From Paraglaciecola sp. MB-3u-78 (GTDB taxonomy: Bacteria; Pseudomonadota; Gammaproteobacteria; Enterobacterales; Alteromonadaceae), in contig NZ_PJCF01000005.1 in the NCBI RefSeq assembly GCF_002835935.1, forward strand, positions 186,001 to 250,000: a stretch of DNA of 64,000 nt. The letters are read 5' to 3'. Of the stretch, positions 1-64,000 are shown piece by piece (position 1 is the stretch's first letter; the number at the start of each line of letters is the position of its first letter). Position numbers and translations under genes: made by a program. The notes under the pieces are model-generated. The model had not been told where the DNA came from and ran no database searches. It worked only from the letters and a program-made list of their open reading frames with translations.

Positions 1-81
1 TAAAACGTTGCTTGAAAAAGCCGCGTAGCTTTTGAACAAATACTCGAGGAATAATCAAAAAGTATCTTAAGTTAAGTCGAA

Positions 82-699
82 CTACAACCAACCATTTTGA
101 TGGGCAATTCTGGCTGCTTCTATCCTGTTTTTAGCGTTGAGTTTGCTGGATGCTGAAGATAGATAATTACGCACAGTGCCCGTGGATAAAAATAGTTTTT
201 TGGCTATATCTTCGGTGGAAAGTCCATCTTTAGCTAATCGTAAAGCGTGGCGTTCTTTGTCTGAAAGTGGATCTTTTTCCATCCATGATTCCACCATCAA
301 TTCTGGCGCAATCGCAGTCCCGCCTTGATGTACTTTTTGAATAGCGTCGATTAAGTCTTGAGAGGGTGAGTCTTTTAATAAGTAGCCTTTTACACCTGAA
401 TCCATAGCTCGGCGTAAGTACCCACTTCGAGCAAAGGTAGTTAAAATTATGGTTTTACTCGGGACTTTTGATTCAAAAAGTTTTTGCGCGAGTTCTAATC
501 CTGTCATATCTGGCATTTCAATATCGGTGAGTACAATGTCCACTCGCTCACTTTCGGTTGATTGAATGTAGTCAAAGGCTTGCTTGCCATTGGCGCAGCT
601 TTGGACCACATGTAGGTTGTCTTCTAAATCTAAAATAGTCGCCAAAGCATTGAGCAGCATAGTTTGGTCTTCAGCCAAAAGAATGTTGATTTTTTTCAT
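82..699 (-). CDS. LuxR/NarL-family response regulator (DesR-like)
   Basis: Two-component response regulator of 205 aa. The N-terminal receiver domain (about 1-120) shows the acidic pair E10/D11, the phosphoacceptor D59 in LTDIEMPD and the conserved Lys in YLLKDS. A LuxR-type helix-turn-helix follows at about 145-205 (LSTEDIAKKLFLSTGTVRNY). The order receiver plus LuxR HTH is that of the NarL/DesR class. Its start overlaps the stop of the upstream histidine kinase gene by 4 nt (ATGA), so the pair is translationally coupled. It is the last gene of an operon ATPase-permease-kinase-regulator, so it probably controls that exporter operon; the palindromes at 3639-3673 are the candidate sites. The inducing signal cannot be read from sequence. 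Confidence 0.93.
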   Translation of the reverse strand: MKKINILLAEDQTMLLNALATILDLEDNLHVVQSCANGKQAFDYIQSTESERVDIVLTDIEMPDMTGLELAQKLFESKVPSKTIILTTFARSGYLRRAMDSGVKGYLLKDSPSQDLIDAIQKVHQGGTAIAPELMVESWMEKDPLSDKERHALRLAKDGLSTEDIAKKLFLSTGTVRNYLSSASSKLNAKNRIEAARIAHQNGWL

Positions 700-1847
700 A
701 GTGATGAGTCTCTAGTCGCCATAGGCAAGCCAATTTCGCTCAATGTTCCGCTAAAATCGCCACCGCTTTTGATGCTTACAAAGCCATGAAGTTTTTGAAT
801 ACGCTCTTCAATGCCTTTAATGCCAAATCCTTGGTGATGTGAATTATTAAAACCTTGTCCGTCGTCTTGCATGGCTAATACGATCTTGCCATTGTTAAGC
901 TTGATGGTTGCGTTTACTTGAGTGGCATTGGCGTGTTTAATAATGTTTGTTACCAGTTCGCGCAGCACTATGGCTAGTTCTTTATTACTCGCTGAGTCTA
1001 ACTCGATTTGTTGTTCATCGATATTTTCAAACTGATAGTCAAAATGTATATCGACACTCGAAAATACATTTTTGGCGTTAGCCAGTTCACTGAGTAAATC
1101 ACTGGTGCGATAACCCGACACCACCTCGCGAACCTGGCTTAAGGCCGCGCGAGAAATGTCTTGTAGTTGTTTAATTTCGCCACGGGCTTTTTCGAGATCT
1201 TTATCTTGACCCTTATTCAAGAGTCTCCCTGCAAGATCGGCTTTTATAGTAATCACTGAAAAGGTATGTCCAATTAAATCATGCAGGTCACGGGCAATAC
1301 GCTCTCTTTCGGCTACTTGGGCTAAACGTTGGGTTTCTTTGCGGGATAAAACCAACTCTTGTTTATTTTGATGCAAAGCATATTGATAGATATTCAATAT
1401 GCCCACGATCAAGGTAAATGTCAGGGCAGGCAAATAAAAATAGATTACAAAATCAAAGATCCAGCTAATACCTGTTATCCATAGCAATATACCCATTAAC
1501 ACCGCAAAGGCATATTTAAGAGGTTTTAGTCTGCTGCAAAAAGCAGCTGCGTAGACAAATAACGTACTAGCGGTGGGAGTAACAAAAGTAGCTAAAGTGC
1601 CAATCAATACTATGCCGACTATATGATATATCGTCAGTTTGCTTTTAACCCAATGGGAATGAAAATATAGTCCCAAAAAGGTAATCACAGCTAAGAAGGT
1701 CCATACAAAATCCATCGGGTCTTGATGAAAAATGATCACAGGAACAAAAAATAACGGCAGGTAAATCAACCATACGTATGGCGAAAACTGTTCATTGAGA
1801 TTTCTAGGTAATAACCATGCATCGATTTTTTTTAAAGTATCTATCAC
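696..1847 (-). CDS. Sensor histidine kinase, DesK-like (HisKA_3)
   Basis: Membrane sensor kinase of 383 aa. About five hydrophobic segments fill residues 20-155. They are followed by a short coiled linker and the HisKA_3 dimerisation box RIARDLHDLIGHT with the predicted phospho-His H189. The C-terminal HATPase_c domain carries the N-box (ELVTNIIKHANA) and the G-box (DDGQGFN, GFGIKGIEERI). There is no periplasmic sensory domain of note, so the signal is probably sensed within the membrane, as in DesK/LiaS-type kinases. It lies between the ABC permease and the response regulator, overlapping the latter by 4 nt. The cognate partner is almost certainly the adjacent LuxR-type regulator. Confidence 0.93.
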   Translation of the reverse strand: MIDTLKKIDAWLLPRNLNEQFSPYVWLIYLPLFFVPVIIFHQDPMDFVWTFLAVITFLGLYFHSHWVKSKLTIYHIVGIVLIGTLATFVTPTASTLFVYAAAFCSRLKPLKYAFAVLMGILLWITGISWIFDFVIYFYLPALTFTLIVGILNIYQYALHQNKQELVLSRKETQRLAQVAERERIARDLHDLIGHTFSVITIKADLAGRLLNKGQDKDLEKARGEIKQLQDISRAALSQVREVVSGYRTSDLLSELANAKNVFSSVDIHFDYQFENIDEQQIELDSASNKELAIVLRELVTNIIKHANATQVNATIKLNNGKIVLAMQDDGQGFNNSHHQGFGIKGIEERIQKLHGFVSIKSGGDFSGTLSEIGLPMATRDSSL

Positions 1848-1859
1848 CCGCTTTTCCTT

Positions 1860-2648
1860 CTAACTGACACTTTTTTTATTGAAAGCCATGATAGCTAATA
1901 TAAAAAATATTACGGTAAATGACGCCAATATAACTATATGATGAACTACAGAGCCACCTGCATCCAGTGCAACTACTTTTAACGCCAATTGAGACAAATG
2001 AAATGGTGGCAGAAACTCGGCAAAAGTCTGTAAAAAGTTTGGCAGCATAGTGATAGGGATCCACAAACCAGATAAAAATGACATGGGCAAATACACTAGA
2101 TTAACCACTGCAGGTGCGCTTTCTGCTTTTAGCAATAACCCAAGCGTTAAGCCTAACAAACAAAAGGGTAAGCCACCCAATACCAAAATGATAGATAAGC
2201 TCAGCACTTGCACCAAAGACAAACTCACACCTGTCATGGTAAAGGCGACTATACCTAAACTAACTAACACCATCACTGAAAATGCCATAGACACTAACAA
2301 GCGACTGACAATTTGAGCGGACCCAGGCATAGGAGATGCATCTTTGATATCTAACCAACCTTGTCCGCGCTCTACCGCCAAGCCTGCGCCAAAGGAAAAC
2401 AAAGCGGGGCCAATTATGCCAAAGGTGCCATATGTACATAGTAAGTAGGTTGCAGCTTGAGGATTATGCTGATTCATTAACACCCCAAAAAAAGTATAAA
2501 ACAAGGCAGGGAATAATATCGCTGGTAAAGCGAAAGCAGGATTGCGGATGCTTTTGAGCCACTCAAATTTGGTCTCTAATCGGTAAATGTTCAAAATTTG
2601 CAAAATGTTGATATTCTGAGTGGTGTTTATGCTTTGAATGTTATTCAT
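1860..2648 (-). CDS. ABC-2 type transporter permease
   Basis: Integral membrane subunit of 262 aa with six predicted transmembrane segments (starting near 35, 65, 115, 140, 175 and 235). The pattern PMSFLSGLWIPITMLPNFLQ near 188-207 is typical of ABC-2 permeases. It follows the ATPase gene with a 2-nt gap and precedes the histidine kinase. ABC-2 exporters coupled to DesKR/LiaRS-like systems usually handle lipids, antibiotics or envelope-stress substrates; the actual substrate here is unknown. The ORF is full length for the family. A shorter in-frame ORF on the opposite strand is a shadow. Confidence 0.9.
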   Translation of the reverse strand: MNNIQSINTTQNINILQILNIYRLETKFEWLKSIRNPAFALPAILFPALFYTFFGVLMNQHNPQAATYLLCTYGTFGIIGPALFSFGAGLAVERGQGWLDIKDASPMPGSAQIVSRLLVSMAFSVMVLVSLGIVAFTMTGVSLSLVQVLSLSIILVLGGLPFCLLGLTLGLLLKAESAPAVVNLVYLPMSFLSGLWIPITMLPNFLQTFAEFLPPFHLSQLALKVVALDAGGSVVHHIVILASFTVIFFILAIMAFNKKSVS

Positions 2649-2650
2649 GT

Positions 2651-3571
2651 TTACTTTCCCTCAGCGTTTAAATGTAAAAAGGCTTCTTCTAAACCTGCGC
2701 TAGATACAGTGAGTTCTTGTATATTCGGGTAGGCAGATAACAATGCCAGCAAGGTTTGATTCACATTTTCAGTGTGTATCTGGATAAATTTACCAACGAG
2801 TTGTACATTTACTACTGCTGGGAGTGGTTTGAATACGTGATGATTTTCTGTACGACTAAAACGAATAGTGGTGTGACTGATACTGGCTTTTATCGCATCA
2901 CTGCTGCCCTTTCTAATGATTCTTCCTTGCTTTAACAACACAATCTCATCGGCGAGATTGTCAGCTTCTTCCAAATAATGTGTGGTTAAGACTATTCCCG
3001 TACCTTTGGCTCTTAAATCGCGAATGGCTTGCCATAAACCTTGTCGAGCTGCAACATCCATGCCCACGCTGGGTTCGTCTAAAAACAATAACTTGGGATT
3101 ACCGCAAATACTTAAAGCAAACAAAAGCCGCTGCTTCTCACCACCGGATAACTTTTTAGAATAGCGATTTTGCATATCCTGCAAACCTGCATAATTAATG
3201 ACTTTTTGGTAGTCCATAGGGTGGGGGTAATAACTTTGAAATAGCTGAATATGTTCTTTGATCTTTAATGTTTCGGGTAAATTAGCCACTTGTAACATGG
3301 CGCCCGCTTGACGCTTAGCCTGTAAAGATCCCGCTTTGACACCAAATACACTCACATCACCCGAATCGGCGTTAAGCCGCCCAAGCAAAATATTGATCAA
3401 GGTGGTTTTACCTGCGCCATTCGCTCCAAGTATGGCAAAAACTTGTCCCGACTTGATCTCTAAGTCGATATTATCTAAGGCCTTTTTACCTGCAAATGAT
3501 TTGCTCAATCCATAAACCGAGGCAATCACATGTGGATGTATGTGTGGCTCATAAGTGTGTTCTAGTTGCAT
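2651..3571 (-). CDS. ABC transporter ATP-binding protein (CcmA/DrrA type)
   Basis: ATPase of 306 aa. Walker A is GANGAGKT (49-56), the Q-loop lies near 95, the signature LSGGEKQR near 142, Walker B plus catalytic Glu is LLFLDEP near 161, and the switch His is in TTHYLEE. A C-terminal tail of about 80 aa beyond the nucleotide-binding core is common in DrrA-like drug or lipid exporters. It is the first gene of the four-gene operon on this strand. The ATG at 3569-3571 is chosen. About 65 bp further upstream are two perfect palindromes that may bind the operon's response regulator. Confidence 0.93.
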   Translation of the reverse strand: MQLEHTYEPHIHPHVIASVYGLSKSFAGKKALDNIDLEIKSGQVFAILGANGAGKTTLINILLGRLNADSGDVSVFGVKAGSLQAKRQAGAMLQVANLPETLKIKEHIQLFQSYYPHPMDYQKVINYAGLQDMQNRYSKKLSGGEKQRLLFALSICGNPKLLFLDEPSVGMDVAARQGLWQAIRDLRAKGTGIVLTTHYLEEADNLADEIVLLKQGRIIRKGSSDAIKASISHTTIRFSRTENHHVFKPLPAVVNVQLVGKFIQIHTENVNQTLLALLSAYPNIQELTVSSAGLEEAFLHLNAEGK

Positions 3572-3638
3572 GTTGGTATCTAGCTTGAGTGTTTAAACCG
3601 TATGCAAACTATGAATGAAGTAAAGCTAATAAGTTAGA

Positions 3639-3673
3639 GACAGCTGTCATCAATAGGGAATGACAATTGTCAT
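3639..3673. promoter_or_regulatory. Paired palindromes upstream of the ABC/two-component operon
   Basis: Two perfect inverted repeats: GACAGCTGTC at 3639-3648 and ATGACAATTGTCAT at 3660-3673. Both contain the half-site GACA/TGTC and their centres are 23 bp apart, about two helical turns. They lie 68-102 bp upstream of the ATPase start. Such spaced dyads are what dimeric LuxR-type response regulators often bind, so autoregulation is the simplest reading. That function is inference. Confidence 0.5.
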
Positions 3674-3723
3674 GTTTGAGCAATGGGCAGTTATTACACA
3701 GACTTGAATGATATTGCTATAGA

Positions 3724-4140
3724 TCAGTTTTTGTTATCTTCACGCAATTCACCTAAACGTCCAAACCAAATAACAGAAAGTACAAATACTCCAAGTACGC
3801 CGTGAATTATCAGCACTGATACTTTTTGCTTAGAAAAAGAACTTTTTGAAAGAATCGTCTGCGCATTTTTGAGAGTGTCAGGGGCCGACTGCGCTGCAAT
3901 CAATAAATCTTGCCTAAGGGCTTCTGCAAATGTATATGAACCCCACAATCCAAGGATATTCATTAATGCAAAAACCAAATAGCCAACTGTAATAAGGCAC
4001 TTTAATCCTGGTCGCAGGATCTTTTTAGTTGAAATTAGCCATCCGATAAGTACAAGTAGGGTGACGGTATAAAAGTTCCAGTAGAACTCGATTTTCCCAG
4101 TGGCAGCGATAAATAGATCTGCAATATCTTTTGTTTCCAT
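3724..4140 (-). CDS. Hypothetical membrane protein
   Basis: Protein of 138 aa that I do not recognise. Three or four hydrophobic stretches are visible: about 23-38 (FYTVTLLVLIGWLI), 48-68 (CLITVGYLVFALMNILGLWG) and 108-126 (VLIIHGVLGVFVLSVIWFG). Between the second and third is a hydrophilic loop of about 35 aa rich in Ala, Ser and Lys. This suggests a small inner-membrane protein. It stands alone, with the ABC operon downstream on the same strand (152 nt away) and an AT-rich region upstream. The ATG at 4138-4140 has only a weak ribosome-binding site. Confidence 0.65.
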   Translation of the reverse strand: METKDIADLFIAATGKIEFYWNFYTVTLLVLIGWLISTKKILRPGLKCLITVGYLVFALMNILGLWGSYTFAEALRQDLLIAAQSAPDTLKNAQTILSKSSFSKQKVSVLIIHGVLGVFVLSVIWFGRLGELREDNKN

Positions 4141-4626
4141 TTTAAATTACCTCATGACTGAATCGTTTATGCAGATGTTTACTGGATATTGAAAGCATAT
4201 TAGAACTTTTGTATGTCTTATCACTTACTTATATAGTTTAAGTTTTGCTGCTTTGCTAAAAAAAGTCTTGAGTGAACAGCCAGAGCAATTTGTCTAGCAA
4301 CCTAGAATGGAGGGATTAATTAAAATTAAAAATATTTGTCACACTTTTTTAACTCGTCGTGCCTTAGCTATGTTGGACAAATAAATTAAGCTAAGGAGGC
4401 CGGTCATTATGTTTCAGAAAATCAAGTCACTAACCTTCGTCGAACGGTATCAAGTGAGCTTTGCCAATCTGAATTTAAAACCAGCAAACAAAAAAATATG
4501 CGATTGCGCTTAGATATCTGTTTTTGGTGTGGATTAATCTTAGGGTTTGGAGGAGGTTTTGTGGGGATGATAAGTGGCTTAATAAATAGTGGAAGATTGC
4601 CACTGTAGTAGTAGCAATTCCAAGAT
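4141..4626. other. Intergenic stretch without a long gene
   Basis: The 486 bp between the hypothetical membrane protein and the DUF155 gene are AT-rich. The only coding signal I find is the short plus-strand pair at 4409-4608 (separate entry). No convincing terminator, RNA gene or repeat was seen. Confidence 0.6.
4409..4608 (+). other. Putative small membrane protein in two overlapping frames
   Basis: A strong ribosome-binding site (AAGGAGG, 4393-4399) precedes ATG at 4409, which opens a 34-aa frame ending at TAG 4511-4513. A second frame in -1 phase starts at ATG 4498 and runs 36 aa to TAG 4606-4608. The second peptide is a glycine-rich hydrophobic segment (GLILGFGGGFVGMISGLI) like a single membrane span. 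A run of seven A at about 4492-4498 lies exactly where a -1 slip would join the two frames into a protein of about 66 aa. This could be a frameshifted small gene, a recoded gene, or chance. Family unknown. Confidence 0.35.
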
Positions 4627-5415
4627 TTAATGCACAAAAAACAGTACAATTTCTACCGCAATTAGAATGATAATAATCCACTCTAAGAATGATGAGTGTT
4701 TGTGATTCTGCTCTGCTGCAAGCATTTCATTTAGCTCATTTAAGGCCGACAACTTCATGGTCAACAGCTCTACTCGTGGTTTTAAGTCTAAGTAGCGACT
4801 AACGATTAAATATTTTTGTTCTTGCTCTGGATATTCCCAAAAAAACTCAGGTGTATCGAGTAAGTTAAAGTGCAACAAAATATCACTTTTAGTACTAAAT
4901 AATGCTCCACGTAACATCGAAAGTTTTTTACGGCTTAAGGGTATTTTTCCGGTATTTGCTAAGGTTAAAGACAGATAAGCATTATCTTTAATGGCGCGTT
5001 CGGCTAATGATTCAAAGCGACCAAGTTTGGCGGATTGCGCCAGTGCATGACTGACTGCCAATAAGGTCATGGTTTTGTAATCGGGCAAAATAATGTGATC
5101 GTTAATCATAGAAACCGTGGCATTTTCTGATACTTCGAACACATAGTGCTCGCGATCTTTTTGTATGTTGAGTTGCACCACATATTCGTTGATCATATCA
5201 GCTAGTTGCGACTTTTTGCTGTCACTTATACCCCAAGATATGATGACGCCATAATCAAAAACAAAGACCTGACCTTTAGGCGTGGTTATGCTTAATGCAT
5301 CGCGAAAACGTTTCACAAAGTATGTCTGACCAATTTTTTCACTTAGGCCATCTAGTTTAATATTGTCCCCTAACAACGACACATCAACTTCATTAGTCAC
5401 AAAATTAATAGTCAT
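4627..5415 (-). CDS. DUF155 / RMD1-SIF2 family protein
   Basis: Protein of 262 aa matching the DUF155 (RMND1/Rmd1) family. The diagnostic stretch runs from VFVFDYGVIISWGISDSKK near 50 to the C-terminal single transmembrane helix (LEWIIIILIAVEIVLFFV, about 242-260), preceded by the conserved pattern of leucines and aromatic residues around DTPEFFWEYPE. Eukaryotic relatives act in mitochondrial translation; the bacterial role is not established. The gene starts 1 nt after the GNAT/C39 gene and belongs to the same minus-strand operon as the RimK-family ligase. The most likely setting is therefore a peptide or protein modification pathway tied to the inner membrane. Confidence 0.85.
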   Translation of the reverse strand: MTINFVTNEVDVSLLGDNIKLDGLSEKIGQTYFVKRFRDALSITTPKGQVFVFDYGVIISWGISDSKKSQLADMINEYVVQLNIQKDREHYVFEVSENATVSMINDHIILPDYKTMTLLAVSHALAQSAKLGRFESLAERAIKDNAYLSLTLANTGKIPLSRKKLSMLRGALFSTKSDILLHFNLLDTPEFFWEYPEQEQKYLIVSRYLDLKPRVELLTMKLSALNELNEMLAAEQNHKHSSFLEWIIIILIAVEIVLFFVH

Positions 5416-6573
5416 TTACTGCTCCTTAAAATTAGCTTTGGAAATCACTAAAGCTGTGCGTAATTTTGTTTTTCCGTAACTCGATAACTTAATAAAGTCA
5501 TCCAAGGCGACAGGAATATGCTGGCAGTCGAATCCTGCTGCATGTTGTTCTGGCACACTGGAGTCATGTAGATACAGGCATTCTTCGTCTATCGCGGTAA
5601 TCGCCACCCAATGGGGTACTTTGTAACCGTCCATTTGATAAGTACTAATTAAACTTAATACCTTGCAACCATTTTTAAGAGCATCCTTTAATGCGCTTAA
5701 ATCGAAGTCTGCATAAACCACGGGAATGTTTTGTTGTTGTGCCCTTGACTGAAATTGCTGTTCTATCAACTCAATGGTGTGTTTTTTAACTTGCTGGCGA
5801 ACCCCTGAGGTAAATAAAGGTAAGGGTTGATTGATGTATACCTTAGTTTTGAATCCTCTTTTTTCGGCGGCTAATGCTAAACCCAGGGGATGGCAACCAC
5901 CATGGCCGGCCATCATAAAAATAGTGGTTGCTTCGCGCCACAGGTCAAACTCTAAAGGTTGTTCCATAACTGTTTGCTCAGACAGGCTAGCCATAGCCAT
6001 CATTAAAGCTGACGGTCCGCAGGTAAAGTCGGTTGTTTGTGCATACCAAGGATAAGAGGGCAGTTGCTTATGCTTTGCGGCCTGACGTATAGGCTTTTGC
6101 ATTCTGAACGCATCGCCATTATTTTCGTAGTAATGGGCATAATCACCAAATATTTTGTATCCCATTGACTGATATAAACCAATGGCACGTTCATTGGTTT
6201 TTTCTACCTCTAGTCTTAAGAATAATTTACCGGCGGCTACCGTTTGGATTTCTAAGGCCAACATGAGTTGACGCCCAACTCCCTTGCCTTCGATATTTTT
6301 GTCAATAGCAATAGAATAGAGTCGCGCCAAACGTGTGCCTTTGCGCATTATGACTAAACCATAACCTATGATTTGATCGTCCTGCAGTACTACCATAAAC
6401 ACTCTATGCTTGGCCTTAATCCAATGTGAAAAACTGCGTTTGCTCAACCTGTCGGTTGCGAAGCAGCTTTTTTCTAAAGCGATGAGTTGTGTCAAATCTG
6501 CTGACGTGACGTCACGTATTTCAATATTATCTAAGTTCGCTACACTGGTCTCGTTCATTGCAAAAGCAGCCAT
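5416..6573 (-). CDS. GNAT acetyltransferase fused to C39-like peptidase
   Basis: Two-domain protein of 385 aa. Residues 15-160 form a GNAT N-acetyltransferase resembling RimI, with the acetyl-CoA loop GKGVGRQLM and the terminal ERAIGLYQSMGYKIFG. Residues 165-385 form a C39/papain-like peptidase with the nucleophile Cys in TDFTCGPSALMMA, the His in PHWVAITAID and the Asp in LHDSS. This fusion is known next to RimK-like ATP-grasp ligases in proteobacteria, where it is thought to process or acetylate the peptide the ligase makes. The gap to the RimK gene upstream is 2 nt and to the DUF155 gene downstream 0 nt, so the three are co-translated. The substrate is unknown. Confidence 0.9.
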   Translation of the reverse strand: MAAFAMNETSVANLDNIEIRDVTSADLTQLIALEKSCFATDRLSKRSFSHWIKAKHRVFMVVLQDDQIIGYGLVIMRKGTRLARLYSIAIDKNIEGKGVGRQLMLALEIQTVAAGKLFLRLEVEKTNERAIGLYQSMGYKIFGDYAHYYENNGDAFRMQKPIRQAAKHKQLPSYPWYAQTTDFTCGPSALMMAMASLSEQTVMEQPLEFDLWREATTIFMMAGHGGCHPLGLALAAEKRGFKTKVYINQPLPLFTSGVRQQVKKHTIELIEQQFQSRAQQQNIPVVYADFDLSALKDALKNGCKVLSLISTYQMDGYKVPHWVAITAIDEECLYLHDSSVPEQHAAGFDCQHIPVALDDFIKLSSYGKTKLRTALVISKANFKEQ

Positions 6574-6575
6574 TA

Positions 6576-8030
6576 TTATCGGCCTCTTTGTTCAAGGCGG
6601 TTGGCAAACTCTTGCATAATTTGCATATATAATTCGTATCCAAGATAACGGTCCTCTACACCATGTTCGATGCTGGGATTATCGTTCACTTCAATCACAT
6701 ACACTTTGTCACTAAGTTGTTTTAAATCCACACCATATAAGCTGCTACCAATAAAGGAGCAAGCTTTCACCGCGGTTTCTAACACTTGGCGCGGTACTTC
6801 AAAGGTGGCCATTGTTTCAAAGTCACCAGTCGAAAAGCGCTTCGCCCCGTGGTTATAAATCTGCCAGTGATTCCTAGCCATGTGATATCGACAGGCGTAA
6901 ATAGCGCGACCATTTAGCACACCAATTCGCCAATCATATTCGGTGTATAAATATTCTTGTACCAAGATGATCGCCGAGTCGGCAAGTATCGAGCTCAGTT
7001 TTTGCTCTAGCGCAACACGATCAGCAACCTTAAAAACGCCTTTAGAAAACGAACTTTCTGGTAATTTTAAAACCATAGGATAGCTGAAATCTTGTTCTAA
7101 TTGCTCAAGTGTGGACGGTGTTGCATCAGACACAAATTGTGTTTTAGGCGACGGCACTGAGTTGTAACTAAAGGCATCATGTAAAAATACCTTGTTGCAG
7201 CAACGCAAGATTGATGTGGCATCGTCTATTACCACCAATCCTTCTTTTTCAGCTTGCCTTGCAAGTTGGTAGGTGTGATGGCGAATAGCGGTTGTTTCAC
7301 GAATAAACAATGCATCGTAGCGATTGAGTAAGCCGATTTGATCAACAGTGACCAGCTCAGCATTAATACCAAACTTATTGGCGGCCTTTATAAAATGACT
7401 TAAGGCTTTTTGGTCGCTCGGGGGAGTATCTTCTTGAGGATTAACCAGTATCGCCATATCCCAGCGGAAACGTTTACGATTTTTGTTACTACGCCACACA
7501 TTATTGGTGAAGTTGTCTAATCTTTGTTGCAACGTTATATGCTGATCTGTGCTTAGCCCCGCTAGTGCAAATAAACCGAGTGTCGCAAACAACTTATTGT
7601 CGCGCCAATTTAAGACTAACTTTAAAATTGGCGCGGGGAATTGTGCGAACACATATTGCGCGATTTTGTTAATGTTTTCGTCGTTATGCCAACCAAAATA
7701 AACTAGTACATCACTAGACTTATCCTTGGGATACACTCGGGAAATATTATTAGGTATAACCAGTACTAAGCCTTCCGGCTGGCAAGTTAAGTCGTTAATG
7801 GTACTCACACTAGGCAGCACTTGATGCTGTCGCGCTTCTGCTAACAGTGAGCAATAGTAGCCCTGACTCAAATATTGAGTAGGATCACATAAATTAATCA
7901 ATCTAGTGGTGATATTTCCCTTCTTTGGAAACTCTGCTAAGTATTGGTTAAAATTAACAATTGTCCCGTTAACGCTCTCGATACCGTGACTATCGTTTAA
8001 GACAATGAGGTTTTTACGTATGTTATTCAT
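6576..8030 (-). CDS. RimK-family ATP-grasp ligase with N-terminal RLAN domain
   Basis: Protein of 484 aa. The N-terminal 180 residues are the RLAN-type domain found on this RimK subgroup (ILVNPQEDTPPSDQKAL marks its end). The C-terminal ATP-grasp has the nucleotide-binding segment MVLKLPESSFSKGVFKV and the metal-binding ending VIEVNDNPSIEHGVED. Relatives of RimK ligate amino acids, often glutamate, onto peptides or proteins. It is longer than RimK itself (about 300 aa) because of the extra domain, so it should not be called rimK. It is the first gene of a three-gene operon with the GNAT/C39 fusion and the DUF155 protein. The ATG at 8028-8030 is chosen. Confidence 0.88.
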   Translation of the reverse strand: MNNIRKNLIVLNDSHGIESVNGTIVNFNQYLAEFPKKGNITTRLINLCDPTQYLSQGYYCSLLAEARQHQVLPSVSTINDLTCQPEGLVLVIPNNISRVYPKDKSSDVLVYFGWHNDENINKIAQYVFAQFPAPILKLVLNWRDNKLFATLGLFALAGLSTDQHITLQQRLDNFTNNVWRSNKNRKRFRWDMAILVNPQEDTPPSDQKALSHFIKAANKFGINAELVTVDQIGLLNRYDALFIRETTAIRHHTYQLARQAEKEGLVVIDDATSILRCCNKVFLHDAFSYNSVPSPKTQFVSDATPSTLEQLEQDFSYPMVLKLPESSFSKGVFKVADRVALEQKLSSILADSAIILVQEYLYTEYDWRIGVLNGRAIYACRYHMARNHWQIYNHGAKRFSTGDFETMATFEVPRQVLETAVKACSFIGSSLYGVDLKQLSDKVYVIEVNDNPSIEHGVEDRYLGYELYMQIMQEFANRLEQRGR

Positions 8031-8264
8031 GCAAACACATTTTAGTTAGGCGCCTTTAGTACCACGAAATTTGGCGGATCCTACGTCTTTTATTGGGTTT
8101 GTGAATACATTCCATCCTTAAAAATTTTAATCGTTAGGAGCAAATAAATAGTGGCTAAAATCATCACGCAATAGCAGAATACTGCTTATTCTTTTTTAAG
8201 TTTGTTTTTGTATGCTTGGTATCATTAAGGCATCAAAACCTATCTCTACTATTTTGTGATTTTT

Positions 8265-9113
8265 ATGGATATTCGATTCCTAGTGACCTTTATGGAAGTG
8301 GCGCAAACGAGGCATTTTGGTAAAGCCGCTGAAAACTTGTATTTGACTCAGTCAGCAGTCAGTGCACGTATTAAACAGCTTGAAGAATATTTTAATTCGG
8401 CGCTTTTTGTACGAAACAGAAATAGTTTGCAACTCACAGCTGCAGGCGAAAAATTACTGCCTTTTGCTGCCTCGCTTGCCGATACACTCGAACAGGCACG
8501 TGCTGCAATGAATGAAGAAAGTATTCAATACTTGAGTATCGCTAGTACTCCTAATGCTTGGGATCTATATTTAAAGCAAGGTTTGGATGCGGTGAACAGC
8601 CACCTTGAAGATGTGTCCATAAGAGCAGAGGTATGCAGTAACGAACAGCTTAGTCGTATGTTACACGAGCACAGCATAGACTTGGCTCTGACAACGGTGC
8701 CTTTTAAATCTGACGATGTGGAAATACTCGAACTAAGTGAGTCGATGTTGGCGCTTTATTGTTCAGTCGCATTAGCTGAACAACCTCTTGAACACCTGAA
8801 TATTTCGCTGGACTGGGGTCTGAAAACCAACGAAGTGATAGAAAAAAGTTATCCAGAAATAAAAAAGGCTGGCATCCGTACTGGCTCACTTCAAGTTGCT
8901 TTGAGTTATCTGTCTACACACAAAAGTGTGATTATCTTACCTGAGGAAATTGCACAAACCTTGGTTAACAAGGGAGAGTTGGTGATGCTTGATTCTTTAG
9001 CACCGCTATCAGTAAAGGTGTTTTTGATTTATTTGAAACAAACAAAAAATGCTAGGCTAGTTCAATTTATTGATGTGTTTACACAGATGCTAACAAACAA
9101 AAAAGGGTGCTGA
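8265..9113 (+). CDS. hdfR: LysR-family regulator, HdfR-like
   Basis: LysR-type transcriptional regulator of 282 aa. The winged helix-turn-helix spans 1-60 (FLVTFMEVAQTRHFGKAAEN, then LTQSAVSARIKQLEE) and the effector-binding domain about 85-280. The N-terminal DIRFLVTFMEVAQTRHFGKAA is typical of HdfR, known in enterobacteria as a repressor of flhDC. Whether it regulates flagella here is not shown, as no flagellar gene is in the window. A GTG at 8256 lies in frame, but ATG 8265 aligns with the family start. The stop codon sits in the loop of a strong hairpin terminator. It is divergent from the RimK-family operon. Confidence 0.8.
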   Translation: MDIRFLVTFMEVAQTRHFGKAAENLYLTQSAVSARIKQLEEYFNSALFVRNRNSLQLTAAGEKLLPFAASLADTLEQARAAMNEESIQYLSIASTPNAWDLYLKQGLDAVNSHLEDVSIRAEVCSNEQLSRMLHEHSIDLALTTVPFKSDDVEILELSESMLALYCSVALAEQPLEHLNISLDWGLKTNEVIEKSYPEIKKAGIRTGSLQVALSYLSTHKSVIILPEEIAQTLVNKGELVMLDSLAPLSVKVFLIYLKQTKNARLVQFIDVFTQMLTNKKGC

Positions 9114-9124
9114 TGCACCCTTTT
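9101..9124. terminator. Bidirectional intrinsic terminator
   Basis: Perfect 10-bp stem AAAAGGGTGC / GCACCCTTTT with a TGAT loop. It has A-tract and T-tract flanks usable in both directions, so it can end the plus-strand LysR gene and the minus-strand small gene at 9143. The TGA of the LysR gene is in the loop. Confidence 0.85.
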
Positions 9125-9142
9125 GGGAGATATTATAGACGT

Positions 9143-9370
9143 TTATACTAAAGTGGTCAGAGTTTGATAGCCTTCCGAGTCTAGCTCTTCGTTTACACAT
9201 TCCAGCATAAACTCCTTTAATTCTTTACCATCAGTACCCTCTTCTTGGGCTAATTCTGTACAATATTGCTTAAGTTCGGCAATCAACTCTTTGTCTGCAA
9301 TAGGTTGCTCATCAGCCATGACGGTTGTTGCTAATAATAAACCTAATGTGAATAATACTTTCTTCATCAT
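9143..9370 (-). CDS. Small secreted protein with signal peptide
   Basis: Protein of 75 aa. A clear Sec signal peptide (MKKVLFTLGLLLATTVMA, cleavage before DEQP) is followed by an acidic helical mature region of about 55 aa with two cysteines (KQYCTEL and LECVNEE) spaced to form a disulphide in the periplasm. A longer frame reaches 9427, but the ATG-ATG at 9365-9370, preceded by TTGAGAAT, fits the signal peptide start. I do not recognise the family; short proteins of this kind are frequent in Alteromonadales. It shares the terminator with the convergent LysR gene. Confidence 0.7.
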   Translation of the reverse strand: MMKKVLFTLGLLLATTVMADEQPIADKELIAELKQYCTELAQEEGTDGKELKEFMLECVNEELDSEGYQTLTTLV

Positions 9371-9392
9371 ATTCTCAATTTGTGAAAATTCA

Positions 9393-9566
9393 TTAATGTA
9401 ATTCAGCGATTTGGCGGAGTCTTTCATCGGCTCTTCGCTGGGATACTTTTTTACCTTTTTTTGATCTAAGCTCTAATTCATCGCTGTATTCAGCATTAAA
9501 CCTATGCTTTGCAGCACCATTTATTTTTTCGTAATCATTTTTTTTTAAATGAAAATTTTTGCTCAT
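9393..9566 (-). CDS. Small basic hypothetical protein
   Basis: Protein of 57 aa starting at ATG 9564-9566. It is charged and probably helical (KKGKKVSQRRADERLRQIAELH at its end), with no membrane segment. The frame stays open upstream to 9698, but that extension is AT-rich hydrophobic sequence without a start signal, so the internal Met is preferred. It lies just upstream of the secreted small protein on the same strand. No function can be assigned; the charge pattern would fit nucleic-acid or ribosome binding, which is only a guess. Confidence 0.5.
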   Translation of the reverse strand: MSKNFHLKKNDYEKINGAAKHRFNAEYSDELELRSKKGKKVSQRRADERLRQIAELH

Positions 9567-9824
9567 TACTTTGTCCAAAAAGGGGTTATTAAAATTTTGC
9601 AATAGTTGCATCCTCATTATCAAGCGGAATGATAAAATTTGAAAACGAAATAATTTGTTCCTAAAGAGCAAAAAGATTGATGAAAGTATCAGTGTCATAA
9701 TTATGCAATTTAAGTGGCGACAACAAACTTAATGGGATCCTTGAATATATTTACAAATTACTGCACTGGGCATTGAAATCATCGAACAACAACGCATGTT
9801 AAAAAATATGTTTTGTCATTTCGG

Positions 9825-10673
9825 TCAAGGGTGTTTTTTTACAAGTTGCGTCATGTAAACATCAAAGCGATTGGCTTTACCTAACATTTCAATGTGTGGT
9901 TTTTTACCTGCCAAAAATGCTGCGCCAGATGGGCGTTTAACCACCACCCGACTTTTCGCCAATGCTAAAGCCGGTTCCAGTAACAAGTCGGCATCTTCGT
10001 CTGGGCCCAGTAACTGTTGAAATAAGCGCATTTCTTTTTTCACTGCGGCATTCTTTTTTCGATGAGGGAACATAGGATCAAGGTACACCACGTCTGGTCT
10101 TGCCCCAGGTGGGTTGGTATTTTGCCAGCTCTGTAACAGGTTAACCGCGATTCCATGAAACAGGCGCATGTGGTTTGGTACCCAAGCACCGAGTTCGTCA
10201 TCAGATGAAGCTCGGTCTAGGCCGTCCTGAAGTAACGCAGCAACAATGGGAGAGCGTTCAATCATGTCAACCACACAACCTAAACTAGCCAACACAAATG
10301 CATCTCGTCCCAAACCTGCTGTGGCATCCAGTACGTGTAAACTGTCTTTACCTTTTAAGCCAATCGCTTTGGCAATGGCTTCTTTTTTACCGCCACCATG
10401 TAAACGTCTGAACGTCAGTGCATCTGAAGCAAAATCGACTACTATTGCGCCAACTTTGGGTTCGTCTAATTGTCGTAGTTCTAAGTGATAAGCTTGCTGT
10501 ACCAACGCTAAACCAGAATCGGTGTTTTCACGATACACCAGTCCCCATTTTGCAGCGGTTTGTTGGGCCTGAATGATTAATTCGGGTGCTGCGTTTCGGG
10601 GCGCAGTGACTGGGGTGTTATGCAGGATGTTATGCAAAATAGGGCTATCCATAACGGGCCTATGCATGACCAA
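9825..10673 (-). CDS. rsmJ: 16S rRNA (guanine-1516-N2)-methyltransferase
   Basis: RsmJ (formerly YhiQ), 282 aa, methylates G1516 of 16S rRNA using S-adenosylmethionine. The Rossmann SAM site is VLDATAGLGRDAFVLASLG near 117-135, followed by the acidic MIERSP. The catalytic-type motif is DVVYLDPMFPHRKKNAAVKKE, and KRPSGAAFLAGKKPHIEM lies near the C terminus. The family-typical GGGKKEAIAKAIG is present near 94. The N-terminal region is about 30 aa longer than in E. coli, so a downstream start is possible. It overlaps the recG stop by 14 nt. Confidence 0.93.
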   Translation of the reverse strand: MVMHRPVMDSPILHNILHNTPVTAPRNAAPELIIQAQQTAAKWGLVYRENTDSGLALVQQAYHLELRQLDEPKVGAIVVDFASDALTFRRLHGGGKKEAIAKAIGLKGKDSLHVLDATAGLGRDAFVLASLGCVVDMIERSPIVAALLQDGLDRASSDDELGAWVPNHMRLFHGIAVNLLQSWQNTNPPGARPDVVYLDPMFPHRKKNAAVKKEMRLFQQLLGPDEDADLLLEPALALAKSRVVVKRPSGAAFLAGKKPHIEMLGKANRFDVYMTQLVKKHP

Positions 10674-12735
10674 AATGCTCTTTGTTACCTAACCATCGAT
10701 TCACTATAGCTTGGGCGTTTGATGGATATTGCTCCCATAGATGGTTAGCAATATTTTGTACTTGGGGGATAAGTTCTGCATCACGAATGAGGTCCGCTAT
10801 TTTTAAATCGGCTAAACCCGTTTGTTTGGTGCCTAACAGCTCACCTGGTCCACGAATTTCCAGATCTTGTTGAGCAATATAAAAGCCATCATTAGACTCT
10901 CTAAGCACGGCCAAACGTTTGTTAGCTGTTTTAGATAGGGGGCTTTGATACATCAGTACACAATGGCTTTCTACTGAGCCACGACCTACGCGTCCCCGCA
11001 ATTGGTGCAATTGTGCTAGCCCCAAACGTTCTGGATTTTCGATGATCATCAAGCTAGCATTCGGTACATCAACACCCACTTCAATCACAGTAGTTGCCAC
11101 TAATAAGTCCAGTTCACCGGCTTTAAAGTCTGCCATTATTTGTTGTTTTTCATTGGATTTTAGTCTGCCGTGCACTAAGCCCACCTTAAGTTCAGGCAGT
11201 GCCGTACGTAATAAAATCGCGGTATCTTCGGCAGCTTGGCTTTGCAAGAATTCAGATTCGTCAATCAAAGTACAGACCCAGTAGGTTTGTCTACCTTGCT
11301 CAACGCTAATGTTACGCACTCTTGTAATGACTTCGTCGCGGCGAGTATCAGGTAATACAACGGTTTTTACTGGCGTTCTGCCCGGCGGTAATTCGTCAAT
11401 AACTGAAGTGTCTAAGTCAGCGTAGGCGGTCATTGCCAAAGTACGGGGAATGGGGGTGGCGGTCATAATTAATTGATGGGGAAATGCACCTTGAGATGCA
11501 CCCTTTTCACGCAATGCTAAACGCTGATGCACACCAAAACGGTGTTGTTCATCAACTATTACCAAAGCCAAAGATGAAAAGGTGACGGCTTCTTGAAAAA
11601 TAGCATGGGTGCCTACCAACATTTTTACTTCATTATTGGCTAATTGAGCTAACGCCTTTTCTCTGACTTTACCTTTTAACTTCCCGGCTAACCAACCTAC
11701 TTCTATACCTAATGGTTCAAACCACTGACGGAAATTATTGAAATGTTGCTCGGCTAATAGTTCAGTGGGTGCCATCAGCCCCACTTGATAACCCGCGCCG
11801 ATGGCAGATAATGCCGCCATAGCGGCTACCACGGTTTTGCCAGATCCTACATCGCCTTGTACCAAGCGCATCATAGGGCAGTTTTGTTGCATATCATCTT
11901 GGATATCAGCGACTACACGCTGTTGTGCGCCTGTAGGTTTAAAAGGTAAGTTTTTTAAAAACTGATTAAGTAAATCAGCACTAGGTTTGATTGGAAACGT
12001 CAATTGTTGTTTACTTTGTTGACGGACTTTCAAGACACTTAGGTGGTGCGCGAGTAACTCCTCCATAATTAAACGTTGTTGAGCGGGATGTTTACCTTCC
12101 TCAAATAAAGATAAGGTCACATCGGGTGGTGGCCGGTGTACCAAGTGTAAAGCTGCAACTAAGCCTATTTGATGTTGGTATAAGCCTTCTGGTAAGAGTT
12201 CAGCTAAACCTCCTTTGTTCAATAACTTCAGTGCTTGTTCAGTTAAATTTCGTAGTGTGATTTGTTTGATGCCTTCAGTGGCAGGATATATAGGCGTAAG
12301 TGATTCTTGCATGACTTGGGGGTTATCGAGGTTTATCGATTTATATTCCGGGTGCATGATCTCAAGGCCATATTTACCCGCTTTGACTTCACCAAAACAG
12401 CGAATAGTAGTGCCTATTTCAAGATTGTTTTTTTGCGCAGCTGAAAAGTGAAAAAAACGTAAAGTGACAGTCCCGGTTCCATCGCTGAGCCGCACAACTA
12501 ACATTCGCTTGCGGCCAAACTGGATATCACACGACATTACCTCACCTTGAATACTGGTATGTAAGTGAGGTTGTAAATCTACTATTGGATAAATACGAGT
12601 GCGGTCTTCGTATCTATGGGGTAAGTGAAACAGTAAGTCTTGCACAGAAACAATGGCCAGCTTCGCTAGTTTTTCTGCTGCTTTGGCGCCCACACCTTTT
12701 AGTTCAGTGATAGGTGTTTGGGCTAGCCCTTTCAT
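10660..12735 (-). CDS. recG: ATP-dependent DNA helicase RecG
   Basis: RecG of 691 aa, a full-length monomeric helicase that remodels stalled replication forks and Holliday junctions. The N-terminal wedge/OB domain (about 1-160) includes an HhH-like start (ELKGVGAKAAEKLAKL). The helicase core shows Walker A VQGDVGSGKT near 290, the DEAH-like box VIVDEQHRFG near 395, TATPIPRTLA and motif VI (LHQLRGRVGRG). The C-terminal RecG-specific segment with RGPGELLGTKQTG is intact. It sits in the standard gammaproteobacterial order spoT-trmH-recG, here with ridA between spoT and trmH. Confidence 0.97.
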   Translation of the reverse strand: MKGLAQTPITELKGVGAKAAEKLAKLAIVSVQDLLFHLPHRYEDRTRIYPIVDLQPHLHTSIQGEVMSCDIQFGRKRMLVVRLSDGTGTVTLRFFHFSAAQKNNLEIGTTIRCFGEVKAGKYGLEIMHPEYKSINLDNPQVMQESLTPIYPATEGIKQITLRNLTEQALKLLNKGGLAELLPEGLYQHQIGLVAALHLVHRPPPDVTLSLFEEGKHPAQQRLIMEELLAHHLSVLKVRQQSKQQLTFPIKPSADLLNQFLKNLPFKPTGAQQRVVADIQDDMQQNCPMMRLVQGDVGSGKTVVAAMAALSAIGAGYQVGLMAPTELLAEQHFNNFRQWFEPLGIEVGWLAGKLKGKVREKALAQLANNEVKMLVGTHAIFQEAVTFSSLALVIVDEQHRFGVHQRLALREKGASQGAFPHQLIMTATPIPRTLAMTAYADLDTSVIDELPPGRTPVKTVVLPDTRRDEVITRVRNISVEQGRQTYWVCTLIDESEFLQSQAAEDTAILLRTALPELKVGLVHGRLKSNEKQQIMADFKAGELDLLVATTVIEVGVDVPNASLMIIENPERLGLAQLHQLRGRVGRGSVESHCVLMYQSPLSKTANKRLAVLRESNDGFYIAQQDLEIRGPGELLGTKQTGLADLKIADLIRDAELIPQVQNIANHLWEQYPSNAQAIVNRWLGNKEHFGHA

Positions 12736-12867
12736 AACCTACACACCAGATGTGTTAAGTCATATTTATAGGAAGGTGTCGTCAGATTAGCTAACAAATA
12801 TCGGTCCGAGTCATCACAAATTTATATAGCTAAGTATACTCGAAGATTTAACAAGATTACGCAAGGT

Positions 12868-13566
12868 TTAGCGAGTCAACTGTATTTTTTTCCACCATGT
12901 TTCATCTGCGTGAATATGTCCATTGGTGTCGATATGTGGATAAGGTAACCCTTTACGGTCACATACTTCTCGAAGTTTAGGGAAACCACCTTCAAACAGC
13001 ATTTTTTGGCAGGCTTGTTCTGTTAACTGTTGGATTTTATACATACCCGCTAGTTGCCTTTGTCGCTGGGCTTCATACAAAATAAGTGCTGCAGCCACTG
13101 ATACATTGAGTGATTGCACCATGCCTACCATAGGAATAATGATATCTTGGTCAGCTGCTGCTACCGCTTCTTCCGTTGCGCCATGTTTTTCTTGGCCCAG
13201 AATGATGGCAGTAGGAAGGGTGTAGTCAATGTCACGAAAATCGACTGCAGTTTCAGATAAATTTGTGACTAGCACCTGCATATTTTGTGTTTTTAAATGA
13301 CTTACCGCGTCCGCAATACATAAATGTTCTTTGGTATACACCCAGTTCTCGCTGCCCATAGCGGTACTTTTGCGGATTTCTGGTTTTTTATCCCAGACTG
13401 CATGCACTTCATACACACCTACCGCATCACAACTACGCACAATGGCAGAAACATTGTGCGGCTTGTGTAGCTGTTCTAAACACAAGGTTAAGCTAGGTTG
13501 ACGTAGACTGAGAAAATGCCTGATCCGAGCATAACGCTCAGGGGACATAAAGGCTTCTACTGACAT
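12868..13566 (-). CDS. trmH: tRNA (guanosine-18-2'-O)-methyltransferase
   Basis: TrmH (SpoU), 232 aa, makes Gm18 in the D-loop of tRNAs. It is a SPOUT-fold enzyme: motif 1 Asn/Arg in KPHNVSAIVRSCDAVG near 40, motif 2 AIILGQEKHGATEEA near 135 and motif 3 QSLNVSVAAALILYEAQRQRQ near 155-175. The trefoil-knot residues are all present. It lies 16 nt downstream of ridA and upstream of recG on the same strand, matching the conserved spoT-trmH-recG neighbourhood. Confidence 0.95.
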   Translation of the reverse strand: MSVEAFMSPERYARIRHFLSLRQPSLTLCLEQLHKPHNVSAIVRSCDAVGVYEVHAVWDKKPEIRKSTAMGSENWVYTKEHLCIADAVSHLKTQNMQVLVTNLSETAVDFRDIDYTLPTAIILGQEKHGATEEAVAAADQDIIIPMVGMVQSLNVSVAAALILYEAQRQRQLAGMYKIQQLTEQACQKMLFEGGFPKLREVCDRKGLPYPHIDTNGHIHADETWWKKIQLTR

Positions 13567-13582
13567 AATAAGTCCTAAATAT

Positions 13583-13969
13583 TTACTCAGGCAACTCCAT
13601 CACACCGTCTATTTCAATTTGCACACCTTTGGGTAAAGCGCTGACTTGTACCGCTGCTCTAGCAGGATAAGGTTGTTTGAAATACTGACTCATGATTTCA
13701 TTTACGGTAGCAAAATTAGATAAATCGGTTAGAAATATATTCACTTTGGCAAGATGATTAGTTGAGCCCCCAGCCGCTTCGCATACAGCTTGCACATTTT
13801 TGAATACCTGATGGGCTTGTTCGGAAAAATCTTCAGATATAACTAGCATGGTTTCTGGTACCAAAGGGATTTGCCCAGAAATATACACTGTGGTGCCGCT
13901 CTTAATCGCTTGGCTATATGTGCCAATAGCTTGCGGCGCCTTGTCGGTTTGAATAACGGAAAGAGACAT
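13583..13969 (-). CDS. ridA: RidA-family enamine/imine deaminase
   Basis: Protein of 128 aa of the YjgF/YER057c/UK114 family. It hydrolyses reactive 2-aminoacrylate and related imines released by PLP enzymes. The signature is [23 protein letters not shown] near 98-122, containing the substrate-carboxylate Arg (PARAAV) and the catalytic-site Glu (IEID). The protein is full length and should form a trimer. Its position between spoT and trmH is common in Alteromonadales and Vibrio relatives; it begins 49 nt after spoT. Confidence 0.93.
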
Positions 13970-14018
13970 AATAGTTACCTTTTTCTATTTATAGATGGAT
14001 GTGTGAATTAGGGGATGC

Positions 14019-16133
14019 CTAATTTTGTTTGGCTTGACTATGCCTAGATACTCGCTGTACTTCTGGCATGGTACGGATCCTACGCATAACATTGGCTAGT
14101 TGCAGACGGTTTTTGATGGTCAGCTCAATATCAATATAATAAACGTTGCTTTCTTTTTCTTCGGTTTGTAATCCAACAATGTTCGAACCACATCTCGCAA
14201 CAGTGTTGGTTAATGTGGCTAAGGTACCTTGATGATTAATTAACTCAATGCGTAGCGCAGCGTGAAAATTACCAAGTACATCATCTCCCCATCGCATGAC
14301 TAACACACGGTGAGGCTCTTCTTTACTTAGTTTACGAATATTACTGCAACCAGTTTGATGAATCGTCATGCCTTTTCCTGGACTTAAGACGGCAACAATT
14401 TCATCATCAGGAATAGGGTGACAGCAGCGCGAATAGGAAACCAATAAACCTTCGGTACCACGGATCGCAACCTTACTTTGTTTATCCGATAGGTCAGTAT
14501 TTTCACCTAACAATCGTCTTGCTACTATAGCGCTAAGCTCATTGCCTAGGCCAATGTCTGCTAGAAGTTCATCGAAACTACTATGTTTGGTTTCGAGCAC
14601 AACGCGATCAATATCTGTTTGCAGTAGTTTATCTAGTTTCACTTTCCCCAAAGCATGCCTGAGTAAGCGATTACCCATTACTATTGCTTCTTCAGATCGT
14701 TGGTTTTTCAGATAATGACGTATACGGGAACGTGCTTTGGCGCTGACTACAAAATTTAGCCAGTTAGCATTGGGTTTGGCTCTGGGAGAGGTGATGATTT
14801 CAACTGTTTGACCATTTTCCAATGGTTTACTCAGTGAAAATGTGCGTCTTTCTACTTTTACCCCCACACAAGAATTACCTACATCAGTATGCACCGCATA
14901 GGCAAAGTCAACTGCTGTTGCGCCAAGAGGCAACTCAATGATTCTGCCATCGGGTGTAAACACATAAATCTCGTCTGGGAATAAATCTGTTTTAACGTTC
15001 TCTATGAATTCAAAAGAAGAACTGGCGCTATGTTGTAACTCAATCAAAGACTGCATCCATTTCCGCGCACGGACTTGTGCCGTTGTATCATTACTGTCTT
15101 TGGTGTCTTTATAGACCCAATGCGCCGCCACACCCTTGTCAGCCATATGATCCATGTCGTTGGTACGGATCTGAATTTCGACCGGAATACCGTGTGGACC
15201 AATCAACGATGTATGCAATGATTGATAGCCATTAGTACGAGGGATAGCGATATAATCCTTAAAGCGACTCTCTATGGGTTTGTATAAGCCATGCATAGCA
15301 CCTAACGCCCGATAACAGTGATCAACCGAGTCTACTACCACCCGAAAAGCATAAATATCCATGACTTCGTTGAACATCAATTCTTTATTTTTCATCTTAC
15401 GATAAATCGAATACAGATGTTTTTCGCGACCTGTGACAGTCGCGTTTATTTTAACTGCAGCTAAACGTGTTGCAACTTCTTTGCGGGTATTTTCAATGAC
15501 TTCTTTGCGGTTACCACGGGCTTGTTTCACGGCGTTGCCTAATGCACGATAGCGCATCGGGTACATAGCTTGAAAACCCAATTCTTCAAGCTCATTTTTA
15601 ATTTGGTGAATACCTAAGCGATGGGCAATCGGCGCATATATTTCTAATGTTTCGCGGGCAATACGCCGCCGCTTATCTGGACGTAAAGAACCTAAAGTGC
15701 GCATGTTATGGGTGCGATCGGCTAGTTTTATTAGAATGACACGGATATCTTGGACCATGGCCATCATCATCTTGCGAAAATTTTCTGCTTGAGCTTCTTG
15801 AGTGCTGCTGAAGTGAATTTTTTCTAGTTTGCTGACTCCTTCTACGAGTTCGCCTACTGTTTCACCAAATTGTCGACTTAAGTCTTCTTTATTGTGGTGA
15901 GTATCTTCTATCACGTCATGTAATAAGGCTGCCATCAAGGTTTCATGGTCAAGGTGCATGTCAGCTAAGATACCAGCTACTGCAACAGGATGGGTAATGT
16001 AAGGATCACCACTGGAACGCATTTGTCCGCTGTGAGCATCTCTGGCTACGATAAAAGCGCGCAGAGTATCCGCCACCTTGTCGGGAGGTAAATATGCTTC
16101 CAGCTTTTGTTTCAAACCTTCAAAAAGATACAC
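14019..16133 (-). CDS. spoT: Bifunctional (p)ppGpp synthetase/hydrolase SpoT
   Basis: SpoT of 704 aa, which makes and degrades the alarmone (p)ppGpp. The hydrolase HD domain has HPVAVAGILAD, ALLHDVIEDT and KLADRTHNMRTL (about 45-155), so hydrolysis should be active. The synthetase domain (about 235-350) has RFKDYIAIPRTNGYQSLHTS. The TGS domain (DEIYVFTPDGRIIELP) starts near 389, then come the helical and zinc-finger-like regions (SRCCHPIPDDEI) and a C-terminal ACT domain. It lies between rpoZ and ridA, as in related genomes. Confidence 0.97.
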   Translation of the reverse strand: MYLFEGLKQKLEAYLPPDKVADTLRAFIVARDAHSGQMRSSGDPYITHPVAVAGILADMHLDHETLMAALLHDVIEDTHHNKEDLSRQFGETVGELVEGVSKLEKIHFSSTQEAQAENFRKMMMAMVQDIRVILIKLADRTHNMRTLGSLRPDKRRRIARETLEIYAPIAHRLGIHQIKNELEELGFQAMYPMRYRALGNAVKQARGNRKEVIENTRKEVATRLAAVKINATVTGREKHLYSIYRKMKNKELMFNEVMDIYAFRVVVDSVDHCYRALGAMHGLYKPIESRFKDYIAIPRTNGYQSLHTSLIGPHGIPVEIQIRTNDMDHMADKGVAAHWVYKDTKDSNDTTAQVRARKWMQSLIELQHSASSSFEFIENVKTDLFPDEIYVFTPDGRIIELPLGATAVDFAYAVHTDVGNSCVGVKVERRTFSLSKPLENGQTVEIITSPRAKPNANWLNFVVSAKARSRIRHYLKNQRSEEAIVMGNRLLRHALGKVKLDKLLQTDIDRVVLETKHSSFDELLADIGLGNELSAIVARRLLGENTDLSDKQSKVAIRGTEGLLVSYSRCCHPIPDDEIVAVLSPGKGMTIHQTGCSNIRKLSKEEPHRVLVMRWGDDVLGNFHAALRIELINHQGTLATLTNTVARCGSNIVGLQTEEKESNVYYIDIELTIKNRLQLANVMRRIRTMPEVQRVSRHSQAKQN

Positions 16134-16237
16134 ACTAAACGCTTATAAAATAGTTAATAAACTAAGAATACGGGGAATTTGGCGGGAAGCCAACGGCTAA
16201 ACATCAGATTGATGAAAAGCCGTTAAAATAGAGCGAA

Positions 16238-16510
16238 TTATTGCTCTTGCAGAATGTTTGCTACAGAAGCAAATTCAGCTTGGTCATTTGCTTGTTGATC
16301 GAGAAGATTTTCAGCTTCTAACGTATCAGCCGTCACTAAACCTAGTTCTATTTCCCGTAATGCAATTACGGTAGGCTTATCTGTGCCACGTTCTACCAAG
16401 GGCTCTTTACCTTCAATAGCAATTTGGCGAGCACGACGAGCAGCAACTAAAACCAAATCAAATCGGTTGCCAATTTTATCTACAGCATCTTCAACTGTTA
16501 CGCGGGCCAT
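16238..16510 (-). CDS. rpoZ: RNA polymerase omega subunit
   Basis: Omega subunit of 90 aa, which helps beta-prime folding and forms part of ppGpp site 1. The N terminus [29 protein letters not shown] is invariant in gammaproteobacteria, and the [16 protein letters not shown] segment follows. It lies between gmk and spoT, the standard order. The C-terminal third is acidic and variable as usual. Confidence 0.97.
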
Positions 16511-16614
16511 GATGATCTCCGTCGGGTGTAATATGAAAAAAAGGTCGCGTAGTGTACTGTTTAATGCGACATTTTAAAAGTAATTTGATCTATTAATGAT
16601 GACAGAAACAGCAA

Positions 16615-17259
16615 TTATGATCCTAATAAATTATTAAACAATTGCTGATGGCGAATAATCTGTTTTTCTTTGCGTAAACGGCGAGTGGTCACTATCGCAT
16701 CTAGCTCAGCCAATGCGGCAGTAAAGTTATCATTCACAACCACAAAATCAAACTCATGATAATGGGAAATTTCAGAAACAGCATTGATCATACGTTGTTC
16801 AATGACCTCAGATGAGTCTTGTCCCCGTTCAGTTAAACGTCTTTTTAGTTCTTCTTTTGAAGGCGGAGCAACAAAAATGGTCGCGGTATCGGGTATTTGT
16901 GCTTTGACCTGCCGTGCTCCTTGCCAATCAATATCCAGGAAAACATCTATACCTTGTCGCAGAGTTTGCTCTATGACGACCTTAGAAGTGCCATAATAAT
17001 GACCAAATACTTCTGCATGTTCAAAAAAGGCACCTTGCTCAATCAGTGACTCAAATTCTGTGTGGTCAACAAAATGATAATGCACACCACCAATTTCTCC
17101 GGGGCGTGGTGCTCTTGTCGTATGTGAAACAGATACTTGCATAGCATTATCATGGGCATCTGTGGAAGGGTGTTTTTCTAATAGAGCTTTTATTAAGCTA
17201 GATTTTCCGGCTCCGGATGGCGCCGCCAAAATAAATAAATTTCCAAGAGTTTGAGGCAT
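16615..17259 (-). CDS. gmk: Guanylate kinase
   Basis: Gmk of 214 aa converts GMP to GDP with ATP. The P-loop is [11 protein letters not shown] near 13-23, the GMP-binding segment has [20 protein letters not shown] (about 45-64), and [22 protein letters not shown] marks the lid region. The protein is of normal length. It is the first gene of the gmk-rpoZ-spoT-ridA-trmH-recG run and is divergent from cyaY; the 143-nt gap should hold both promoters. Confidence 0.96.
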
Positions 17260-17402
17260 TTTTTTATCTTTTAATGATTAATTATTATGTCGCGATTGAT
17301 TAGCAATGTTAGCATAATCTTATTGTATGCAATATGTCGCAGTGTATTAGTGTTAAACAATCATTTAGTTCCGCAGCCAGATAATCAAACAGGTAAAGCA
17401 AC

Positions 17403-17720
17403 ATGAACGATAGCCAATATCATCAAATGAGCGATGACTTGTTAATTGACATTGAAGAAATGCTCGACGAGTGTGAAGTCGACATCGATTATGAGTCAGC
17501 CAGCAGTATATTAACCATGATCTTTGAGAACGGTACCAAAATCATCATCAATAAACAGCCACCTTTACAGCAATTATGGGTAGCGACTAAGTTTAATGGT
17601 CATCATTTTAACTTTCAAGACGAGCAATGGATAGATGAACGTACAGGGGTAGAGTTTTGGTCGTTTTTAGATAACGCGGTGTCTAAGCAAGCTGAGCAAA
17701 CTATTACCCTTAAAAAATAA
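17403..17720 (+). CDS. cyaY: Iron donor protein CyaY (bacterial frataxin)
   Basis: CyaY of 105 aa, an iron-binding regulator of IscS-dependent Fe-S cluster assembly. The first helix carries the acidic ridge (LLIDIEEMLDECEVDIDYE), and the beta-sheet has the family motif KIIINKQPPLQQLWVATKFNGHHF followed by WIDERTGVEFWSFL. The length and fold pattern are those of frataxins. It is followed after 20 nt by a carboxylesterase gene on the same strand. Confidence 0.94.
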   Translation: MNDSQYHQMSDDLLIDIEEMLDECEVDIDYESASSILTMIFENGTKIIINKQPPLQQLWVATKFNGHHFNFQDEQWIDERTGVEFWSFLDNAVSKQAEQTITLKK

Positions 17721-17740
17721 GCCATTAACCCAAAGAGATA

Positions 17741-18418
17741 ATGTCCATGAGCGAACAAGCTTTACCTTATGTTGAAGTCAATCCTAAAAGTAAGGCAAAA
17801 GCCACAGTCATTTGGCTCCATGGCTTAGGCGATTCTGGTAATGGTTTTGCCCCAATAGTACCTGATCTAAAATTACCTGATGAACTAGGCATTCGGTTTG
17901 TTTTCCCCCATGCACCTACGCGCCCAGTGACCATCAACAATGGCATGTCGATGCGTGCTTGGTACGATATTACCAGCCTAGATTTTAATAACAGGGCAGA
18001 TAGCCAAGGTGTAAAAGAGTCATCAGACTTAGTCGCCGATTTAATTGAAAAAGAAATTGCCCAAGGTATTCCGGCAAATAAAATTGTCTTGGCGGGCTTT
18101 TCTCAAGGTGGAGTGATTGCCTTGCATCTAGGCACTCGCTACGAAAAATCCTTGGCCGGTGTTATGTCTATGTCTAGCTATATGAGTGAGCCAGAAAAAC
18201 TCAGTGATGAAGCGCACGCTGCGAACAAAAATACAGCCATATTTGTTGCCCACGGCACTCACGATGATGTAGTACCAATCTTTATGGGCAATGCGGCGTT
18301 TAAAGTGTTAGAAAGCAACGGCTATAAAGTTACTTGGCATGAATATGCCATGCAACACAATGTGTGTATGCAGCAATTAAATGATATTTCAACCTGGTTA
18401 CAAGAAACTCTCAAGTAA
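17741..18418 (+). CDS. Phospholipase/carboxylesterase family hydrolase
   Basis: Alpha/beta hydrolase of 225 aa in the acyl-protein thioesterase / carboxylesterase group. The family start ATVIWLHGLGDSGNGFAPI (about 22-40) gives the oxyanion region. The nucleophile Ser is in LAGFSQGGVIAL near 117, the Asp in FVAHGTHDDVVP near 168 and the His in YAMQHNVC near 203. It is cytoplasmic, with no signal peptide. The physiological substrate (short-chain esters, acyl-thioesters) is not defined by sequence. It is probably co-transcribed with cyaY. Confidence 0.9.
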   Translation: MSMSEQALPYVEVNPKSKAKATVIWLHGLGDSGNGFAPIVPDLKLPDELGIRFVFPHAPTRPVTINNGMSMRAWYDITSLDFNNRADSQGVKESSDLVADLIEKEIAQGIPANKIVLAGFSQGGVIALHLGTRYEKSLAGVMSMSSYMSEPEKLSDEAHAANKNTAIFVAHGTHDDVVPIFMGNAAFKVLESNGYKVTWHEYAMQHNVCMQQLNDISTWLQETLK

Positions 18419-18465
18419 AGCAGAACTTTCTCCATCACCGCGACGACACACTGTGCTGCGGTATT

Positions 18466-19353
18466 TCAAATACGCTCACGAAAAAAATCGACAATGGTTT
18501 TAATTTTGTGAGTGTCTCTAAGTTCGGCTGGGTAGACTGCATATATACTGGCGGGCTGGCTGTACTCGGGTAACACCCGTTGCAACTTGCCCGACGTCAC
18601 ATGTTGATTAATGTCCCAAGCAGAACGCAATAATATTCCGCAACCTGCTAGCGCCCAGTCAACAGCAATCTCGCCATTATTTGTGGAAATTGCATCATTA
18701 ACACTAATAGATTCTTGCTTACCACGGATGTTCATTTGCCAGACGCCGACTGGATGATCTCGCTCTTTGATGGCGATGCATCGATGTTTGCTGAGCTCTG
18801 AGAGACGTTTAGGAATTCCGTTTTTTGCGAGATAACTAGGTGCGGCTACTAGCCATCGCTCATTCTCAGCCAGTTTGCGGGCGATCAAGTGGGGCGCAAT
18901 TTGGTCGCCAATACGCAAGTCTAAATCAAAGCCTTGTGCCACTGGGTCAATCACTTTATCCAACACTTCGAACCTAATGTGAAGCTCCGGAAAGTTCGCG
19001 ATAAGTTCACCCATGATGGGACCTACAATTTTGCGGCCAAATCCGAAGCTGCTGCAAACCCGGAAGCGGCCCTTAAGTGTGTTGTCGCCAAGGCCACTTT
19101 CTGCCACAAGCCTATCGAGTTTATCTAGCACTTCCGTGGCGAGCCCAAGTAATCGCTCGCCATCGTCAGTCAATGAAACACTGCGCGTTGTGCGATGGAA
19201 AAGTTTGAGATGCAGCATAGATTCCAATAAACGCACACGTTTGGAAATAAAAGCAGGTGACATGCCCAGTTCATCGGCGGCTGTGTTGAAGTTGCCAAAT
19301 CTAGCGACTGCGGTGAATACCAACAAGTCTTGTGGTGCAGGAAGATTGTTCAC
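18466..19353 (-). CDS. LysR-family regulator next to D-malate/tartrate dehydrogenase (DmlR-like)
   Basis: LysR-type regulator of 295 aa with the winged HTH at 5-65 (ARFGNFNTAADELGMSPAFISKRVRLLE) and the effector domain after residue 90. Acceptance of a SPAFISKRV recognition helix is typical of the DmlR/TtuA-like subgroup. It is transcribed divergently from the dehydrogenase gene at 19459 with a 105-bp shared region carrying inverted repeats. By analogy with E. coli dmlR-dmlA it probably activates that gene when its substrate is present. The analogy rests on gene layout and family, not on measured data. Confidence 0.85.
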   Translation of the reverse strand: MNNLPAPQDLLVFTAVARFGNFNTAADELGMSPAFISKRVRLLESMLHLKLFHRTTRSVSLTDDGERLLGLATEVLDKLDRLVAESGLGDNTLKGRFRVCSSFGFGRKIVGPIMGELIANFPELHIRFEVLDKVIDPVAQGFDLDLRIGDQIAPHLIARKLAENERWLVAAPSYLAKNGIPKRLSELSKHRCIAIKERDHPVGVWQMNIRGKQESISVNDAISTNNGEIAVDWALAGCGILLRSAWDINQHVTSGKLQRVLPEYSQPASIYAVYPAELRDTHKIKTIVDFFRERI

Positions 19354-19370
19354 AGTTTATGTTTAATGAG

Positions 19371-19414
19371 TTTACATTAGTGACTATTGTTTACTAATGA
19401 CCATTAAATGTAAA
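19371..19414. promoter_or_regulatory. Divergent LysR operator region
   Basis: Between the divergent LysR and dehydrogenase genes are nested inverted repeats: CATTAGT (19375-19381) with ACTAATG (19393-19399), spaced 11 nt, and TTTACATT (19371-19378) with AATGTAAA (19407-19414). The T-N11-A spacing of the inner pair fits a LysR recognition site. Function is inferred. Confidence 0.5.
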
Positions 19415-19458
19415 GTAACAGCATTGCAACAACTGTTAATAAAAAACTGGAACTCAGT

Positions 19459-20538
19459 TTGAATAAATCTCACTACTTAAAAATTGCTTGCCTGCCCGGA
19501 GATGGGATTGGTAAAGAAGTTTTGCCTGAAGGGCAACGTGTATTAAACGCCGTAGCAAAAGTGTTTGAATTTGAGATTGAATGGACTGAGTATCCTTGGT
19601 CGTGCGAGTACTTCGCCAAACATCGGCAAATGATGCCCGATGACGGCCTAGAGCAACTTCGTCTGCATGATGCAATTTATCTAGGGGCTGTGGGTTTTCC
19701 TGGCGTCCCTGACCATATTTCACTGTGGGGATTGTTGCTGCCAATTAGGCGTGAATTTAATCAATATGTGAATCTCAGGCCAATTCGTTTGATGCCAGGT
19801 ATGACGTCGCCGCTTGTCCGCGCAGTTCCTGGTGATATCGACTTTTTGATTGTCCGAGAGAATACCGAAGGTGAATACTCTGATCAGGGTGAGGTCATAT
19901 CGCCAGATACTGATGAAGAAACAGTCATCCAGCATTCCGTATTTACACGTAAAGGCGTTGACCGAATTCTGCGCTACGGTTTCGAGACGGCCATGAAACG
20001 CCAGCGAAAACTGACGTGGGCCACCAAATCCAATGGTATTTTCATTGCGATGCCATACTGGGATGAGCGAGCTGAAAAAATGTCCGCTGAGTATCCTGAT
20101 GTCACCACTGAACAGTATCATATCGACATTCTGTCAGCGCATTTCGTTACAAAACCAGAGAAATTTGATGTGGTTGTTGCCTCCAATCTGATGGGCGATA
20201 TCCTATCTGATCTTGGTGCAGCTTGCACCGGAACTATCGGCGTTGCCCCTTCAGCCAATCTCAACCCAGAAGGCGAATACCCTTCTATGTTTGAACCTGT
20301 TCATGGCTCAGCACCGGATATTTATGGCCAGAATATTGCTAATCCAATTGGACAGATTTGGTCAGGTGCGATGATGCTTGAGCATCTCGGACAACATGAG
20401 GCATCCAAAGCTGTAATGGTTGCTATCGAGAAAGTCTTGGTCGGTGGTGTGCTCACGCCTGATATGGGAGGCAAGGCCTCTACCCAAGAAGTGGGTAAAG
20501 CAATCGCAAATCAAATTTTGCATCAAGGAAACAAATAA
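19459..20538 (+). CDS. dmlA: D-malate / tartrate dehydrogenase (decarboxylating)
   Basis: Protein of 359 aa in the isocitrate/isopropylmalate dehydrogenase family, subgroup tartrate dehydrogenase / D-malate dehydrogenase. It oxidises and decarboxylates D-malate (to pyruvate) or tartrate using NAD. Diagnostic parts are IACLPGDGIGKEVLPEG (8-24), the substrate Arg residues in LLLPIRREFNQYVNLRPIRL, IVRENTEGEYSDQGE, the metal-binding Asp residues in ASNLMGDILSDLGAA, and FEPVHGSAPDIYGQNIANP. The start is TTG (19459) with GGAACT upstream. Divergent from a DmlR-like LysR gene and followed after 1 nt by an SGNH-type lipoprotein gene, so catabolism and extracytoplasmic hydrolysis seem linked. D-malate versus tartrate preference cannot be told from sequence. 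Confidence 0.88.
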   Translation: MNKSHYLKIACLPGDGIGKEVLPEGQRVLNAVAKVFEFEIEWTEYPWSCEYFAKHRQMMPDDGLEQLRLHDAIYLGAVGFPGVPDHISLWGLLLPIRREFNQYVNLRPIRLMPGMTSPLVRAVPGDIDFLIVRENTEGEYSDQGEVISPDTDEETVIQHSVFTRKGVDRILRYGFETAMKRQRKLTWATKSNGIFIAMPYWDERAEKMSAEYPDVTTEQYHIDILSAHFVTKPEKFDVVVASNLMGDILSDLGAACTGTIGVAPSANLNPEGEYPSMFEPVHGSAPDIYGQNIANPIGQIWSGAMMLEHLGQHEASKAVMVAIEKVLVGGVLTPDMGGKASTQEVGKAIANQILHQGNK

Positions 20539-20539
20539 A

Positions 20540-21382
20540 ATGCACAAGGTAACGATAATACTCATTATTGTGGGTGTTCAATTCTTGGTAGCGTCTTGCG
20601 CTAGATCATTTGATAAAACTACAAATCCAGAGCTTGCGGTCGATAGCTCAGACTGGCCCCAACCGAAAGTGAAACGCTTACAACTTGAAAACCCAACCCA
20701 TATATTGTTTGTCGGTAACAGCTACCTGTATTACGGAGACAGCGTCCATAATCATGTTCGCAGAATAGCCATCGCGGCGGGCATTCATGATAGCTCCGAA
20801 ATGAGCTACAAATCAGCCACTATTGGTGGCGCAGCAATCTTTGACCACAATATTGATCACTTACTGAACCCCGAAAACCTTCGCGTTGATAAGCCTTTTG
20901 AAGTTGTCATCTTGCAAGGTGGAAGTGCTGCACCACTGTCAGAGAAGAGGCGGGAGCGTTTTATGCAAACCACAAAAGACTTTGCTGCAAAAATTAAGCT
21001 AGCCGGTGGTGAGACTGTCCTCTACATGACCCATTCTTACGTAGAACCACATGCTAGATATCGCCCCGGCATGATTAAGGATATTGCGTCTTTGTATGTG
21101 GCAGCGGGGAACAAAATTGATGCCTTAGTGATACCCGTTGGTCTTGCTTTCGAAGAAGCCTATCGGCTAAGACCCAATTTGCAACTCCACAAGTCTTTTG
21201 ATGGCTCACACCCCGATCTTGCCGGCACCTATTTGGCATCTGCAACAGTATTTGCGAGCATCTATGGCATTTCCCCTGTAGGCAATAGTTATGATTACTA
21301 TGGGGCGATTGATCCACAAACTATGTTATTCCTGCAAACAATTGCGCAGAATACAGTGGCGAAATTCTATGGTCGTAATTGA
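20540..21382 (+). CDS. SGNH/GDSL-type hydrolase lipoprotein
   Basis: Protein of 280 aa beginning MHKVTIILIIVGVQFLVASC, a lipoprotein signal with the lipidated Cys at 20. The SGNH-like blocks are ILFVGNSYLYYGD with the nucleophile candidate S61, a Gly-rich block (VILQGGSAAPLS) and DGSHPDLAGTYLASATVFA containing the Asp-His of block V. DUF4886-like SGNH hydrolases are the closest family I recognise. It follows dmlA by 1 nt. A second relative of the same architecture is at 27168-28046, next to the dicarboxylate transporter. A longer frame upstream overlaps dmlA and is not used. The likely role is periplasmic or surface ester hydrolysis; the substrate is unknown. Confidence 0.75.
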   Translation: MHKVTIILIIVGVQFLVASCARSFDKTTNPELAVDSSDWPQPKVKRLQLENPTHILFVGNSYLYYGDSVHNHVRRIAIAAGIHDSSEMSYKSATIGGAAIFDHNIDHLLNPENLRVDKPFEVVILQGGSAAPLSEKRRERFMQTTKDFAAKIKLAGGETVLYMTHSYVEPHARYRPGMIKDIASLYVAAGNKIDALVIPVGLAFEEAYRLRPNLQLHKSFDGSHPDLAGTYLASATVFASIYGISPVGNSYDYYGAIDPQTMLFLQTIAQNTVAKFYGRN

Positions 21383-21509
21383 TAATGATCTTTGAAGCAG
21401 AGCTAATTCTTTACGAATTAAAAACCCCCGAAACAAATCTGACAATTTGGTTTATCTTACGTGTATTTCGGATATAGGAAAATGTCGGTGCAAAAAAATA
21501 AGGGTAAAG

Positions 21510-22112
21510 ATGATAGATAGTCATAGTCCACAGTCCAATGACCCAAACTTAGAAAGTGCAATGCAACAGTTTATTGCACAGACCAAAGCCCAGCAACTAG
21601 CGATCTTGAAAAATATGGTTTATAAGGGCGAAGCAGAAGAAATTTTGCAAGAAGCCTATTTAAAAATTTATTTGTTAGTCCAGAAAAACCCCAATAAACA
21701 ACAGCCATTACAGCAACTAATTTTGCTGAAACCTTTGTTTTATTCTATTGCTAAAAATTTAGCAATCACTATCATTCGCCATCAAAAGGTAGTGAATTCA
21801 CATTTTCAGGCTAGTGTTAGTGATATGGATGCAAATGAACTTTGGCAATCTCAAAACTCAGAAGATGAGTTAATTAAGCAAGATCAAGAAGCCTTGTTAC
21901 TTGAAGCGATCAATCACCTGCCACCTATTTGTCGACAGGTATTTGTACAAAGAAAGATACAGGCAAAAAGTCATAGCGAGATTGCGGCTATGTTGGGGAT
22001 TACCACTAAGACCGTGGAAAACCATTTAAGCAAAGGTCTTATTTTGTGTCGCAATTTTGTACAAAAAGCGCAACAAGTTAAAAACAATAAACTGCGGGTA
22101 AATTCGAATTGA
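21510..22112 (+). CDS. ECF-type RNA polymerase sigma factor (FecI-like)
   Basis: Sigma-70 family protein of 200 aa. Region 2 is in the first half (EAEEILQEAYLKIYLLV, then LFYSIAKNLAITIIRHQK). Region 4 is ALLLEAINHLPPICRQVFVQRKIQAKSHSEIAAMLGITTKTVENHL. The ATG at 21510 is chosen over 21447 because it follows AAGGGTAAAG. The stop overlaps the next gene by 4 nt (TTGA). With a FecR-like partner and a TonB receptor immediately downstream, it fits the surface-signalling scheme in which the receptor, the anti-sigma and this sigma control receptor expression. Confidence 0.9.
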   Translation: MIDSHSPQSNDPNLESAMQQFIAQTKAQQLAILKNMVYKGEAEEILQEAYLKIYLLVQKNPNKQQPLQQLILLKPLFYSIAKNLAITIIRHQKVVNSHFQASVSDMDANELWQSQNSEDELIKQDQEALLLEAINHLPPICRQVFVQRKIQAKSHSEIAAMLGITTKTVENHLSKGLILCRNFVQKAQQVKNNKLRVNSN

Positions 22113-22486
22113 ATATTGAAGAGTGGTCAGGCTATGAAGTATCAGAAGGTGTGCTTGAACAAGCAGCTAACTGGTTAGCGGTGCTTGATAGTGAAAACCT
22201 AGACAATAATCAACAGATTGCATTTTATGACTGGTTACAACAACAGGCGTCACATCAACAAGCTTACTTAGAGCTATCAGAATTGTGGGCTAAAAGTTCC
22301 TGCATCAAAAGCATGGAGCATTTAGTGGAGACGTCCAAAGTGCTGCCATTTCCAAGTCACCTACCTAGACCCGAGTTCCAAACCAATATCCCACAAACCA
22401 CCGCCAGTCCGGCATGGGCCTATTCATTGACTATCGGCCTTATTTTAGTGGGCCTAAGTCTGCCTATCGTTCAAAATATTATTTGA
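22109..22486 (+). CDS. Short FecR-like anti-sigma protein (DUF4880 plus one TM only)
   Basis: Protein of 125 aa starting at TTG 22109 inside the sigma-factor stop (TTGA overlap). Residues 13-70 match the N-terminal DUF4880 domain of FecR-type regulators (AANWLAVLDSENLDNNQQIAFYDWLQQQASHQQAYLEL). A single hydrophobic span follows near 103-122 (AYSLTIGLILVGLSLPIVQ). The usual periplasmic FecR domain (about 200 aa) is missing. The frame ends cleanly and about 115 bp of non-coding DNA separate it from the TonB receptor, so I see no sign that the missing part was cut off recently. It could be an anti-sigma that no longer contacts the receptor, or a degraded one. Confidence 0.75.
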   Translation: MNIEEWSGYEVSEGVLEQAANWLAVLDSENLDNNQQIAFYDWLQQQASHQQAYLELSELWAKSSCIKSMEHLVETSKVLPFPSHLPRPEFQTNIPQTTASPAWAYSLTIGLILVGLSLPIVQNII

Positions 22487-22602
22487 TACTAATCGTCAAG
22501 TTTTTACTTCTTTGTAAATAAAATGTAAAAAATAGTAGGGGTTTTTCAATTCTCACGCGTTAAGTATGAAAAGAATAACAATTCATTCATCGAGGCAAAC
22601 AC

Positions 22603-25602
22603 ATGACACATTGTTTTACTAAAAATAATACCCATCGATTTACCCCCAAACTTCTTTCTCTCACTATCGCTTCTCTTTTTTCATTGTCGAGCTTTGCCCA
22701 AGAGGCCACAACCAATACCAAAGAAGAAGAAGTTGAAAAAATTCAAGTGATCGGCTCCAATATCAAAGGCGGACAAGTAGCTGAGGCCCTAGCGGTTACT
22801 GTCATCGGTTCTGAAGTGATAGGTACTTTGGGCATTGATTCCATAGATGACTTGTTACAACTTATTCCTGAAAATGGACAAAATTTTTTTAATGAAGGTG
22901 AAAATATTAGTGGCGGCGTGAATTCCGCAAGGGGTGACATAGGCACCTATAACTTACGTAACTTGGGTACTGGTAACACTTTAGTATTACTTAATGGTCG
23001 AAGAATGGTCAACTCGGCGTCCTATCAAACTGAAGAAGTGGGCGGTAGTTTTGTGCCGGTCACCTCGGTGAATGTCAATACTATTCCTGTTGTCGGCTTA
23101 GATCGAGTGGAAGTGTTGCGCGATGGTGCATCAGCCATCTATGGAGCAGATGCCGTAGCAGGCGTTGTAAACCACGTTATAAAATCTGATTTTGTTGGGT
23201 TTACACTCTCAGGCAGATGGGCAGAATATCAACATTTACCCCGAGACCAACAAACCCTCACCCTTGAGTGGGGCAAAGATTTTAATGAAGGTAGAACTAA
23301 CGTTAGCACCTTTTTCAATTATTTCTCTCGGGACAGAGTCAACTCCCAAGATGATGAACGTTGGGCCAATTCTGATTTTCGGTCACGGGTGCCTGAAGAT
23401 TCACCGTGGTTTGGTGATACCGGATTTCGTAGGGATTCTGCCAATTCACTATTTGGTCAATATGACTTAGTTAGCAGTGCATCAGGTGCAGGTGTAAGAG
23501 ATATATTTACTGACGGGAGCGGTGAATTTGAAACTTACCCTATTGGTGATGCACGTTGTGAATACGCACTCAATGCCACTACCTGCGGTGCCATAGATGG
23601 CCAAGGGACTAATCGTCTCAACCTAAATGCCGATCGCGACCTCAGTTCAGAACTCTCGCGGTTGAACTTGTTTATGTTTATTAACCATGAATTCGAAAAC
23701 GGCGTTGAAGCCTTCACTGAAATGTCTTACTACAAGTCAGAAACCAACTTGAGACGCCATGCCAGTGCTTCTTTTTCAACTTCTAAACTCAGAGTGGGTG
23801 CAGAAAATTACTATAATCCGTTTGGCCCTTGTGGCTCACCGAACAGGTTAGCGGATGAGAGTATTCCTGATGTGCCATGCAGTGGCCTTGAATTAACTAT
23901 TGATAATTATCGCTTTGCCGAGCTACCGCGTATTATCGATAACGACGGCGACTCTTACCGTTTCTTACAGGGATTTAGAGGTGAAATGGGTGAGTGGGAC
24001 TGGGAAACGGCCTTTGCACACTCCAAGGCGACAAAAGATGACGTTACCCGAAACCGGGTATCAAATACCCTGATGGCAGAAGCCTTATTTGATTCCACAG
24101 CCGCAGCTTACAACCCTTTTAGTGGTGGAGTGGATTCTAATATTGAGCGTGCTCTGATTGATGTAGTGCGTTTAAGTGAAACGGAATTAACCACTTTTGA
24201 TGCAAAATTTTCTCATCCTGAAATATTTACTTTGCCTGCTGGCCCTGTCGGTTTTGTAGTAGGAGTTGAATATCGTAACGAGTCATTTGTTGATGACAGA
24301 GATGACAGACTGGACGGCACTATTGCTTTCACCGATTATGAAGGTGACACTTATCCTTTCGTATCAGATGTGGTTAACTCAAGCCCGACGCCTGATAACT
24401 CAGGCGAACGTGACGTATCTTCATTATTTGCGGAACTTCAAGTCCCTATTCTCAAAACGTTAAACGCTCAGGTGGCACTACGCTATGAGGATTTCTCTGA
24501 TGTGGGTAACACCACTGTAGGTAAGGTGGCCTTTGGCTGGCGTCCAATAGATATGTTGTTGGTGCGTGGTTCATGGTCAGAAGCGTTTCGAGCGCCTAAC
24601 CTAGTGACCATCAACGAAAGTATCGTGGCACGTAATAATACTCGAAATGATTTCGCGTGTATCTATGCAGCAGAAAACGGCGGTGATCCTGACCAAGATA
24701 CGCTTGATTGTAGAAACTCCATACAACGTATTGCTCAAGGTAGTGGTCTTCTAGAACCTGAAGAGTCGACTAATACCTCTGTGGGTCTGGTACTGACCCC
24801 TACAGATGATTTCACTATCACCTTCGATTACTGGTCAATAGATAAAGAAAATACTATTGGTTTGTTTGGAGAAGAAAATCATACCGTATTGGATTTATTA
24901 GCGCGGATTGAAAATGGCCTAAATAATTGTGATACAGCGCAGTTTAATCCTGCTGTCACACGTCAAGCTCCAGACGATGATCAAACCGCGATATACGAAG
25001 CAGCTGGCCTTTGTGCCGGAGGCGATATCCAATTTATAGATGACCAATATGCGAATCTGGATGACCGTAACTTAGCAGGTTATGACATTGGTATTTATTA
25101 CGACTTACAAACTGAAATCGGCAAGTTCAAGTTCAGTTACAACGGTTCATTCATTGAAAAATTTGAACAAGTGGCGGGTGGTCAAGCGGCGTTACTGGTA
25201 GCTGCACAAGAATCTGGTGTGTTGCCAGCTAATATACCTATTGATGGTTTTGCTGATTTAATCGGTCAAGATGGTAACCAAGAAAAACGCCAATCGATGC
25301 GGGTTTCATGGCGCAAAGGTGATCTCGCCGCATCTTTGAGTGGTAACAAGATAGGTAGCTTTTATCAAAGTAGGTTAACTCTAGATGATGGTACACTTTA
25401 TGTCGTACCTTCAATGACCACGTTTAATGCCACCTTTGATTATAACTTTGATGTGAATGACATCAGTACTCGTTTACGTTTAGGCATTCGGAACTTAACC
25501 GACGAGCGGGCACCACTTACTAGCAACTACTTCGGATTCTCCTCCGATGCACATCGAGATTTTGGTCGCAGCTATTACATGGACTTCAAAACCAAGTTCT
25601 AA
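22603..25602 (+). CDS. TonB-dependent outer-membrane receptor
   Basis: Receptor of 999 aa with a Sec signal peptide (residues 1-32, ending SSFAQ). The plug domain (about 45-180) has EKIQVIGSNIKGG, NLGTGNTLVLLNGRRMV and RVEVLRDGASAIYGADAVAGVVN. A 22-strand barrel follows, ending RDFGRSYYMDFKTKF with the aromatic C-terminal residue required for BAM insertion. The type is that of the large receptors used by Alteromonadales for carbohydrate, peptide or organic-acid uptake. Genes upstream (ECF sigma and FecR-like) and downstream (SLC13 transporter, SGNH hydrolase, M14 carboxypeptidase) suggest uptake of a conjugate that is cleaved in the periplasm. The substrate is unknown. Confidence 0.93.
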   Translation: MTHCFTKNNTHRFTPKLLSLTIASLFSLSSFAQEATTNTKEEEVEKIQVIGSNIKGGQVAEALAVTVIGSEVIGTLGIDSIDDLLQLIPENGQNFFNEGENISGGVNSARGDIGTYNLRNLGTGNTLVLLNGRRMVNSASYQTEEVGGSFVPVTSVNVNTIPVVGLDRVEVLRDGASAIYGADAVAGVVNHVIKSDFVGFTLSGRWAEYQHLPRDQQTLTLEWGKDFNEGRTNVSTFFNYFSRDRVNSQDDERWANSDFRSRVPEDSPWFGDTGFRRDSANSLFGQYDLVSSASGAGVRDIFTDGSGEFETYPIGDARCEYALNATTCGAIDGQGTNRLNLNADRDLSSELSRLNLFMFINHEFENGVEAFTEMSYYKSETNLRRHASASFSTSKLRVGAENYYNPFGPCGSPNRLADESIPDVPCSGLELTIDNYRFAELPRIIDNDGDSYRFLQGFRGEMGEWDWETAFAHSKATKDDVTRNRVSNTLMAEALFDSTAAAYNPFSGGVDSNIERALIDVVRLSETELTTFDAKFSHPEIFTLPAGPVGFVVGVEYRNESFVDDRDDRLDGTIAFTDYEGDTYPFVSDVVNSSPTPDNSGERDVSSLFAELQVPILKTLNAQVALRYEDFSDVGNTTVGKVAFGWRPIDMLLVRGSWSEAFRAPNLVTINESIVARNNTRNDFACIYAAENGGDPDQDTLDCRNSIQRIAQGSGLLEPEESTNTSVGLVLTPTDDFTITFDYWSIDKENTIGLFGEENHTVLDLLARIENGLNNCDTAQFNPAVTRQAPDDDQTAIYEAAGLCAGGDIQFIDDQYANLDDRNLAGYDIGIYYDLQTEIGKFKFSYNGSFIEKFEQVAGGQAALLVAAQESGVLPANIPIDGFADLIGQDGNQEKRQSMRVSWRKGDLAASLSGNKIGSFYQSRLTLDDGTLYVVPSMTTFNATFDYNFDVNDISTRLRLGIRNLTDERAPLTSNYFGFSSDAHRDFGRSYYMDFKTKF

Positions 25603-25621
25603 TATTTTCTTATCCTTACAA

Positions 25622-25650
25622 GGGCCAGACTTTCTTAGATGATCTGGCCC
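25622..25650. other. Hairpin between receptor and transporter genes
   Basis: GGGCCAGA (25622-25629) and TCTGGCCC (25643-25650) form a perfect 8-bp stem. No T-run follows, so it is more likely a transcript-stabilising or attenuating hairpin than a full terminator. Confidence 0.5.
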
Positions 25651-25689
25651 GCCTCAATCAATAAATTAACTTAAACACAAGGCAGTAAA

Positions 25690-27171
25690 ATGAGTAATAG
25701 CTTACCGGATATTACCGATCAACATCGTGCTCGATTCCAAGATATAGGTTTGGTAATGGGACCAGGCGTTTTTGTCTTGATGATGTTATTTGGAGGATCC
25801 CAAACCACAATGGAACCTGCGGCATGGCGTGTGGCAGCTGTTGGTTTATGGATGGCCATTTGGTGGGCAACAGAAGCGGTACCTGTGCCGGTTACCGCAT
25901 TTTTACCGATTGTTGTCTTTCCATTTTTGGGTATTAGTACATTGGCAGAAGCCACAGCATCTTATGCCAATCCGATAATTTACTTGTTCCTCGGTGCGTT
26001 TATTTTAGCCCTTGCTGTAGAAAGATGGGATTTACACAAACGTATTGCCTTGGCCATTTTATCCTATACCGGTACTGACGGTAGTCGCTTGATTGGCGGC
26101 TTTATGTTGGTTGCTGCATTATTGTCCATGTGGATGACGAACACCTCTACCACTATGATGTTAATGCCCATCGCATTATCTGTGGCTAGAGTGATTGCAG
26201 ACAACAATACCCACCTGAATCAAGAACAAACCAAATCATTTCAGGTAGCCATGTTACTTGGACTGGCATATGCCGCTACAATAGGTGGTTTAGCCACATT
26301 AGTCGGCACCCCACCTAACGCACTCTTAGCCGCGTTTCTAAACGAAAACTATGACATTAAAATCACCTTTGCTAGCTGGATGTTAGTGGGAGTACCCGTG
26401 ATGTTAGTGATGTTGCCATTGGCTTGGTTATCTCTTACGCGCTGGACCTTTAAAATAGATATTCCGGCTAACCCTGAGGTGAACAAACATTTAGCACAAT
26501 TAAAGGATGACTTAGGAAAAATGACATCCGCAGAAAAACGTGTGGCTGCTATTTTTGCACTAGTGGTCATATTTTGGATTGTTAGAAGACCTATATCCAC
26601 ATTGCTGAATATCGATTTTTTGACTGACACTGGCATAGTGATGTCAGCAGCCTTGTTATTGTTTTTATTACCCAGTGGCGATAAAAAACAACCGCAAATT
26701 ATGATTTGGCATGATGTTAATCGACTACCTTGGGGAGTACTTATTTTGTTTGGTGGCGGCTTAAGTTTAGCCGCTGCTGTTTCTTCTTCGGGTCTGGCAG
26801 CCTGGTTAGGCAGTAGTCTCACTCCTCTTGGCGCATTTGGCATATTTGCCTTAGTGATTGCCGCCACCGGTTTAGTGATATTTTTAACTGAACTCACCAG
26901 CAATGTCGCAACAGCAGCCACCTTTTTACCAGTAGTCGCTGCAGTCGCCCTTGAACTAGGTGTGTCGCCATTATTATTGTGTGTTCCAATTACTTTAGCA
27001 GCAAGCTGTGCCTTTATGTTGCCAGTTGCCACACCGCCCAATGCTATTGTATTTGCATCTGGACTTATCAATATCCCGCAGATGGTCCGTGCAGGTGCGG
27101 TACTAAACGTGATTGGTATGATATTACTTTCTGCCGTCTCAATTTGGTTAGCACCTTTGGTGTTTTTATGA
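25690..27171 (+). CDS. SLC13/DASS sodium:dicarboxylate symporter
   Basis: Inner-membrane transporter of 493 aa with about 12 membrane segments. It belongs to the DASS (SLC13) family: the first SNT-type motif is MTNTSTTMMLMPIA near 157, then GGLATLVGTPPNALLA near 203. The second half carries LTELTSNVATAATFLPV near 400 and LPVATPPNAIVFASG near 450. Such proteins import succinate, malate, tartrate, citrate or sulfate with sodium. The stop overlaps the next gene start (ATGA). A dicarboxylate substrate would fit the D-malate/tartrate dehydrogenase 5 kb upstream. The 240-aa open frame on the opposite strand is a shadow. Confidence 0.92.
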   Translation: MSNSLPDITDQHRARFQDIGLVMGPGVFVLMMLFGGSQTTMEPAAWRVAAVGLWMAIWWATEAVPVPVTAFLPIVVFPFLGISTLAEATASYANPIIYLFLGAFILALAVERWDLHKRIALAILSYTGTDGSRLIGGFMLVAALLSMWMTNTSTTMMLMPIALSVARVIADNNTHLNQEQTKSFQVAMLLGLAYAATIGGLATLVGTPPNALLAAFLNENYDIKITFASWMLVGVPVMLVMLPLAWLSLTRWTFKIDIPANPEVNKHLAQLKDDLGKMTSAEKRVAAIFALVVIFWIVRRPISTLLNIDFLTDTGIVMSAALLLFLLPSGDKKQPQIMIWHDVNRLPWGVLILFGGGLSLAAAVSSSGLAAWLGSSLTPLGAFGIFALVIAATGLVIFLTELTSNVATAATFLPVVAAVALELGVSPLLLCVPITLAASCAFMLPVATPPNAIVFASGLINIPQMVRAGAVLNVIGMILLSAVSIWLAPLVFL

Positions 27172-28046
27172 GGGGGGTTACGTTTTACAAGTTAGCTTTG
27201 AAAATTTCCAGTTTTGCGTTTTTACTATTTTTTTCATGTCACAATATTCATGCAAAAGATAACGTCAATAATAGCGATGCCTTTTTTAAGGCCATAGTCG
27301 CTCCCAACGTCCAACCCACATCTAACCTAACACGTTTGTTAATACGGGTATTATTTGTGGGTAATAGTTTTAGTTTTTACAACAATGGCATACACAATCA
27401 TCTTGGCAGTTTGATCCGTTCCTCTGGAGAATGGAAAAGACAACAAAATCGGCTGCGATTATCCACGTTGTCTGGTGGACATATAAGCGAGCACAGTGCC
27501 GATTTAGACTCTATATTAAGTGATGCATCTCAAAGTTGGGACGCCATTGTTTTACAGGGGCACAGTAATGAGCCTATTAGCGCCAAAAAAAATAAGGCGT
27601 TTGTTTTAGCGACTGCAAAGGCGGTTAAACAAATAAAAGCGAAAGGCATACAACCAATATTGTTTATGACTTGGGGTTATAAAGGTCAGCCCGATATGGG
27701 GGCAGATCTTGCCAATGTGTATACTAAATTAGCTAATAAGTTAGAGGTGTTGGTGGTACCAGTAGGTGTTGCTTTTGCTATGGCAGAAACAGAGCTCAGC
27801 AATATCGAACTGTTTGTGCCGGATGTGTTAGGTGTTGACCGCGAAAATCAACTTACCTACCGAAAAGACTGGAAACACCCCAGTGAAGCGGGCACTTATT
27901 TAGCTGCCTGTGTATTTTATGCAACCTTGTATCAACGCTCCCCCGAGGGCATCATTTTCACTGGGAAATTGGATAAAGCTACCGCTTTGGCCTTGCAAAA
28001 ACTCAGTTGGAAAGTCACTCAACAGTTTTTTAAAAAGGTTAAATAA
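27168..28046 (+). CDS. SGNH/GDSL-type hydrolase, second relative
   Basis: Protein of 292 aa with an N-terminal signal sequence (LKISSFAFLLFFSCHNIHA). It shares its plan with the lipoprotein at 20540: VLFVGNSFSFYNNGIHNHL with nucleophile candidate S67, VLQGHSNEPIS, an FMTWGY strand and a C-terminal KHPSEAGTYLAACVFYATLY giving the His. It starts at ATG 27168 overlapping the transporter stop (ATGA) and ends overlapping the M14 gene start by 1 nt (TAATG), so the three are tightly coupled. A much longer frame starting inside the transporter is not the real start. Likely a periplasmic esterase or lipase-like enzyme; substrate unknown. Confidence 0.78.
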   Translation: MRGVTFYKLALKISSFAFLLFFSCHNIHAKDNVNNSDAFFKAIVAPNVQPTSNLTRLLIRVLFVGNSFSFYNNGIHNHLGSLIRSSGEWKRQQNRLRLSTLSGGHISEHSADLDSILSDASQSWDAIVLQGHSNEPISAKKNKAFVLATAKAVKQIKAKGIQPILFMTWGYKGQPDMGADLANVYTKLANKLEVLVVPVGVAFAMAETELSNIELFVPDVLGVDRENQLTYRKDWKHPSEAGTYLAACVFYATLYQRSPEGIIFTGKLDKATALALQKLSWKVTQQFFKKVK

Positions 28047-29233
28047 TGCGATCAATTAGTCATAGAAACACACTGCTGAGCTTATTGTGTTGTTTGTTTA
28101 GTGCAAATCTTTATGCAAAGAGCTGTGAGTTTAAAGCCGTGAGTTTTACCACTAGTTTTGAAACGGCCAAGCTCAATAGTTGTGAACAGTTATCCGACAA
28201 TCATTATTTATTAACCACCGATGCTGAAAATCGCCCGATTAACCCAAGCCCTTGGTATGCCTTTAAAGTTGAACTAAATGAAGCTGCCAAAACCCAGCAA
28301 ATAAAAATTAGCATTCAAGCAAAACAATCTAAGCCTAGATACCTGCCTAAGATGAGTATCGACAGCAAAACCTGGCAAGACCTACCTTTTGTGATCAAAG
28401 ACAATCAGATAACGTTTGAACTTACCCTTACCAAAACGTTATTTATTGCAGGGCAAGAAATTATCAATAATGCACAATACCTAAGCTGGATGAGCGAGGT
28501 AGCTCAAGCCAGTAGTTTTACCCAGATCAAGCTAGGTAACTCTACTTTAGGTCGGCCCATTGATGGCTTAATTTCGCAAAACGCCAATAATACTGAATGG
28601 TTATTGATTTTAGGCCGTCAACATCCACCAGAAGTGACAGGTGCACTAGCGCTGCTTGGTTTTGTTGATGAATTAGCACAAGGCACCCAACTTCAAAAAG
28701 CTTTTCTTGAGCGTTTTAATGTACTGATTGTCCCTAATCTGAATCCTGACGGTGTAGCTGCTGGAAACTGGCGGCACAATAGTAAAGGTATTGACCTAAA
28801 TCGTGACTGGGGGAAATTCACTCAAGTTGAAACAGCCTTGATTAAAGCAAAATTTGATAACCTGCTAACAGGCTCACAACGCATCGTATTTGCTTTGGAC
28901 TTTCACTCCACTCAACAGGATATATTTTATACTATGCCAACAGATTACACTGTGGCACCCAGCCAATTTTCCAATGACTGGTTGAGTAAAATAAAAACTG
29001 AAACGGTTTCGTCTTTTGTTGTTAGGCCCAAGCCAGGTTCAAGCCCCGGGCGAGGGGTGTTTAAGCAATATATTGCAGATAAATATAAGGTACATGCAGT
29101 CACATTTGAATTAGGTGACAACACCCAAAGGGAATTAATTAACCACGTTGCCAGCATTGCTGCGCAAACTCTTGTTGAACAAATGCTTGAAACGCCGCCA
29201 CAAGCCTTTATTTATTCAGCGACTGCACCATAA
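28046..29233 (+). CDS. M14-family zinc carboxypeptidase
   Basis: Secreted metallopeptidase of 395 aa with a signal peptide (residues 1-24). Residues 33-150 form an N-terminal beta-rich domain, as in cytosolic/AGBL-type M14 enzymes. The zinc ligands are H193 and E196 in RQHPPE and H287 in DFHST. The general base is E355 in TFELGDN, and NPDGVAAGNWRHNSKGIDLNRDWG carries the substrate-binding Asn-Arg. It starts at the TAATG overlap with the SGNH gene. It probably trims C-terminal residues of an imported peptide or amide conjugate in the periplasm. The gene ends about 70 nt before an IS66 insertion. Confidence 0.88.
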   Translation: MRSISHRNTLLSLLCCLFSANLYAKSCEFKAVSFTTSFETAKLNSCEQLSDNHYLLTTDAENRPINPSPWYAFKVELNEAAKTQQIKISIQAKQSKPRYLPKMSIDSKTWQDLPFVIKDNQITFELTLTKTLFIAGQEIINNAQYLSWMSEVAQASSFTQIKLGNSTLGRPIDGLISQNANNTEWLLILGRQHPPEVTGALALLGFVDELAQGTQLQKAFLERFNVLIVPNLNPDGVAAGNWRHNSKGIDLNRDWGKFTQVETALIKAKFDNLLTGSQRIVFALDFHSTQQDIFYTMPTDYTVAPSQFSNDWLSKIKTETVSSFVVRPKPGSSPGRGVFKQYIADKYKVHAVTFELGDNTQRELINHVASIAAQTLVEQMLETPPQAFIYSATAP

Positions 29234-29303
29234 AATATTAGTCCGGTCATTGCATCTCGCTTATCCAGATGATGAATGTTCACTTAGTGATGAAAGAATA
29301 ATC

Positions 29304-30854
29304 GTAACTATTCAGCCTCATGAAAATATATTTTGACGATCCCAGCGATCGTATTGACTGATCCCGCTAGGATGTCAGACTTGCCTTAATATCACTTTAG
29401 TTATTAACCAATGAAGATTGACGGCATTGAAATCGACAGTGTGATCGATTCAACAAAAAAGTTGCTTACAGAGGATAAATCAATTTCGCCGGCCTTAAGA
29501 GCGGCAATTGAATTGATCATGCTGGTTGTGTCTTTGCTTGCTAATCGATTAGGACTAAATAGCCAAAACAGCAGTAAACCACCCTCCACAGATTTTGATA
29601 GAAAGAAGAATTCAAGGACTAAATCTGACAATCCGGCCGGCGGCCAGAAAGGGCGGGAGGGTAAAACGCTGAGCCCGTTCGAAGAGCCCGATGTAGTCAA
29701 GGATATTCCCGTAAACAGGGCGCTATTGCCTCCTGGGAAGTATCGTGATGCTGGCGTCCAGTGTCGTCAAGTGGTTGACATAGAAATATCACGCATGGTC
29801 ACCGAATACAGAGCGCAAATACTGCTCAACGAAACAGGCAAGAAATTCACAGCTGAGTTTCCACAAGGTGTTAACAGTGCTATCCAATATGGCGATGGCA
29901 TTAAAGCGCACGCGGTTTACCTGTCACAATATCAATTGCTGCCTTATAAACGTATTGAAGAGTATTTTTCCGATCAACTCAATATTCCGATCAGTGCGGG
30001 AACCTTGTTTAACTTCAATCAAAAAGCGTCAGATTTAATTGAGCAAACAGGTGCCGCGGATCGGATCAAAGCCGCACTACGAGCATCACCCGTGCTGCAT
30101 GTTGATGAAACAGGCGTCAACATTAACGGCAAGCGGCGTTGGTTACATTGTGCCTCATCACTTACCTGGACGTATTTCCATGCCCACGATAAACGTGGGA
30201 AAGAGGCCATGGATGCGGCCGAGATACTGCCATGCTTTACGGGCATTCTGTGCCATGACCACTGGAAACCTTACTACAAATATATCCTATGTGAACATTC
30301 TCTGTGCAATGCCCATCATTTGAGAGAATTGGAAAGAGCGTGGGAGCAAGACAAGCAGAAATGGGCCAATGAAATGCGTGCACTGCTGACCAAGCTTTGT
30401 CAGGACGTGAAGGATAATGACGGTAAGTTAACGCCAGAGTCTGCCCGCGTCGCCAGAGAACAGTACCGTGAAATACTCTTTGAGGGTGATAAGGAGTGTC
30501 CGCCACCAAATGAGGAGGACCGACCAGCAGGACAACGGGGTCGTTTAAAACGAACCAAAGCGCGCGCCTTGCTTGAACGGCTCAGAGAATTTGAAAATGA
30601 TGCGCTTAGATTTATCGAAATAAAAGATGTCCCCTTTACTAACAATCAAGGGGAAAACGATATTCGAATGACAAAAGTACATCAAAAAATATCGGGATGT
30701 TTCAGAAGTCAAAACGGTGCGGATATGTTTTGTTTGCTTCGCAGTTACATATCCAGTTGTCGCAAGCAAGATGTTTCAGCAAGTGAGGCGTTGCGACTAT
30801 TGTTCAAGGGCAGGCTTCCTGACATCTTTTCATCTGCGCGACCTGAATAGTTAC
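29304..30854 (+). mobile_element. IS66-family element (ISBst12 type, tnpC only), copy 1
   Basis: A complete element of 1551 bp. Both ends carry GTAACTATTCAG as a 12-bp terminal inverted repeat (29304-29315 and 30843-30854). An exact 8-bp target duplication GAATAATC flanks it (29296-29303 and 30855-30862). The GTAA ends and 8-bp duplication are the IS66 rule. It carries only a tnpC-type transposase and no tnpA/tnpB, as in the ISBst12 subgroup. It is inserted between the M14 gene and the YHS-domain gene, without breaking either, though it may separate the latter from its promoter. Confidence 0.93.
29411..30850 (+). CDS. IS66 (ISBst12-type) transposase
   Basis: Transposase of 479 aa. N-terminal coiled region and NRLGLNSQNSSKPPSTDFDRKKN (the family's SSKPPS motif near 57), a central zinc-binding-like segment, then the DDE core: LHVDETGVNING, CHDHWKPYY with NAHHLREL, and NNQGENDIRMTKVHQKISGCFRS carrying the Glu. 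The stop codon lies within the right terminal repeat. The protein is full length and looks functional. It is related to, but clearly distinct from, the transposase at 45939-47360. Confidence 0.93.
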   Translation: MKIDGIEIDSVIDSTKKLLTEDKSISPALRAAIELIMLVVSLLANRLGLNSQNSSKPPSTDFDRKKNSRTKSDNPAGGQKGREGKTLSPFEEPDVVKDIPVNRALLPPGKYRDAGVQCRQVVDIEISRMVTEYRAQILLNETGKKFTAEFPQGVNSAIQYGDGIKAHAVYLSQYQLLPYKRIEEYFSDQLNIPISAGTLFNFNQKASDLIEQTGAADRIKAALRASPVLHVDETGVNINGKRRWLHCASSLTWTYFHAHDKRGKEAMDAAEILPCFTGILCHDHWKPYYKYILCEHSLCNAHHLRELERAWEQDKQKWANEMRALLTKLCQDVKDNDGKLTPESARVAREQYREILFEGDKECPPPNEEDRPAGQRGRLKRTKARALLERLREFENDALRFIEIKDVPFTNNQGENDIRMTKVHQKISGCFRSQNGADMFCLLRSYISSCRKQDVSASEALRLLFKGRLPDIFSSARPE

Positions 30855-30917
30855 GAATAATCAACCTCTTCCGGTTTAATCTCACGAGATTATTGATAAT
30901 GATAGACGGAGAGATAA

Positions 30918-31388
30918 ATGAACAAGTTTGTGAAATACCTAAGTATCGTTGTTTTTACACTTTTCACTGTACCTGCTTTTGCCCTTGATGACGCAGTGAA
31001 CACAGGAATATTTAACGATACCGCGATGGATGGTTATGACACCGTTGCTTATTTTACCCAAGGTAAAGCCGTTGCAGGTAATAAGAAGTTCCAATTTTTA
31101 TGGCGTGATGCTAATTGGCGTTTCTCTAGCCAAAAGAATGTAGACTTGTTCAAACAAAACCCAGAAATGTATGCTGTTCAATACGGTGGCTACTGCGCAT
31201 GGGCAATGGCGGATGGAAAAACGGCGGGGATTGATCCTCAAGCATGGCACATCGAAGAGGGAAAGTTATATCTAAACTATAACAAGAAAGTACAACAGGA
31301 TTGGCTTTCTACTATAGAAGCAGACATTGTTTCTGCAGATAAAAATTATCCTGAAATTACTAATGTCAGTAAATTTCGAAGCAACTAA
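30918..31388 (+). CDS. YHS-domain secreted protein
   Basis: Protein of 156 aa with a signal peptide (residues 1-22, ending VPAFA). The YHS domain follows at about 36-100: GYDTVAYFTQGKAVAGNKKFQFLW, then NPEMYAVQYGGYCAWAMADGK, the last with the single Cys. YHS proteins are proposed metal-binding or redox-linked periplasmic proteins; the exact role is unknown. A good ribosome-binding site (ACGGAGAG) precedes ATG 30918. The IS66 element ends 64 nt upstream, so transcription may now come from the IS or be lost. A terminator follows at 31408. Confidence 0.85.
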   Translation: MNKFVKYLSIVVFTLFTVPAFALDDAVNTGIFNDTAMDGYDTVAYFTQGKAVAGNKKFQFLWRDANWRFSSQKNVDLFKQNPEMYAVQYGGYCAWAMADGKTAGIDPQAWHIEEGKLYLNYNKKVQQDWLSTIEADIVSADKNYPEITNVSKFRSN

Positions 31389-31407
31389 TGATATTTATTA
31401 AAACCAT

Positions 31408-31433
31408 AAGCCCGTTTATCAGGCTTTTTTTTT
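31408..31433 (+). terminator. Intrinsic terminator of the YHS gene, intron target
   Basis: Stem AAGCC / GGCTT with a 9-nt loop followed by nine T residues. The group II intron begins directly after the T-run, the preferred position for introns that use terminators as targets. Confidence 0.75.
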
Positions 31434-33558
31434 GTTTGCCCAGCGAAGCTGGCAAACCCGACAGGCTGAAAGAAGCCTGATCACCCTGACTAAGGGGAAG
31501 ATAATCCGAATGGCAAGGGCGTCACCGGCTAACGGTGGGGTCTGAAGGAAGCCATAGGAAGTTAGAGGTACACAACTAACCGTAACCTGTTTCGGCGGCA
31601 TTGGTGGGTAAGCGTCCAAAATAGCGCGAAGCCCAATACTTAGTCAAACTAATGCTGTGTTTGAGGGTGGCATTTCTAACAGGGAGTCAGTGCAGTAACT
31701 GGGGAAGCCTGGCATTGTATCCAATCAAAATGATTGGACGTATCGTTCAAGGAGTGATCCAAGAATGTTGCGAGTGTGAGGTGGCAGATGAACCCGTAGT
31801 AGTGAGTAAGGCTAGGCCTGTGAAAGCCAGTAATGGTGTGGAGGGGAAAACCCAGCCGACTATCAGCAGTGTGTTTGATAGGGTCAATTTTAGTCAAAAG
31901 CTTTCATTGATTGCGAAGGGGGGAAGTGATTTATAAATCACAACGTGTAGTGGAATTTATATCGGGTCTACGAGTTGCCTAATAAGGCAAGGTCTCCTTG
32001 ATTGGCTGAGAGTGAAACCAAGGCTGAGGATGGAACTGGGCACGGGGAGTAATTATTCCTCTTTACTAGAGGCAAAATAAAGGTGGTTAAGTACATTGCA
32101 TTATAGGGATAAATCCCTCGCTAGAAGGCTTGCTGCGATAATGAAACAAACCTAACCGATACAAAGGAAACCAAAGCCAAGTGATGTGAGACAATAATGT
32201 GAGAGTGCATTTTAGCCTTTATGGGCGTTTGTTATCACTACAAGCGCTTTATCTGGCATACAAACAAGTGAAAAAGAATCAAGGCGCTGCCGGAATTGAC
32301 GGTCAGAGCATAGGTGACTTTACGCAAAATTTGGAAAAAGAGCTTAAACAATTATTGCTTGAACTCAAAGAAAAGCGCTACCGAGCGCAACCAGTCAAGC
32401 GCGTTGAAATCGACAAAGATGATGGAGACAAGCGACAACTAGGTATTCCAACAGTTCGAGACCGCATTGTTCAACAATGTTTATCGAATATCATGACCCC
32501 TATATTTGACCCACACTTTCATCCATCGAGTTATGGGTATCGCGTGGGGCGAAGCTGTCATCAAGCTATCAGCAAAGCGACGTTATTTATACGCAGGTAC
32601 AACAAACGGCACGTAGTTGATATGGATTTGTCGAAATGTTTTGATACGCTTGACCATGAGTTGATTTTAAAATTCGTGAGAAAACGTATTACAGACGGCA
32701 GTATTTTAAACTTGATAAGACAGTTTCTCAACAGCGGTGTAATGATAGGCTCAACGTTTGAAAATAGTGAGATTGGTAGCCCACAAGGTGGCGTAATTAG
32801 CCCGTTATTATCAAATATCTACCTAGATGAGTTTGACCAAGAAATGATGAGAAGACAGCACCGAATAGTGCGTTATGCTGATGATATCTTGATATTCTGT
32901 ACCTCAACATCAGGCGCAGAAAACGCATTGAAAGTAGCGAGTCAACTACTAGAAGTGACACTGAAACTTAAAGTGAATGAGCGTAAGACCCATATAGCAC
33001 ATAGCGATACGGGGATAAAATTCTTAGGGGTGATAATTGGTAGCAATTACACGCGTATTCAAGAAAAGAAACTCAAAAACTTCAAAGTAAAAGTGAAACA
33101 ATTCACTAAGCGTAATGGAGCCGGTAATTTAGCGACAGTGCTAAAAAGACTTAACCCAGTACTGAGGGGATTTGTAAATTACTTCAAAATAGCGAATATA
33201 AGCAACATTTTACAGCAACTGTTTACTTGGATCCGGCGAAGATTAAGGGCGGTACAACTGAGGTTGTGGAAAAAGCCGATGAGATTACATAGGCGATTGA
33301 AACAATTAAAGTTTAAGCCTCCTTTTAAGTTTATCAAGATGAATTCATGGCGAAGTGCTAAGAGTCCATTGGCAAACTACGCAATGCCCAACAAATGGTT
33401 TAAAGAAATGGGTTTGTATCAGATAGATAAACTTAAAACAGGGGTTCTTGCTTCTTATTACTAAATGAATGAGAAACAGTAAATTGCATGAGCCGTATAA
33501 GAGGTCCGTACGTACGGTTCTGTGAGAGGGATGAGGCAAAAGCCTCACCCTACTCGAT
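31434..33558 (+). mobile_element. Group II intron with maturase
   Basis: A retroelement of about 2.1 kb. The 5' part (31434-32198) is structured non-coding RNA of domain I-III type. The maturase is at 32199-33464. Domain V is at 33490-33520 (GAGCCGT paired with ACGGTTC), and domain VI is at 33521-33558 with the stem ATGAGGC/GCCTCA and a bulged A at 33552, ending CTACTCGAT. The predicted 5' boundary reads GTTTG instead of the usual GTGYG, so it may be off by a few bases or the end may be mutated. It lies immediately after a terminator T-run, as is typical of class C introns; class assignment is inference. Confidence 0.85.
32199..33464 (+). CDS. ltrA: Group II intron reverse transcriptase/maturase
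   Basis: Protein of 421 aa starting at GTG 32199 inside the intron. The reverse transcriptase domain shows KKNQGAAGIDGQSI, IPTVRDRIVQQCL, VVDMDLSKCFDTLDH, IGSPQGGVISPLLSNIYLDEF and the catalytic RYADDILIF. The maturase X domain follows (KRLNPVLRGFVNYFKIANI). No C-terminal HNH endonuclease domain is visible, consistent with introns that insert into single-stranded or terminator-associated DNA. The frame is full length and all catalytic aspartates are present, so it is probably active. Confidence 0.93.
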   Translation: MRVHFSLYGRLLSLQALYLAYKQVKKNQGAAGIDGQSIGDFTQNLEKELKQLLLELKEKRYRAQPVKRVEIDKDDGDKRQLGIPTVRDRIVQQCLSNIMTPIFDPHFHPSSYGYRVGRSCHQAISKATLFIRRYNKRHVVDMDLSKCFDTLDHELILKFVRKRITDGSILNLIRQFLNSGVMIGSTFENSEIGSPQGGVISPLLSNIYLDEFDQEMMRRQHRIVRYADDILIFCTSTSGAENALKVASQLLEVTLKLKVNERKTHIAHSDTGIKFLGVIIGSNYTRIQEKKLKNFKVKVKQFTKRNGAGNLATVLKRLNPVLRGFVNYFKIANISNILQQLFTWIRRRLRAVQLRLWKKPMRLHRRLKQLKFKPPFKFIKMNSWRSAKSPLANYAMPNKWFKEMGLYQIDKLKTGVLASYY

Positions 33559-33618
33559 GTCTGCGTAACAGTGCAAAGTAAGTACTTAGAACATTCAATA
33601 GAACAATTGGAGATCACT

Positions 33619-34212
33619 ATGGAAAAATTCACTCAACTATTGATTATTTTATTGTTAGGGGTATTCAGTCAATTTTCATCTGCACAAGTTGAGCGCAGTC
33701 AACTGACCAGCAGTATAGAAAACAGAGAGCCTATCGATAATCTTGAAGGTTTTGTGCAAGGTCAAAGCAACGAAATGAAGCGGGTTTATTTTTTCACGCA
33801 AATCACTGGACTAAAGAATAAGCAAATTATTCACCGCTGGTTGTATGCAGGAGAAGAAAAAGCGGCAGTGACTTTGAATATAGGTGGTGATAGCTGGCGC
33901 ACTTACTCGAGTAAACGTTTGCCAAGGTACTGGCAAGGAAAATGGCAAGTACAGGTATGGCAAGGTGACCTAATGTTAATTAGTCACCACTTTGAAGTGC
34001 GTTATCCAGACTATATCGGTCAAGGCTGGGGCAAATATTTGCTGAATGCAGCCATAGTTGTCGCAAAAACACACCACGCAAAAAGCATCAAACTACAAGC
34101 CGATCCCTTTGCTGAGGACTTTTATCGGGCAAATGGCGCAGTCAAGGTTGGTCAAACAGAATCACTTAGTGTACCGGGGCGTTTTTTACCTTTACTGGAA
34201 ATTTGTCTTTAG
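33619..34212 (+). CDS. DUF2914 domain fused to partial GNAT acetyltransferase
   Basis: Protein of 197 aa from ATG 33619. The signal peptide (residues 1-23, ending FSSA) is followed by a DUF2914 domain: KRVYFFTQITGLKNKQIIHRW, then GDSWRTYSSKRLPRYWQGKWQVQV (about 55-120). From about 130 the sequence changes to the C-terminal half of a GNAT fold: DYIGQGWGKYLLNAA with the acetyl-CoA loop, then LQADPFAEDFYRANGAVKVG and PGRFLPLLEI. The GNAT N-terminal half is absent. A signal peptide on an acetyl-CoA-dependent domain is odd, so this looks like a deletion fusion of two ancestral genes. It lies 60 nt after the group II intron and upstream of hemC. Confidence 0.75.
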   Translation: MEKFTQLLIILLLGVFSQFSSAQVERSQLTSSIENREPIDNLEGFVQGQSNEMKRVYFFTQITGLKNKQIIHRWLYAGEEKAAVTLNIGGDSWRTYSSKRLPRYWQGKWQVQVWQGDLMLISHHFEVRYPDYIGQGWGKYLLNAAIVVAKTHHAKSIKLQADPFAEDFYRANGAVKVGQTESLSVPGRFLPLLEICL

Positions 34213-34278
34213 CCAAGCTCTCACAGGACTTATGTTTCTGATAACATAGACTACGTCATTATTTGTTCAGGAAGTTTC

Positions 34279-35208
34279 ATGTCAACACGCATTATCCGAA
34301 TCGCCACTCGCAAAAGTGCCTTAGCGTTATGGCAAGCAGAGTTCGTTAAAGCGGCGTTACTTAGCGCCCATAACAATTTACAAGTTGATCTTGTGCCTAT
34401 GAGTACTCAGGGCGACAAGATTTTAGACACTCCCTTAGCTAAAATTGGTGGCAAAGGTTTGTTTATTAAAGAGCTAGAAGTGGCGATGACTGAAGGTCGC
34501 GCTGATATTGCTGTGCATTCTATGAAAGACGTGCCAATTGCTTTCCCTGATGGATTTGGGCTGCATGCCATTTGTGAGCGTGAAAATCCCTTTGATGCCT
34601 TTGTGTCTAATCACTTCAATTCTCTCGAATCGTTACCATTAAATGCAGTAGTAGGCACATCGAGTTTGAGACGTCAGTGCCAAATACGTAAAGTCAGGCC
34701 TGATTTGGTGATCAAAGATTTACGGGGCAATGTGAATACCCGATTGGCTAAGTTAGATGCAGGTGAATATGACGCCATTGTGTTAGCCGCAGCAGGCTTG
34801 ATCCGACTGGGCATGCGAGAGCGGATCCAATCTGAGATGCAGCCTGAAATATCACTTCCCGCTGTGGGGCAGGGTGCCGTAGGCATTGAATGTCGTAATG
34901 ATGATGCAGATTTGATTGCGCTATTAGCCCCTTTGAATCACCTTGAAACATCTATTAGGATAAAGGCAGAAAGGGCAATGAACACCAAATTAAAGGGTGG
35001 CTGCCAAGTGCCTATTGGCAGTTTTGCCGAATTAGATGGTCAACATATTACGTTACGGGGTTTGGTTGGTTCGGTCGATGGTAAAACGATGTTGTATGCC
35101 AAGCACACTGACATTCTAGAACATGCCGAAAAGCTGGGAGAATATGTCGCAGAATTGTTGCTTGCCCAAGGGGCGGGGGAGATCCTCAGCGCTTTGCAAG
35201 CCGATTAG
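34279..35208 (+). CDS. hemC: Porphobilinogen deaminase (hydroxymethylbilane synthase)
   Basis: HemC of 309 aa joins four porphobilinogens into hydroxymethylbilane for heme synthesis. Typical parts are [19 protein letters not shown] (5-23), [24 protein letters not shown] with the catalytic Asp, [10 protein letters not shown] and [13 protein letters not shown]. The cofactor-binding Cys is in [10 protein letters not shown] near 240. It is the first gene of the hemC-hemD-hemX-hemY operon, with hemD starting 3 nt after its stop. Confidence 0.97.
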
Positions 35209-35211
35209 CCT

Positions 35212-35967
35212 GTGACATTTTTAGTCCTTAGGCCTCAAGCTAAATGCCAAGCGAGTGCACAAGCATTTAGCCAAGCAGGATTATCTGCAGTTGCTTGCGG
35301 CTTGATTGATACTGTTGTGGATGATGAAGCCATTGGCCAATTACCTACAAAATTAGCCGATTTACGCAGCCATGATGAAGAAAATATTTATGTGATAGTG
35401 ACCAGCACAGTGGCCGCTCAGCAATGTGTGTTGATGAAAAATCAATGGCCCCAAAGTGTGTGTTTTTTTGCAGTGGGACCCAGTACTGGGCATATTTTAC
35501 AGGTCGCTGGTCTTGAGGTTGTTGTTCCACAGGAACCCAGAACGGAAGGGCTGCTTGCCCTACCTCAACTTACTCAGGTGGTTAATCAAAGCGTCATAAT
35601 TATGAAAGGTTTTGGCGGCAGAGAATTACTCCGGGATGTCTTGATTAGCCGGGGTGCTAAAGTGGCAGAGTGGGAAGTGTATAAACGAGTCAAATTAGAC
35701 TCTCCCGTTTTCACACAAGACTGGCGCGCAAGGCAAATTCGTTGCATTATTGCTACCAGTGGTGAGGTTATTCAAGCTGCTTTTGAGTATTTTGAAGCGA
35801 GTTGGCTTAAGAGGTTAAACTGGATCGTCGTTAGCCAGCGAACCGCAGATATAGCATCTAAACTGGGGGTAACCCAGTTAGACATTAGCAGTGATGCCAG
35901 TGATCAGGCACTTATTCAATGCGCACAACAGTTGGTTACTCGCGCAAGACATTTTTCGGAGCATTAA
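35212..35967 (+). CDS. hemD: Uroporphyrinogen-III synthase
   Basis: HemD of 251 aa closes hydroxymethylbilane to uroporphyrinogen III. Start is GTG 35212, 3 nt after hemC. The family is poorly conserved, but LVLRPQAKCQASAQAFSQAG at the start, VTSTVAAQQC, FAVGPSTGHIL, IIMKGFGGRELLRDVLISRGAKVAEWEVYKR and CIIATSGEVIQA are recognisable. Its place between hemC and hemX supports the call. The stop abuts the hemX start with no gap. Confidence 0.92.
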   Translation: MTFLVLRPQAKCQASAQAFSQAGLSAVACGLIDTVVDDEAIGQLPTKLADLRSHDEENIYVIVTSTVAAQQCVLMKNQWPQSVCFFAVGPSTGHILQVAGLEVVVPQEPRTEGLLALPQLTQVVNQSVIIMKGFGGRELLRDVLISRGAKVAEWEVYKRVKLDSPVFTQDWRARQIRCIIATSGEVIQAAFEYFEASWLKRLNWIVVSQRTADIASKLGVTQLDISSDASDQALIQCAQQLVTRARHFSEH

Positions 35968-37281
35968 ATGACAGACAGTCAGGACAAGTTAACCCCGTCA
36001 GATGCAGCAAAGCTGGCAGAGTTGGAAAAACAATTAGCTAAAGAAAAGACGGCTAGTCCCTTAACAAAAAACAAGCAGGCCTCATCGTCATCGAATAAAA
36101 GTATGGAAAATCAGCCAACCAAACCTAGCGATCCCTTAGAGAAAGCAACCAGCCATAAAAGCAGTAAAAGTACGGCGTCTTCTATTCCACGTAAACCCGC
36201 TACTGCATCTAAAGGGAACACTGGCGTATTGTGGTTTTTCACTATCATTAATTTATTGCTACTGGCCGCCATCATTGGTGCAGGTTACTGGGCATGGCTG
36301 GGGTGGCAAACACAAAGCCAACAACAAACTGATGTTTTAGCTGCCCAGCAAACGAGTCTGGATCAACAGCAAATCAGCCTTGAGCAGAAACAAAGTGACA
36401 TCGCTGATTCTATTGCCTCCAACCAACTGGCGAAGGGTGATCTAGAACAACAAAACCAAGCATTACAGATAAGTATGCAAAGCCTGATTGAACAATTCCA
36501 ACTTACCAGTGCACAAGTGCAAACCAATCAGCGTAACCTAGCCGATGTATCGGGTCGTAGACCTGCGGATTGGTTATTGGCCGAAGCTGATTTCCTGATA
36601 CGTATGGCAGGGCGCAAACTCTGGTTAGAACATGATGTTAAAACTGCCACCATGATGTTGCAATCTGCCCAGAGTCGTCTTCAAGATTTAGACGATCCTA
36701 GTTTGTTACCTATACGGGCAGCGCTGGCAGAGGATGTACAAGCCCTGCAACAAATGAATCCAGTTTCAACTAGCTCTATCGCATTGGCTTTAGGTGCCAT
36801 GCTAAAACAAGTAGATAACTTACCTTTAGCTTTCTTTAAAAAGCCTGAGGCAGAAGCAGTTGATGATACCGTCACAGGATCTATTGATGATTGGCGCTCA
36901 AATTTAGCCCGTAACTGGCGAGAGGCCACAAAGAATTTTTTTAGTTTTAAAAAGGTGACTGCCGACATCAAACCTTTTATGTCTGAGCAACAACAATGGT
37001 TATCTAAAGAGCAGCTCAAGTTTGCCTTGCTGCGAGGGCAAATAGCCGTCTTACAAGAAAACTCAACGCTTTATCAGCAGTCGATACAAACCGCGTTTGG
37101 ATTATTAATTGAGTCATTCGATACTGAAAAAGACAGTGTTGTTCAATTTACTGATAGCCTTAGCAACCTACAAAGGACTGACTTTGAAAAAACTTATCCT
37201 AAGCAGTTTAATGTCGCACCATTACTGCAAGATGTAATCGAACAACGCTTAAATAGCCGTTTTGTAAACGGAAATAACTAA
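35968..37281 (+). CDS. hemX: HemX-like membrane protein
   Basis: HemX-family protein of 437 aa. A basic, Ser/Lys-rich cytoplasmic N-terminal region (1-85) precedes a single transmembrane helix (about 88-112, VLWFFTIINLLLLAAIIGAGYWAW). A Gln-rich coiled coil follows (about 120-185), then the conserved domain (RRPADWLLAEADFLIRMAGRKLWLEHD). The role in heme synthesis is not well defined; earlier annotation as a methyltransferase does not fit. It lies between hemD and hemY with gaps of 0 and 2 nt. Confidence 0.92.
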   Translation: MTDSQDKLTPSDAAKLAELEKQLAKEKTASPLTKNKQASSSSNKSMENQPTKPSDPLEKATSHKSSKSTASSIPRKPATASKGNTGVLWFFTIINLLLLAAIIGAGYWAWLGWQTQSQQQTDVLAAQQTSLDQQQISLEQKQSDIADSIASNQLAKGDLEQQNQALQISMQSLIEQFQLTSAQVQTNQRNLADVSGRRPADWLLAEADFLIRMAGRKLWLEHDVKTATMMLQSAQSRLQDLDDPSLLPIRAALAEDVQALQQMNPVSTSSIALALGAMLKQVDNLPLAFFKKPEAEAVDDTVTGSIDDWRSNLARNWREATKNFFSFKKVTADIKPFMSEQQQWLSKEQLKFALLRGQIAVLQENSTLYQQSIQTAFGLLIESFDTEKDSVVQFTDSLSNLQRTDFEKTYPKQFNVAPLLQDVIEQRLNSRFVNGNN

Positions 37282-37283
37282 TC

Positions 37284-38459
37284 ATGAGTCATCTAATTAG
37301 AATTTTTCTGGTCTTAGTTCTGTTACTGATAGGTGTCGTCATTGCTGCAATGATTTTCGACGATAGTGGTTATGTTATGGTCGAATTTAACGGCTGGGTA
37401 GTCGAGATGAATGTCTGGTCACTTTGCTTATCGCTGATTGCTATTTTTGTCGGTTTAATGCTCATCAACTTATTGATTAAAACTTCTCTGGCCGCTGCTT
37501 CTGGTTCGAAAAATTGGTTAGGTAACTGGGGTGATCGTAAAAAGAAAAAAGCCTTTACTGCTGGTTTGATAGCTTTGGCTGAAACCAATTATCTGCTTGC
37601 CCAAGAAAATTTCAAAAAGATTGAAAATGAAGATTTTGATGGGATTAATTTGTTAGCCGCAGCTGAAGTGGAAATGCAACTGGGGCAACCTGAACAAGCT
37701 AAAAGTTATTGGCGTTTGGCTACAACCTATGAAAAGTCGACCTTGGCAGCTAATTTATGCTTAATTCGTGATGCCTTGCAACACCATCAGTCAGATGAAG
37801 CGATCACACTTATTCAAAGTCTAAGTGAGAAACAGCAAGCTCAAACACCGGTACTAAAACTCTGGGCACAAGCACTGGGTCAAGCAGGCAAATGGCTAGA
37901 GTTAAAAGGCAAGTTAAAAGGCTGGAAAAAAGCACTAGGTAACGATTACGAACCTTTAATGCAGCAGGCCTCAAAAGGTCACTTTGCAGAAATCGCCAGT
38001 AAGGAAGGGGCTGGCCAGCTAACACAAAACTGGAAGTCGTTACCACGAACCACACGCAAAGATCCTGCACAGCAAGCTGCATATATACAGCAGCTTATTG
38101 ATCAAGGCATGCATGGGGATGCAGAACTTGCTTTGGTGGAATACCAAAAATCTGCACCTCATCCACTCCTGATACCTTTGTTCAAGCTCATTAAATTGCC
38201 CAACCCAACCGCAGCAATTAAAACACTAGAGTCTTGGCTGAAACAAGATGGTTTAAATGTCGAACTATTATCCGCTTTAGGACATATTGCGTTTAACGCA
38301 AATGACAAACTATTAGCAGAAAAAGCGTTAGCTAAGGCGATTAAATTGGGTAATCGACGGGAAGATTTAGTTTTGATGGCAAGTATAAAAGAGTCACAAG
38401 ACGATCAACAACAAGCCCTACAGTTGTATAAGCAGAGTATGGGAACTCACGAAAATTAA
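37284..38459 (+). CDS. hemY: HemY-like TPR membrane protein
   Basis: Proteobacterial HemY of 391 aa (not protoporphyrinogen oxidase). Two N-terminal membrane helices (about 5-25 and 43-65) precede tetratricopeptide-like helical repeats to the end (AETNYLLAQENFKKIE, AAAEVEMQLGQPEQAKSYWRLA, ALGHIAFNANDKLLAEKALAKAIKLG). It is thought to act with HemX in late heme synthesis or its regulation. Last of the four hem genes; the phosphodiesterase gene begins 16 nt later and may belong to the same transcript. Confidence 0.92.
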   Translation: MSHLIRIFLVLVLLLIGVVIAAMIFDDSGYVMVEFNGWVVEMNVWSLCLSLIAIFVGLMLINLLIKTSLAAASGSKNWLGNWGDRKKKKAFTAGLIALAETNYLLAQENFKKIENEDFDGINLLAAAEVEMQLGQPEQAKSYWRLATTYEKSTLAANLCLIRDALQHHQSDEAITLIQSLSEKQQAQTPVLKLWAQALGQAGKWLELKGKLKGWKKALGNDYEPLMQQASKGHFAEIASKEGAGQLTQNWKSLPRTTRKDPAQQAAYIQQLIDQGMHGDAELALVEYQKSAPHPLLIPLFKLIKLPNPTAAIKTLESWLKQDGLNVELLSALGHIAFNANDKLLAEKALAKAIKLGNRREDLVLMASIKESQDDQQQALQLYKQSMGTHEN

Positions 38460-38474
38460 CCTAAGGTTAAATGA

Positions 38475-39521
38475 TTGCAGTTAAATAAACACACTTTTGC
38501 TGGTTTGCAGCTCAAACAAATATGCTTCTGTGTATTTTTATTTGTTCTATCGTGTCGTTTACAGGCTGCACAACCTTTAACAGCAACTGAAGCCTCACCC
38601 ATATTTGAGCTAGTCACTTTAGGTGACGCTGGTGGTATTCAAGATGGCAATCTTAGCGCTTTTTTATTCAGAGCTTTATCAGAACCTAACTATATTGCCC
38701 TAGATGCAGGTACTGTGATTAACGGCATCAATGTATCGCTGGCTAACAATGCTTTTAAAGACGTAGCGCTAAATGCAGATAAAAAGTTGTCCCTAACAGG
38801 CAATATTCTACAGCATCACATCAAAGGTTATTTGATTAGCCATGGTCACCTAGATCATGTTGCAGGACTATTGATTGCAGCGCCAGACGACAGTAACAAA
38901 CCTATTTATGCACTTAAGTCAGTTAACCAAACCATTATGGATAGCTATTTCAATTGGAAAGCTTGGCCGAATTTTACAAATAAAGGTATACCGCCTTTTT
39001 TAAATACATACCAAGTCATAGACCTAGTTCCTCAGCAAAGTATCAGTCTGCAAAACACCCAGCTAAAAGTCACTGCATTCAGCCTTAGCCACTCTGTTGA
39101 GTCAACTGCATTTGTGATTGAATTCCAAGATAACTTGTTTGTGTACTTTGGCGACACCGGCCCAGACGAAGTCGAGAAACAAGAAAAACTTGCAACTATT
39201 TGGCACTACCTAGCCAAGCAAATGCAAACGAAAAAGCTGAGAGGGTTAGTGATAGAAGTATCATTTGATAATCAACAACCTGATAATCTTCTATTTGGTC
39301 ATTTAACCCCAAAATGGTTAATGTCAGAACTCACTTATTTCTATTCGTTGGTAGAACAAAAAGAGCAGTTTCAGTCTATGGGTGTCATCATCAGCCATAT
39401 TAAATACAGTCTAAAAAGTGGTCTTGATCCTAGAGATAAAATTCAACAAGAACTGCAACAAGGAAATACGCTAGGTTTCAACTTTATACTTGCTAAACAG
39501 GGGCGACGAATTATATTGTAG
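38475..39521 (+). CDS. cpdP: Metallo-beta-lactamase-fold class II cyclic-nucleotide phosphodiesterase
   Basis: Protein of 348 aa, start TTG 38475, with a signal-like hydrophobic N terminus (ICFCVFLFVLSCRLQAAQ). The metal motif ISHGHLDHVAGL near 119 and SHSVESTAFVIEF, YFGDTGPDEVEKQ and IEVSFDNQQPDNLLFGHLTPKWL place it in the class II cAMP phosphodiesterase (PDE1/CpdP) family, which includes periplasmic enzymes. It should hydrolyse cAMP or related 3',5'-cyclic nucleotides outside the cytoplasm. Symbol by family, not by experiment. Confidence 0.8.
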   Translation: MQLNKHTFAGLQLKQICFCVFLFVLSCRLQAAQPLTATEASPIFELVTLGDAGGIQDGNLSAFLFRALSEPNYIALDAGTVINGINVSLANNAFKDVALNADKKLSLTGNILQHHIKGYLISHGHLDHVAGLLIAAPDDSNKPIYALKSVNQTIMDSYFNWKAWPNFTNKGIPPFLNTYQVIDLVPQQSISLQNTQLKVTAFSLSHSVESTAFVIEFQDNLFVYFGDTGPDEVEKQEKLATIWHYLAKQMQTKKLRGLVIEVSFDNQQPDNLLFGHLTPKWLMSELTYFYSLVEQKEQFQSMGVIISHIKYSLKSGLDPRDKIQQELQQGNTLGFNFILAKQGRRIIL

Positions 39522-40014
39522 TAGGCATAAGTATCTTATTTTAAATATGTTATTAAAAAAATTAAAAATCACATCCGGTTACCTAATAATGATACCAGCC
39601 CATATCTTTATACTTAATCTTTACGGTGTAATTTTAATTTGATTATATTCGATTTAATTTGCCCTATTTGCATAATGATTTGTCAATATTGCCGATACCT
39701 CAATATTGGTCTGTATCATAGGTTAGTCACTTGTAAGAGATGAAAATCATAAAATACAGCTAACACCTCTGCGTGACGTTCTATGAAAAATCTAAGTGTT
39801 CTTTTATCAGGCAACCCCAGAATAAAACCAAATAAAAGTGGTAAAAGCGGCATAATTCATTAGAATCACCGCTCGCTTAATCAAGCTGATTGGGTGTTGT
39901 AAATGTGGCGTCTAATGTAGACTAGCTAATATGTCTCCACGATGATGAGCACCCAACTCCACATTTTTGTCGAGTTGATCAGTCAGACGTAGTGATGCAG
40001 CTAAATAGACTGAC
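39522..40014. other. AT-rich intergenic region before the tRNA locus
   Basis: About 490 bp between the phosphodiesterase gene and the tRNA relic. AT-rich, no open frame of note, no clear terminator or repeat. A minus-strand frame at 39912-40157 is only the complement of the tRNA region. Confidence 0.55.
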
Positions 40015-40060
40015 GGAACCCATAGCTCAGTTAGATACAGCGCAGCCTTTAAAGGCTGAC
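40015..40060 (+). pseudogene. 5'-half tRNA relic
   Basis: About 46 nt that align with the first half of the following tRNA-Arg: an acceptor-like start, TAGCTCAGTTAGATA as D-arm and an anticodon-stem-like hairpin AGCCTTTAAAGGCT. The T-arm and 3' end are absent. It ends 13 nt before the intact tRNA. Probably a leftover from duplication or earlier integration at this tRNA. Confidence 0.5.
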
Positions 40061-40072
40061 TAGATTTTATAT

Positions 40073-40149
40073 GCACCCGTAGCTCAGTTGGATAGAGTAT
40101 CGGCCTCCGAAGCCGAGGGTCGCGCGTTCGAATCGCGCCGGGTGCACCA
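40073..40149 (+). tRNA. tRNA-Arg (anticodon CCG)
   Basis: 77-nt tRNA with encoded CCA. Acceptor GCACCCG/CGGGTGC pairs fully, D-stem GCTC/GAGT, anticodon stem TCGGC/GCCGA with loop CTCCGAA (anticodon CCG), T-stem GCGCG/CGCGC with TTCGAAT. It reads codon CGG. An integrase gene lies 399 bp downstream facing it, so its 3' end is the likely attachment site of the island. Confidence 0.96.
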
Positions 40150-40547
40150 TACTTCAATGGCTTTAATTGGTAGTAAGCACTAACTAAATATAATTCGTGG
40201 CTATGTCGTGTCCAAATTAAAAATTATCCATCTTATTTAGTACACTTTTTATCTCTTACCAATAACGACTGAACCATAGTCTTTTTCATTTTCAAATAGA
40301 CTAATAGACGTAGCCGCTTAGGAGCGTTAGTTTCGGCCTGAACCTATGAAGAACGCAAAAATCACAAAGAACAGGTAAAAAAATCCCTGACTGATGATGA
40401 CAGTGATTTTTTTAACATTCCGGCTTACGAGCGATTTAAAGAGTCAGCTCGTTAAAAAATGTTTTCAGCTTTGTGTTAGTGTGAATTTACATCATAACTC
40501 GCCCCTCAAATACTAAAACTCTAAATGGTTTTTATTGGACACTTAAC
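40150..40547. other. Junction region between tRNA and integrase
   Basis: About 400 bp without a complete gene. A 37-codon plus-strand frame at 40342-40455 has no start codon and reads like the end of a small hydrophilic protein (KKSLTDDDSDFFNIPAYERF near its end). It may be a gene tail cut by integration. No other feature seen. Confidence 0.45.
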
Positions 40548-41720
40548 TTAATTCACGTCTCCGATTACATTTGAAAACATGCGATTTGCAGCTGACCCGT
40601 CTTGTCTAGTTAGGTTTGGTACATATCGAGAATAAACTCGAAAAAGCATTTCAGTATTTGCATGACCCATCTGATTCGCTATCCACTCAGGGCTTTCTCC
40701 TGATTCCAACCATAAGGTAGCTGCCGTATGCCTCATCTGATAGGGATTACGCTTTTCTAGATTAACAGAACGAAGTAATGGGTACCAAACGCGCTTTGTT
40801 ACACCATTATGACTCAGCGGATTGCCTTCTTGATTAATGAACACGTAAACATAGTTGCTCGTTCTTAATTTCATTCGTAAAAATGCTTCATAAACCGGTT
40901 GGCTCATTTGAATATCACGCTGACTGAAATCATTTTTTGTATAGTTGGTTTCCCCTTCAACTATAGTTTCACGGATCTTAATTTTACGGTTTTCAAAGTC
41001 AACGTACTTCCATTTTAAACCATCTACTTCACCAGTGCGCATTCCAGTGAAAAAGCGGATAAGAAAATAATCCCTAAAATCTTCACGGCAATTCTGTAAA
41101 ATCAGATTGATTTCATCGGGTCTAAACGGCTTTATATCGGTTTTCGGTACTTTTAATGGCTTTATTCCTCTATAAGAGGAAATAAAACCAAAGCGTTCGG
41201 CCGCTTCTGTAAGCACTGCACGTAAAAGCTTCATATGTTTGTTAACATGTGCCGGAGCTAAAGGATCACCATTTCTTTTCTTTAAGCTGCAAATATAAGT
41301 GCGAAAAGCGAGAACTTGCTGTTTCGTCACTTTATCAATCTGGATATCCCCAAAAAATGGAATAATTCTGTTTTGAATTATATGGGTGACAGACACCGTA
41401 TAACCCTTCCGCCATTGGACTTTGTTTTCTTCAAACCATAGTTCGCAAAAATCCTTTACTAAAGGAACTTGCTCAGAGAAGTTAGCCGTAGCTTTGGCAA
41501 TACCCTCAATTTTTTTAAGCATTGGGCTATTAGGGAATGTAGAGGCATAATCAAATTGCCCTAGCAGTATTTCAGCCTGAATTTTGTCTAAAGCGACTTG
41601 CATCCGCTTACGATTTGCCGGAGATTCTTTTAGGTCACTTTGTTCTCGACATCGTACATTTCTAAAACAAAAATTAAAGTACAGTTTCCCCGTGTCTTGC
41701 CTTACTCCAATGCTAGCCAT
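40548..41720 (-). CDS. int: Tyrosine recombinase (island integrase)
   Basis: Integrase of 390 aa. N-terminal Arm-type and core-binding regions (about 1-180) precede the catalytic domain: Arg I in FFTGMRTGEVDGLKW near 230, the Arg-His box YQMRHTAATLW near 330 with Tyr where His is usual, GHAN and the nucleophile Tyr in LFRVYSRYVP near 368. It faces the tRNA-Arg gene, the standard layout for an island integrated at a tRNA 3' end. Its first 8 nt overlap a 55-aa gene upstream on the same strand, suggesting coupled translation. Confidence 0.93.
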   Translation of the reverse strand: MASIGVRQDTGKLYFNFCFRNVRCREQSDLKESPANRKRMQVALDKIQAEILLGQFDYASTFPNSPMLKKIEGIAKATANFSEQVPLVKDFCELWFEENKVQWRKGYTVSVTHIIQNRIIPFFGDIQIDKVTKQQVLAFRTYICSLKKRNGDPLAPAHVNKHMKLLRAVLTEAAERFGFISSYRGIKPLKVPKTDIKPFRPDEINLILQNCREDFRDYFLIRFFTGMRTGEVDGLKWKYVDFENRKIKIRETIVEGETNYTKNDFSQRDIQMSQPVYEAFLRMKLRTSNYVYVFINQEGNPLSHNGVTKRVWYPLLRSVNLEKRNPYQMRHTAATLWLESGESPEWIANQMGHANTEMLFRVYSRYVPNLTRQDGSAANRMFSNVIGDVN

Positions 41721-41880
41721 GACTTAGTCCTCCACTAGTCATTTGCATCCCGATGACTTGCATTGAAAATTTTCGCATGTCTTTTAGAAAGACTGGATCT
41801 CCAGGACGCTCGCCAATTGTGCGAGTGCCAGATTTTATTCCCTTGGACGATACGGAGGTTGTCAAATAAGCTTGATTCAT
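41713..41880 (-). CDS. Small protein upstream of integrase
   Basis: A 55-aa frame from ATG 41878-41880, with AGGGGATT upstream, to a stop overlapping the integrase start by 8 nt. It begins MNQAYLTTSVSSKG and contains RTIGERPGDPVFLKDMRKF. No family recognised. The tight overlap with int and its own ribosome-binding site argue that it is real and co-translated, possibly an excisionase-like or control protein; that role is a guess. Confidence 0.5.
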   Translation of the reverse strand: MNQAYLTTSVSSKGIKSGTRTIGERPGDPVFLKDMRKFSMQVIGMQMTSGGLSHG

Positions 41881-41911
41881 ACATAATCCCCTACTACTTA
41901 AAAGAGTGTTT

Positions 41912-41981
41912 TTGATTCCCTAGAGACACAATATTATAATCAAGAGGTGATTGTCAAGTTTTTTTGACTCTCTAGAGGCTC
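41912..41981. promoter_or_regulatory. Divergent promoter and repeated operator between int and XRE genes
   Basis: Two copies of TTGAnTCnCTAGAGnCnC at 41912-41929 and 41964-41981, 52 bp apart. The first overlaps a good promoter for the XRE gene: TTGATT (41912-41917), 17 bp, TATAAT (41935-41940). On the other strand a TTGACA (41952-41957) points toward the integrase operon. The layout is that of a small repressor-controlled switch. Confidence 0.55.
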
Positions 41982-41997
41982 ATTATGGTTCTTATAA

Positions 41998-42198
41998 ATG
42001 ATAAAATGTAGCTTATCCACGCTTATGGGCGCAAAGCGACTTAAGATCTCAGATGTTGTTAGAGACACTGGAATCAATAGAAGCACGGTGAACCGGCTTT
42101 TCCATGAAACAACTTCTCGCATTGATTTTGAGACGCTTGAAATACTTTGTAAGTATTTGGAGTGTGATGTCAGTGACTTTTTGGAAATTACTGATTAA
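41998..42198 (+). CDS. Small XRE-family (Cro/CI-type) regulator
   Basis: Protein of 66 aa that is almost entirely an HTH_3/XRE domain: LMGAKRLKISDVVRDTGINRSTVNRLFHE with the recognition helix near 27-36, ending FETLEILCKYLECDVSDFLEI. Such minimal repressors control integrase or toxin genes. Divergent from int and its small upstream gene, with repeated sites between. It probably represses one or both promoters. The stop at 42198 is followed by IS630-derived sequence. Confidence 0.85.
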   Translation: MIKCSLSTLMGAKRLKISDVVRDTGINRSTVNRLFHETTSRIDFETLEILCKYLECDVSDFLEITD

Positions 42199-42312
42199 CA
42201 ACAGGAGATTTCAATAAATGTTATTGGCTTTAGATTGCGGAGATAATGTTGAATTAAAAACTTAAATAGGCGTGTTCAAACAAGCGCTGCAATATAAAAT
42301 TATCAATCCTTT

Positions 42313-42675
42313 TTGCTGCAATCGGCTATTTCTCATTTTCTCGAGGGTGAAAATCGAGTTCGAATTTCTCGTATCCTCAAAGTCAGTAGGTGTAGTGTCA
42401 ATAAATGGGTGGCCAATTATTTATCAGATGGCTTGCCAGCGTTGGAAGCCAAAAAAGCCAAAGGACAGCCTTGCCCTTTGTCTATAAAACAGCGGGAACA
42501 ACTATCAGATTATATTGATAAGCAAAGTCGTAGTACGAAAGGAGGTCGCTTAACCGGTAAAGCCATTCGAGCCTATATCTCTGAGCAATTTCAAATAAAT
42601 TACCATCCTAACGCGGTATATAAACTGCTTCATCGATTGGGCTTTAGTTGGATCACCAGAATATTAACAACGTGA
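42313..42675 (+). pseudogene. IS630-family transposase remnant (N-terminal part)
   Basis: A 120-codon frame from TTG 42313 matching the N-terminal helix-turn-helix half of IS630 transposases: ISRILKVSRCSVNKWVANYLSDGLPALEA, then KGGRLTGKAIRAYISEQFQINYHPNAVYKLLHRLGFSW. The DDE catalytic domain is missing and the frame ends soon after the WIT segment. No terminal repeats or target duplication seen. A dead relic at the island's left side. Confidence 0.8.
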
Positions 42676-42763
42676 CAATTAGTTTTTATATCCGAGTATG
42701 AGGGACATTCATATATTGCATCCTCTTTTAAGTGCCCGCTCGGATATGAATGTGTGCCATTAA

Positions 42764-42928
42764 TTAGGTTAAAAGAGAGTCCTTTTTTATAATCCTAATG
42801 TCTGCATAGTGATATCTCGCTAATGGATCTTTATTATCCCAATTTGTGGGCATTTTATTTTTTAAACCAAGGTTATTCAGAATAGCGTCCTCCTCATTGG
42901 TGAGAACACAAGCAACTCTTAACTGCAT
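42764..42928 (-). CDS. Small hypothetical protein
   Basis: A 54-aa frame starting at ATG 42926-42928 with AAGGAG 10 nt upstream, a convincing ribosome-binding site. The product starts MQLRVACVLTNEEDAILNNL and ends with DIRIIKKDSLLT. It is soluble and mixed in charge with one Cys. I recognise no family. It could be a small island gene or the surviving start of a larger one. It lies alone between IS relics. Confidence 0.45.
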   Translation of the reverse strand: MQLRVACVLTNEEDAILNNLGLKNKMPTNWDNKDPLARYHYADIRIIKKDSLLT

Positions 42929-43144
42929 CGATAGGCACTCCTTGTTAATAAGTCGCCCATCATCTAAACAACTACTGCTTTACCGCATCCATATTTTGGA
43001 TGACCACTTGATGTGTTCTGGGATCGGCCGCAACTAAATTGATGTCTATTCGCATCATCTGCATAAGGGTACTGCCAAGTTAACGAGCAGACTCAGAAAC
43101 GTACGATAATCAGAGCATGAAAATTTTATATTCATGCTGGATAT

Positions 43145-43336
43145 CGCTATCAACCCCAAATTATCAGTCAGACCGTGTGGTTTTATCGTAGATTTATACT
43201 TAGCTTCTGTGACATCGAAGAATTGCTGGCAGCAAGAGGTATTTACGTCAGCTACGAAACCATCAGAAACTGGTGCCATAAATTCGGCCAAAGGTATTGT
43301 AGCCAAATTAGGAAAAACCGAGGGAATGTAGATTGA
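43145..43336 (+). pseudogene. IS6-family transposase remnant
   Basis: From about 43145 the plus strand reads an internal piece of an IS6/IS26-type transposase: QSDRVWFYRRFILSFCDIEE, LLAARGIYVSYETIRNWCHKFGQRYCSQIRKNRG, ending at TGA 43334-43336. This corresponds to the region just before the DDE domain. Both ends of the gene are missing. Confidence 0.8.
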
Positions 43337-43549
43337 CAATTAAAGTCTCATACTGCGGGCGAAAATTTCAGGCACTGAAGTTTGGCAGCACGAATATATA
43401 GTTAGAAAATATTATACTATTATGTTGTACCTAATGTTGACCGCATAAAGTCGGCTCTTTCAGAAACAAAAATGTATCATACTTTGAATTGGTCTTGACT
43501 ATCCAATAGTGGGTAAGGTTAGGGTATAAGCGAAAACAAGTCCTATTAA

Positions 43550-43563
43550 ACAAACATGTTTGT
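43550..43563. promoter_or_regulatory. Palindrome upstream of brxR
   Basis: Perfect 14-bp palindrome ACAAACATGTTTGT about 100 bp upstream of the brxR start. BrxR proteins are dimeric WYL regulators that bind inverted repeats in their own promoter region, so this is a candidate operator. Confidence 0.45.
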
Positions 43564-43663
43564 AATTGACAACGAGGTCCATGAGTCGTAAATTATCCGC
43601 TAATCAAAATGATTATGTTTTGAAGTTAACGTTAGATGTCGCAGTCGCAGTAGATAGGGAAGT

Positions 43664-44584
43664 ATGCAGAATAACAAACTACAACAACTCAACTTTGCCC
43701 AAAAACGCCGCTTGGCTTTTATCGACTTTTTATTGTTGTTTAAAGGTTCATTTTCCCGTGGTGACTTAACCAATAAATTTGAAATGGGTATGGCCAATGC
43801 AACGCGAGATATTGCGCTGTATCGAGAATTGGCAGCAGATAACTGTGAGTTTGATAATCCCGGCAAGCTCTATCGCCAAAGCAAGCTCTTTAGCCCCTTG
43901 TTTGAACATGACGCCCGTAAAACTCTGGTCAAATTAGCCAATAATATCAGTGATGGTTTTGATGCTATTGGCGATATACAGTTTCCCGTAGAAGCGCCCA
44001 GTCAGCTTAACGTGCCAGACATTTTTATCGTCGCCCGTCTGGTGCAGGCCATACTCAATAATAAATCGGTTAGTGTTATTTATACCTCCTTAAGCAGTGG
44101 TTCAGCCAGTCGTGAGCTGGTGCCGCACAGTATTGTTGATAACGGTCTGCGCTGGCATGTTAGGGCATTTGATCGTAAATCATCTTCGTTTCGCGACTTT
44201 GTACTTACTCGTATCTGCAAGGTAAAAATTCTAAACGACAGTGACGACAACGCGCCAAAACAACATGAAGACAAATTCGAAGATCATCAATGGCAGAGAA
44301 TGATGCCACTGCAACTGATACCACACCCTAACAATGTTCAGTTTCCCACTGCCATCGAGATGGATTATGGCATGAGTGATGGCGTGTTGAATTTGAACGT
44401 CAGGGCCGCTTTGGCCGGTTATTTGTTAAGACGCTGGAACGTGGACTGCACCGATGATGCCAGCTTAATAGGCGGCGAATACCAGCTTTGGCTGCGCAAT
44501 CAGCAAACCCTGTTTGGTGCAGAGAATTTGGCTATAGCACCTGGATATAAATCAAAATCAAAATTAGAAGTAGAGGAAGGGTAG
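43664..44584 (+). CDS. brxR: BREX WYL-domain transcriptional regulator
   Basis: Protein of 306 aa. N-terminal winged helix (1-95: RRLAFIDFLLLFKGSFSRGDLTNKFEMGMANATRDIALYREL), a central WYL domain (about 115-195: SVSVIYTSLSSGSASRELVPHSIVDNGLRWHVRAFDRKSSSFRDFVLTRI) and a C-terminal WCX-like dimerisation region. This is the BrxR plan; BrxR represses BREX operons and may respond to a nucleic-acid-like ligand. ATG 43664 follows AGGGAAGT. The stop is 1 nt before the brxA start, so it is the first gene of the BREX operon. Confidence 0.9.
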   Translation: MQNNKLQQLNFAQKRRLAFIDFLLLFKGSFSRGDLTNKFEMGMANATRDIALYRELAADNCEFDNPGKLYRQSKLFSPLFEHDARKTLVKLANNISDGFDAIGDIQFPVEAPSQLNVPDIFIVARLVQAILNNKSVSVIYTSLSSGSASRELVPHSIVDNGLRWHVRAFDRKSSSFRDFVLTRICKVKILNDSDDNAPKQHEDKFEDHQWQRMMPLQLIPHPNNVQFPTAIEMDYGMSDGVLNLNVRAALAGYLLRRWNVDCTDDASLIGGEYQLWLRNQQTLFGAENLAIAPGYKSKSKLEVEEG

Positions 44585-44585
44585 T

Positions 44586-45200
44586 TTGATACCGCAAGCC
44601 AGTTTAAAAAATTACAAAGCGTATTTAGGCGATCTTATCGGCGGTAGTTTGATGATCCGTGAGAGTCAGATCATAGCTGAGCTTTTATTGAAGAAACCCA
44701 CCCAAGAAGAGTGGTTAGATCATATCGTCAATCAAAACATATTGCAGAAACGTTCCGACGCCTCAGCAAAACGCAATGCATCAACTATTAAAAAACGTTT
44801 GGAAGTCTTAAGTGATGAGTTTATCGAGCAGATCGCTTTTGGTAGTACAGAGCTTTCAACTCAAATGATGTTTGCGGCAACATTAATAAACTCAACCTTG
44901 CTAGCTGACTTTATGCGTAGCGTGTTTATAGATGCCAAACATATGTTTCGTGAAAGTATCGACAGTACCGATTGGCAGTCATTTTGGGCTGAGCGTTCAA
45001 GGTTGTTTCCAGAGCTTTCTCAAATGACGGACTCTTCAACTTATAAAATATCCCAGGTAGGCTTTAAGGTATTGGCTGATGCGGGTTACATCGAAACAAC
45101 ACGCAATAAAAAACTTCAAAATGTTTATTTGTTGCCTGAAGTTAGATCATTTCTAACAACGTTGAACCGTGACGATATCATCGCGGCTATGGAGGTTTAA
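44586..45200 (+). CDS. brxA: BREX protein BrxA (DUF1819)
   Basis: BrxA of 204 aa, a small helical, DNA-binding-like core BREX protein. DUF1819 signature: YKAYLGDLIGGSLMIRESQIIAELLL at the N terminus, SDASAKRNASTIKKRLE in the middle and FKVLADAGYIETTRNKKLQNVYLLPEVRSFL at the end. The start is TTG 44586, one base after the brxR stop. Typical order brxA-brxB-brxC follows. Confidence 0.93.
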   Translation: MIPQASLKNYKAYLGDLIGGSLMIRESQIIAELLLKKPTQEEWLDHIVNQNILQKRSDASAKRNASTIKKRLEVLSDEFIEQIAFGSTELSTQMMFAATLINSTLLADFMRSVFIDAKHMFRESIDSTDWQSFWAERSRLFPELSQMTDSSTYKISQVGFKVLADAGYIETTRNKKLQNVYLLPEVRSFLTTLNRDDIIAAMEV

Positions 45201-45206
45201 TCAAGG

Positions 45207-45806
45207 ATGACTTCAGACACCATGACCAATACCGCTACGAATAAAGAACTAAGAATCCGCCTGGATCAAATCATGCCGAAAATAGAAAGCCCAGACTTTC
45301 TTAAAAACCAAGGGCTTGGCAATGAAATAGGGTTCTATGTATTTGACTATCCAGCAGAGTCAGAGCTAGAAGTAAGGGAACACCTTACCTTTATGACTGA
45401 CAAAATGAAGAAACGTGGCAAAACCTTTGCCGATATAAATTTATTTGAAATAGTCATTGAAATACTCGATTCACGAAAACTGACAGAGCGTGCATTTAAG
45501 GTACAAAAGGAGCGTGGTGACGATGCGCTTTTTAACGCCCTTAAAGGGCCGTTGGAACAAAATAGAGTGGCAGAATTTATTGCGAAAAAAGCCAATTTAG
45601 AGAACAGCGAATTTATTTTAGTACACGGTTTAGGTAGCGCATGGCCTATCATCCGTGGACATGGCTTACTAAATGCGCTGCATGCAAAAGTGGGCAGCGT
45701 GCCTACGGTACTATTTTATCCAGGCGAATATGATGGTTTAACACTCAAGCCATTTGGAGAAATAGACTCAAACAATTATTACCGAGCTTTTAAGCTCGTA
45801 CCATAA
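45207..45806 (+). CDS. brxB: BREX protein BrxB (DUF1788)
   Basis: BrxB of 199 aa. DUF1788 signature: LGNEIGFYVFDYPAESELEVREHL, then EFILVHGLGSAWPIIRGHGLLNAL and PTVLFYPGEYDGLTLKPFGEI near the C terminus, finishing NNYYRAFKLVP. It is required in type 1 BREX, with unclear biochemical role. ATG 45207 follows GGAGG. The frame is intact; brxC starts 85 nt later but is cut by an IS after 44 nt. Confidence 0.93.
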   Translation: MTSDTMTNTATNKELRIRLDQIMPKIESPDFLKNQGLGNEIGFYVFDYPAESELEVREHLTFMTDKMKKRGKTFADINLFEIVIEILDSRKLTERAFKVQKERGDDALFNALKGPLEQNRVAEFIAKKANLENSEFILVHGLGSAWPIIRGHGLLNALHAKVGSVPTVLFYPGEYDGLTLKPFGEIDSNNYYRAFKLVP

Positions 45807-45890
45807 GAAACAATTTTAAATAGCGTTAAAAAATAGAGTGGCAGGACCTATAAGTCTGCACAATACAATGGATCACTAGGGAAGTTAGTT

Positions 45891-45934
45891 ATGCAAAGCA
45901 GTATGCAAAATGAAATGCAAATCAAAGAACTCTT
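45891..45934 (+). pseudogene. brxC: 5' fragment of brxC, cut by IS66
   Basis: ATG 45891 preceded by AGGGAAG. The first 14 codons plus 2 nt (MQSSMQNEMQIKEL) end at the target duplication GAACTCTT of the IS66 element. Joined to 47488 the frame continues FNKDIERKINGVVKADQ, the standard BrxC beginning. The reconstituted gene is exactly 1240 codons. Confidence 0.88.
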
Positions 45935-47479
45935 GTAACTACTCAGCGGGTATAAAGATATTAGGCAGCATGCCATTTAATAATAACGTTAATGCCGTGG
46001 ACCCACTGATCCCTTGTTTTTTGCAGCTCGACAGATAGCTACGTAATCCAAAAAACATTTTGGCTCCGTTAGCACTTCTAAAACATCCCGATATCTTTTG
46101 TTGAACCTTTGCCATCCTCAAATCATTTTCGCCCTGATTATTAGTGAATGGCACTGCCTCATCCGTCATGAATCTAAGTACATCGCTTTCATAGTTTTGT
46201 AATCGCTCAAGTAGGTTACGTGATTGAGTTCTTTTAGGCCGTCCTCGCTTACCTTTCACTGGTATCGGCGCAGGACTTTCTTTTTCTCCTGCCTTTAAAA
46301 TCGCTTGATAGTGACGTCGCAAGGTGTCTTGTCTTTCAACACTGAGTAACCCGCCAGCCTTATCTACCTCTTGATTGAGCTTAACTAAAAACACCCGTAT
46401 TTCCTCAGCCCAAGCTTGATTATCTTGCTCATACGCTCGAGTTAATTCTCGCAGGTGATGCGCATTGCATAATGAATGTAGGCACTCATAACGATAATAA
46501 GGTTTCCAATGGTCATGGCACATCACACCGTTGAACTGGGGTAATATGTCAATCTCATCCATGGCATCATGGCCTCGTTTTTCATGGGCTGATAAATACG
46601 TCCAATCCAGAGACGAAGCGTTATGTAGCCATTGTCTTTTTCCGTTGATATTGATGCCAGTTTCATCGGTATGTAATGTCTTTTCTTTTCTCAAGTTCGC
46701 TTTGATAATATCTAATGCTTGCGTCTCTTCCAGTTTGGTAAAAGCGGTATTGATAAAGTTGAAAAGACTGCCGCTGCTCAAAGGTATATTAAGCTGGTCA
46801 GTGAAATACTCACGAATGCGCTCATAAGGCAGTAATTGATATTGGGACAGGTAAACCGCATGAGCTTTTAACCCAATACCATATTGAATACGGCTATTAA
46901 CGTCTTGGGGAAATGGGGCAACGAAGCGTTGACCTAACTCATTCTCAAGTATTTGTGCGCGATATTCAGTGACGACACGCTTAAACTCAATATCGACCAC
47001 TTGCCGCACCTCTTCACCCATATCAGTATAGTTACCGGGCGGTAAAAGTGTGCTATCAACGATTAATTTATGTGTGATGTCAGGGTTGTCATCAAGTGGT
47101 AGCGTTGTGCCTTTATGCCCCTTTTGTCCACCTGATTTTTTAGTACTGTTGCCTTTTGAATTTTTCTTTCTATTTTGATCGGACGAGGGCGGTATACTGC
47201 TGTTATTACTGTTAAGCCCAAGCCGTTGACAGAGTAACGTGACAATAAGAAGCAATAAATCCATAGCAGTACGCATTGAAGGTGACAATGTATTGTCCGC
47301 TTCAATTTGTGCTTTAATGTTATTGATATTCGACTCAATATCAATGCCGCTTACTTTCATTTAGCCACGTAATTATCGAAATAAAACAGTATGATAACGC
47401 TTAGAAATGATCAAGCAAGTCGATCATTTTTTAATTTTTGATCGTTAAAAATAAACTAGATTATGTGCTGAGTAGTTAC
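45935..47479 (-). mobile_element. IS66-family element (ISBst12 type) in brxC, copy 2
   Basis: 1545 bp. Terminal repeats are GTAACTACTCAG at 45935-45946 and its complement at 47468-47479. The exact 8-bp target duplication is GAACTCTT (45927-45934 and 47480-47487). It carries one tnpC-type gene on the minus strand. It is a relative of the element at 29304 (12-bp ends differing by one base). Inserted in codon 15 of brxC. Confidence 0.95.
45939..47360 (-). CDS. IS66 (ISBst12-type) transposase
   Basis: Transposase of 473 aa, full length. N-terminal QRLGLNSNNSSIPPSSDQNRKKN, DDE core LHTDETGININGKRQWLH, CHDHWKPYYRYECLHSLCNAHHLREL and NNQGENDLRMAKVQQKISGCFRS. The stop lies in the left terminal repeat. 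Clearly related to the 29411 transposase, but differences are spread along the length, so the two elements are separate IS types rather than recent copies of one another. Confidence 0.94.
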   Translation of the reverse strand: MKVSGIDIESNINNIKAQIEADNTLSPSMRTAMDLLLLIVTLLCQRLGLNSNNSSIPPSSDQNRKKNSKGNSTKKSGGQKGHKGTTLPLDDNPDITHKLIVDSTLLPPGNYTDMGEEVRQVVDIEFKRVVTEYRAQILENELGQRFVAPFPQDVNSRIQYGIGLKAHAVYLSQYQLLPYERIREYFTDQLNIPLSSGSLFNFINTAFTKLEETQALDIIKANLRKEKTLHTDETGININGKRQWLHNASSLDWTYLSAHEKRGHDAMDEIDILPQFNGVMCHDHWKPYYRYECLHSLCNAHHLRELTRAYEQDNQAWAEEIRVFLVKLNQEVDKAGGLLSVERQDTLRRHYQAILKAGEKESPAPIPVKGKRGRPKRTQSRNLLERLQNYESDVLRFMTDEAVPFTNNQGENDLRMAKVQQKISGCFRSANGAKMFFGLRSYLSSCKKQGISGSTALTLLLNGMLPNIFIPAE

Positions 47480-50400
47480 GAACTCTTTAATAAAGATATC
47501 GAACGTAAAATTAATGGAGTAGTTAAGGCAGACCAACGAGAAGACGATGTAGTTTTCACCGAGCTTGATGAATACGTGGTCACTAAAGAGCTGTTTACGC
47601 ATTTCGAAAAGTTTTTTGATTGCTACATGCCCTCGGTACGCGATCCAAAAGCAAAAGCAGCCTCTGGCAAGTTAGGTATCTGGGTAAGTGGTTTCTTCGG
47701 CTCAGGTAAATCACATTTCATCAAAATTCTTTCTTATCTTTTGCAAAATATTGAGGCTAAAAATGGCACGGTAGACAGAAAAGCTATCGATTTCTTTAAG
47801 GACAAAATTCAAGACGGTTTTCTCATTGGTGAAATCGACACCGCCATCACCAAAGAAAATACCGTTATTCTGTTCAACATTGATAGCCGTGCCAACACCG
47901 ACGATGGTGACGACGCCATCTTAAAAGTATTCCTCAAGGTATTTAACGAGCAAATGGGCTTTAGTGGCGATCACCCGCATATCGCTCACTTAGAACGAGA
48001 ACTTAAAAGCAAAGGTGTATTAGAACAATTCCATCAGACATTTGAATCACTGGCAGGCATGAGTTGGTTAGAAAACCGTGATTCATACGACTTCTATCGT
48101 GATGACATGACCGAAGCCCTGGCTAAAGTAACAGCGCAATCAACAGACTCAGCGCGGCAGTGGGTTGAGCAACTCGAAAACAACTTTACCCTCGACATTG
48201 CGAATTTTTGTAAATGGGTAAAAGAATATTTAGATGTTAGCCAAGACCGCCGCGTTTTATTCTTTGTTGATGAAGTAGGGCAGTTTATTGGCAAAAACAC
48301 CCAGATGATGTTGAAGTTACAAACAATCACTGAAAACTTAGGGACGATTTGTGAAGGCCGTGCCTGGGTGGTGGTGACTTCTCAAGAAGATATCGATGTG
48401 GTGTTAGGTCACATGTCGGGTTCAAAAAGCCATGATTTCTCTAAAATCCAGGCTCGCTTTGAACGTTTATCTCTTTCAAGCTCAAATACCAGTGAAGTCA
48501 TCGAAAAGCGTTTGCTCGAAAAACAACTACCTGCACGAGAGTTACTCTCAAAACTGTACGATGAAAAAGGCGATATTCTGCGTAATCAATTAGCTTTCGA
48601 CTCAACTACAACAGCAGAGATGGCAAACTATAAAGACGCAACCAGTTTTATCCATAGTTACCCCTTTGTGCCGTATCACTACACCTTGGTTCAAAAGATA
48701 TTTGAAGGGCTGAGTAAATCTGGTGCCGCAGGCATGCACATGGCAAGAGGAGAGCGCTCATTGCTAGACGCCTTCCAATCAGCAGCGCAAATAATCAGTA
48801 ATCAAAAAGTCGGTGTTTTAGTACCCCTACATTATTTTTACCACTCCATTGAAAACTTTCTGGATACCGCCGTTAAGCGCGACATACTAGAAGCGGCTGA
48901 TAAAGAATCAATATCAGATTTTGCAGTCGATTTATTAAAAACCCTGTTCTTGATCCGTTATGTAGACGCGATCAAATCAACATTGGATAACCTCGTTACC
49001 CTATGTGTGAGCAAAGTAGATGAAGACCGCCTAGCGCTGCGTCATAACATCGAAACTGCGATTAATTCATTAGAGCAAAACTTGTTAATTGCCCGCCAGG
49101 GTGATGAATACATCTTCTTAACCAACGAAGAAAAAGAAATTGAAAACGAGATCAGAGAAACTGAAATAGAGCTATCTGATGAAACCAACAAACTAAGCAA
49201 CATCATATTTGATGAGATCCTGCGTAGACAAAACATCTATCGCTACAAAGAAAACAATCAAGATTTTCCGGTAAGTCGTTTCTGTAATGGTATTCCAAGG
49301 GACGGCTCACAAGAGAATGATCTTGTGGTTAAAATCATTTCACCCATCGACCCCAACTACAGTGAATATAACAAGGCTGTTTGCGCGAATCATTCTCAAG
49401 AAAGTAATGGGTCAATCATCATAAAACTTGCGGATACCTCTAAGGTATTTGAAGAGATCCGCTCCTTTATTAAAACCGACAAATTCTTAAAACGTACCAG
49501 TGGTAACAGACCAGAGCAGCAACAGCTATTAAACCAAAAGGGATCTGAAAACCAAAAACGTAATGGCCGCATTAAAGATGCGGTTGAAGCGTTATTAAAA
49601 GAGGCTGAATTTTATGCCTTAGGCTCAGAGCAAAACCCCAGAGGTAGCGCAATTAGCCATATTTTAGATGAAACCTACAAGTACGTTATCGAAAATACCT
49701 TTAGCAAGCTCAAATTAGTGAAACCCTTCCCAGGTGATATTCGCCGAGAAATCCAAAATACCCTTATCGCCGATGACATAGCGCAAATCGGCTTGGATCT
49801 TAATGCCGAAGAAGTGAACCCATTAGCTTCGCTAGAAGTTGAAAAGCATATAACCCTAGCTGATGACACCAGCCGCCCAGTTACTGCTGAAGACATCGTT
49901 AAACGTTTTTCTAAACGTCCTTTCGGTTGGAACGATGATGAAATACTGCTAATCATGTCGCGTTTGGCGTTATCCAATAAAATCAGCTTTCAAATGCGCC
50001 AGCAAGATGTCGTGCTTAGAAGTGCTTACGATAATCTAATACAAGTGCGCAAACGTGCCGAAATGCGGGTCAGGCGTATTAAGCAGCAATCAGAAGCTAA
50101 CCTAAAACGGGCGGCCAAGTTATTCAAGGACTTCTTCGGTAAAAATGCACCAGATAGTGAGAAAGAACTGTTTAATATCGCTCAAGAAAACCTAATCAAC
50201 ATGAAAGCCAAACTTGATGCCTTTGCGAATAAAGCGTCGACGGGCAAATACCCTGGAGGTAAAGACATAGAGCAAGGCATTGTATTGTTAGCAGGCTTAA
50301 CTGAATTACCCTCTAGCTTTCAGTTTATTGAACAGTTTTTAGCAAGTGACAACGACTTGCTTGATTTTGAAGAAGACTATCAAGACTTAGATAACTTCTA

Positions 50401-51163
50401 CGAAACACAATTCTCAACTTGGCAAAAGCTGCATAAAGCCTTAACCATAGACTTTGACCGTAACCGCAACGCCCTGGAAAAGGATGCCAACGCACTACAG
50501 GCTTTGCAGAAGTTAGCAAGCATCTACAACAATGAACGACCGTATCGCGATATCCGAGATATCGAACCCACCATTGAAAAAGTGGCTAAGGTAAATGAAT
50601 CACTGTTATCTGACAAGCGTGCTCATGCTAAATCACGCATCGAACATCGCATTGAGCAAGTAAAACAACAAATTCAGGAAGCAAATGTACCCAGTGAATT
50701 AAGTAATAAAGCGCTGCGGCCATTGCAGTTGGCCTTGCAAGGTATTGATGGTTTAACAGGTATTGCTGAAATCCTGCAAGAGCAAGCAGACTCTATCAAT
50801 CTGGAAGACGATGCCCACGATCTTATCAATAAGTACATTGAAGAGCAGCAAGCATTATTTGAGAAAAAAGCCAAAGAGGACGCTCAAAAAGCAGCTCATG
50901 CAGCCACTCAAACAGCAGCGCAACCTAGCGAACAAGGCAATGCCGCTTACGTACCGACTACAAGCAAACCTCTAAAAGTAGCAGAGCCCGCACCGCAGCC
51001 CCCTCCTAAAAAGATCGTATCAATTGATACCTCAAGTATTATGCGCGAGGTTAACAGCGCAGGTCTTATCGAAACAGAACACGATATAGATAACTACCTG
51101 ACAGCGCTAAAAAACAGGCTGGTCTCATTGGTTAACAGCAACAATAAAGTGCGTATCAAATAA
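47438..51163 (+). pseudogene. brxC: BREX P-loop protein BrxC, main body (N terminus replaced by IS end)
   Basis: BrxC is the large P-loop NTPase of type 1 BREX. True coding restarts at 47488 after the duplication. The Walker A motif GFFGSGKSHF lies near residue 85 of the rebuilt 1239-aa protein, a Walker B-like VLFFVDEVGQF follows, and the C-terminal part holds coiled coils (RRIKQQSEANLKRAAKLFKDFF) and an Ala/Gln/Pro-rich linker. The open frame now runs back to a TTG at 47438 inside the IS66 right end, giving an alternative N terminus of about 14 foreign residues but no clear ribosome-binding site. It may thus be weakly expressed or silent. Everything after codon 15 is intact. Confidence 0.9.
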
Positions 51164-51181
51164 ACAGGGAAGTAGAAGTAT

Positions 51182-53098
51182 ATGAACACTAAAAATTTAA
51201 AAGCCTACGCACCAAAAGCACGTCGTCAATTTATTGAAGCGATAAAACAGCGTGCTGCTCAATTGGGTATTTATGAAGACAGATTTGCAGAAGTACAGGT
51301 CGAAGGGGGGGCAGCCATCATCGAAGGCCGTGCCTTCACCAAAAAACAAGGTGAGCAACGTAAACGCCTTGCACAGAAGATTGAAGAGAAGCCTTTAGCC
51401 ACTCATAAAGAGCGGTATAACCTATTTATTCGTGAAATGGCCTACACCTGGTTTAACCGTTTAGCCGCTATTCGCTACATGGAATTGCATGACTATTTAG
51501 AGCATGGCTTTCGTGTGCTCTCTAATCCCAATAGCCCTGACAGCCTGCCTGAAATACTCGACCATGCCTCGGATGTCGTCGATATCTTAGATCCCAATGG
51601 CGCTTCAAATGGGCAAAAGTATTTGGATAAAAACCATATTATTGAACTTCAATTAGCGGGTAACAAAGAAGAAGAGTTATACCGCGAGTTGTTACTAGGC
51701 CAGTGCCATTATTTATACAACATCATGCCTTTCATGTTTGAGGCGATTGATGATGCTACTGAGTTGCTCTTACCAGACAACCTCACCAAAACTGACTCCA
51801 TCTTAAAAGGTTTAGTCAACGAGATCCCAGAAGAAGACTGGCAGGAAATTGAAGTAATCGGTTGGTTATATCAGTTTTATATCTCCGAACATAAAGATGC
51901 GGTTATCGGCAAGGTGGTTAAGTCTGAAGATATCCCCGCCGCGACTCAGCTTTTTACCCCCAACTGGATAGTCAAATACCTGGTACAGAACTCTGTGGGC
52001 AGACAATGGTTAGCTACCTATCCGGAGTCCGAGCTTAAAGGCAAAATGGAATACTACATTGAGCCTGCCGAGCAAAGTGCAGAGGTCATAGCACAACTTA
52101 AAGCCATTACCCCAAGCAGCATCGATCCAGAGCAAATCAAAGTGCTAGACCCAGCCGCAGGCTCAGGCCATATATTAGTGGAAGTCTACGAGGTTTTGCG
52201 GGAAATCTACCTTGAAAGGGGCTATCGCTTACGGGAAGTACCGGAGCTGATCCTCACCAAAAACATCTACGGCCTAGATATTGACGACCGCGCAGCACAG
52301 CTTGCTGGCTTTGCCCTCATGATGAAAGCCCGTGAAGATGACAGGCGCATTTTTCAGCGGGTGCAAGACGGTGACGTGCATCTTAATGTGTATTCACTGC
52401 AATCAAGCGAAGGTCTGGACATAGACAAGCTCTGGGCTGCTCTGGATTTAGAGGGCATACAACAAACGGGTACTACAGGTGGATTATTTGATGAACCAAC
52501 CGACGTCATTCCCGCACAGGCGGGGATCTATGCAGACTATCTGCAATTATTTAATTACCTCAAAACATCCTTTCTACAGGCCAAAACCCTGGGTTCGTTG
52601 ATCCAGATTGAACAAAAAAAATTAGACCGACTAAAAAACCTACTGAAAATTTTAACCGAGAAAATGCAAGGATCAGACCCAGCGGCTAAACATGCTGCTG
52701 TAGCGTTAATGCCCATTGTGAACCAGGCCATTTTGCTTGCCCAACAATATGATGCCGTGATCGCAAATCCGCCTTATATGGGTGGTAAGGGCATGAATGC
52801 AGATCTTAAGGAATTTGCTAAGAAGCAGTTTCCTAATTCAAAGTCAGATCTATTTGCGATGTTTATGGAAAGAGCATTTGGCTTGCTGCATGACAATGGC
52901 TACAACGCTCAGGTTAATATGCAATCCTGGATGTTTCTTTCAAGCTATGAAGTACTTCGAGAATGGTTACTAGCGACTAAAACCTTTGTCACAATGGCAC
53001 ATTTAGGAGCAAGAGCTTTTGGACAAATATCAGGCGAAGTGGTTCAAACTTCAGCGTGGGGTAAGCGGCTAATCAACCCACGTATCAAACAGTCGTAA
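51182..53098 (+). pseudogene. pglX: PglX (BrxX) DNA methyltransferase, N-terminal fragment
   Basis: PglX is the adenine-specific methyltransferase that marks host DNA in BREX. This fragment covers codons 1-626 (to 53060) plus 12 IS-encoded codons. It holds motif I VLDPAAGSGH (321-330) and the catalytic NPPY (529-532), but not the C-terminal specificity half. ATG 51182 follows AGGGAAGTAG. It is cut by an IS66 element whose 8-bp duplication AGCGTGGG is at 53053-53060. A REP-like palindrome inserted in frame encodes VIPAQAGIY at 442-450. Confidence 0.92.
52508..52527. repeat. REP-like palindrome inside pglX
   Basis: ATTCCCGC-ACAG-GCGGGGAT, a short palindromic element of the widespread ATTCCCGC/GCGGGAAT kind, read in frame as VIPAQAGI. 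It lies between methyltransferase motifs I and IV. Confidence 0.6.
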
Positions 53099-54701
53099 TA
53101 CTGCGCTTATAGTTCCACGGCAATAACGCTTCAAAATCTTCCACCGTTTCCGCATAGGGTATCGCTTTGAATATAGTATTGAGATATGCGTATGGCTCAA
53201 TGCCATGTAACCGAGCGGTTTCAATCAAGCTGTAATGTGCGGCACTGGCGTTTGCGCCAGCAGGTGTGTCGGCGAATAACCATGCACGCCTCCCAACGGC
53301 AAAAGGGCGAATGGCGTTTTCAGCCATAATGTTACTGATGCGAAGCTGCCCATCTGTGCAATACACAGTGAGTTTATCCCACTGATTATGCAAGTAGGTC
53401 ATGGCCTTGCCAGTTAAACTGTCGGTGGCCACGCGCGGTTTGTTTGCCGTGAGCCATGCCTGCAGTGTGTTTAATATCGGCATGCTCTTAGCTTGGCGAA
53501 CGGCCAGTCTTTTCTCATTGCTAGCATGTTTGATGGTGCGCTCAATCCCATAGAGCTTGTTAATCAGGCTCAAGGCCATGTCGGCTTTGCTGGCTTTTAT
53601 TTTTTTCCCTTTAGGTTGTGATTGCTGTGCCTCGATGAATTTGCGGCGAGCGTGATCCATACAGCCTAATTGAATGAGCTGGTTTTTGCGGCACACTTCG
53701 TTGTAACCTGCATAACCGTCGGTTTGCAGGTAGCCATGAGTAAATCCATGTAGCAAGCGCATAGGCACATGGCGAGCACGCGATGGGTCATAGTCAAACA
53801 GCACGCTTTGTTGGTCGGCTTTACCGCCGAGTGTCACCCACATAAATTTATCGCCCGTGGGCGCAAGCCCTGGCTCTTTTAATACCTGAATGCGGGTTTC
53901 ATCCGCCATAATGAGTGAGCCGGCATGCTGAGTCTCCCTTAATAAGTTAATTAAGGGTTGGATTTGTTTGCCTAGCGCAATGACATAGTTGGCGAGTGTT
54001 GTTCTTGATATGCTGCCCCCGTATCGTTCGATAATCCCCTCTAATCGATAAAGCGGCATGCCATCGGCGTATTTAGCAATAATGATGTAGGTCATTAAGT
54101 TGATACTGCCCATGGCTTTGGGTACAGGGTGTTTAATGACCTCAGCCGCTTTCATGGTGGTTGTGCCTTGTTCGTCTTTAAACACCGCCTTTTCCTGCAT
54201 GTACTCTAGTACCTGTACTTTGGCAGGGATAATATCTAGCTCTTCTCTGACTTTCACAAAGAAGGTATTGATTGCGCCTTCTTTTTCAGTATCTGACAAA
54301 TACGCAAACACTTGGGTGCGTGGTAGGTTTTTAGCAAAGGGTTTGCGACCGGTTTTGGCTTTAGGCTCGCTTGTGGTCGGTAACTCAGGCTCAGTTTGTT
54401 CTGGCTCACTGGTCGCTTCGGCTTCGTTGAACAAGTTACCTTGCTCTGGCGGGGTTTGTTCAGAGCTGCTGCCAAAGCGTTTGCTATTAGATAAGCGTAA
54501 ATACTCTTCGAGTAACTCAACGCGCTTTTTAAGTGAATCGATGACATCAGACTTCTTTTCGATGATGTCACTTTGCTCTGCAATCAGTGTTTCTTTTTCC
54601 CCAATCACCCCGTCTTTTTCAGACAGCATAGCTTGCAACCTTGACATGGTATCGGTGTCGCTAAAAGCCTTGTTTTTATGGGTGTTGGGCGGTAATTTCA
54701 T
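53085..54701 (-). CDS. tnpC: IS66 transposase TnpC
   Basis: Transposase of 538 aa. An N-terminal coiled coil and the IS66 N-terminal region (YLRLSNSKRFGSSSEQ) are followed by a zinc-binding-like segment and the DDE core: SLIMADETRIQVLKE near 260, LQTDGYAGYNEV with CMDHARRKF, and RISNIMAENAIRPFAVGRRAWLF carrying the Glu near 480. Full length. Third gene of the tnpA-tnpB-tnpC set, 35 nt after tnpB. A 228-aa open frame on the plus strand is its shadow. Confidence 0.95.
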   Translation of the reverse strand: MKLPPNTHKNKAFSDTDTMSRLQAMLSEKDGVIGEKETLIAEQSDIIEKKSDVIDSLKKRVELLEEYLRLSNSKRFGSSSEQTPPEQGNLFNEAEATSEPEQTEPELPTTSEPKAKTGRKPFAKNLPRTQVFAYLSDTEKEGAINTFFVKVREELDIIPAKVQVLEYMQEKAVFKDEQGTTTMKAAEVIKHPVPKAMGSINLMTYIIIAKYADGMPLYRLEGIIERYGGSISRTTLANYVIALGKQIQPLINLLRETQHAGSLIMADETRIQVLKEPGLAPTGDKFMWVTLGGKADQQSVLFDYDPSRARHVPMRLLHGFTHGYLQTDGYAGYNEVCRKNQLIQLGCMDHARRKFIEAQQSQPKGKKIKASKADMALSLINKLYGIERTIKHASNEKRLAVRQAKSMPILNTLQAWLTANKPRVATDSLTGKAMTYLHNQWDKLTVYCTDGQLRISNIMAENAIRPFAVGRRAWLFADTPAGANASAAHYSLIETARLHGIEPYAYLNTIFKAIPYAETVEDFEALLPWNYKRSITTV

Positions 54702-54736
54702 GCCCGATATTATACTAAACTTGAGGCTAAAAAGCC

Positions 54737-55102
54737 CTAAAAAACACTGTCGAAATGCAACTTTTTATGGCCCTTCATGGCACTAATATCAAGACCATCA
54801 AGTAGCCAGTTTATTTGCTGGCCGTTGAGTGTTATCACCTCCTTTTCACACCTCGGCCAAATGAATCTATCTTCCTCTAGGCTTTTGTAATACAGCACGA
54901 AACCATTGTTTTCCCAGAACAGACATTTGATTTTAGTGCGCCGTTTATTGGTGAACACATACAAGTGACCCGAAAAAGGGTTGTGACCCAACTCACATTC
55001 GACAATGGCGCTAATGCCTCGAAATGACTTACGGAAGTCAATTGCCTGCGGATATAGATAAATATGCGTAAGCGACATGCACGGGCGCATCGCACTTGTC
55101 AT
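54737..55102 (-). CDS. tnpB: IS66 accessory protein TnpB
   Basis: TnpB (Orf2) of 121 aa, required for IS66 transposition by an unknown mechanism. Signature: LYPQAIDFRKSFRGISAIVE near 17-36, FSGHLYVFTNKRRTKIKCLFWENNGFVLYYKSLEEDRF. The start overlaps the tnpA stop by 4 nt (ATGA). The last codons encode a typical end with LLDGLDI. Confidence 0.93.
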   Translation of the reverse strand: MTSAMRPCMSLTHIYLYPQAIDFRKSFRGISAIVECELGHNPFSGHLYVFTNKRRTKIKCLFWENNGFVLYYKSLEEDRFIWPRCEKEVITLNGQQINWLLDGLDISAMKGHKKLHFDSVF

Positions 55103-55401
55103 GACAATGCCGCCGTTAGCTGTTTCACCACATCGATATTATTGGGCGCAATACCCGATAACGACAGGCCATTGGCGAAGTGCAGCGTTAATAATTCTGG
55201 CTTGGGTAAATACTCTGGAATAGGCAATGCAATGAAACCCGTTTTGACCGGTGCTGTTTCTTGCGTTTCTAATCTACGCTTATGGTGACTTAGTCGCTGC
55301 GGGTTTAGTTGATGCTTTTTACAATACTGCGTTTGTGTTAATGCTGAATCCTTCCATTGGCTTACGTGTTGCTGCCAAAAGATGATGGGTTGTTTTGACA
55401 T
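55099..55401 (-). CDS. tnpA: IS66 accessory protein TnpA
   Basis: TnpA (Orf1) of 100 aa with an IS3-like helix-turn-helix: WQQHVSQWKDSALTQTQYCKKHQLNPQRLSHHKRR (about 8-43). The C-terminal part LLTLHFANGLSLSGIAPNNIDVVKQLTAAL is the typical IS66 OrfA ending. First gene of the element, starting 84 nt inside the right end. Confidence 0.9.
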   Translation of the reverse strand: MSKQPIIFWQQHVSQWKDSALTQTQYCKKHQLNPQRLSHHKRRLETQETAPVKTGFIALPIPEYLPKPELLTLHFANGLSLSGIAPNNIDVVKQLTAALS

Positions 55402-55493
55402 GTCATTTCCTCACTTGATTTCAGTGACGAAATTATGCACCAGCGGTAATGGTAAAATAAGACCGTGGGTTTATTTGGCGCTTACAGCGTGGG

Positions 55494-55712
55494 TGCTAAA
55501 CAAGGCGCATATTGATACTTATAAACCGGTTTTTTTCCGACTAACTAAAGGGAACGAAGAGGAAAAGAGGGATTCTCTAGTTAATAAATTGAATAAGTTT
55601 GATGAAGCAGCACAGAGTGATTTTAAAAAAATCCCAGGATTTCCATTGTCATACTGGTTTTCAAACGAAATCCCAAAAATTTTCAGTGAGAATAATTCTC
55701 TTAAAAATATTT
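55494..55712 (+). pseudogene. pglX: PglX middle fragment between two IS elements
   Basis: A 219-bp island of pglX coding sequence: VLNKAHIDTYKPVFFRLTKG, then RDSLVNKLNKFDEAAQSDFKKIPGFPLSYWF and SENNSLKNI. It is bounded by the IS66 duplication on the left and the IS21 duplication TATTT (55708-55712) on the right. It joins in frame to both flanking fragments. Confidence 0.93.
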
Positions 55713-55929
55713 TGCATATTAACATCCAACCCGATCACCTAATAACATTGATGCCGATCACCTAATAACATCCATCCCGATCACTCAATAACATCGAAGC
55801 CGATCACTTTATGGTTAAAATGTTATTGAGTGACCGGCTTAATGTTATTGCCCAACTTTTACTCTTTTTTGTCTTTCCAGTAGGTGTTTTTAACCGTTAT
55901 TCTTTTCATTTTTGATGGTGAGAATAACT

Positions 55930-57474
55930 ATGCCAATGGCACCTATTTCAATGCGTAAGTTAAAAGAGATTTTAAGACTCAAATACGGCTGTTTGCTCAG
56001 CCATCGAAAAATAGCCAAAAGCTTATCTATTTCAGCGTCAATCGTGTCTATTTATGCCATTCGTGCCACCTCTCTTGGGATCACTAGCTGGCCGCTTGAT
56101 GAAAAATGGAATGATGAGACGCTTCAACGAGCATTCTTCACAACCAAACCTAAGAGCAAGGGCTACATCATCCCTAATTGGTCTGTCGTCCAGCAAGAGC
56201 TGAGGCCGAAAACGATGACATTGCAGTTATTGTGGGAAGAATATGGTGAGCGGTATCCAGAAGGTTTTTACAGCTACAACCACTTCTGTCGTCTATATAA
56301 AACATGGCTAACATGTCAAAAACCGTCCATGCGTCAAAACCATAAAGCAGGTGAAAAACTGTTTGTTGATTATTGTGGACCCACTATGAATATTGTGGAC
56401 TCAACAACGGGTGAATGCCGCACAGCACAGGTTTTTGTGGCAGTCATGGGCGCATCTAACTACACCTTTGCAGAGGCTACGTTTAGCCAAAAACTCGAAG
56501 ACTGGGTGATGAGTCATGCACGATGCTTTGAATTTCTGGGTGGCGTACCTGAATTGGTCATCCCAGATAACTTAAAAAGTGCCGTGACAAAAGCGTGTCG
56601 TTACGAGCCGGATCTGAACCCAACCTACCAACAACTCGCCGCCCATTACGATACCGTTATCGTGCCTGCCAGACCTTATAAACCCAAGGATAAATCGAAA
56701 GCTGAGGTGGGTGTTCAAATCGTTGAACGTTGGATAATGGCGCGACTTCGCAAGGAAAGCTTTTTTAGCTTGCGACAGTTAAATCTAAAAATACAGACAC
56801 TTTTAACCGATTTGAATCAAAGGCAAATGAAAAAGCATCCAGGCTCAAGGCTATCCCAATTTGAAGCGATAGATAAACCCGCACTGAAACCTTTGCCGTC
56901 ACAACCTTATCGCTACACCTTAGTGAAACAGGTCAAAGTGCATATTGATTATCACATCGAGATTGAAAAACATTACTACTCGGTGCCACACGCCTTGATC
57001 AAGAAAAAGCTAGAAGCACATGCTACGGGGCAACTGGTCACACTTTATCATCAAGGGGTACAAGTGGCCGTTCATCCAAGATCATACCGCGTGGGAGGTC
57101 ACAGCACCCTGGATATCCATATGCCAATCGCCCATCAAAAACAGCAGCAATGGACCCCCGAACGATTTGAAAGTTGGGCAAGAAAATTCGGAAAATCAAC
57201 CGAGCAATTTGTCATTCAACTCATGCAAACCAAAAAACACCCCGAGCAAAGTTACCGTGCCTGTATGGGCGTATTGAGTTTAGGAAAAAAGTTCACAGAC
57301 AAACGACTTGAAGCTGCCTGCTACAGAGCTTTAGCAACAGGTGTTACGCGAGTAAACCAAGTGAAAACTATCTTAGAAAAAGGTTTAGATAGCCAACCTC
57401 TACCGGAAAAACAACTGGATCTTCTAAGTGAGATCGACCATCAAAATATCCGTGGCAATCATTATTACCACTAA
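55930..57474 (+). CDS. istA: IS21 transposase IstA
   Basis: Transposase of about 514 aa. The HTH domain is at the N terminus (MRKLKEILRLKYGCLLSHRKIAKSLSISASIVSIYAIRA). The DDE core shows EKLFVDYCGPTMNIVD near 140, VPELVIPDNLKSAVTKA near 205 and KPKDKSKAEVGVQIVERWIMARL with the Glu near 245. The frame stays open to 55912 but ATG 55930 follows GGTGAGA at good spacing. istB starts 20 nt downstream. Confidence 0.94.
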   Translation: MPMAPISMRKLKEILRLKYGCLLSHRKIAKSLSISASIVSIYAIRATSLGITSWPLDEKWNDETLQRAFFTTKPKSKGYIIPNWSVVQQELRPKTMTLQLLWEEYGERYPEGFYSYNHFCRLYKTWLTCQKPSMRQNHKAGEKLFVDYCGPTMNIVDSTTGECRTAQVFVAVMGASNYTFAEATFSQKLEDWVMSHARCFEFLGGVPELVIPDNLKSAVTKACRYEPDLNPTYQQLAAHYDTVIVPARPYKPKDKSKAEVGVQIVERWIMARLRKESFFSLRQLNLKIQTLLTDLNQRQMKKHPGSRLSQFEAIDKPALKPLPSQPYRYTLVKQVKVHIDYHIEIEKHYYSVPHALIKKKLEAHATGQLVTLYHQGVQVAVHPRSYRVGGHSTLDIHMPIAHQKQQQWTPERFESWARKFGKSTEQFVIQLMQTKKHPEQSYRACMGVLSLGKKFTDKRLEAACYRALATGVTRVNQVKTILEKGLDSQPLPEKQLDLLSEIDHQNIRGNHYYH

Positions 57475-57493
57475 TAAAACCTAAGGAAACAAC

Positions 57494-58258
57494 ATGCAAT
57501 CAGTGACGCAACAAATCAATACTCAATTAGCCACGCTAAAGCTAAGCGGCATACGTGATGCGTTATCACAACAAAGTGAACAACCCAATCTATACGTCGA
57601 ACAAAGCTTCGAAGAGCGGTTATGTTTATTGCTTGACCATGAAATAACCCAGCGAGATCAACGTAAAATAGATCGACTGACCCGCCAAGCCAAATTTAGA
57701 GTGAACGGGATATTAGCCCAGTTGGATTATGGTGCGTCGAGGCAGTTAAACAAAACGCAGATCCGCTCATTAGCACAAGGTGAATGGCTTCGTCTTCATC
57801 AAAACATACTGATCACAGGGGCAACAGGTTGCGGTAAAACCTATCTTGCTTGTGCGTTGGGTCATAACCACTGCCAGCAGGGAGAAAACGTTTACTACTT
57901 CAGGCTCAAAGAATTGCTTGAAAAGATGTTTATGGCACAAGCGGATGGCAGTTATCGAAAATTGATTAACAAACTCACGTCAGCAAATTTACTGATCTTA
58001 GATGATTGGGGATTAGAGCCATTAACGCCGCAACAACGCAGTGATTTACTTGAGTTAATTGATGCGAGGTATGACACAAAATCCACACTGATTGCGAGTC
58101 AATTACCAATAGAAAATTGGTACGATATGATCGGTGAATCCACACATGCAGATGCGATCCTAGATCGGCTTGTTCACGGGGCAATTAAGTTAGAATTAAA
58201 AGGCGAATCCATGCGAAAAAAACTAAATTCCTTGACTGAAGCCGATCACACAAGTTAG
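57494..58258 (+). CDS. istB: IS21 helper ATPase IstB
   Basis: AAA+ ATPase of 254 aa, DnaC-like, which activates IstA and selects target DNA. Walker A GATGCGKTYLACALG near 112, Walker B LLILDDWGLEPLT near 170 and the arginine-finger region ESTHADAILDRLVHGAIKLEL near 215. N-terminal NLYVEQSFEERLCLLLDHE is the typical IstB domain. Intact. Confidence 0.95.
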   Translation: MQSVTQQINTQLATLKLSGIRDALSQQSEQPNLYVEQSFEERLCLLLDHEITQRDQRKIDRLTRQAKFRVNGILAQLDYGASRQLNKTQIRSLAQGEWLRLHQNILITGATGCGKTYLACALGHNHCQQGENVYYFRLKELLEKMFMAQADGSYRKLINKLTSANLLILDDWGLEPLTPQQRSDLLELIDARYDTKSTLIASQLPIENWYDMIGESTHADAILDRLVHGAIKLELKGESMRKKLNSLTEADHTS

Positions 58259-58342
58259 ATTTTACTGAGTTCTACTGGAAGACAAAAAAGTGATCGTCTT
58301 CAATGTTATTGACCGATCGGTTTCATGTTATTACGCATATTT

Positions 58343-59970
58343 ATCACCCAAGACAAGGCAATACCACAACAAATAATGATAGATTTGTAAGATCTTGGTG
58401 GGAGTTAACTAGAAGGAAGATTGCTTTAGATTGTTCCGATGTTGACGAATTTGTTCATAACCAGTCTATGTGGGCACCATACAACAAGGGAGGGGGTAAC
58501 CGTAAGTGGTATGGCTTAAATGAATCCGTCGTTAATTGGGAAAATAATGGGCAAGAAATTAAAGCTATAAAGCACTCAGTTGTAGCAAATGAAAATATGT
58601 ATTTCCAGCCAGGTATAACTTGGTCCACTGTCAGTACAAGTAAATCACCAGGATTTAGAAAATATGGACATGGATTCATATTTGATAACAAAGGTGCAAG
58701 TATAAGAGTTGACTGTGAAGAGCATCTGATATTTATTTCTTCTATTTTGAACTCAGTAATTGTTTCGGAAATTATTGCAGAATTAGCACCTTCTGTATCC
58801 CTTCAACCAGGTGACATTGCAAAAACTCCAATAATTAATTACACCCCGATTTCACATAAAGGAATTGTTGAGCGAAGCAATGAACTAATAAAGCTTAGTA
58901 AGAAAGATTGGGATAACTCAGAATTGTCGTGGGATTTTAAAGAAAATTTTTTAACGAATCAAAAAAACTCAAAATTAAAGTTAATTATTCATTCTTATAT
59001 AGATGATTGTATAGAACTTACTGAAAAGATGAGTCAGTATGAATCAGCAAATAACAGAGAATTATTAACGCATTATGGTCTGGAAGCTGCGTTTAACGAA
59101 AAAGTGAATCTATCGGATATTACAATTAATGCAAACCCTCTTTATCGATATAAATCTAATGAGCTAAATTCACTGATAATTGAAAAATTTAAATCTGACC
59201 TAAACAGGGAATTAGTAAGTTACTCAATCGGTTGCATGATGGCCCGCTACTCACTTGACCGAGAAGGGTTAGTCTACGCCCATGCAGGTAACGAAGGCTT
59301 TAAAGAGCTGGTTGTTGAAGGCGCTTACCAAACTTTTCCTGCTGACGACGATGGTATTATTCCTTTAGCTTCAGAAGACTGGCTTTTTGACGACGATGCC
59401 ACCACTCGCTTCAGCGAGTTTGTAAAGACCGTTTGGGGAGCAGAAAATCTGAGTGAGAACTTAACGTTTGTCGCTGAAAGCCTGCGTTTACATGCCTTAA
59501 ATCCCAAGAAGGGCGAAGGAGCAATGGACACCATCCGCCGTTACTTCTCTACCCAGTTTTTCAAAGACCACTGCAAAACCTACAAAAAACGACCAATCTA
59601 TTGGCTGTTTAGCTCAGGTAAAGAAAAAGCCTTTGAATGTTTAGTGTATTTACACCGCTACAACGAGGGCACCTTATCCCGTATGCGTACCGAATACGTC
59701 ACACCACTCATGGGTAAATACGAGCACCATCACAGCAGCCTACAACAACAGATTCTCGAAGGCAGTACCGAACAAAAACGCCTTGCCGAAAAAGCCCTTA
59801 AAGACCTGGAGAAAAAACAAGCCGAACTACGCACCTTCGACGAGCAACTCAAACACCACGCCGAAAAACGTATCAGCCTAGACCTCGACGACGGCGTAAA
59901 AGTTAATTACGGCAAATTCGGCAACTTACTCGCCGACGTAAAAAACATCCACGGCGTGGCGGTGAAGTAA
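58343..59970 (+). pseudogene. pglX: PglX C-terminal fragment
   Basis: The last 542 codons of pglX after the IS21 duplication, starting YHPRQGNTTTNNDRFVRSWWE and ending NYGKFGNLLADVKNIHGVAVK. It holds the target-recognition and C-terminal conserved region (ALNPKKGEGAMDTIRRYFSTQFFKDHCKTYKKRPIYWLFSSG). The open frame starts inside the IS21 end (58303), but this is not an independent gene. Total rebuilt pglX length is 3726 nt, 1242 codons. A second, diverged copy of its last 30 codons lies at 61399-61504. Confidence 0.92.
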
Positions 59971-60019
59971 ATGATTGCAAATATGCTTTATGTCAGTACA
60001 ATTTGCATTCTTGGAACTT

Positions 60020-60039
60020 TGACACTATATATGGTGTCA
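60020..60039. promoter_or_regulatory. Palindromic operator of the hicAB-secB module
   Basis: TGACAC at 60020-60025 pairs with GTGTCA at 60034-60039 around an ATATAT core; 18 of 20 positions are symmetrical. It ends 1 nt before the hicA start and overlaps a TATATA-type -10. HicB antitoxins commonly repress their own promoter through such dyads. Confidence 0.6.
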
Positions 60040-60040
60040 C

Positions 60041-60325
60041 ATGAGTAATGTTTTGTATGATGATGTAATACAGGCTCTTAAAGGAGCGGGTGCCTCAATG
60101 CGTTGTATTGAGGTTAAAAAGCACCTAGAGTCATTAGGCTTTACCGTTAAAGACGGTAAAAGAGGTGGACATAAAGTATTCACTCATCGTCATATCGAAG
60201 ATTTTACTTCAGGTGCGTTTAATTGTGATCATGGAAAAAACCCTGAGATCAAGCGCCCGTATATAAAGCAAATAATAAAAATACTTGAAAAGTATGAAAA
60301 AGAATTGATTGAATATCTTGAGTGA
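60041..60325 (+). CDS. hicA: HicA-family mRNA interferase toxin
   Basis: Protein of 94 aa. HicA fold: N-terminal helix DDVIQALKGAGASMRCIEVKKHLESLGFTV, then DGKRGGHKVFTHRHIEDFTSG with the catalytic-type His in GGHKVF, and C-terminal IKRPYIKQIIKILEKYEKEL. HicA toxins cleave mRNA when free of HicB. Longer than the 58-aa E. coli form owing to an extra N-terminal helix. It is first in the operon, with its ATG 1 nt after a palindrome and no clear ribosome-binding site, so it may be leaderless or weakly translated. Confidence 0.85.
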   Translation: MSNVLYDDVIQALKGAGASMRCIEVKKHLESLGFTVKDGKRGGHKVFTHRHIEDFTSGAFNCDHGKNPEIKRPYIKQIIKILEKYEKELIEYLE

Positions 60326-60344
60326 TCTCAAAAGGGATAAAAAA

Positions 60345-60854
60345 ATGGTAGATGCAAGTTTATACAATATTACAGTAAGAAAAGGTGATTTTGATGGAGA
60401 AACCTTTTTTGAAGCAAAAATTAGAGAATTGCCAGACGTTGCTGAATATGCTGAAACATTTGAAGAGGCTTATCAATTAGCATTAGATTCAATTGAAACT
60501 ACTGCTGAGCTAATGCAAGAGCAAGGTAAAGTCATGCCTTCACCTATGATCGAAGAACAAAATTTCAGTGGCAGAGTGACATTACGGATGCCGAAGTCAA
60601 TGCATGCTTCATTTGCTGGTTGGGCTGACTTTGAAGAAGTGAGTTTGAATCATTTGTTGGTTAACTGTTTGTCTATGTGTTTGGGTGACCATTTTGCGGC
60701 TAAGACAACTAAGCTAGAGAAAAACGATTATGCTCTCGGAAGCCAATATTCAAGCGATTCGTTGCGAATAGTAAGTAAATCGAAATCGAACGTGGTAGAC
60801 CTTAGACGTATTGATATAACTGAAGATGAGGGGAATAAACTTGCATATGGTTGA
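60345..60854 (+). CDS. hicB: HicB-family antitoxin
   Basis: Protein of 169 aa from ATG 60345, which follows AAGGGAT; a TTG at 60309 is less likely. The HicB RNase-H-like domain (about 15-55: DGETFFEAKIRELPDVAEYAETFEEAYQLALDSIE) binds the toxin. The ribbon-helix-helix DNA-binding part is SGRVTLRMPKSMHASFAGWADFEEVSLNHLLVNCLSMCLG. A C-terminal tail of about 50 aa (after 120) is longer than usual; in TAC systems such a tail (chaperone addiction region) is what makes the antitoxin depend on its SecB-like chaperone. That role here is inference. Confidence 0.85.
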   Translation: MVDASLYNITVRKGDFDGETFFEAKIRELPDVAEYAETFEEAYQLALDSIETTAELMQEQGKVMPSPMIEEQNFSGRVTLRMPKSMHASFAGWADFEEVSLNHLLVNCLSMCLGDHFAAKTTKLEKNDYALGSQYSSDSLRIVSKSKSNVVDLRRIDITEDEGNKLAYG

Positions 60855-61353
60855 TGATCCAGATTTTCAAACAGTCAAAGATAGCTTGGTGTTTAATGAT
60901 ATTTATATTAAGAGCACTAATGCCTCATGCGCTGATGATTGGGACCCGAAGCGCTCAGATATAGATGACGTGCGCTTTAAGTTCATGCACCAGATTAAAA
61001 CTTCGGAAGTTCTCACTGTAGAAGAAAATGGAGATTCGAGGCAATATTTTAGAGTCAATTTACTGGTTGGTTGTCGGTTTGTTAAAGCTGATGACAATGA
61101 AGAAGACGAAATGAAGGCTCAAATTGAAGCCACTTTCTGTGCTGAGTATCTGATGACTAGAGAGGATGTTAACCCAGATGGTCTAAAAGTTTTTGCCCTT
61201 GAAAATGTAAGTTACCATGTTTGGCCATATTGGCGAGAATATTTGGCCAATATGTGCAGTAGATTTAACCTCCCGAAAGTTCCATTACCAACTCGTCAAA
61301 TTAAGATTAAAAAACGTAAGAGTGAAGTTGACACAAAACAAACTCCTGAATAG
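60847..61353 (+). CDS. SecB-like chaperone of a toxin-antitoxin-chaperone module
   Basis: Protein of 168 aa overlapping hicB by 8 nt. It has the SecB fold pattern: beta-strands with RVNLLVGCRFVKADD and IEATFCAEYLM, and the near-diagnostic C-terminal helix NVSYHVWPYWREYLANMCSRFNLPKVPLP, which parallels SecB's [22 protein letters not shown]. It is not the housekeeping SecB. Chaperones of this kind stabilise the antitoxin of TAC systems (e.g. Rv1957, CmdC). Start could be ATG 60847, TTG 60841 or ATG 60826; the best ribosome-binding site (GAGGGG) sits between the last two. Confidence 0.78.
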   Translation: MVDDPDFQTVKDSLVFNDIYIKSTNASCADDWDPKRSDIDDVRFKFMHQIKTSEVLTVEENGDSRQYFRVNLLVGCRFVKADDNEEDEMKAQIEATFCAEYLMTREDVNPDGLKVFALENVSYHVWPYWREYLANMCSRFNLPKVPLPTRQIKIKKRKSEVDTKQTPE

Positions 61354-61398
61354 TCTCAGTTTCCATATGAAACGTGTCTAATTTCGTGTAAATAACGA

Positions 61399-61504
61399 AA
61401 AAGACATTACCCGCAATCTCTACGAGGGTGTAAACATCAATTACGGCAAATTCGGCAATCTTCTGGCAGATGTGAAAAAAATCCACGGCGTGGCGGTGAA
61501 GTAG
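61399..61504 (+). pseudogene. Second, diverged copy of the pglX 3' end
   Basis: About 105 bp reading KDITRNLYEGVNINYGKFGN, then LLADVKKIHGVAVK and TAG. It matches the last 30 codons of pglX at 59881-59970 (NYGKFGNLLADVKxIHGVAVK shared) with many synonymous changes. An upstream stop shows it is not part of a gene. It brackets the hicAB-secB module together with the true pglX end. Confidence 0.85.
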
Positions 61505-61505
61505 T

Positions 61506-61967
61506 TTGAACTCAAACCCACAACAATTTTCGCGCAAAGAATTGGCAGATTTTTATGAGCGGCTTATATTGCTTTGGGAAAATGGCGACCTGCTAAATCA
61601 GACTTTTAATATACGTGTAGGTAAAACCTTTCGCCGACTAAAAGAACAATATTCATTTGAACTTCATGCGCATGCCACTTTAGATGAAACTAAAGCAGCT
61701 TTCGATAATATAAATCTGAATGTCTCTACTGATAGTAAAAATACCATCCACTTACACAATGCCAAGAACAACATTTTAAAGAGTTATTTTTATCATATTA
61801 GAAATGTTGCAGGCCATGCTGATATTCAAAAGTTAAAGTTCAAGAATGTTAATTGGTACGTATTTGAACACATGTATTCAAATCAAATAAAACTCTTTGG
61901 CATGTTTAAAACCGCCGATTTTTGGAAAGTACATGGTGAGTTAGTCAACTTGCGCAGGATAAAGTAA
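61506..61967 (+). CDS. HEPN-like small protein paired with helicase
   Basis: Protein of 153 aa, start TTG 61506, one base after the pglX-tail stop. It is mostly helical. Near residue 100 it has KSYFYHIRNVAGHADIQKL, an RNxxxH-type motif typical of HEPN nucleases. No other domain is recognised. Its stop overlaps the helicase start (TAATG), so the two proteins are made together. Whether the motif is a real active site is inference; it could also be a non-enzymatic partner of the helicase. Confidence 0.6.
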   Translation: MNSNPQQFSRKELADFYERLILLWENGDLLNQTFNIRVGKTFRRLKEQYSFELHAHATLDETKAAFDNINLNVSTDSKNTIHLHNAKNNILKSYFYHIRNVAGHADIQKLKFKNVNWYVFEHMYSNQIKLFGMFKTADFWKVHGELVNLRRIK

Positions 61968-63301
61968 TGGAATTACGTCCCTATCAGCAAGAAACTGTTT
62001 CTGAGTTAATCAACTTTTGGTTGCTAAATAATCTAAACGCTGGGCTTTGCGTGTTGCCAACTGCAAGTGGTAAAACGGTTGTTTTTGCCGAATTTATCCG
62101 AGAAGCATTGTTAATTAAACCTGAAACGAAAGTATTGATTCTGGGACATACTCAGGAAATAGTTGAGCAAAACGCAGAAAAGTTAATAACGGTATGGCCA
62201 GAAGCCAATGTAGGCATATATTGCGCAGGACTTAAGCGAAAAGAAATTAAGCAGGTCACTTCCGCCAGTCGAGATTCTATCATTAAAGAAATTGGTGAAT
62301 TCGCAGACTGGGATATTGTTATTGTCGATGAGGCGCATCTAATATCCCCCGAACTCACAACCCGTTATCAGTTCATCATAAGTACAATTCAGCTCCACGG
62401 TAAAAAGCCATTTTTACTTGGTTTTACTGCTACGCCATTTAGAACAAAATCAGGCAATATTTACGGCGATGATGACAATCAACTATTTAAAAAACTGATC
62501 TACCAAAAGCGGATTGATGAATTGCAAAGTACTGGATATTTATGTCCGTTGCGGGCAGTGGTAACTGACTTCAAAGCCGTAGTGGATACCAGTAAAGTTA
62601 GAAGAACAGAGCAGGACTTTGTGCAAACTGAGTTGCAAGCAGTAACCGCTATAGAATCAGTGGTTACAGGCATAGTGCAAGACTGGCTTAATAAAACCAA
62701 TGCATCTCTACCCACAGTATTTTATGCCAGCTCAGTGCAGCAAGCAGAAATATTTGCCGACGTGTTAAAAATATTTGGGTTTGATTTTCCGCTTATTACT
62801 GCCAAAACAGAAAAAACATTGCGTAAACAGTGGTTGAATGACTTTGAGGTTGGTGAGCAAAACGGGTTAATTAACGTTGCGACCTTGACCACAGGTTGGG
62901 ATGCTCCAAGGTTATCTTGTATTGTGATGGCAAGACCCACTCTTAGCCCTGGTCTGTTTTTGCAAATTCTGGGACGGGGCTTGCGACTGCATAAATCAAA
63001 GTCCGAAACATTGCTATTAGACTATGGAGAAAACATACAACGTTTCGGTGTGATAGAGCGTATTGGACCAATCATGGAGTCCAGATTTTACCATGATGAG
63101 AAATCTCTGATAATTGTATGCCCTACTTGCGAAACCATAGCTTCGGTATACCAGTTGGAATGCGACGCGTGTACAGAAACGTTAAGACATGAAGATGATG
63201 TAAGTGTATGTTATGAATGTAATTCACCTAACGATAGGTACGCTAAATACTGTGAAGTGTGCGGGGTAGCGTTAGAAGAGAATATGGGTTTTTATCAATA
63301 A
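61967..63301 (+). CDS. RadD-like SF2 helicase with C-terminal zinc ribbons
   Basis: Helicase of 444 aa. Walker A PTASGKTV (31-38), DEAH at 121-124, motif III FTATPF near 155 and motif VI LQILGRGLRLH near 332. The C terminus (about 385-440) has four CxxC pairs (CPTC, CDAC, CYEC, CEVC), forming two zinc ribbons. This plan is that of RadD/YejH, which acts in DNA repair, but the genomic place between pglX and pglZ suggests a BREX-linked or independent defence role. The stop overlaps the pglZ start by 1 nt. Confidence 0.85.
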   Translation: MELRPYQQETVSELINFWLLNNLNAGLCVLPTASGKTVVFAEFIREALLIKPETKVLILGHTQEIVEQNAEKLITVWPEANVGIYCAGLKRKEIKQVTSASRDSIIKEIGEFADWDIVIVDEAHLISPELTTRYQFIISTIQLHGKKPFLLGFTATPFRTKSGNIYGDDDNQLFKKLIYQKRIDELQSTGYLCPLRAVVTDFKAVVDTSKVRRTEQDFVQTELQAVTAIESVVTGIVQDWLNKTNASLPTVFYASSVQQAEIFADVLKIFGFDFPLITAKTEKTLRKQWLNDFEVGEQNGLINVATLTTGWDAPRLSCIVMARPTLSPGLFLQILGRGLRLHKSKSETLLLDYGENIQRFGVIERIGPIMESRFYHDEKSLIIVCPTCETIASVYQLECDACTETLRHEDDVSVCYECNSPNDRYAKYCEVCGVALEENMGFYQ

Positions 63302-64000
63302 TGAATATAGAACAAATAAAACAAGGCATCCTAGCCAAATTTGAAAAGAGCCGTTTGGTATTTTGGCAGGACGAAGACATAGAGTTTCAGGAACCGTTGC
63401 CTGAAATTGCTGCTGAATTGAATTTATTAGGTATTAATGTAATCGCCCTTGATGATGAGTCTCATTTTGAGGTTAAACAACGTATTGAGCTGTTAGAGCC
63501 ACAGCAGCAGTTTTTACTTTATAGTAATAAAGCGGTTAATGAACCCACAAGAGACTGGTTGTTCGATATCCGCTTATATGCTCAGCAGTTTTATGCCGAT
63601 TCCAGCTCGATGATTTTAAGTGAGCTAGGCATGAGGATGGAGTTTCGCCAGTTAGTTGGCCGTTACAAAAAATTCTTTGGCAATAAACAGCGTTATTCCA
63701 AACTAAAAAAATTATTACCTAACAACGCGGACAAAGATGTTTTAGAGCTTACGATGATAGCGACTTTGGTAAAAGTTGAAACTGTTAGTTTTAACGCAGT
63801 TTTACATGAGTTGATTAGTCGTTATAACGAGTCTGTTGAAAAATCTAAGGAATTGTTCGATGAGTTTGAAAAGTTCGGCTTAGACACAGTATTTTGGCAA
63901 TGTGCCATTGAAGACTTAGGCTATATTGGGCTTGGTCTTTGGCTAGAAGACAATAGCAAACCCACGTTAAAAGACCTTGTTACTAAGCTTTTGGTGACTG
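63301..64000 (+). CDS. pglZ: BREX phosphatase-domain protein PglZ (partial, N-terminal)
   Basis: The first 233 codons of pglZ, cut by the window end. Starts MNIEQIKQGILAKFEKSRLVFWQDEDIEFQEPLPEI, typical of type A PglZ, then RDWLFDIRLYAQQFYADSSSMILSELGM and NADKDVLELTMIATLV. The alkaline-phosphatase-like catalytic domain would lie beyond the window. TAATG overlap with the helicase gene. brxL is expected next in a type 1 locus. Confidence 0.88.
   Translation, partial: MNIEQIKQGILAKFEKSRLVFWQDEDIEFQEPLPEIAAELNLLGINVIALDDESHFEVKQRIELLEPQQQFLLYSNKAVNEPTRDWLFDIRLYAQQFYADSSSMILSELGMRMEFRQLVGRYKKFFGNKQRYSKLKKLLPNNADKDVLELTMIATLVKVETVSFNAVLHELISRYNESVEKSKELFDEFEKFGLDTVFWQCAIEDLGYIGLGLWLEDNSKPTLKDLVTKLLVT

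Follow-up and report, generated by a model that had tools for sequence, protein, structure and literature searches.

The window (the whole stretch of 64,000 nucleotides analysed here) comes from Paraglaciecola sp. MB-3u-78, a marine bacterium, one genome of whose species was examined. As listed below, brxR, brxA, brxB, brxC, pglX, pglZ and brxL, the full type 1 BREX set, lie in one operon-like order, with three insertion sequences (termed IS66a, IS66b and IS21) inside brxC and pglX and a group of additional genes, referred to as cargo, between pglX and pglZ.

40073..40149, + strand: tRNA-Arg (CCG), detected by ARAGORN
40548..41720, - strand: Phage_integrase-type tyrosine recombinase (PF00589)
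43664..44584, + strand: brxR-like WYL regulator (PF13280), with an aligned counterpart ahead of brxA in seven relatives
44586..45200, + strand: brxA, intact (PF08849, 5e-47; PADLOC)
45207..45806, + strand: brxB, intact (PF08747, 3e-37; PADLOC)
45891..45934, + strand: 5' end of brxC, with a probable conserved start codon at 45915
45935-47479, - strand: IS66a, single-transposase IS66-type element of 1545 bp (PF03050) with 13-bp perfect terminal inverted repeats
47480..51163, + strand: remaining brxC, open (ELFNKDIERK onward; PADLOC BrxC, 1348 bits)
51182..53060, + strand: codons 1-626 of pglX, the methyltransferase part, motifs GSG 327 and NPPY 529 (PF07669; PADLOC)
53061-55485, - strand: IS66b, IS66-type element of 2425 bp (tnpC 53085-54701, tnpB 54737-55102)
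55494..55712, + strand: middle fragment of pglX (73 codons), near the point where the recognition domain begins
55713-58337, + strand: IS21-family element of 2625 bp (istA-like 55912-57474, istB 57494-58258; PF22483, PF01695)
58343..59970, + strand: 3' part of pglX, with target recognition, spacer and C-terminal region (PADLOC)
60041-60325, + strand: hicA, HicA domain (PF07927)
60309-60854, + strand: hicB with a C-terminal extension, HicB domain (PF05534)
60826-61353, + strand: SecB-like protein, by a profile match
61396..61503, + strand: displaced copy of the pglX 3' end, 79% to 59862-59969
61506..61967, + strand: 153-aa cargo protein, no family found by profile searches, relatives in L047 and G013
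61967..63301, + strand: RadD-like SF2 helicase (PF04851; NF053632 at 231 bits, below its cut-off of 720)
63259..64000, + strand: 5' part of pglZ; the whole gene runs beyond the window (L004, 2259-5024)
outside the window (L004, 5031-7232): brxL, whole, after pglZ

Type 1 BREX systems are known for m6A modification at a 6-bp asymmetric motif and for phage exclusion. The present locus resembles the standard type in having the six core genes in the same order, a type A PglZ (TIGR02687, 767 bits against a cut-off of 270), a BREX-1 PglX (NF033452, cut-off 500; N part 768 bits, C part 584 bits) and a WYL brxR. All six core genes were covered by Pfam, PADLOC and NCBIfam matches combined. It differs from the standard type in that brxC and pglX are interrupted, so that the core-gene frames are not unbroken, and in its HicAB-SecB and RadD-like cargo and a PDC-S14/DUF4357 gene located after brxL. 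The locus is therefore classed as a broken type 1 BREX, and its brxC is the only match to that gene in the genome. The reading of brxR, brxA and brxB as intact, made earlier from the sequence alone, was confirmed by Pfam and, for brxA and brxB, by PADLOC. The tRNA-Arg beside the tyrosine integrase is the probable left edge of an island; no att repeat of the tRNA-Arg region was found in 104 kb, the only hit being a 16-nt self-match on the opposite strand.

The three insertion sequences are complete, and the sequence-only reading was correct in describing two IS66-type elements and one IS21 with exact target duplications of 8, 8 and 5 bp. IS66a is flanked by GAACTCTT (45927-45934, repeated at 47480-47487), IS66b by AGCGTGGG, and IS21 by TATTT (55708-55712 and 58338-58342). 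The ends of IS21 were set from nine other copies, each with its own duplication; an alternative duplication, GCATA, which would give a pglX of 3735 nt, was rejected because those copies assign TGCATA and GCA to the element. Both families are represented by multiple copies that have the expected transposase and terminal inverted repeats and are flanked by direct target duplications. IS66a and IS66b share the DDE_Tnp_IS66 transposase, the 8-bp duplications and the GTAA...TTAC ends of the IS66 family; IS66b is of the three-gene type, with a 100-aa ORF (55099-55401) upstream in the tnpA position that has no Pfam match, IS66a is a single-transposase relative, and they are otherwise not unusual. The IS21 element likewise shows nothing unusual for its family, with an istA/istB pair, TGC...GCA ends, internal 23-nt repeats and duplications of 5-8 bp. 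Past the window, one more copy of IS66b with identical sequence makes a fourth element; it is inserted downstream of brxL at the very end of a DUF3293 gene, within its last few codons.

Within pglX, the two insertions would sever the methyltransferase from the DNA-recognition part, which in Salmonella PglX occupy residues 227-661 and 662-849, respectively (PMC11341690), and the 73 codons between IS66b and IS21 would end up outside both large fragments. With the protein divided in this way and these codons stranded, no working PglX is expected. In E. coli, deletion of brxX (pglX), brxB, brxC or brxZ (pglZ) abolished both protection and modification (PMC6326788). Since pglX is cut twice, the locus is probably non-functional, and both BREX methylation and BREX defence should be absent.

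The lesion in brxC is of a different extent. In BrxC of 17 relatives, the position matching the ATG at 45915 holds M in 15 and V in 2, suggesting that translation of BrxC would start there. IS66a begins 20 bases past this ATG, and brxC thereby loses its ribosome site, its start and four conserved codons, while the remainder stays open. Because brxC is open beyond these, its coding part is nearly untouched, and pglX would be the decisive lesion. Silencing of the locus, as proposed from the sequence alone, was supported as probable because of the two cuts in pglX. Behind IS66a the brxC frame is open from a TTG at 47438 or a GTG at 47465, both within the element, from which weak BrxC production might be possible, and the 3' part of pglX is open from an ATG at 58303, within the end of IS21. 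These starts would allow the operon to be still partly active, with BrxC made from an element-borne start and PglX working as two separate pieces; at another locus (L038), pglX consists of two ORFs flanking a Shedu gene, split at about the same residue, and might work divided. Yet no Shine-Dalgarno-like stretch was seen by eye ahead of the element-borne starts, and both large pieces of PglX lack the 73 codons of the middle fragment, near where the recognition domain begins. We consider such residual activity highly unlikely.

The cargo begins with hicA, hicB and the SecB-like gene (60041..61353), a putative toxin-antitoxin-chaperone (TAC) module. TAC modules combine a toxin-antitoxin pair, whose antitoxin has a C-terminal extension, with a gene for a SecB-like chaperone. 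The SecB likeness comes from one match, in which a 4-protein SecB-like profile found one PDB sequence, 5mtw_C Rv1957 (E 0.0039), and the protein has no Pfam match. The last ~240 nt of the 3' part of pglX (58343..59970) belong to a cargo module in common with G013, and in 4 of 46 loci additional pglX 3' ends bracket the cargo that separates pglX from pglZ, an arrangement observed for none of ten other gene ends. We give an even chance to the view that type 1 BREX operons acquire defence and toxin-antitoxin cargo at this site as modules, each with its own copy of the pglX 3' end, and that modules are inserted, stacked and released when these tails recombine, with displaced tails remaining as scars; the module in the present window would be HicAB-SecB. 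In Acinetobacter BREX loci, accessory genes, including those for DUF262 endonucleases, occur at the same site, between pglZ and pglX, whereas the present cargo has HicAB-SecB and, beyond a displaced pglX tail, a RadD-like helicase; tails go unmentioned in the available part of that study (PMC10117892). Shedu systems are described as previously linked to BREX in a report (PMC12839542) whose main text contains no occurrence of HicA or SecB. Among the literature matches listed, titles and abstract openings held no report of pglX tails at cargo, of HicAB-SecB in BREX or of Shedu inside pglX, although such reports may exist. If the tail-module view is true, an operon with a dead pglX would remain a docking site, and pglX tails could offer BREX operons an integrase-free route to gain and exchange extra defences.

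When the flanks were joined without the elements, brxC came to 3720 nt and pglX to 3726 nt; each length is divisible by three and neither frame has an internal stop, which reproduces the numbers of the sequence-only reading. Decay was measured as departures at columns invariant across all other sequences, in place of dN/dS, because the core proteins of the nearest relatives (~53-89% identical to those of the window) are too distant for a recent branch. The window departs at 11 of 534 invariant columns in brxC (other sequences, 0-156 of 523-679) and at 13 of 465 in pglX (other sequences, 4-63 of 456-515). The count for pglZ, 85 of 493, against 86 of 494 in L006 and 0-29 in the other four sequences, was used neither for nor against decay and is high in part because the comparison set contains three near-identical sequences. 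Sequences with no match or with coverage below 90% were left out (L047 for pglX; L010 for brxB; L007, L010 and G013 for pglZ; all relatives for brxL). Neither brxC nor pglX showed signs of decay, whether as stops or as invariant-column departures in comparison with the other sequences. These data support the conclusion that both genes were whole at the time of insertion. The insertions appear to be recent, as supported by element copies that are 98.4-100% identical, by stop-free frames and by few departures at invariant residues. The sequence-only reading, that the genes were whole when the elements landed and have decayed little since, was borne out by the same features.

The elements in the operon appear to belong to an expansion that spans the genome. 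The IS66 transposase (PF03050) gave 58 matches here and 0-7 in 21 congeners, several of which are drafts that may be missing IS copies; in the four single-contig congeners, where repeats cannot collapse between contigs, the numbers were 0, 6, 1 and 4. There are eight full copies of IS66a (three, including that of the operon, identical; five differing by one base), ten of IS66b (all identical, one without a duplication) plus one partial copy, and ten of IS21 (that of the operon and one other identical; eight a variant at 98.36%). Other copies of these elements with target duplications lie inside open frames of at least 120 codons, defined by length alone, in 12 of 24 cases, and random flank positions do so in 641 of 960. 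Under uniform insertion of the 85 counted IS sites, three sites falling within 5.8 kb of ancestral DNA would be met with somewhere in the genome at P ~0.20. The count was limited to IS66, IstB and rve-type transposases, so that the IS rates are lower bounds, and the cluster test omitted 8 of 58 IS66, 4 of 17 IstB and 10 of 32 rve rows, which were fragments, weak matches or IstA genes that the IS21 count already included.

These numbers bear on the earlier proposal that three hits imply selection against BREX, in which cost or self-attack would repeatedly have favoured cells with an element-broken operon. The BREX triple is the tightest among the 85 sites counted and the only one within 12 kb, and for this operon, if named beforehand, the probability of three or more hits at the uniform rate is 0.002; furthermore, E. 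coli requires both brxC and pglX for protection and for modification (PMC6326788). On the other hand, the expansion covers the whole genome, half of the other copies (12 of 24) likewise lie in open frames, a single insertion in pglX suffices so that the remaining ones need no selection, and the insertion in brxC leaves nearly all of its coding sequence. Because of the genome-wide expansion, the other copies in frames and a triple that is not improbable, selection against BREX is unnecessary as an explanation, and we regard it as unlikely; the proposal was not borne out.

Reports on other systems lend some support to a stepwise loss, in which the BREX remaining after one lesion was partly assembled and harmful and its toxicity selected further insertions. 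The StySA BREX of Salmonella laboratory strains is likewise a type 1 system with more than one inactivated gene, by mutations in brxC and pglZ rather than by insertion sequences in brxC and pglX as here, and "toxic genetic states" are described for it (PMC9009780); loss of BrxR, BrxB or PglZ slows growth according to another report (PMC9122589). Such toxic states arise mostly from loss of PglZ, BrxL, BrxB or BrxR, genes that are whole here, and we find this course quite improbable. The latter report (PMC9122589) also notes that pglX is often disrupted or phase-variable, whereas here IS copies break the gene and nothing seen points to a switch. The literature matches listed, by their titles and abstract openings, included no report of IS elements in brxC or pglX, although full texts may differ, and nothing relevant on Paraglaciecola.

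Taken together, the locus is probably an ordinary type 1 BREX operon that received three insertions amid a recent genome-wide expansion of IS66 and IS21 elements. The first insertion would have been tolerated or useful, and subsequent ones would have fallen in an already non-working operon; after the first disabling insertion, the later ones may have been neutral. The operon thus offers a clean and recent case of a defence system probably lost during IS expansion, and it cautions that clusters of IS hits should not be taken as selection without a genome-wide control.

The window holds the WYL regulator, brxA, brxB, brxC and pglX of a BREX operon, while pglZ (type A) and brxL lie beyond it, as assigned by Pfam, PADLOC and NCBIfam; a PDC-S14/DUF4357 gene and then a DUF3293 gene follow brxL. 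The host assembly is a 6.48-Mb draft of 87 contigs, and the window corresponds to positions 186001-250000 of contig 23. A tRNA-Arg gene and a tyrosine integrase are located upstream of the operon, and an att search over 104 kb found no second att site. Both the kind of system, type 1 BREX, and the kind of damage, IS insertion, are already known. Three complete insertion elements interrupt brxC and pglX, and a further copy lies outside the window:

IS66a (single-transposase IS66-type), in brxC: 1545 bp, 13-bp perfect inverted repeats, target duplication GAACTCTT
IS66b (IS66), in pglX after codon 626: 2425 bp, target duplication AGCGTGGG
IS21 element, in pglX after codon 699: 2625 bp, target duplication TATTT
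Fourth element, an identical IS66b copy, within 8367-11235 of the host DNA continuing beyond the window (L004): takes the place of the final few codons of the DUF3293 gene that lies past brxL

Joining the frames without the elements reproduced the 3720 nt (brxC) and 3726 nt (pglX) of the sequence-only reading, with no internal stop, and that observation is exact.

The brxC lesion was examined against 17 inspected relatives of 57, in which a possible BrxC start codon, M in 15 of them and V in the other 2, falls at the position of ATG 45915 and the start region reads MQIKDLF or similar in several. IS66a begins 20 bases past this ATG. Because E-L-F is restored by the right copy of the target duplication, brxC loses no more than its ribosome site, its start and four conserved residues. 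An open frame extends behind TTG 47438 and GTG 47465, both within IS66a, and no evident ribosome site was seen by eye before either. The small loss at the 5' end, together with the open frame behind the element starts, indicated that brxC is mis-started, not destroyed. In pglX, IS66b interrupts the methyltransferase part close to its end, and the IS21 element lies close to where the recognition domain starts, as judged from the Salmonella PglX limits (methyltransferase 227-661, recognition 662-849; PMC11341690) and assuming a constant offset of about 20 residues, as at NPPY (529 in the window, 509 in Salmonella). The 73 codons between the two elements belong to neither large fragment. In E. 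coli, loss of pglX abolishes both protection and methylation, according to the knockout description in PMC6326788. The BREX operon has likely been inactivated recently.

IS66a is present in eight full copies of two variants one base apart (three and five), and IS66b in ten identical full copies and a single partial one. Among ten full IS21 copies, the BREX copy and one other are identical, and eight form a second variant at 98.36%. Departures from otherwise invariant columns were found at 11 of 534 in brxC (eight other sequences) and 13 of 465 in pglX (seven others), within the relatives' range for both genes, and the pglX motifs GSG (327) and NPPY (529) are retained. The near-identical element copies and few departures indicated that the insertions are recent, in agreement with the earlier view that little decay has followed them. 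The window pglZ shows greater divergence, at 85 of 493 columns, though it is uninterrupted.

The N part of pglX was matched in five of 22 genus genomes, three of them close: the host and the congeners G013 and G020. In both congeners, brxC and the main pglX each match as a single stop-free HSP, with uninterrupted pglX frames of 1236 (G013) and 1231 codons (G020); G013 also has a displaced tail. Possible lesions were found in several of the 57 related loci, and divided pglX matches in others, a list that may include assembly errors and of which L038 and L047 alone were inspected closely:

L047 (Pseudoalteromonas sp. T1lg48): single-base frameshift at 10791-10819, about codon 270, in an otherwise whole pglX; either a sequencing error or a phase switch
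L022, L052, L053: stop within the pglX match
L006: stop in pglZ
L010: stop in brxA
L028: stop in brxL
L060: brxC in two pieces
L038, L048, L050-L052, L054, L056, L059, L060: divided pglX matches, which may be gaps, splits or cassettes

In the Methylacidiphilum sp. Phi MAG locus L038 (10001-14959), pglX is divided into ORFs of 649 and 591 aa. A Shedu SduA_C gene (PF14082, 1.2e-36) separates the two, with a 4-base overlap at the first junction; this is apparently a natural split PglX, broken at about the residue of the IS66b insertion.

The three insertions had been read as a sign of selection against BREX activity. The same family search, applied to the host and 21 congeners, gave 58 IS66 transposase matches in the host and 0-7 per congener (0, 6, 1 and 4 in the four single-contig ones). 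With IstB and rve matches added, and fragments, weak matches and double counts excluded, 85 IS sites were counted, including 13 IS21 and 22 other rve-type transposases; the genome as a whole shows a large recent IS expansion. Full copies of the three elements with target duplications fall within an open frame spanning 120 codons or more in 15 of 27 cases (12 of 24 without the BREX hits), and random flank positions lie inside such frames in 641 of 960. The BREX triple is the tightest among the counted sites and the sole triple within 12 kb; three triples occur within 15 kb and five within 20 kb, two of these five involving BREX. A model of uniform insertion across the genome predicts 0.24 triples that span no more than 5.8 kb of ancestral DNA (P ~0.20). 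Had the operon been named beforehand, the probability of three or more would be 0.002, or 0.015 if just 3 Mb tolerate insertion; because the operon was chosen for being striking, the genome-wide value gives the fairer estimate. Given the expansion and the genome-wide probability, selection against BREX is not needed as the cause, though it may have contributed.

A HicA-HicB-SecB-like module, probably a toxin-antitoxin-chaperone module, lies inside the operon (60041-61353) and also occurs in G013 and the related loci L005 and L008. Additional genes in the pglX-pglZ interval have been described before, in PMC10117892. The stretch 59731-61414, comprising the last 240 nt of pglX, hicA, hicB and the SecB-like gene, shares 93.3% DNA identity with G013. 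There the block starts inside a displaced piece of pglX, with a complete pglX and a different cargo upstream of it. In the window, the module is followed by an older pglX tail (61396-61503). Defence or toxin-antitoxin cargo bracketed by pglX tails was observed in four loci:

Window, 59731-61503
L068, the G013 locus
L010 (Aliivibrio), 13365-17346: GmrSD-type gene and SEC-C protein; tail 333 nt, 91%
L036 (Rhodoferax), 6236-8292: Fic gene plus two ORFs lacking a family assignment; tail 150 nt, 92%

Tail-only extra copies were found in four of 46 loci having the pglX 3' end, and none at the ten ends of brxA, brxB, brxC, pglZ and brxL (23-48 loci each); Fisher's P was 1.4e-4 for tail versus other-end copies, with loci taken as independent, although the same module is present in two of the four. 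L006 and L045 contain a second whole or near-whole pglX, so the pglX 5' end also has two second copies (56 loci). The tail was matched in 16 of 395 genomes of the host's family, twice in three of them (the host, G013 and G315); in G315, the frames that hold the two matches are 1221 and 1121 codons long. These proportions indicated that the tails are a minority pattern. A circle carrying a tail and cargo and recombining into pglX would leave such brackets, and we infer that they may have arisen in this way. The pglX tails at the cargo thereby point to a possible recombination-driven exchange of cargo.
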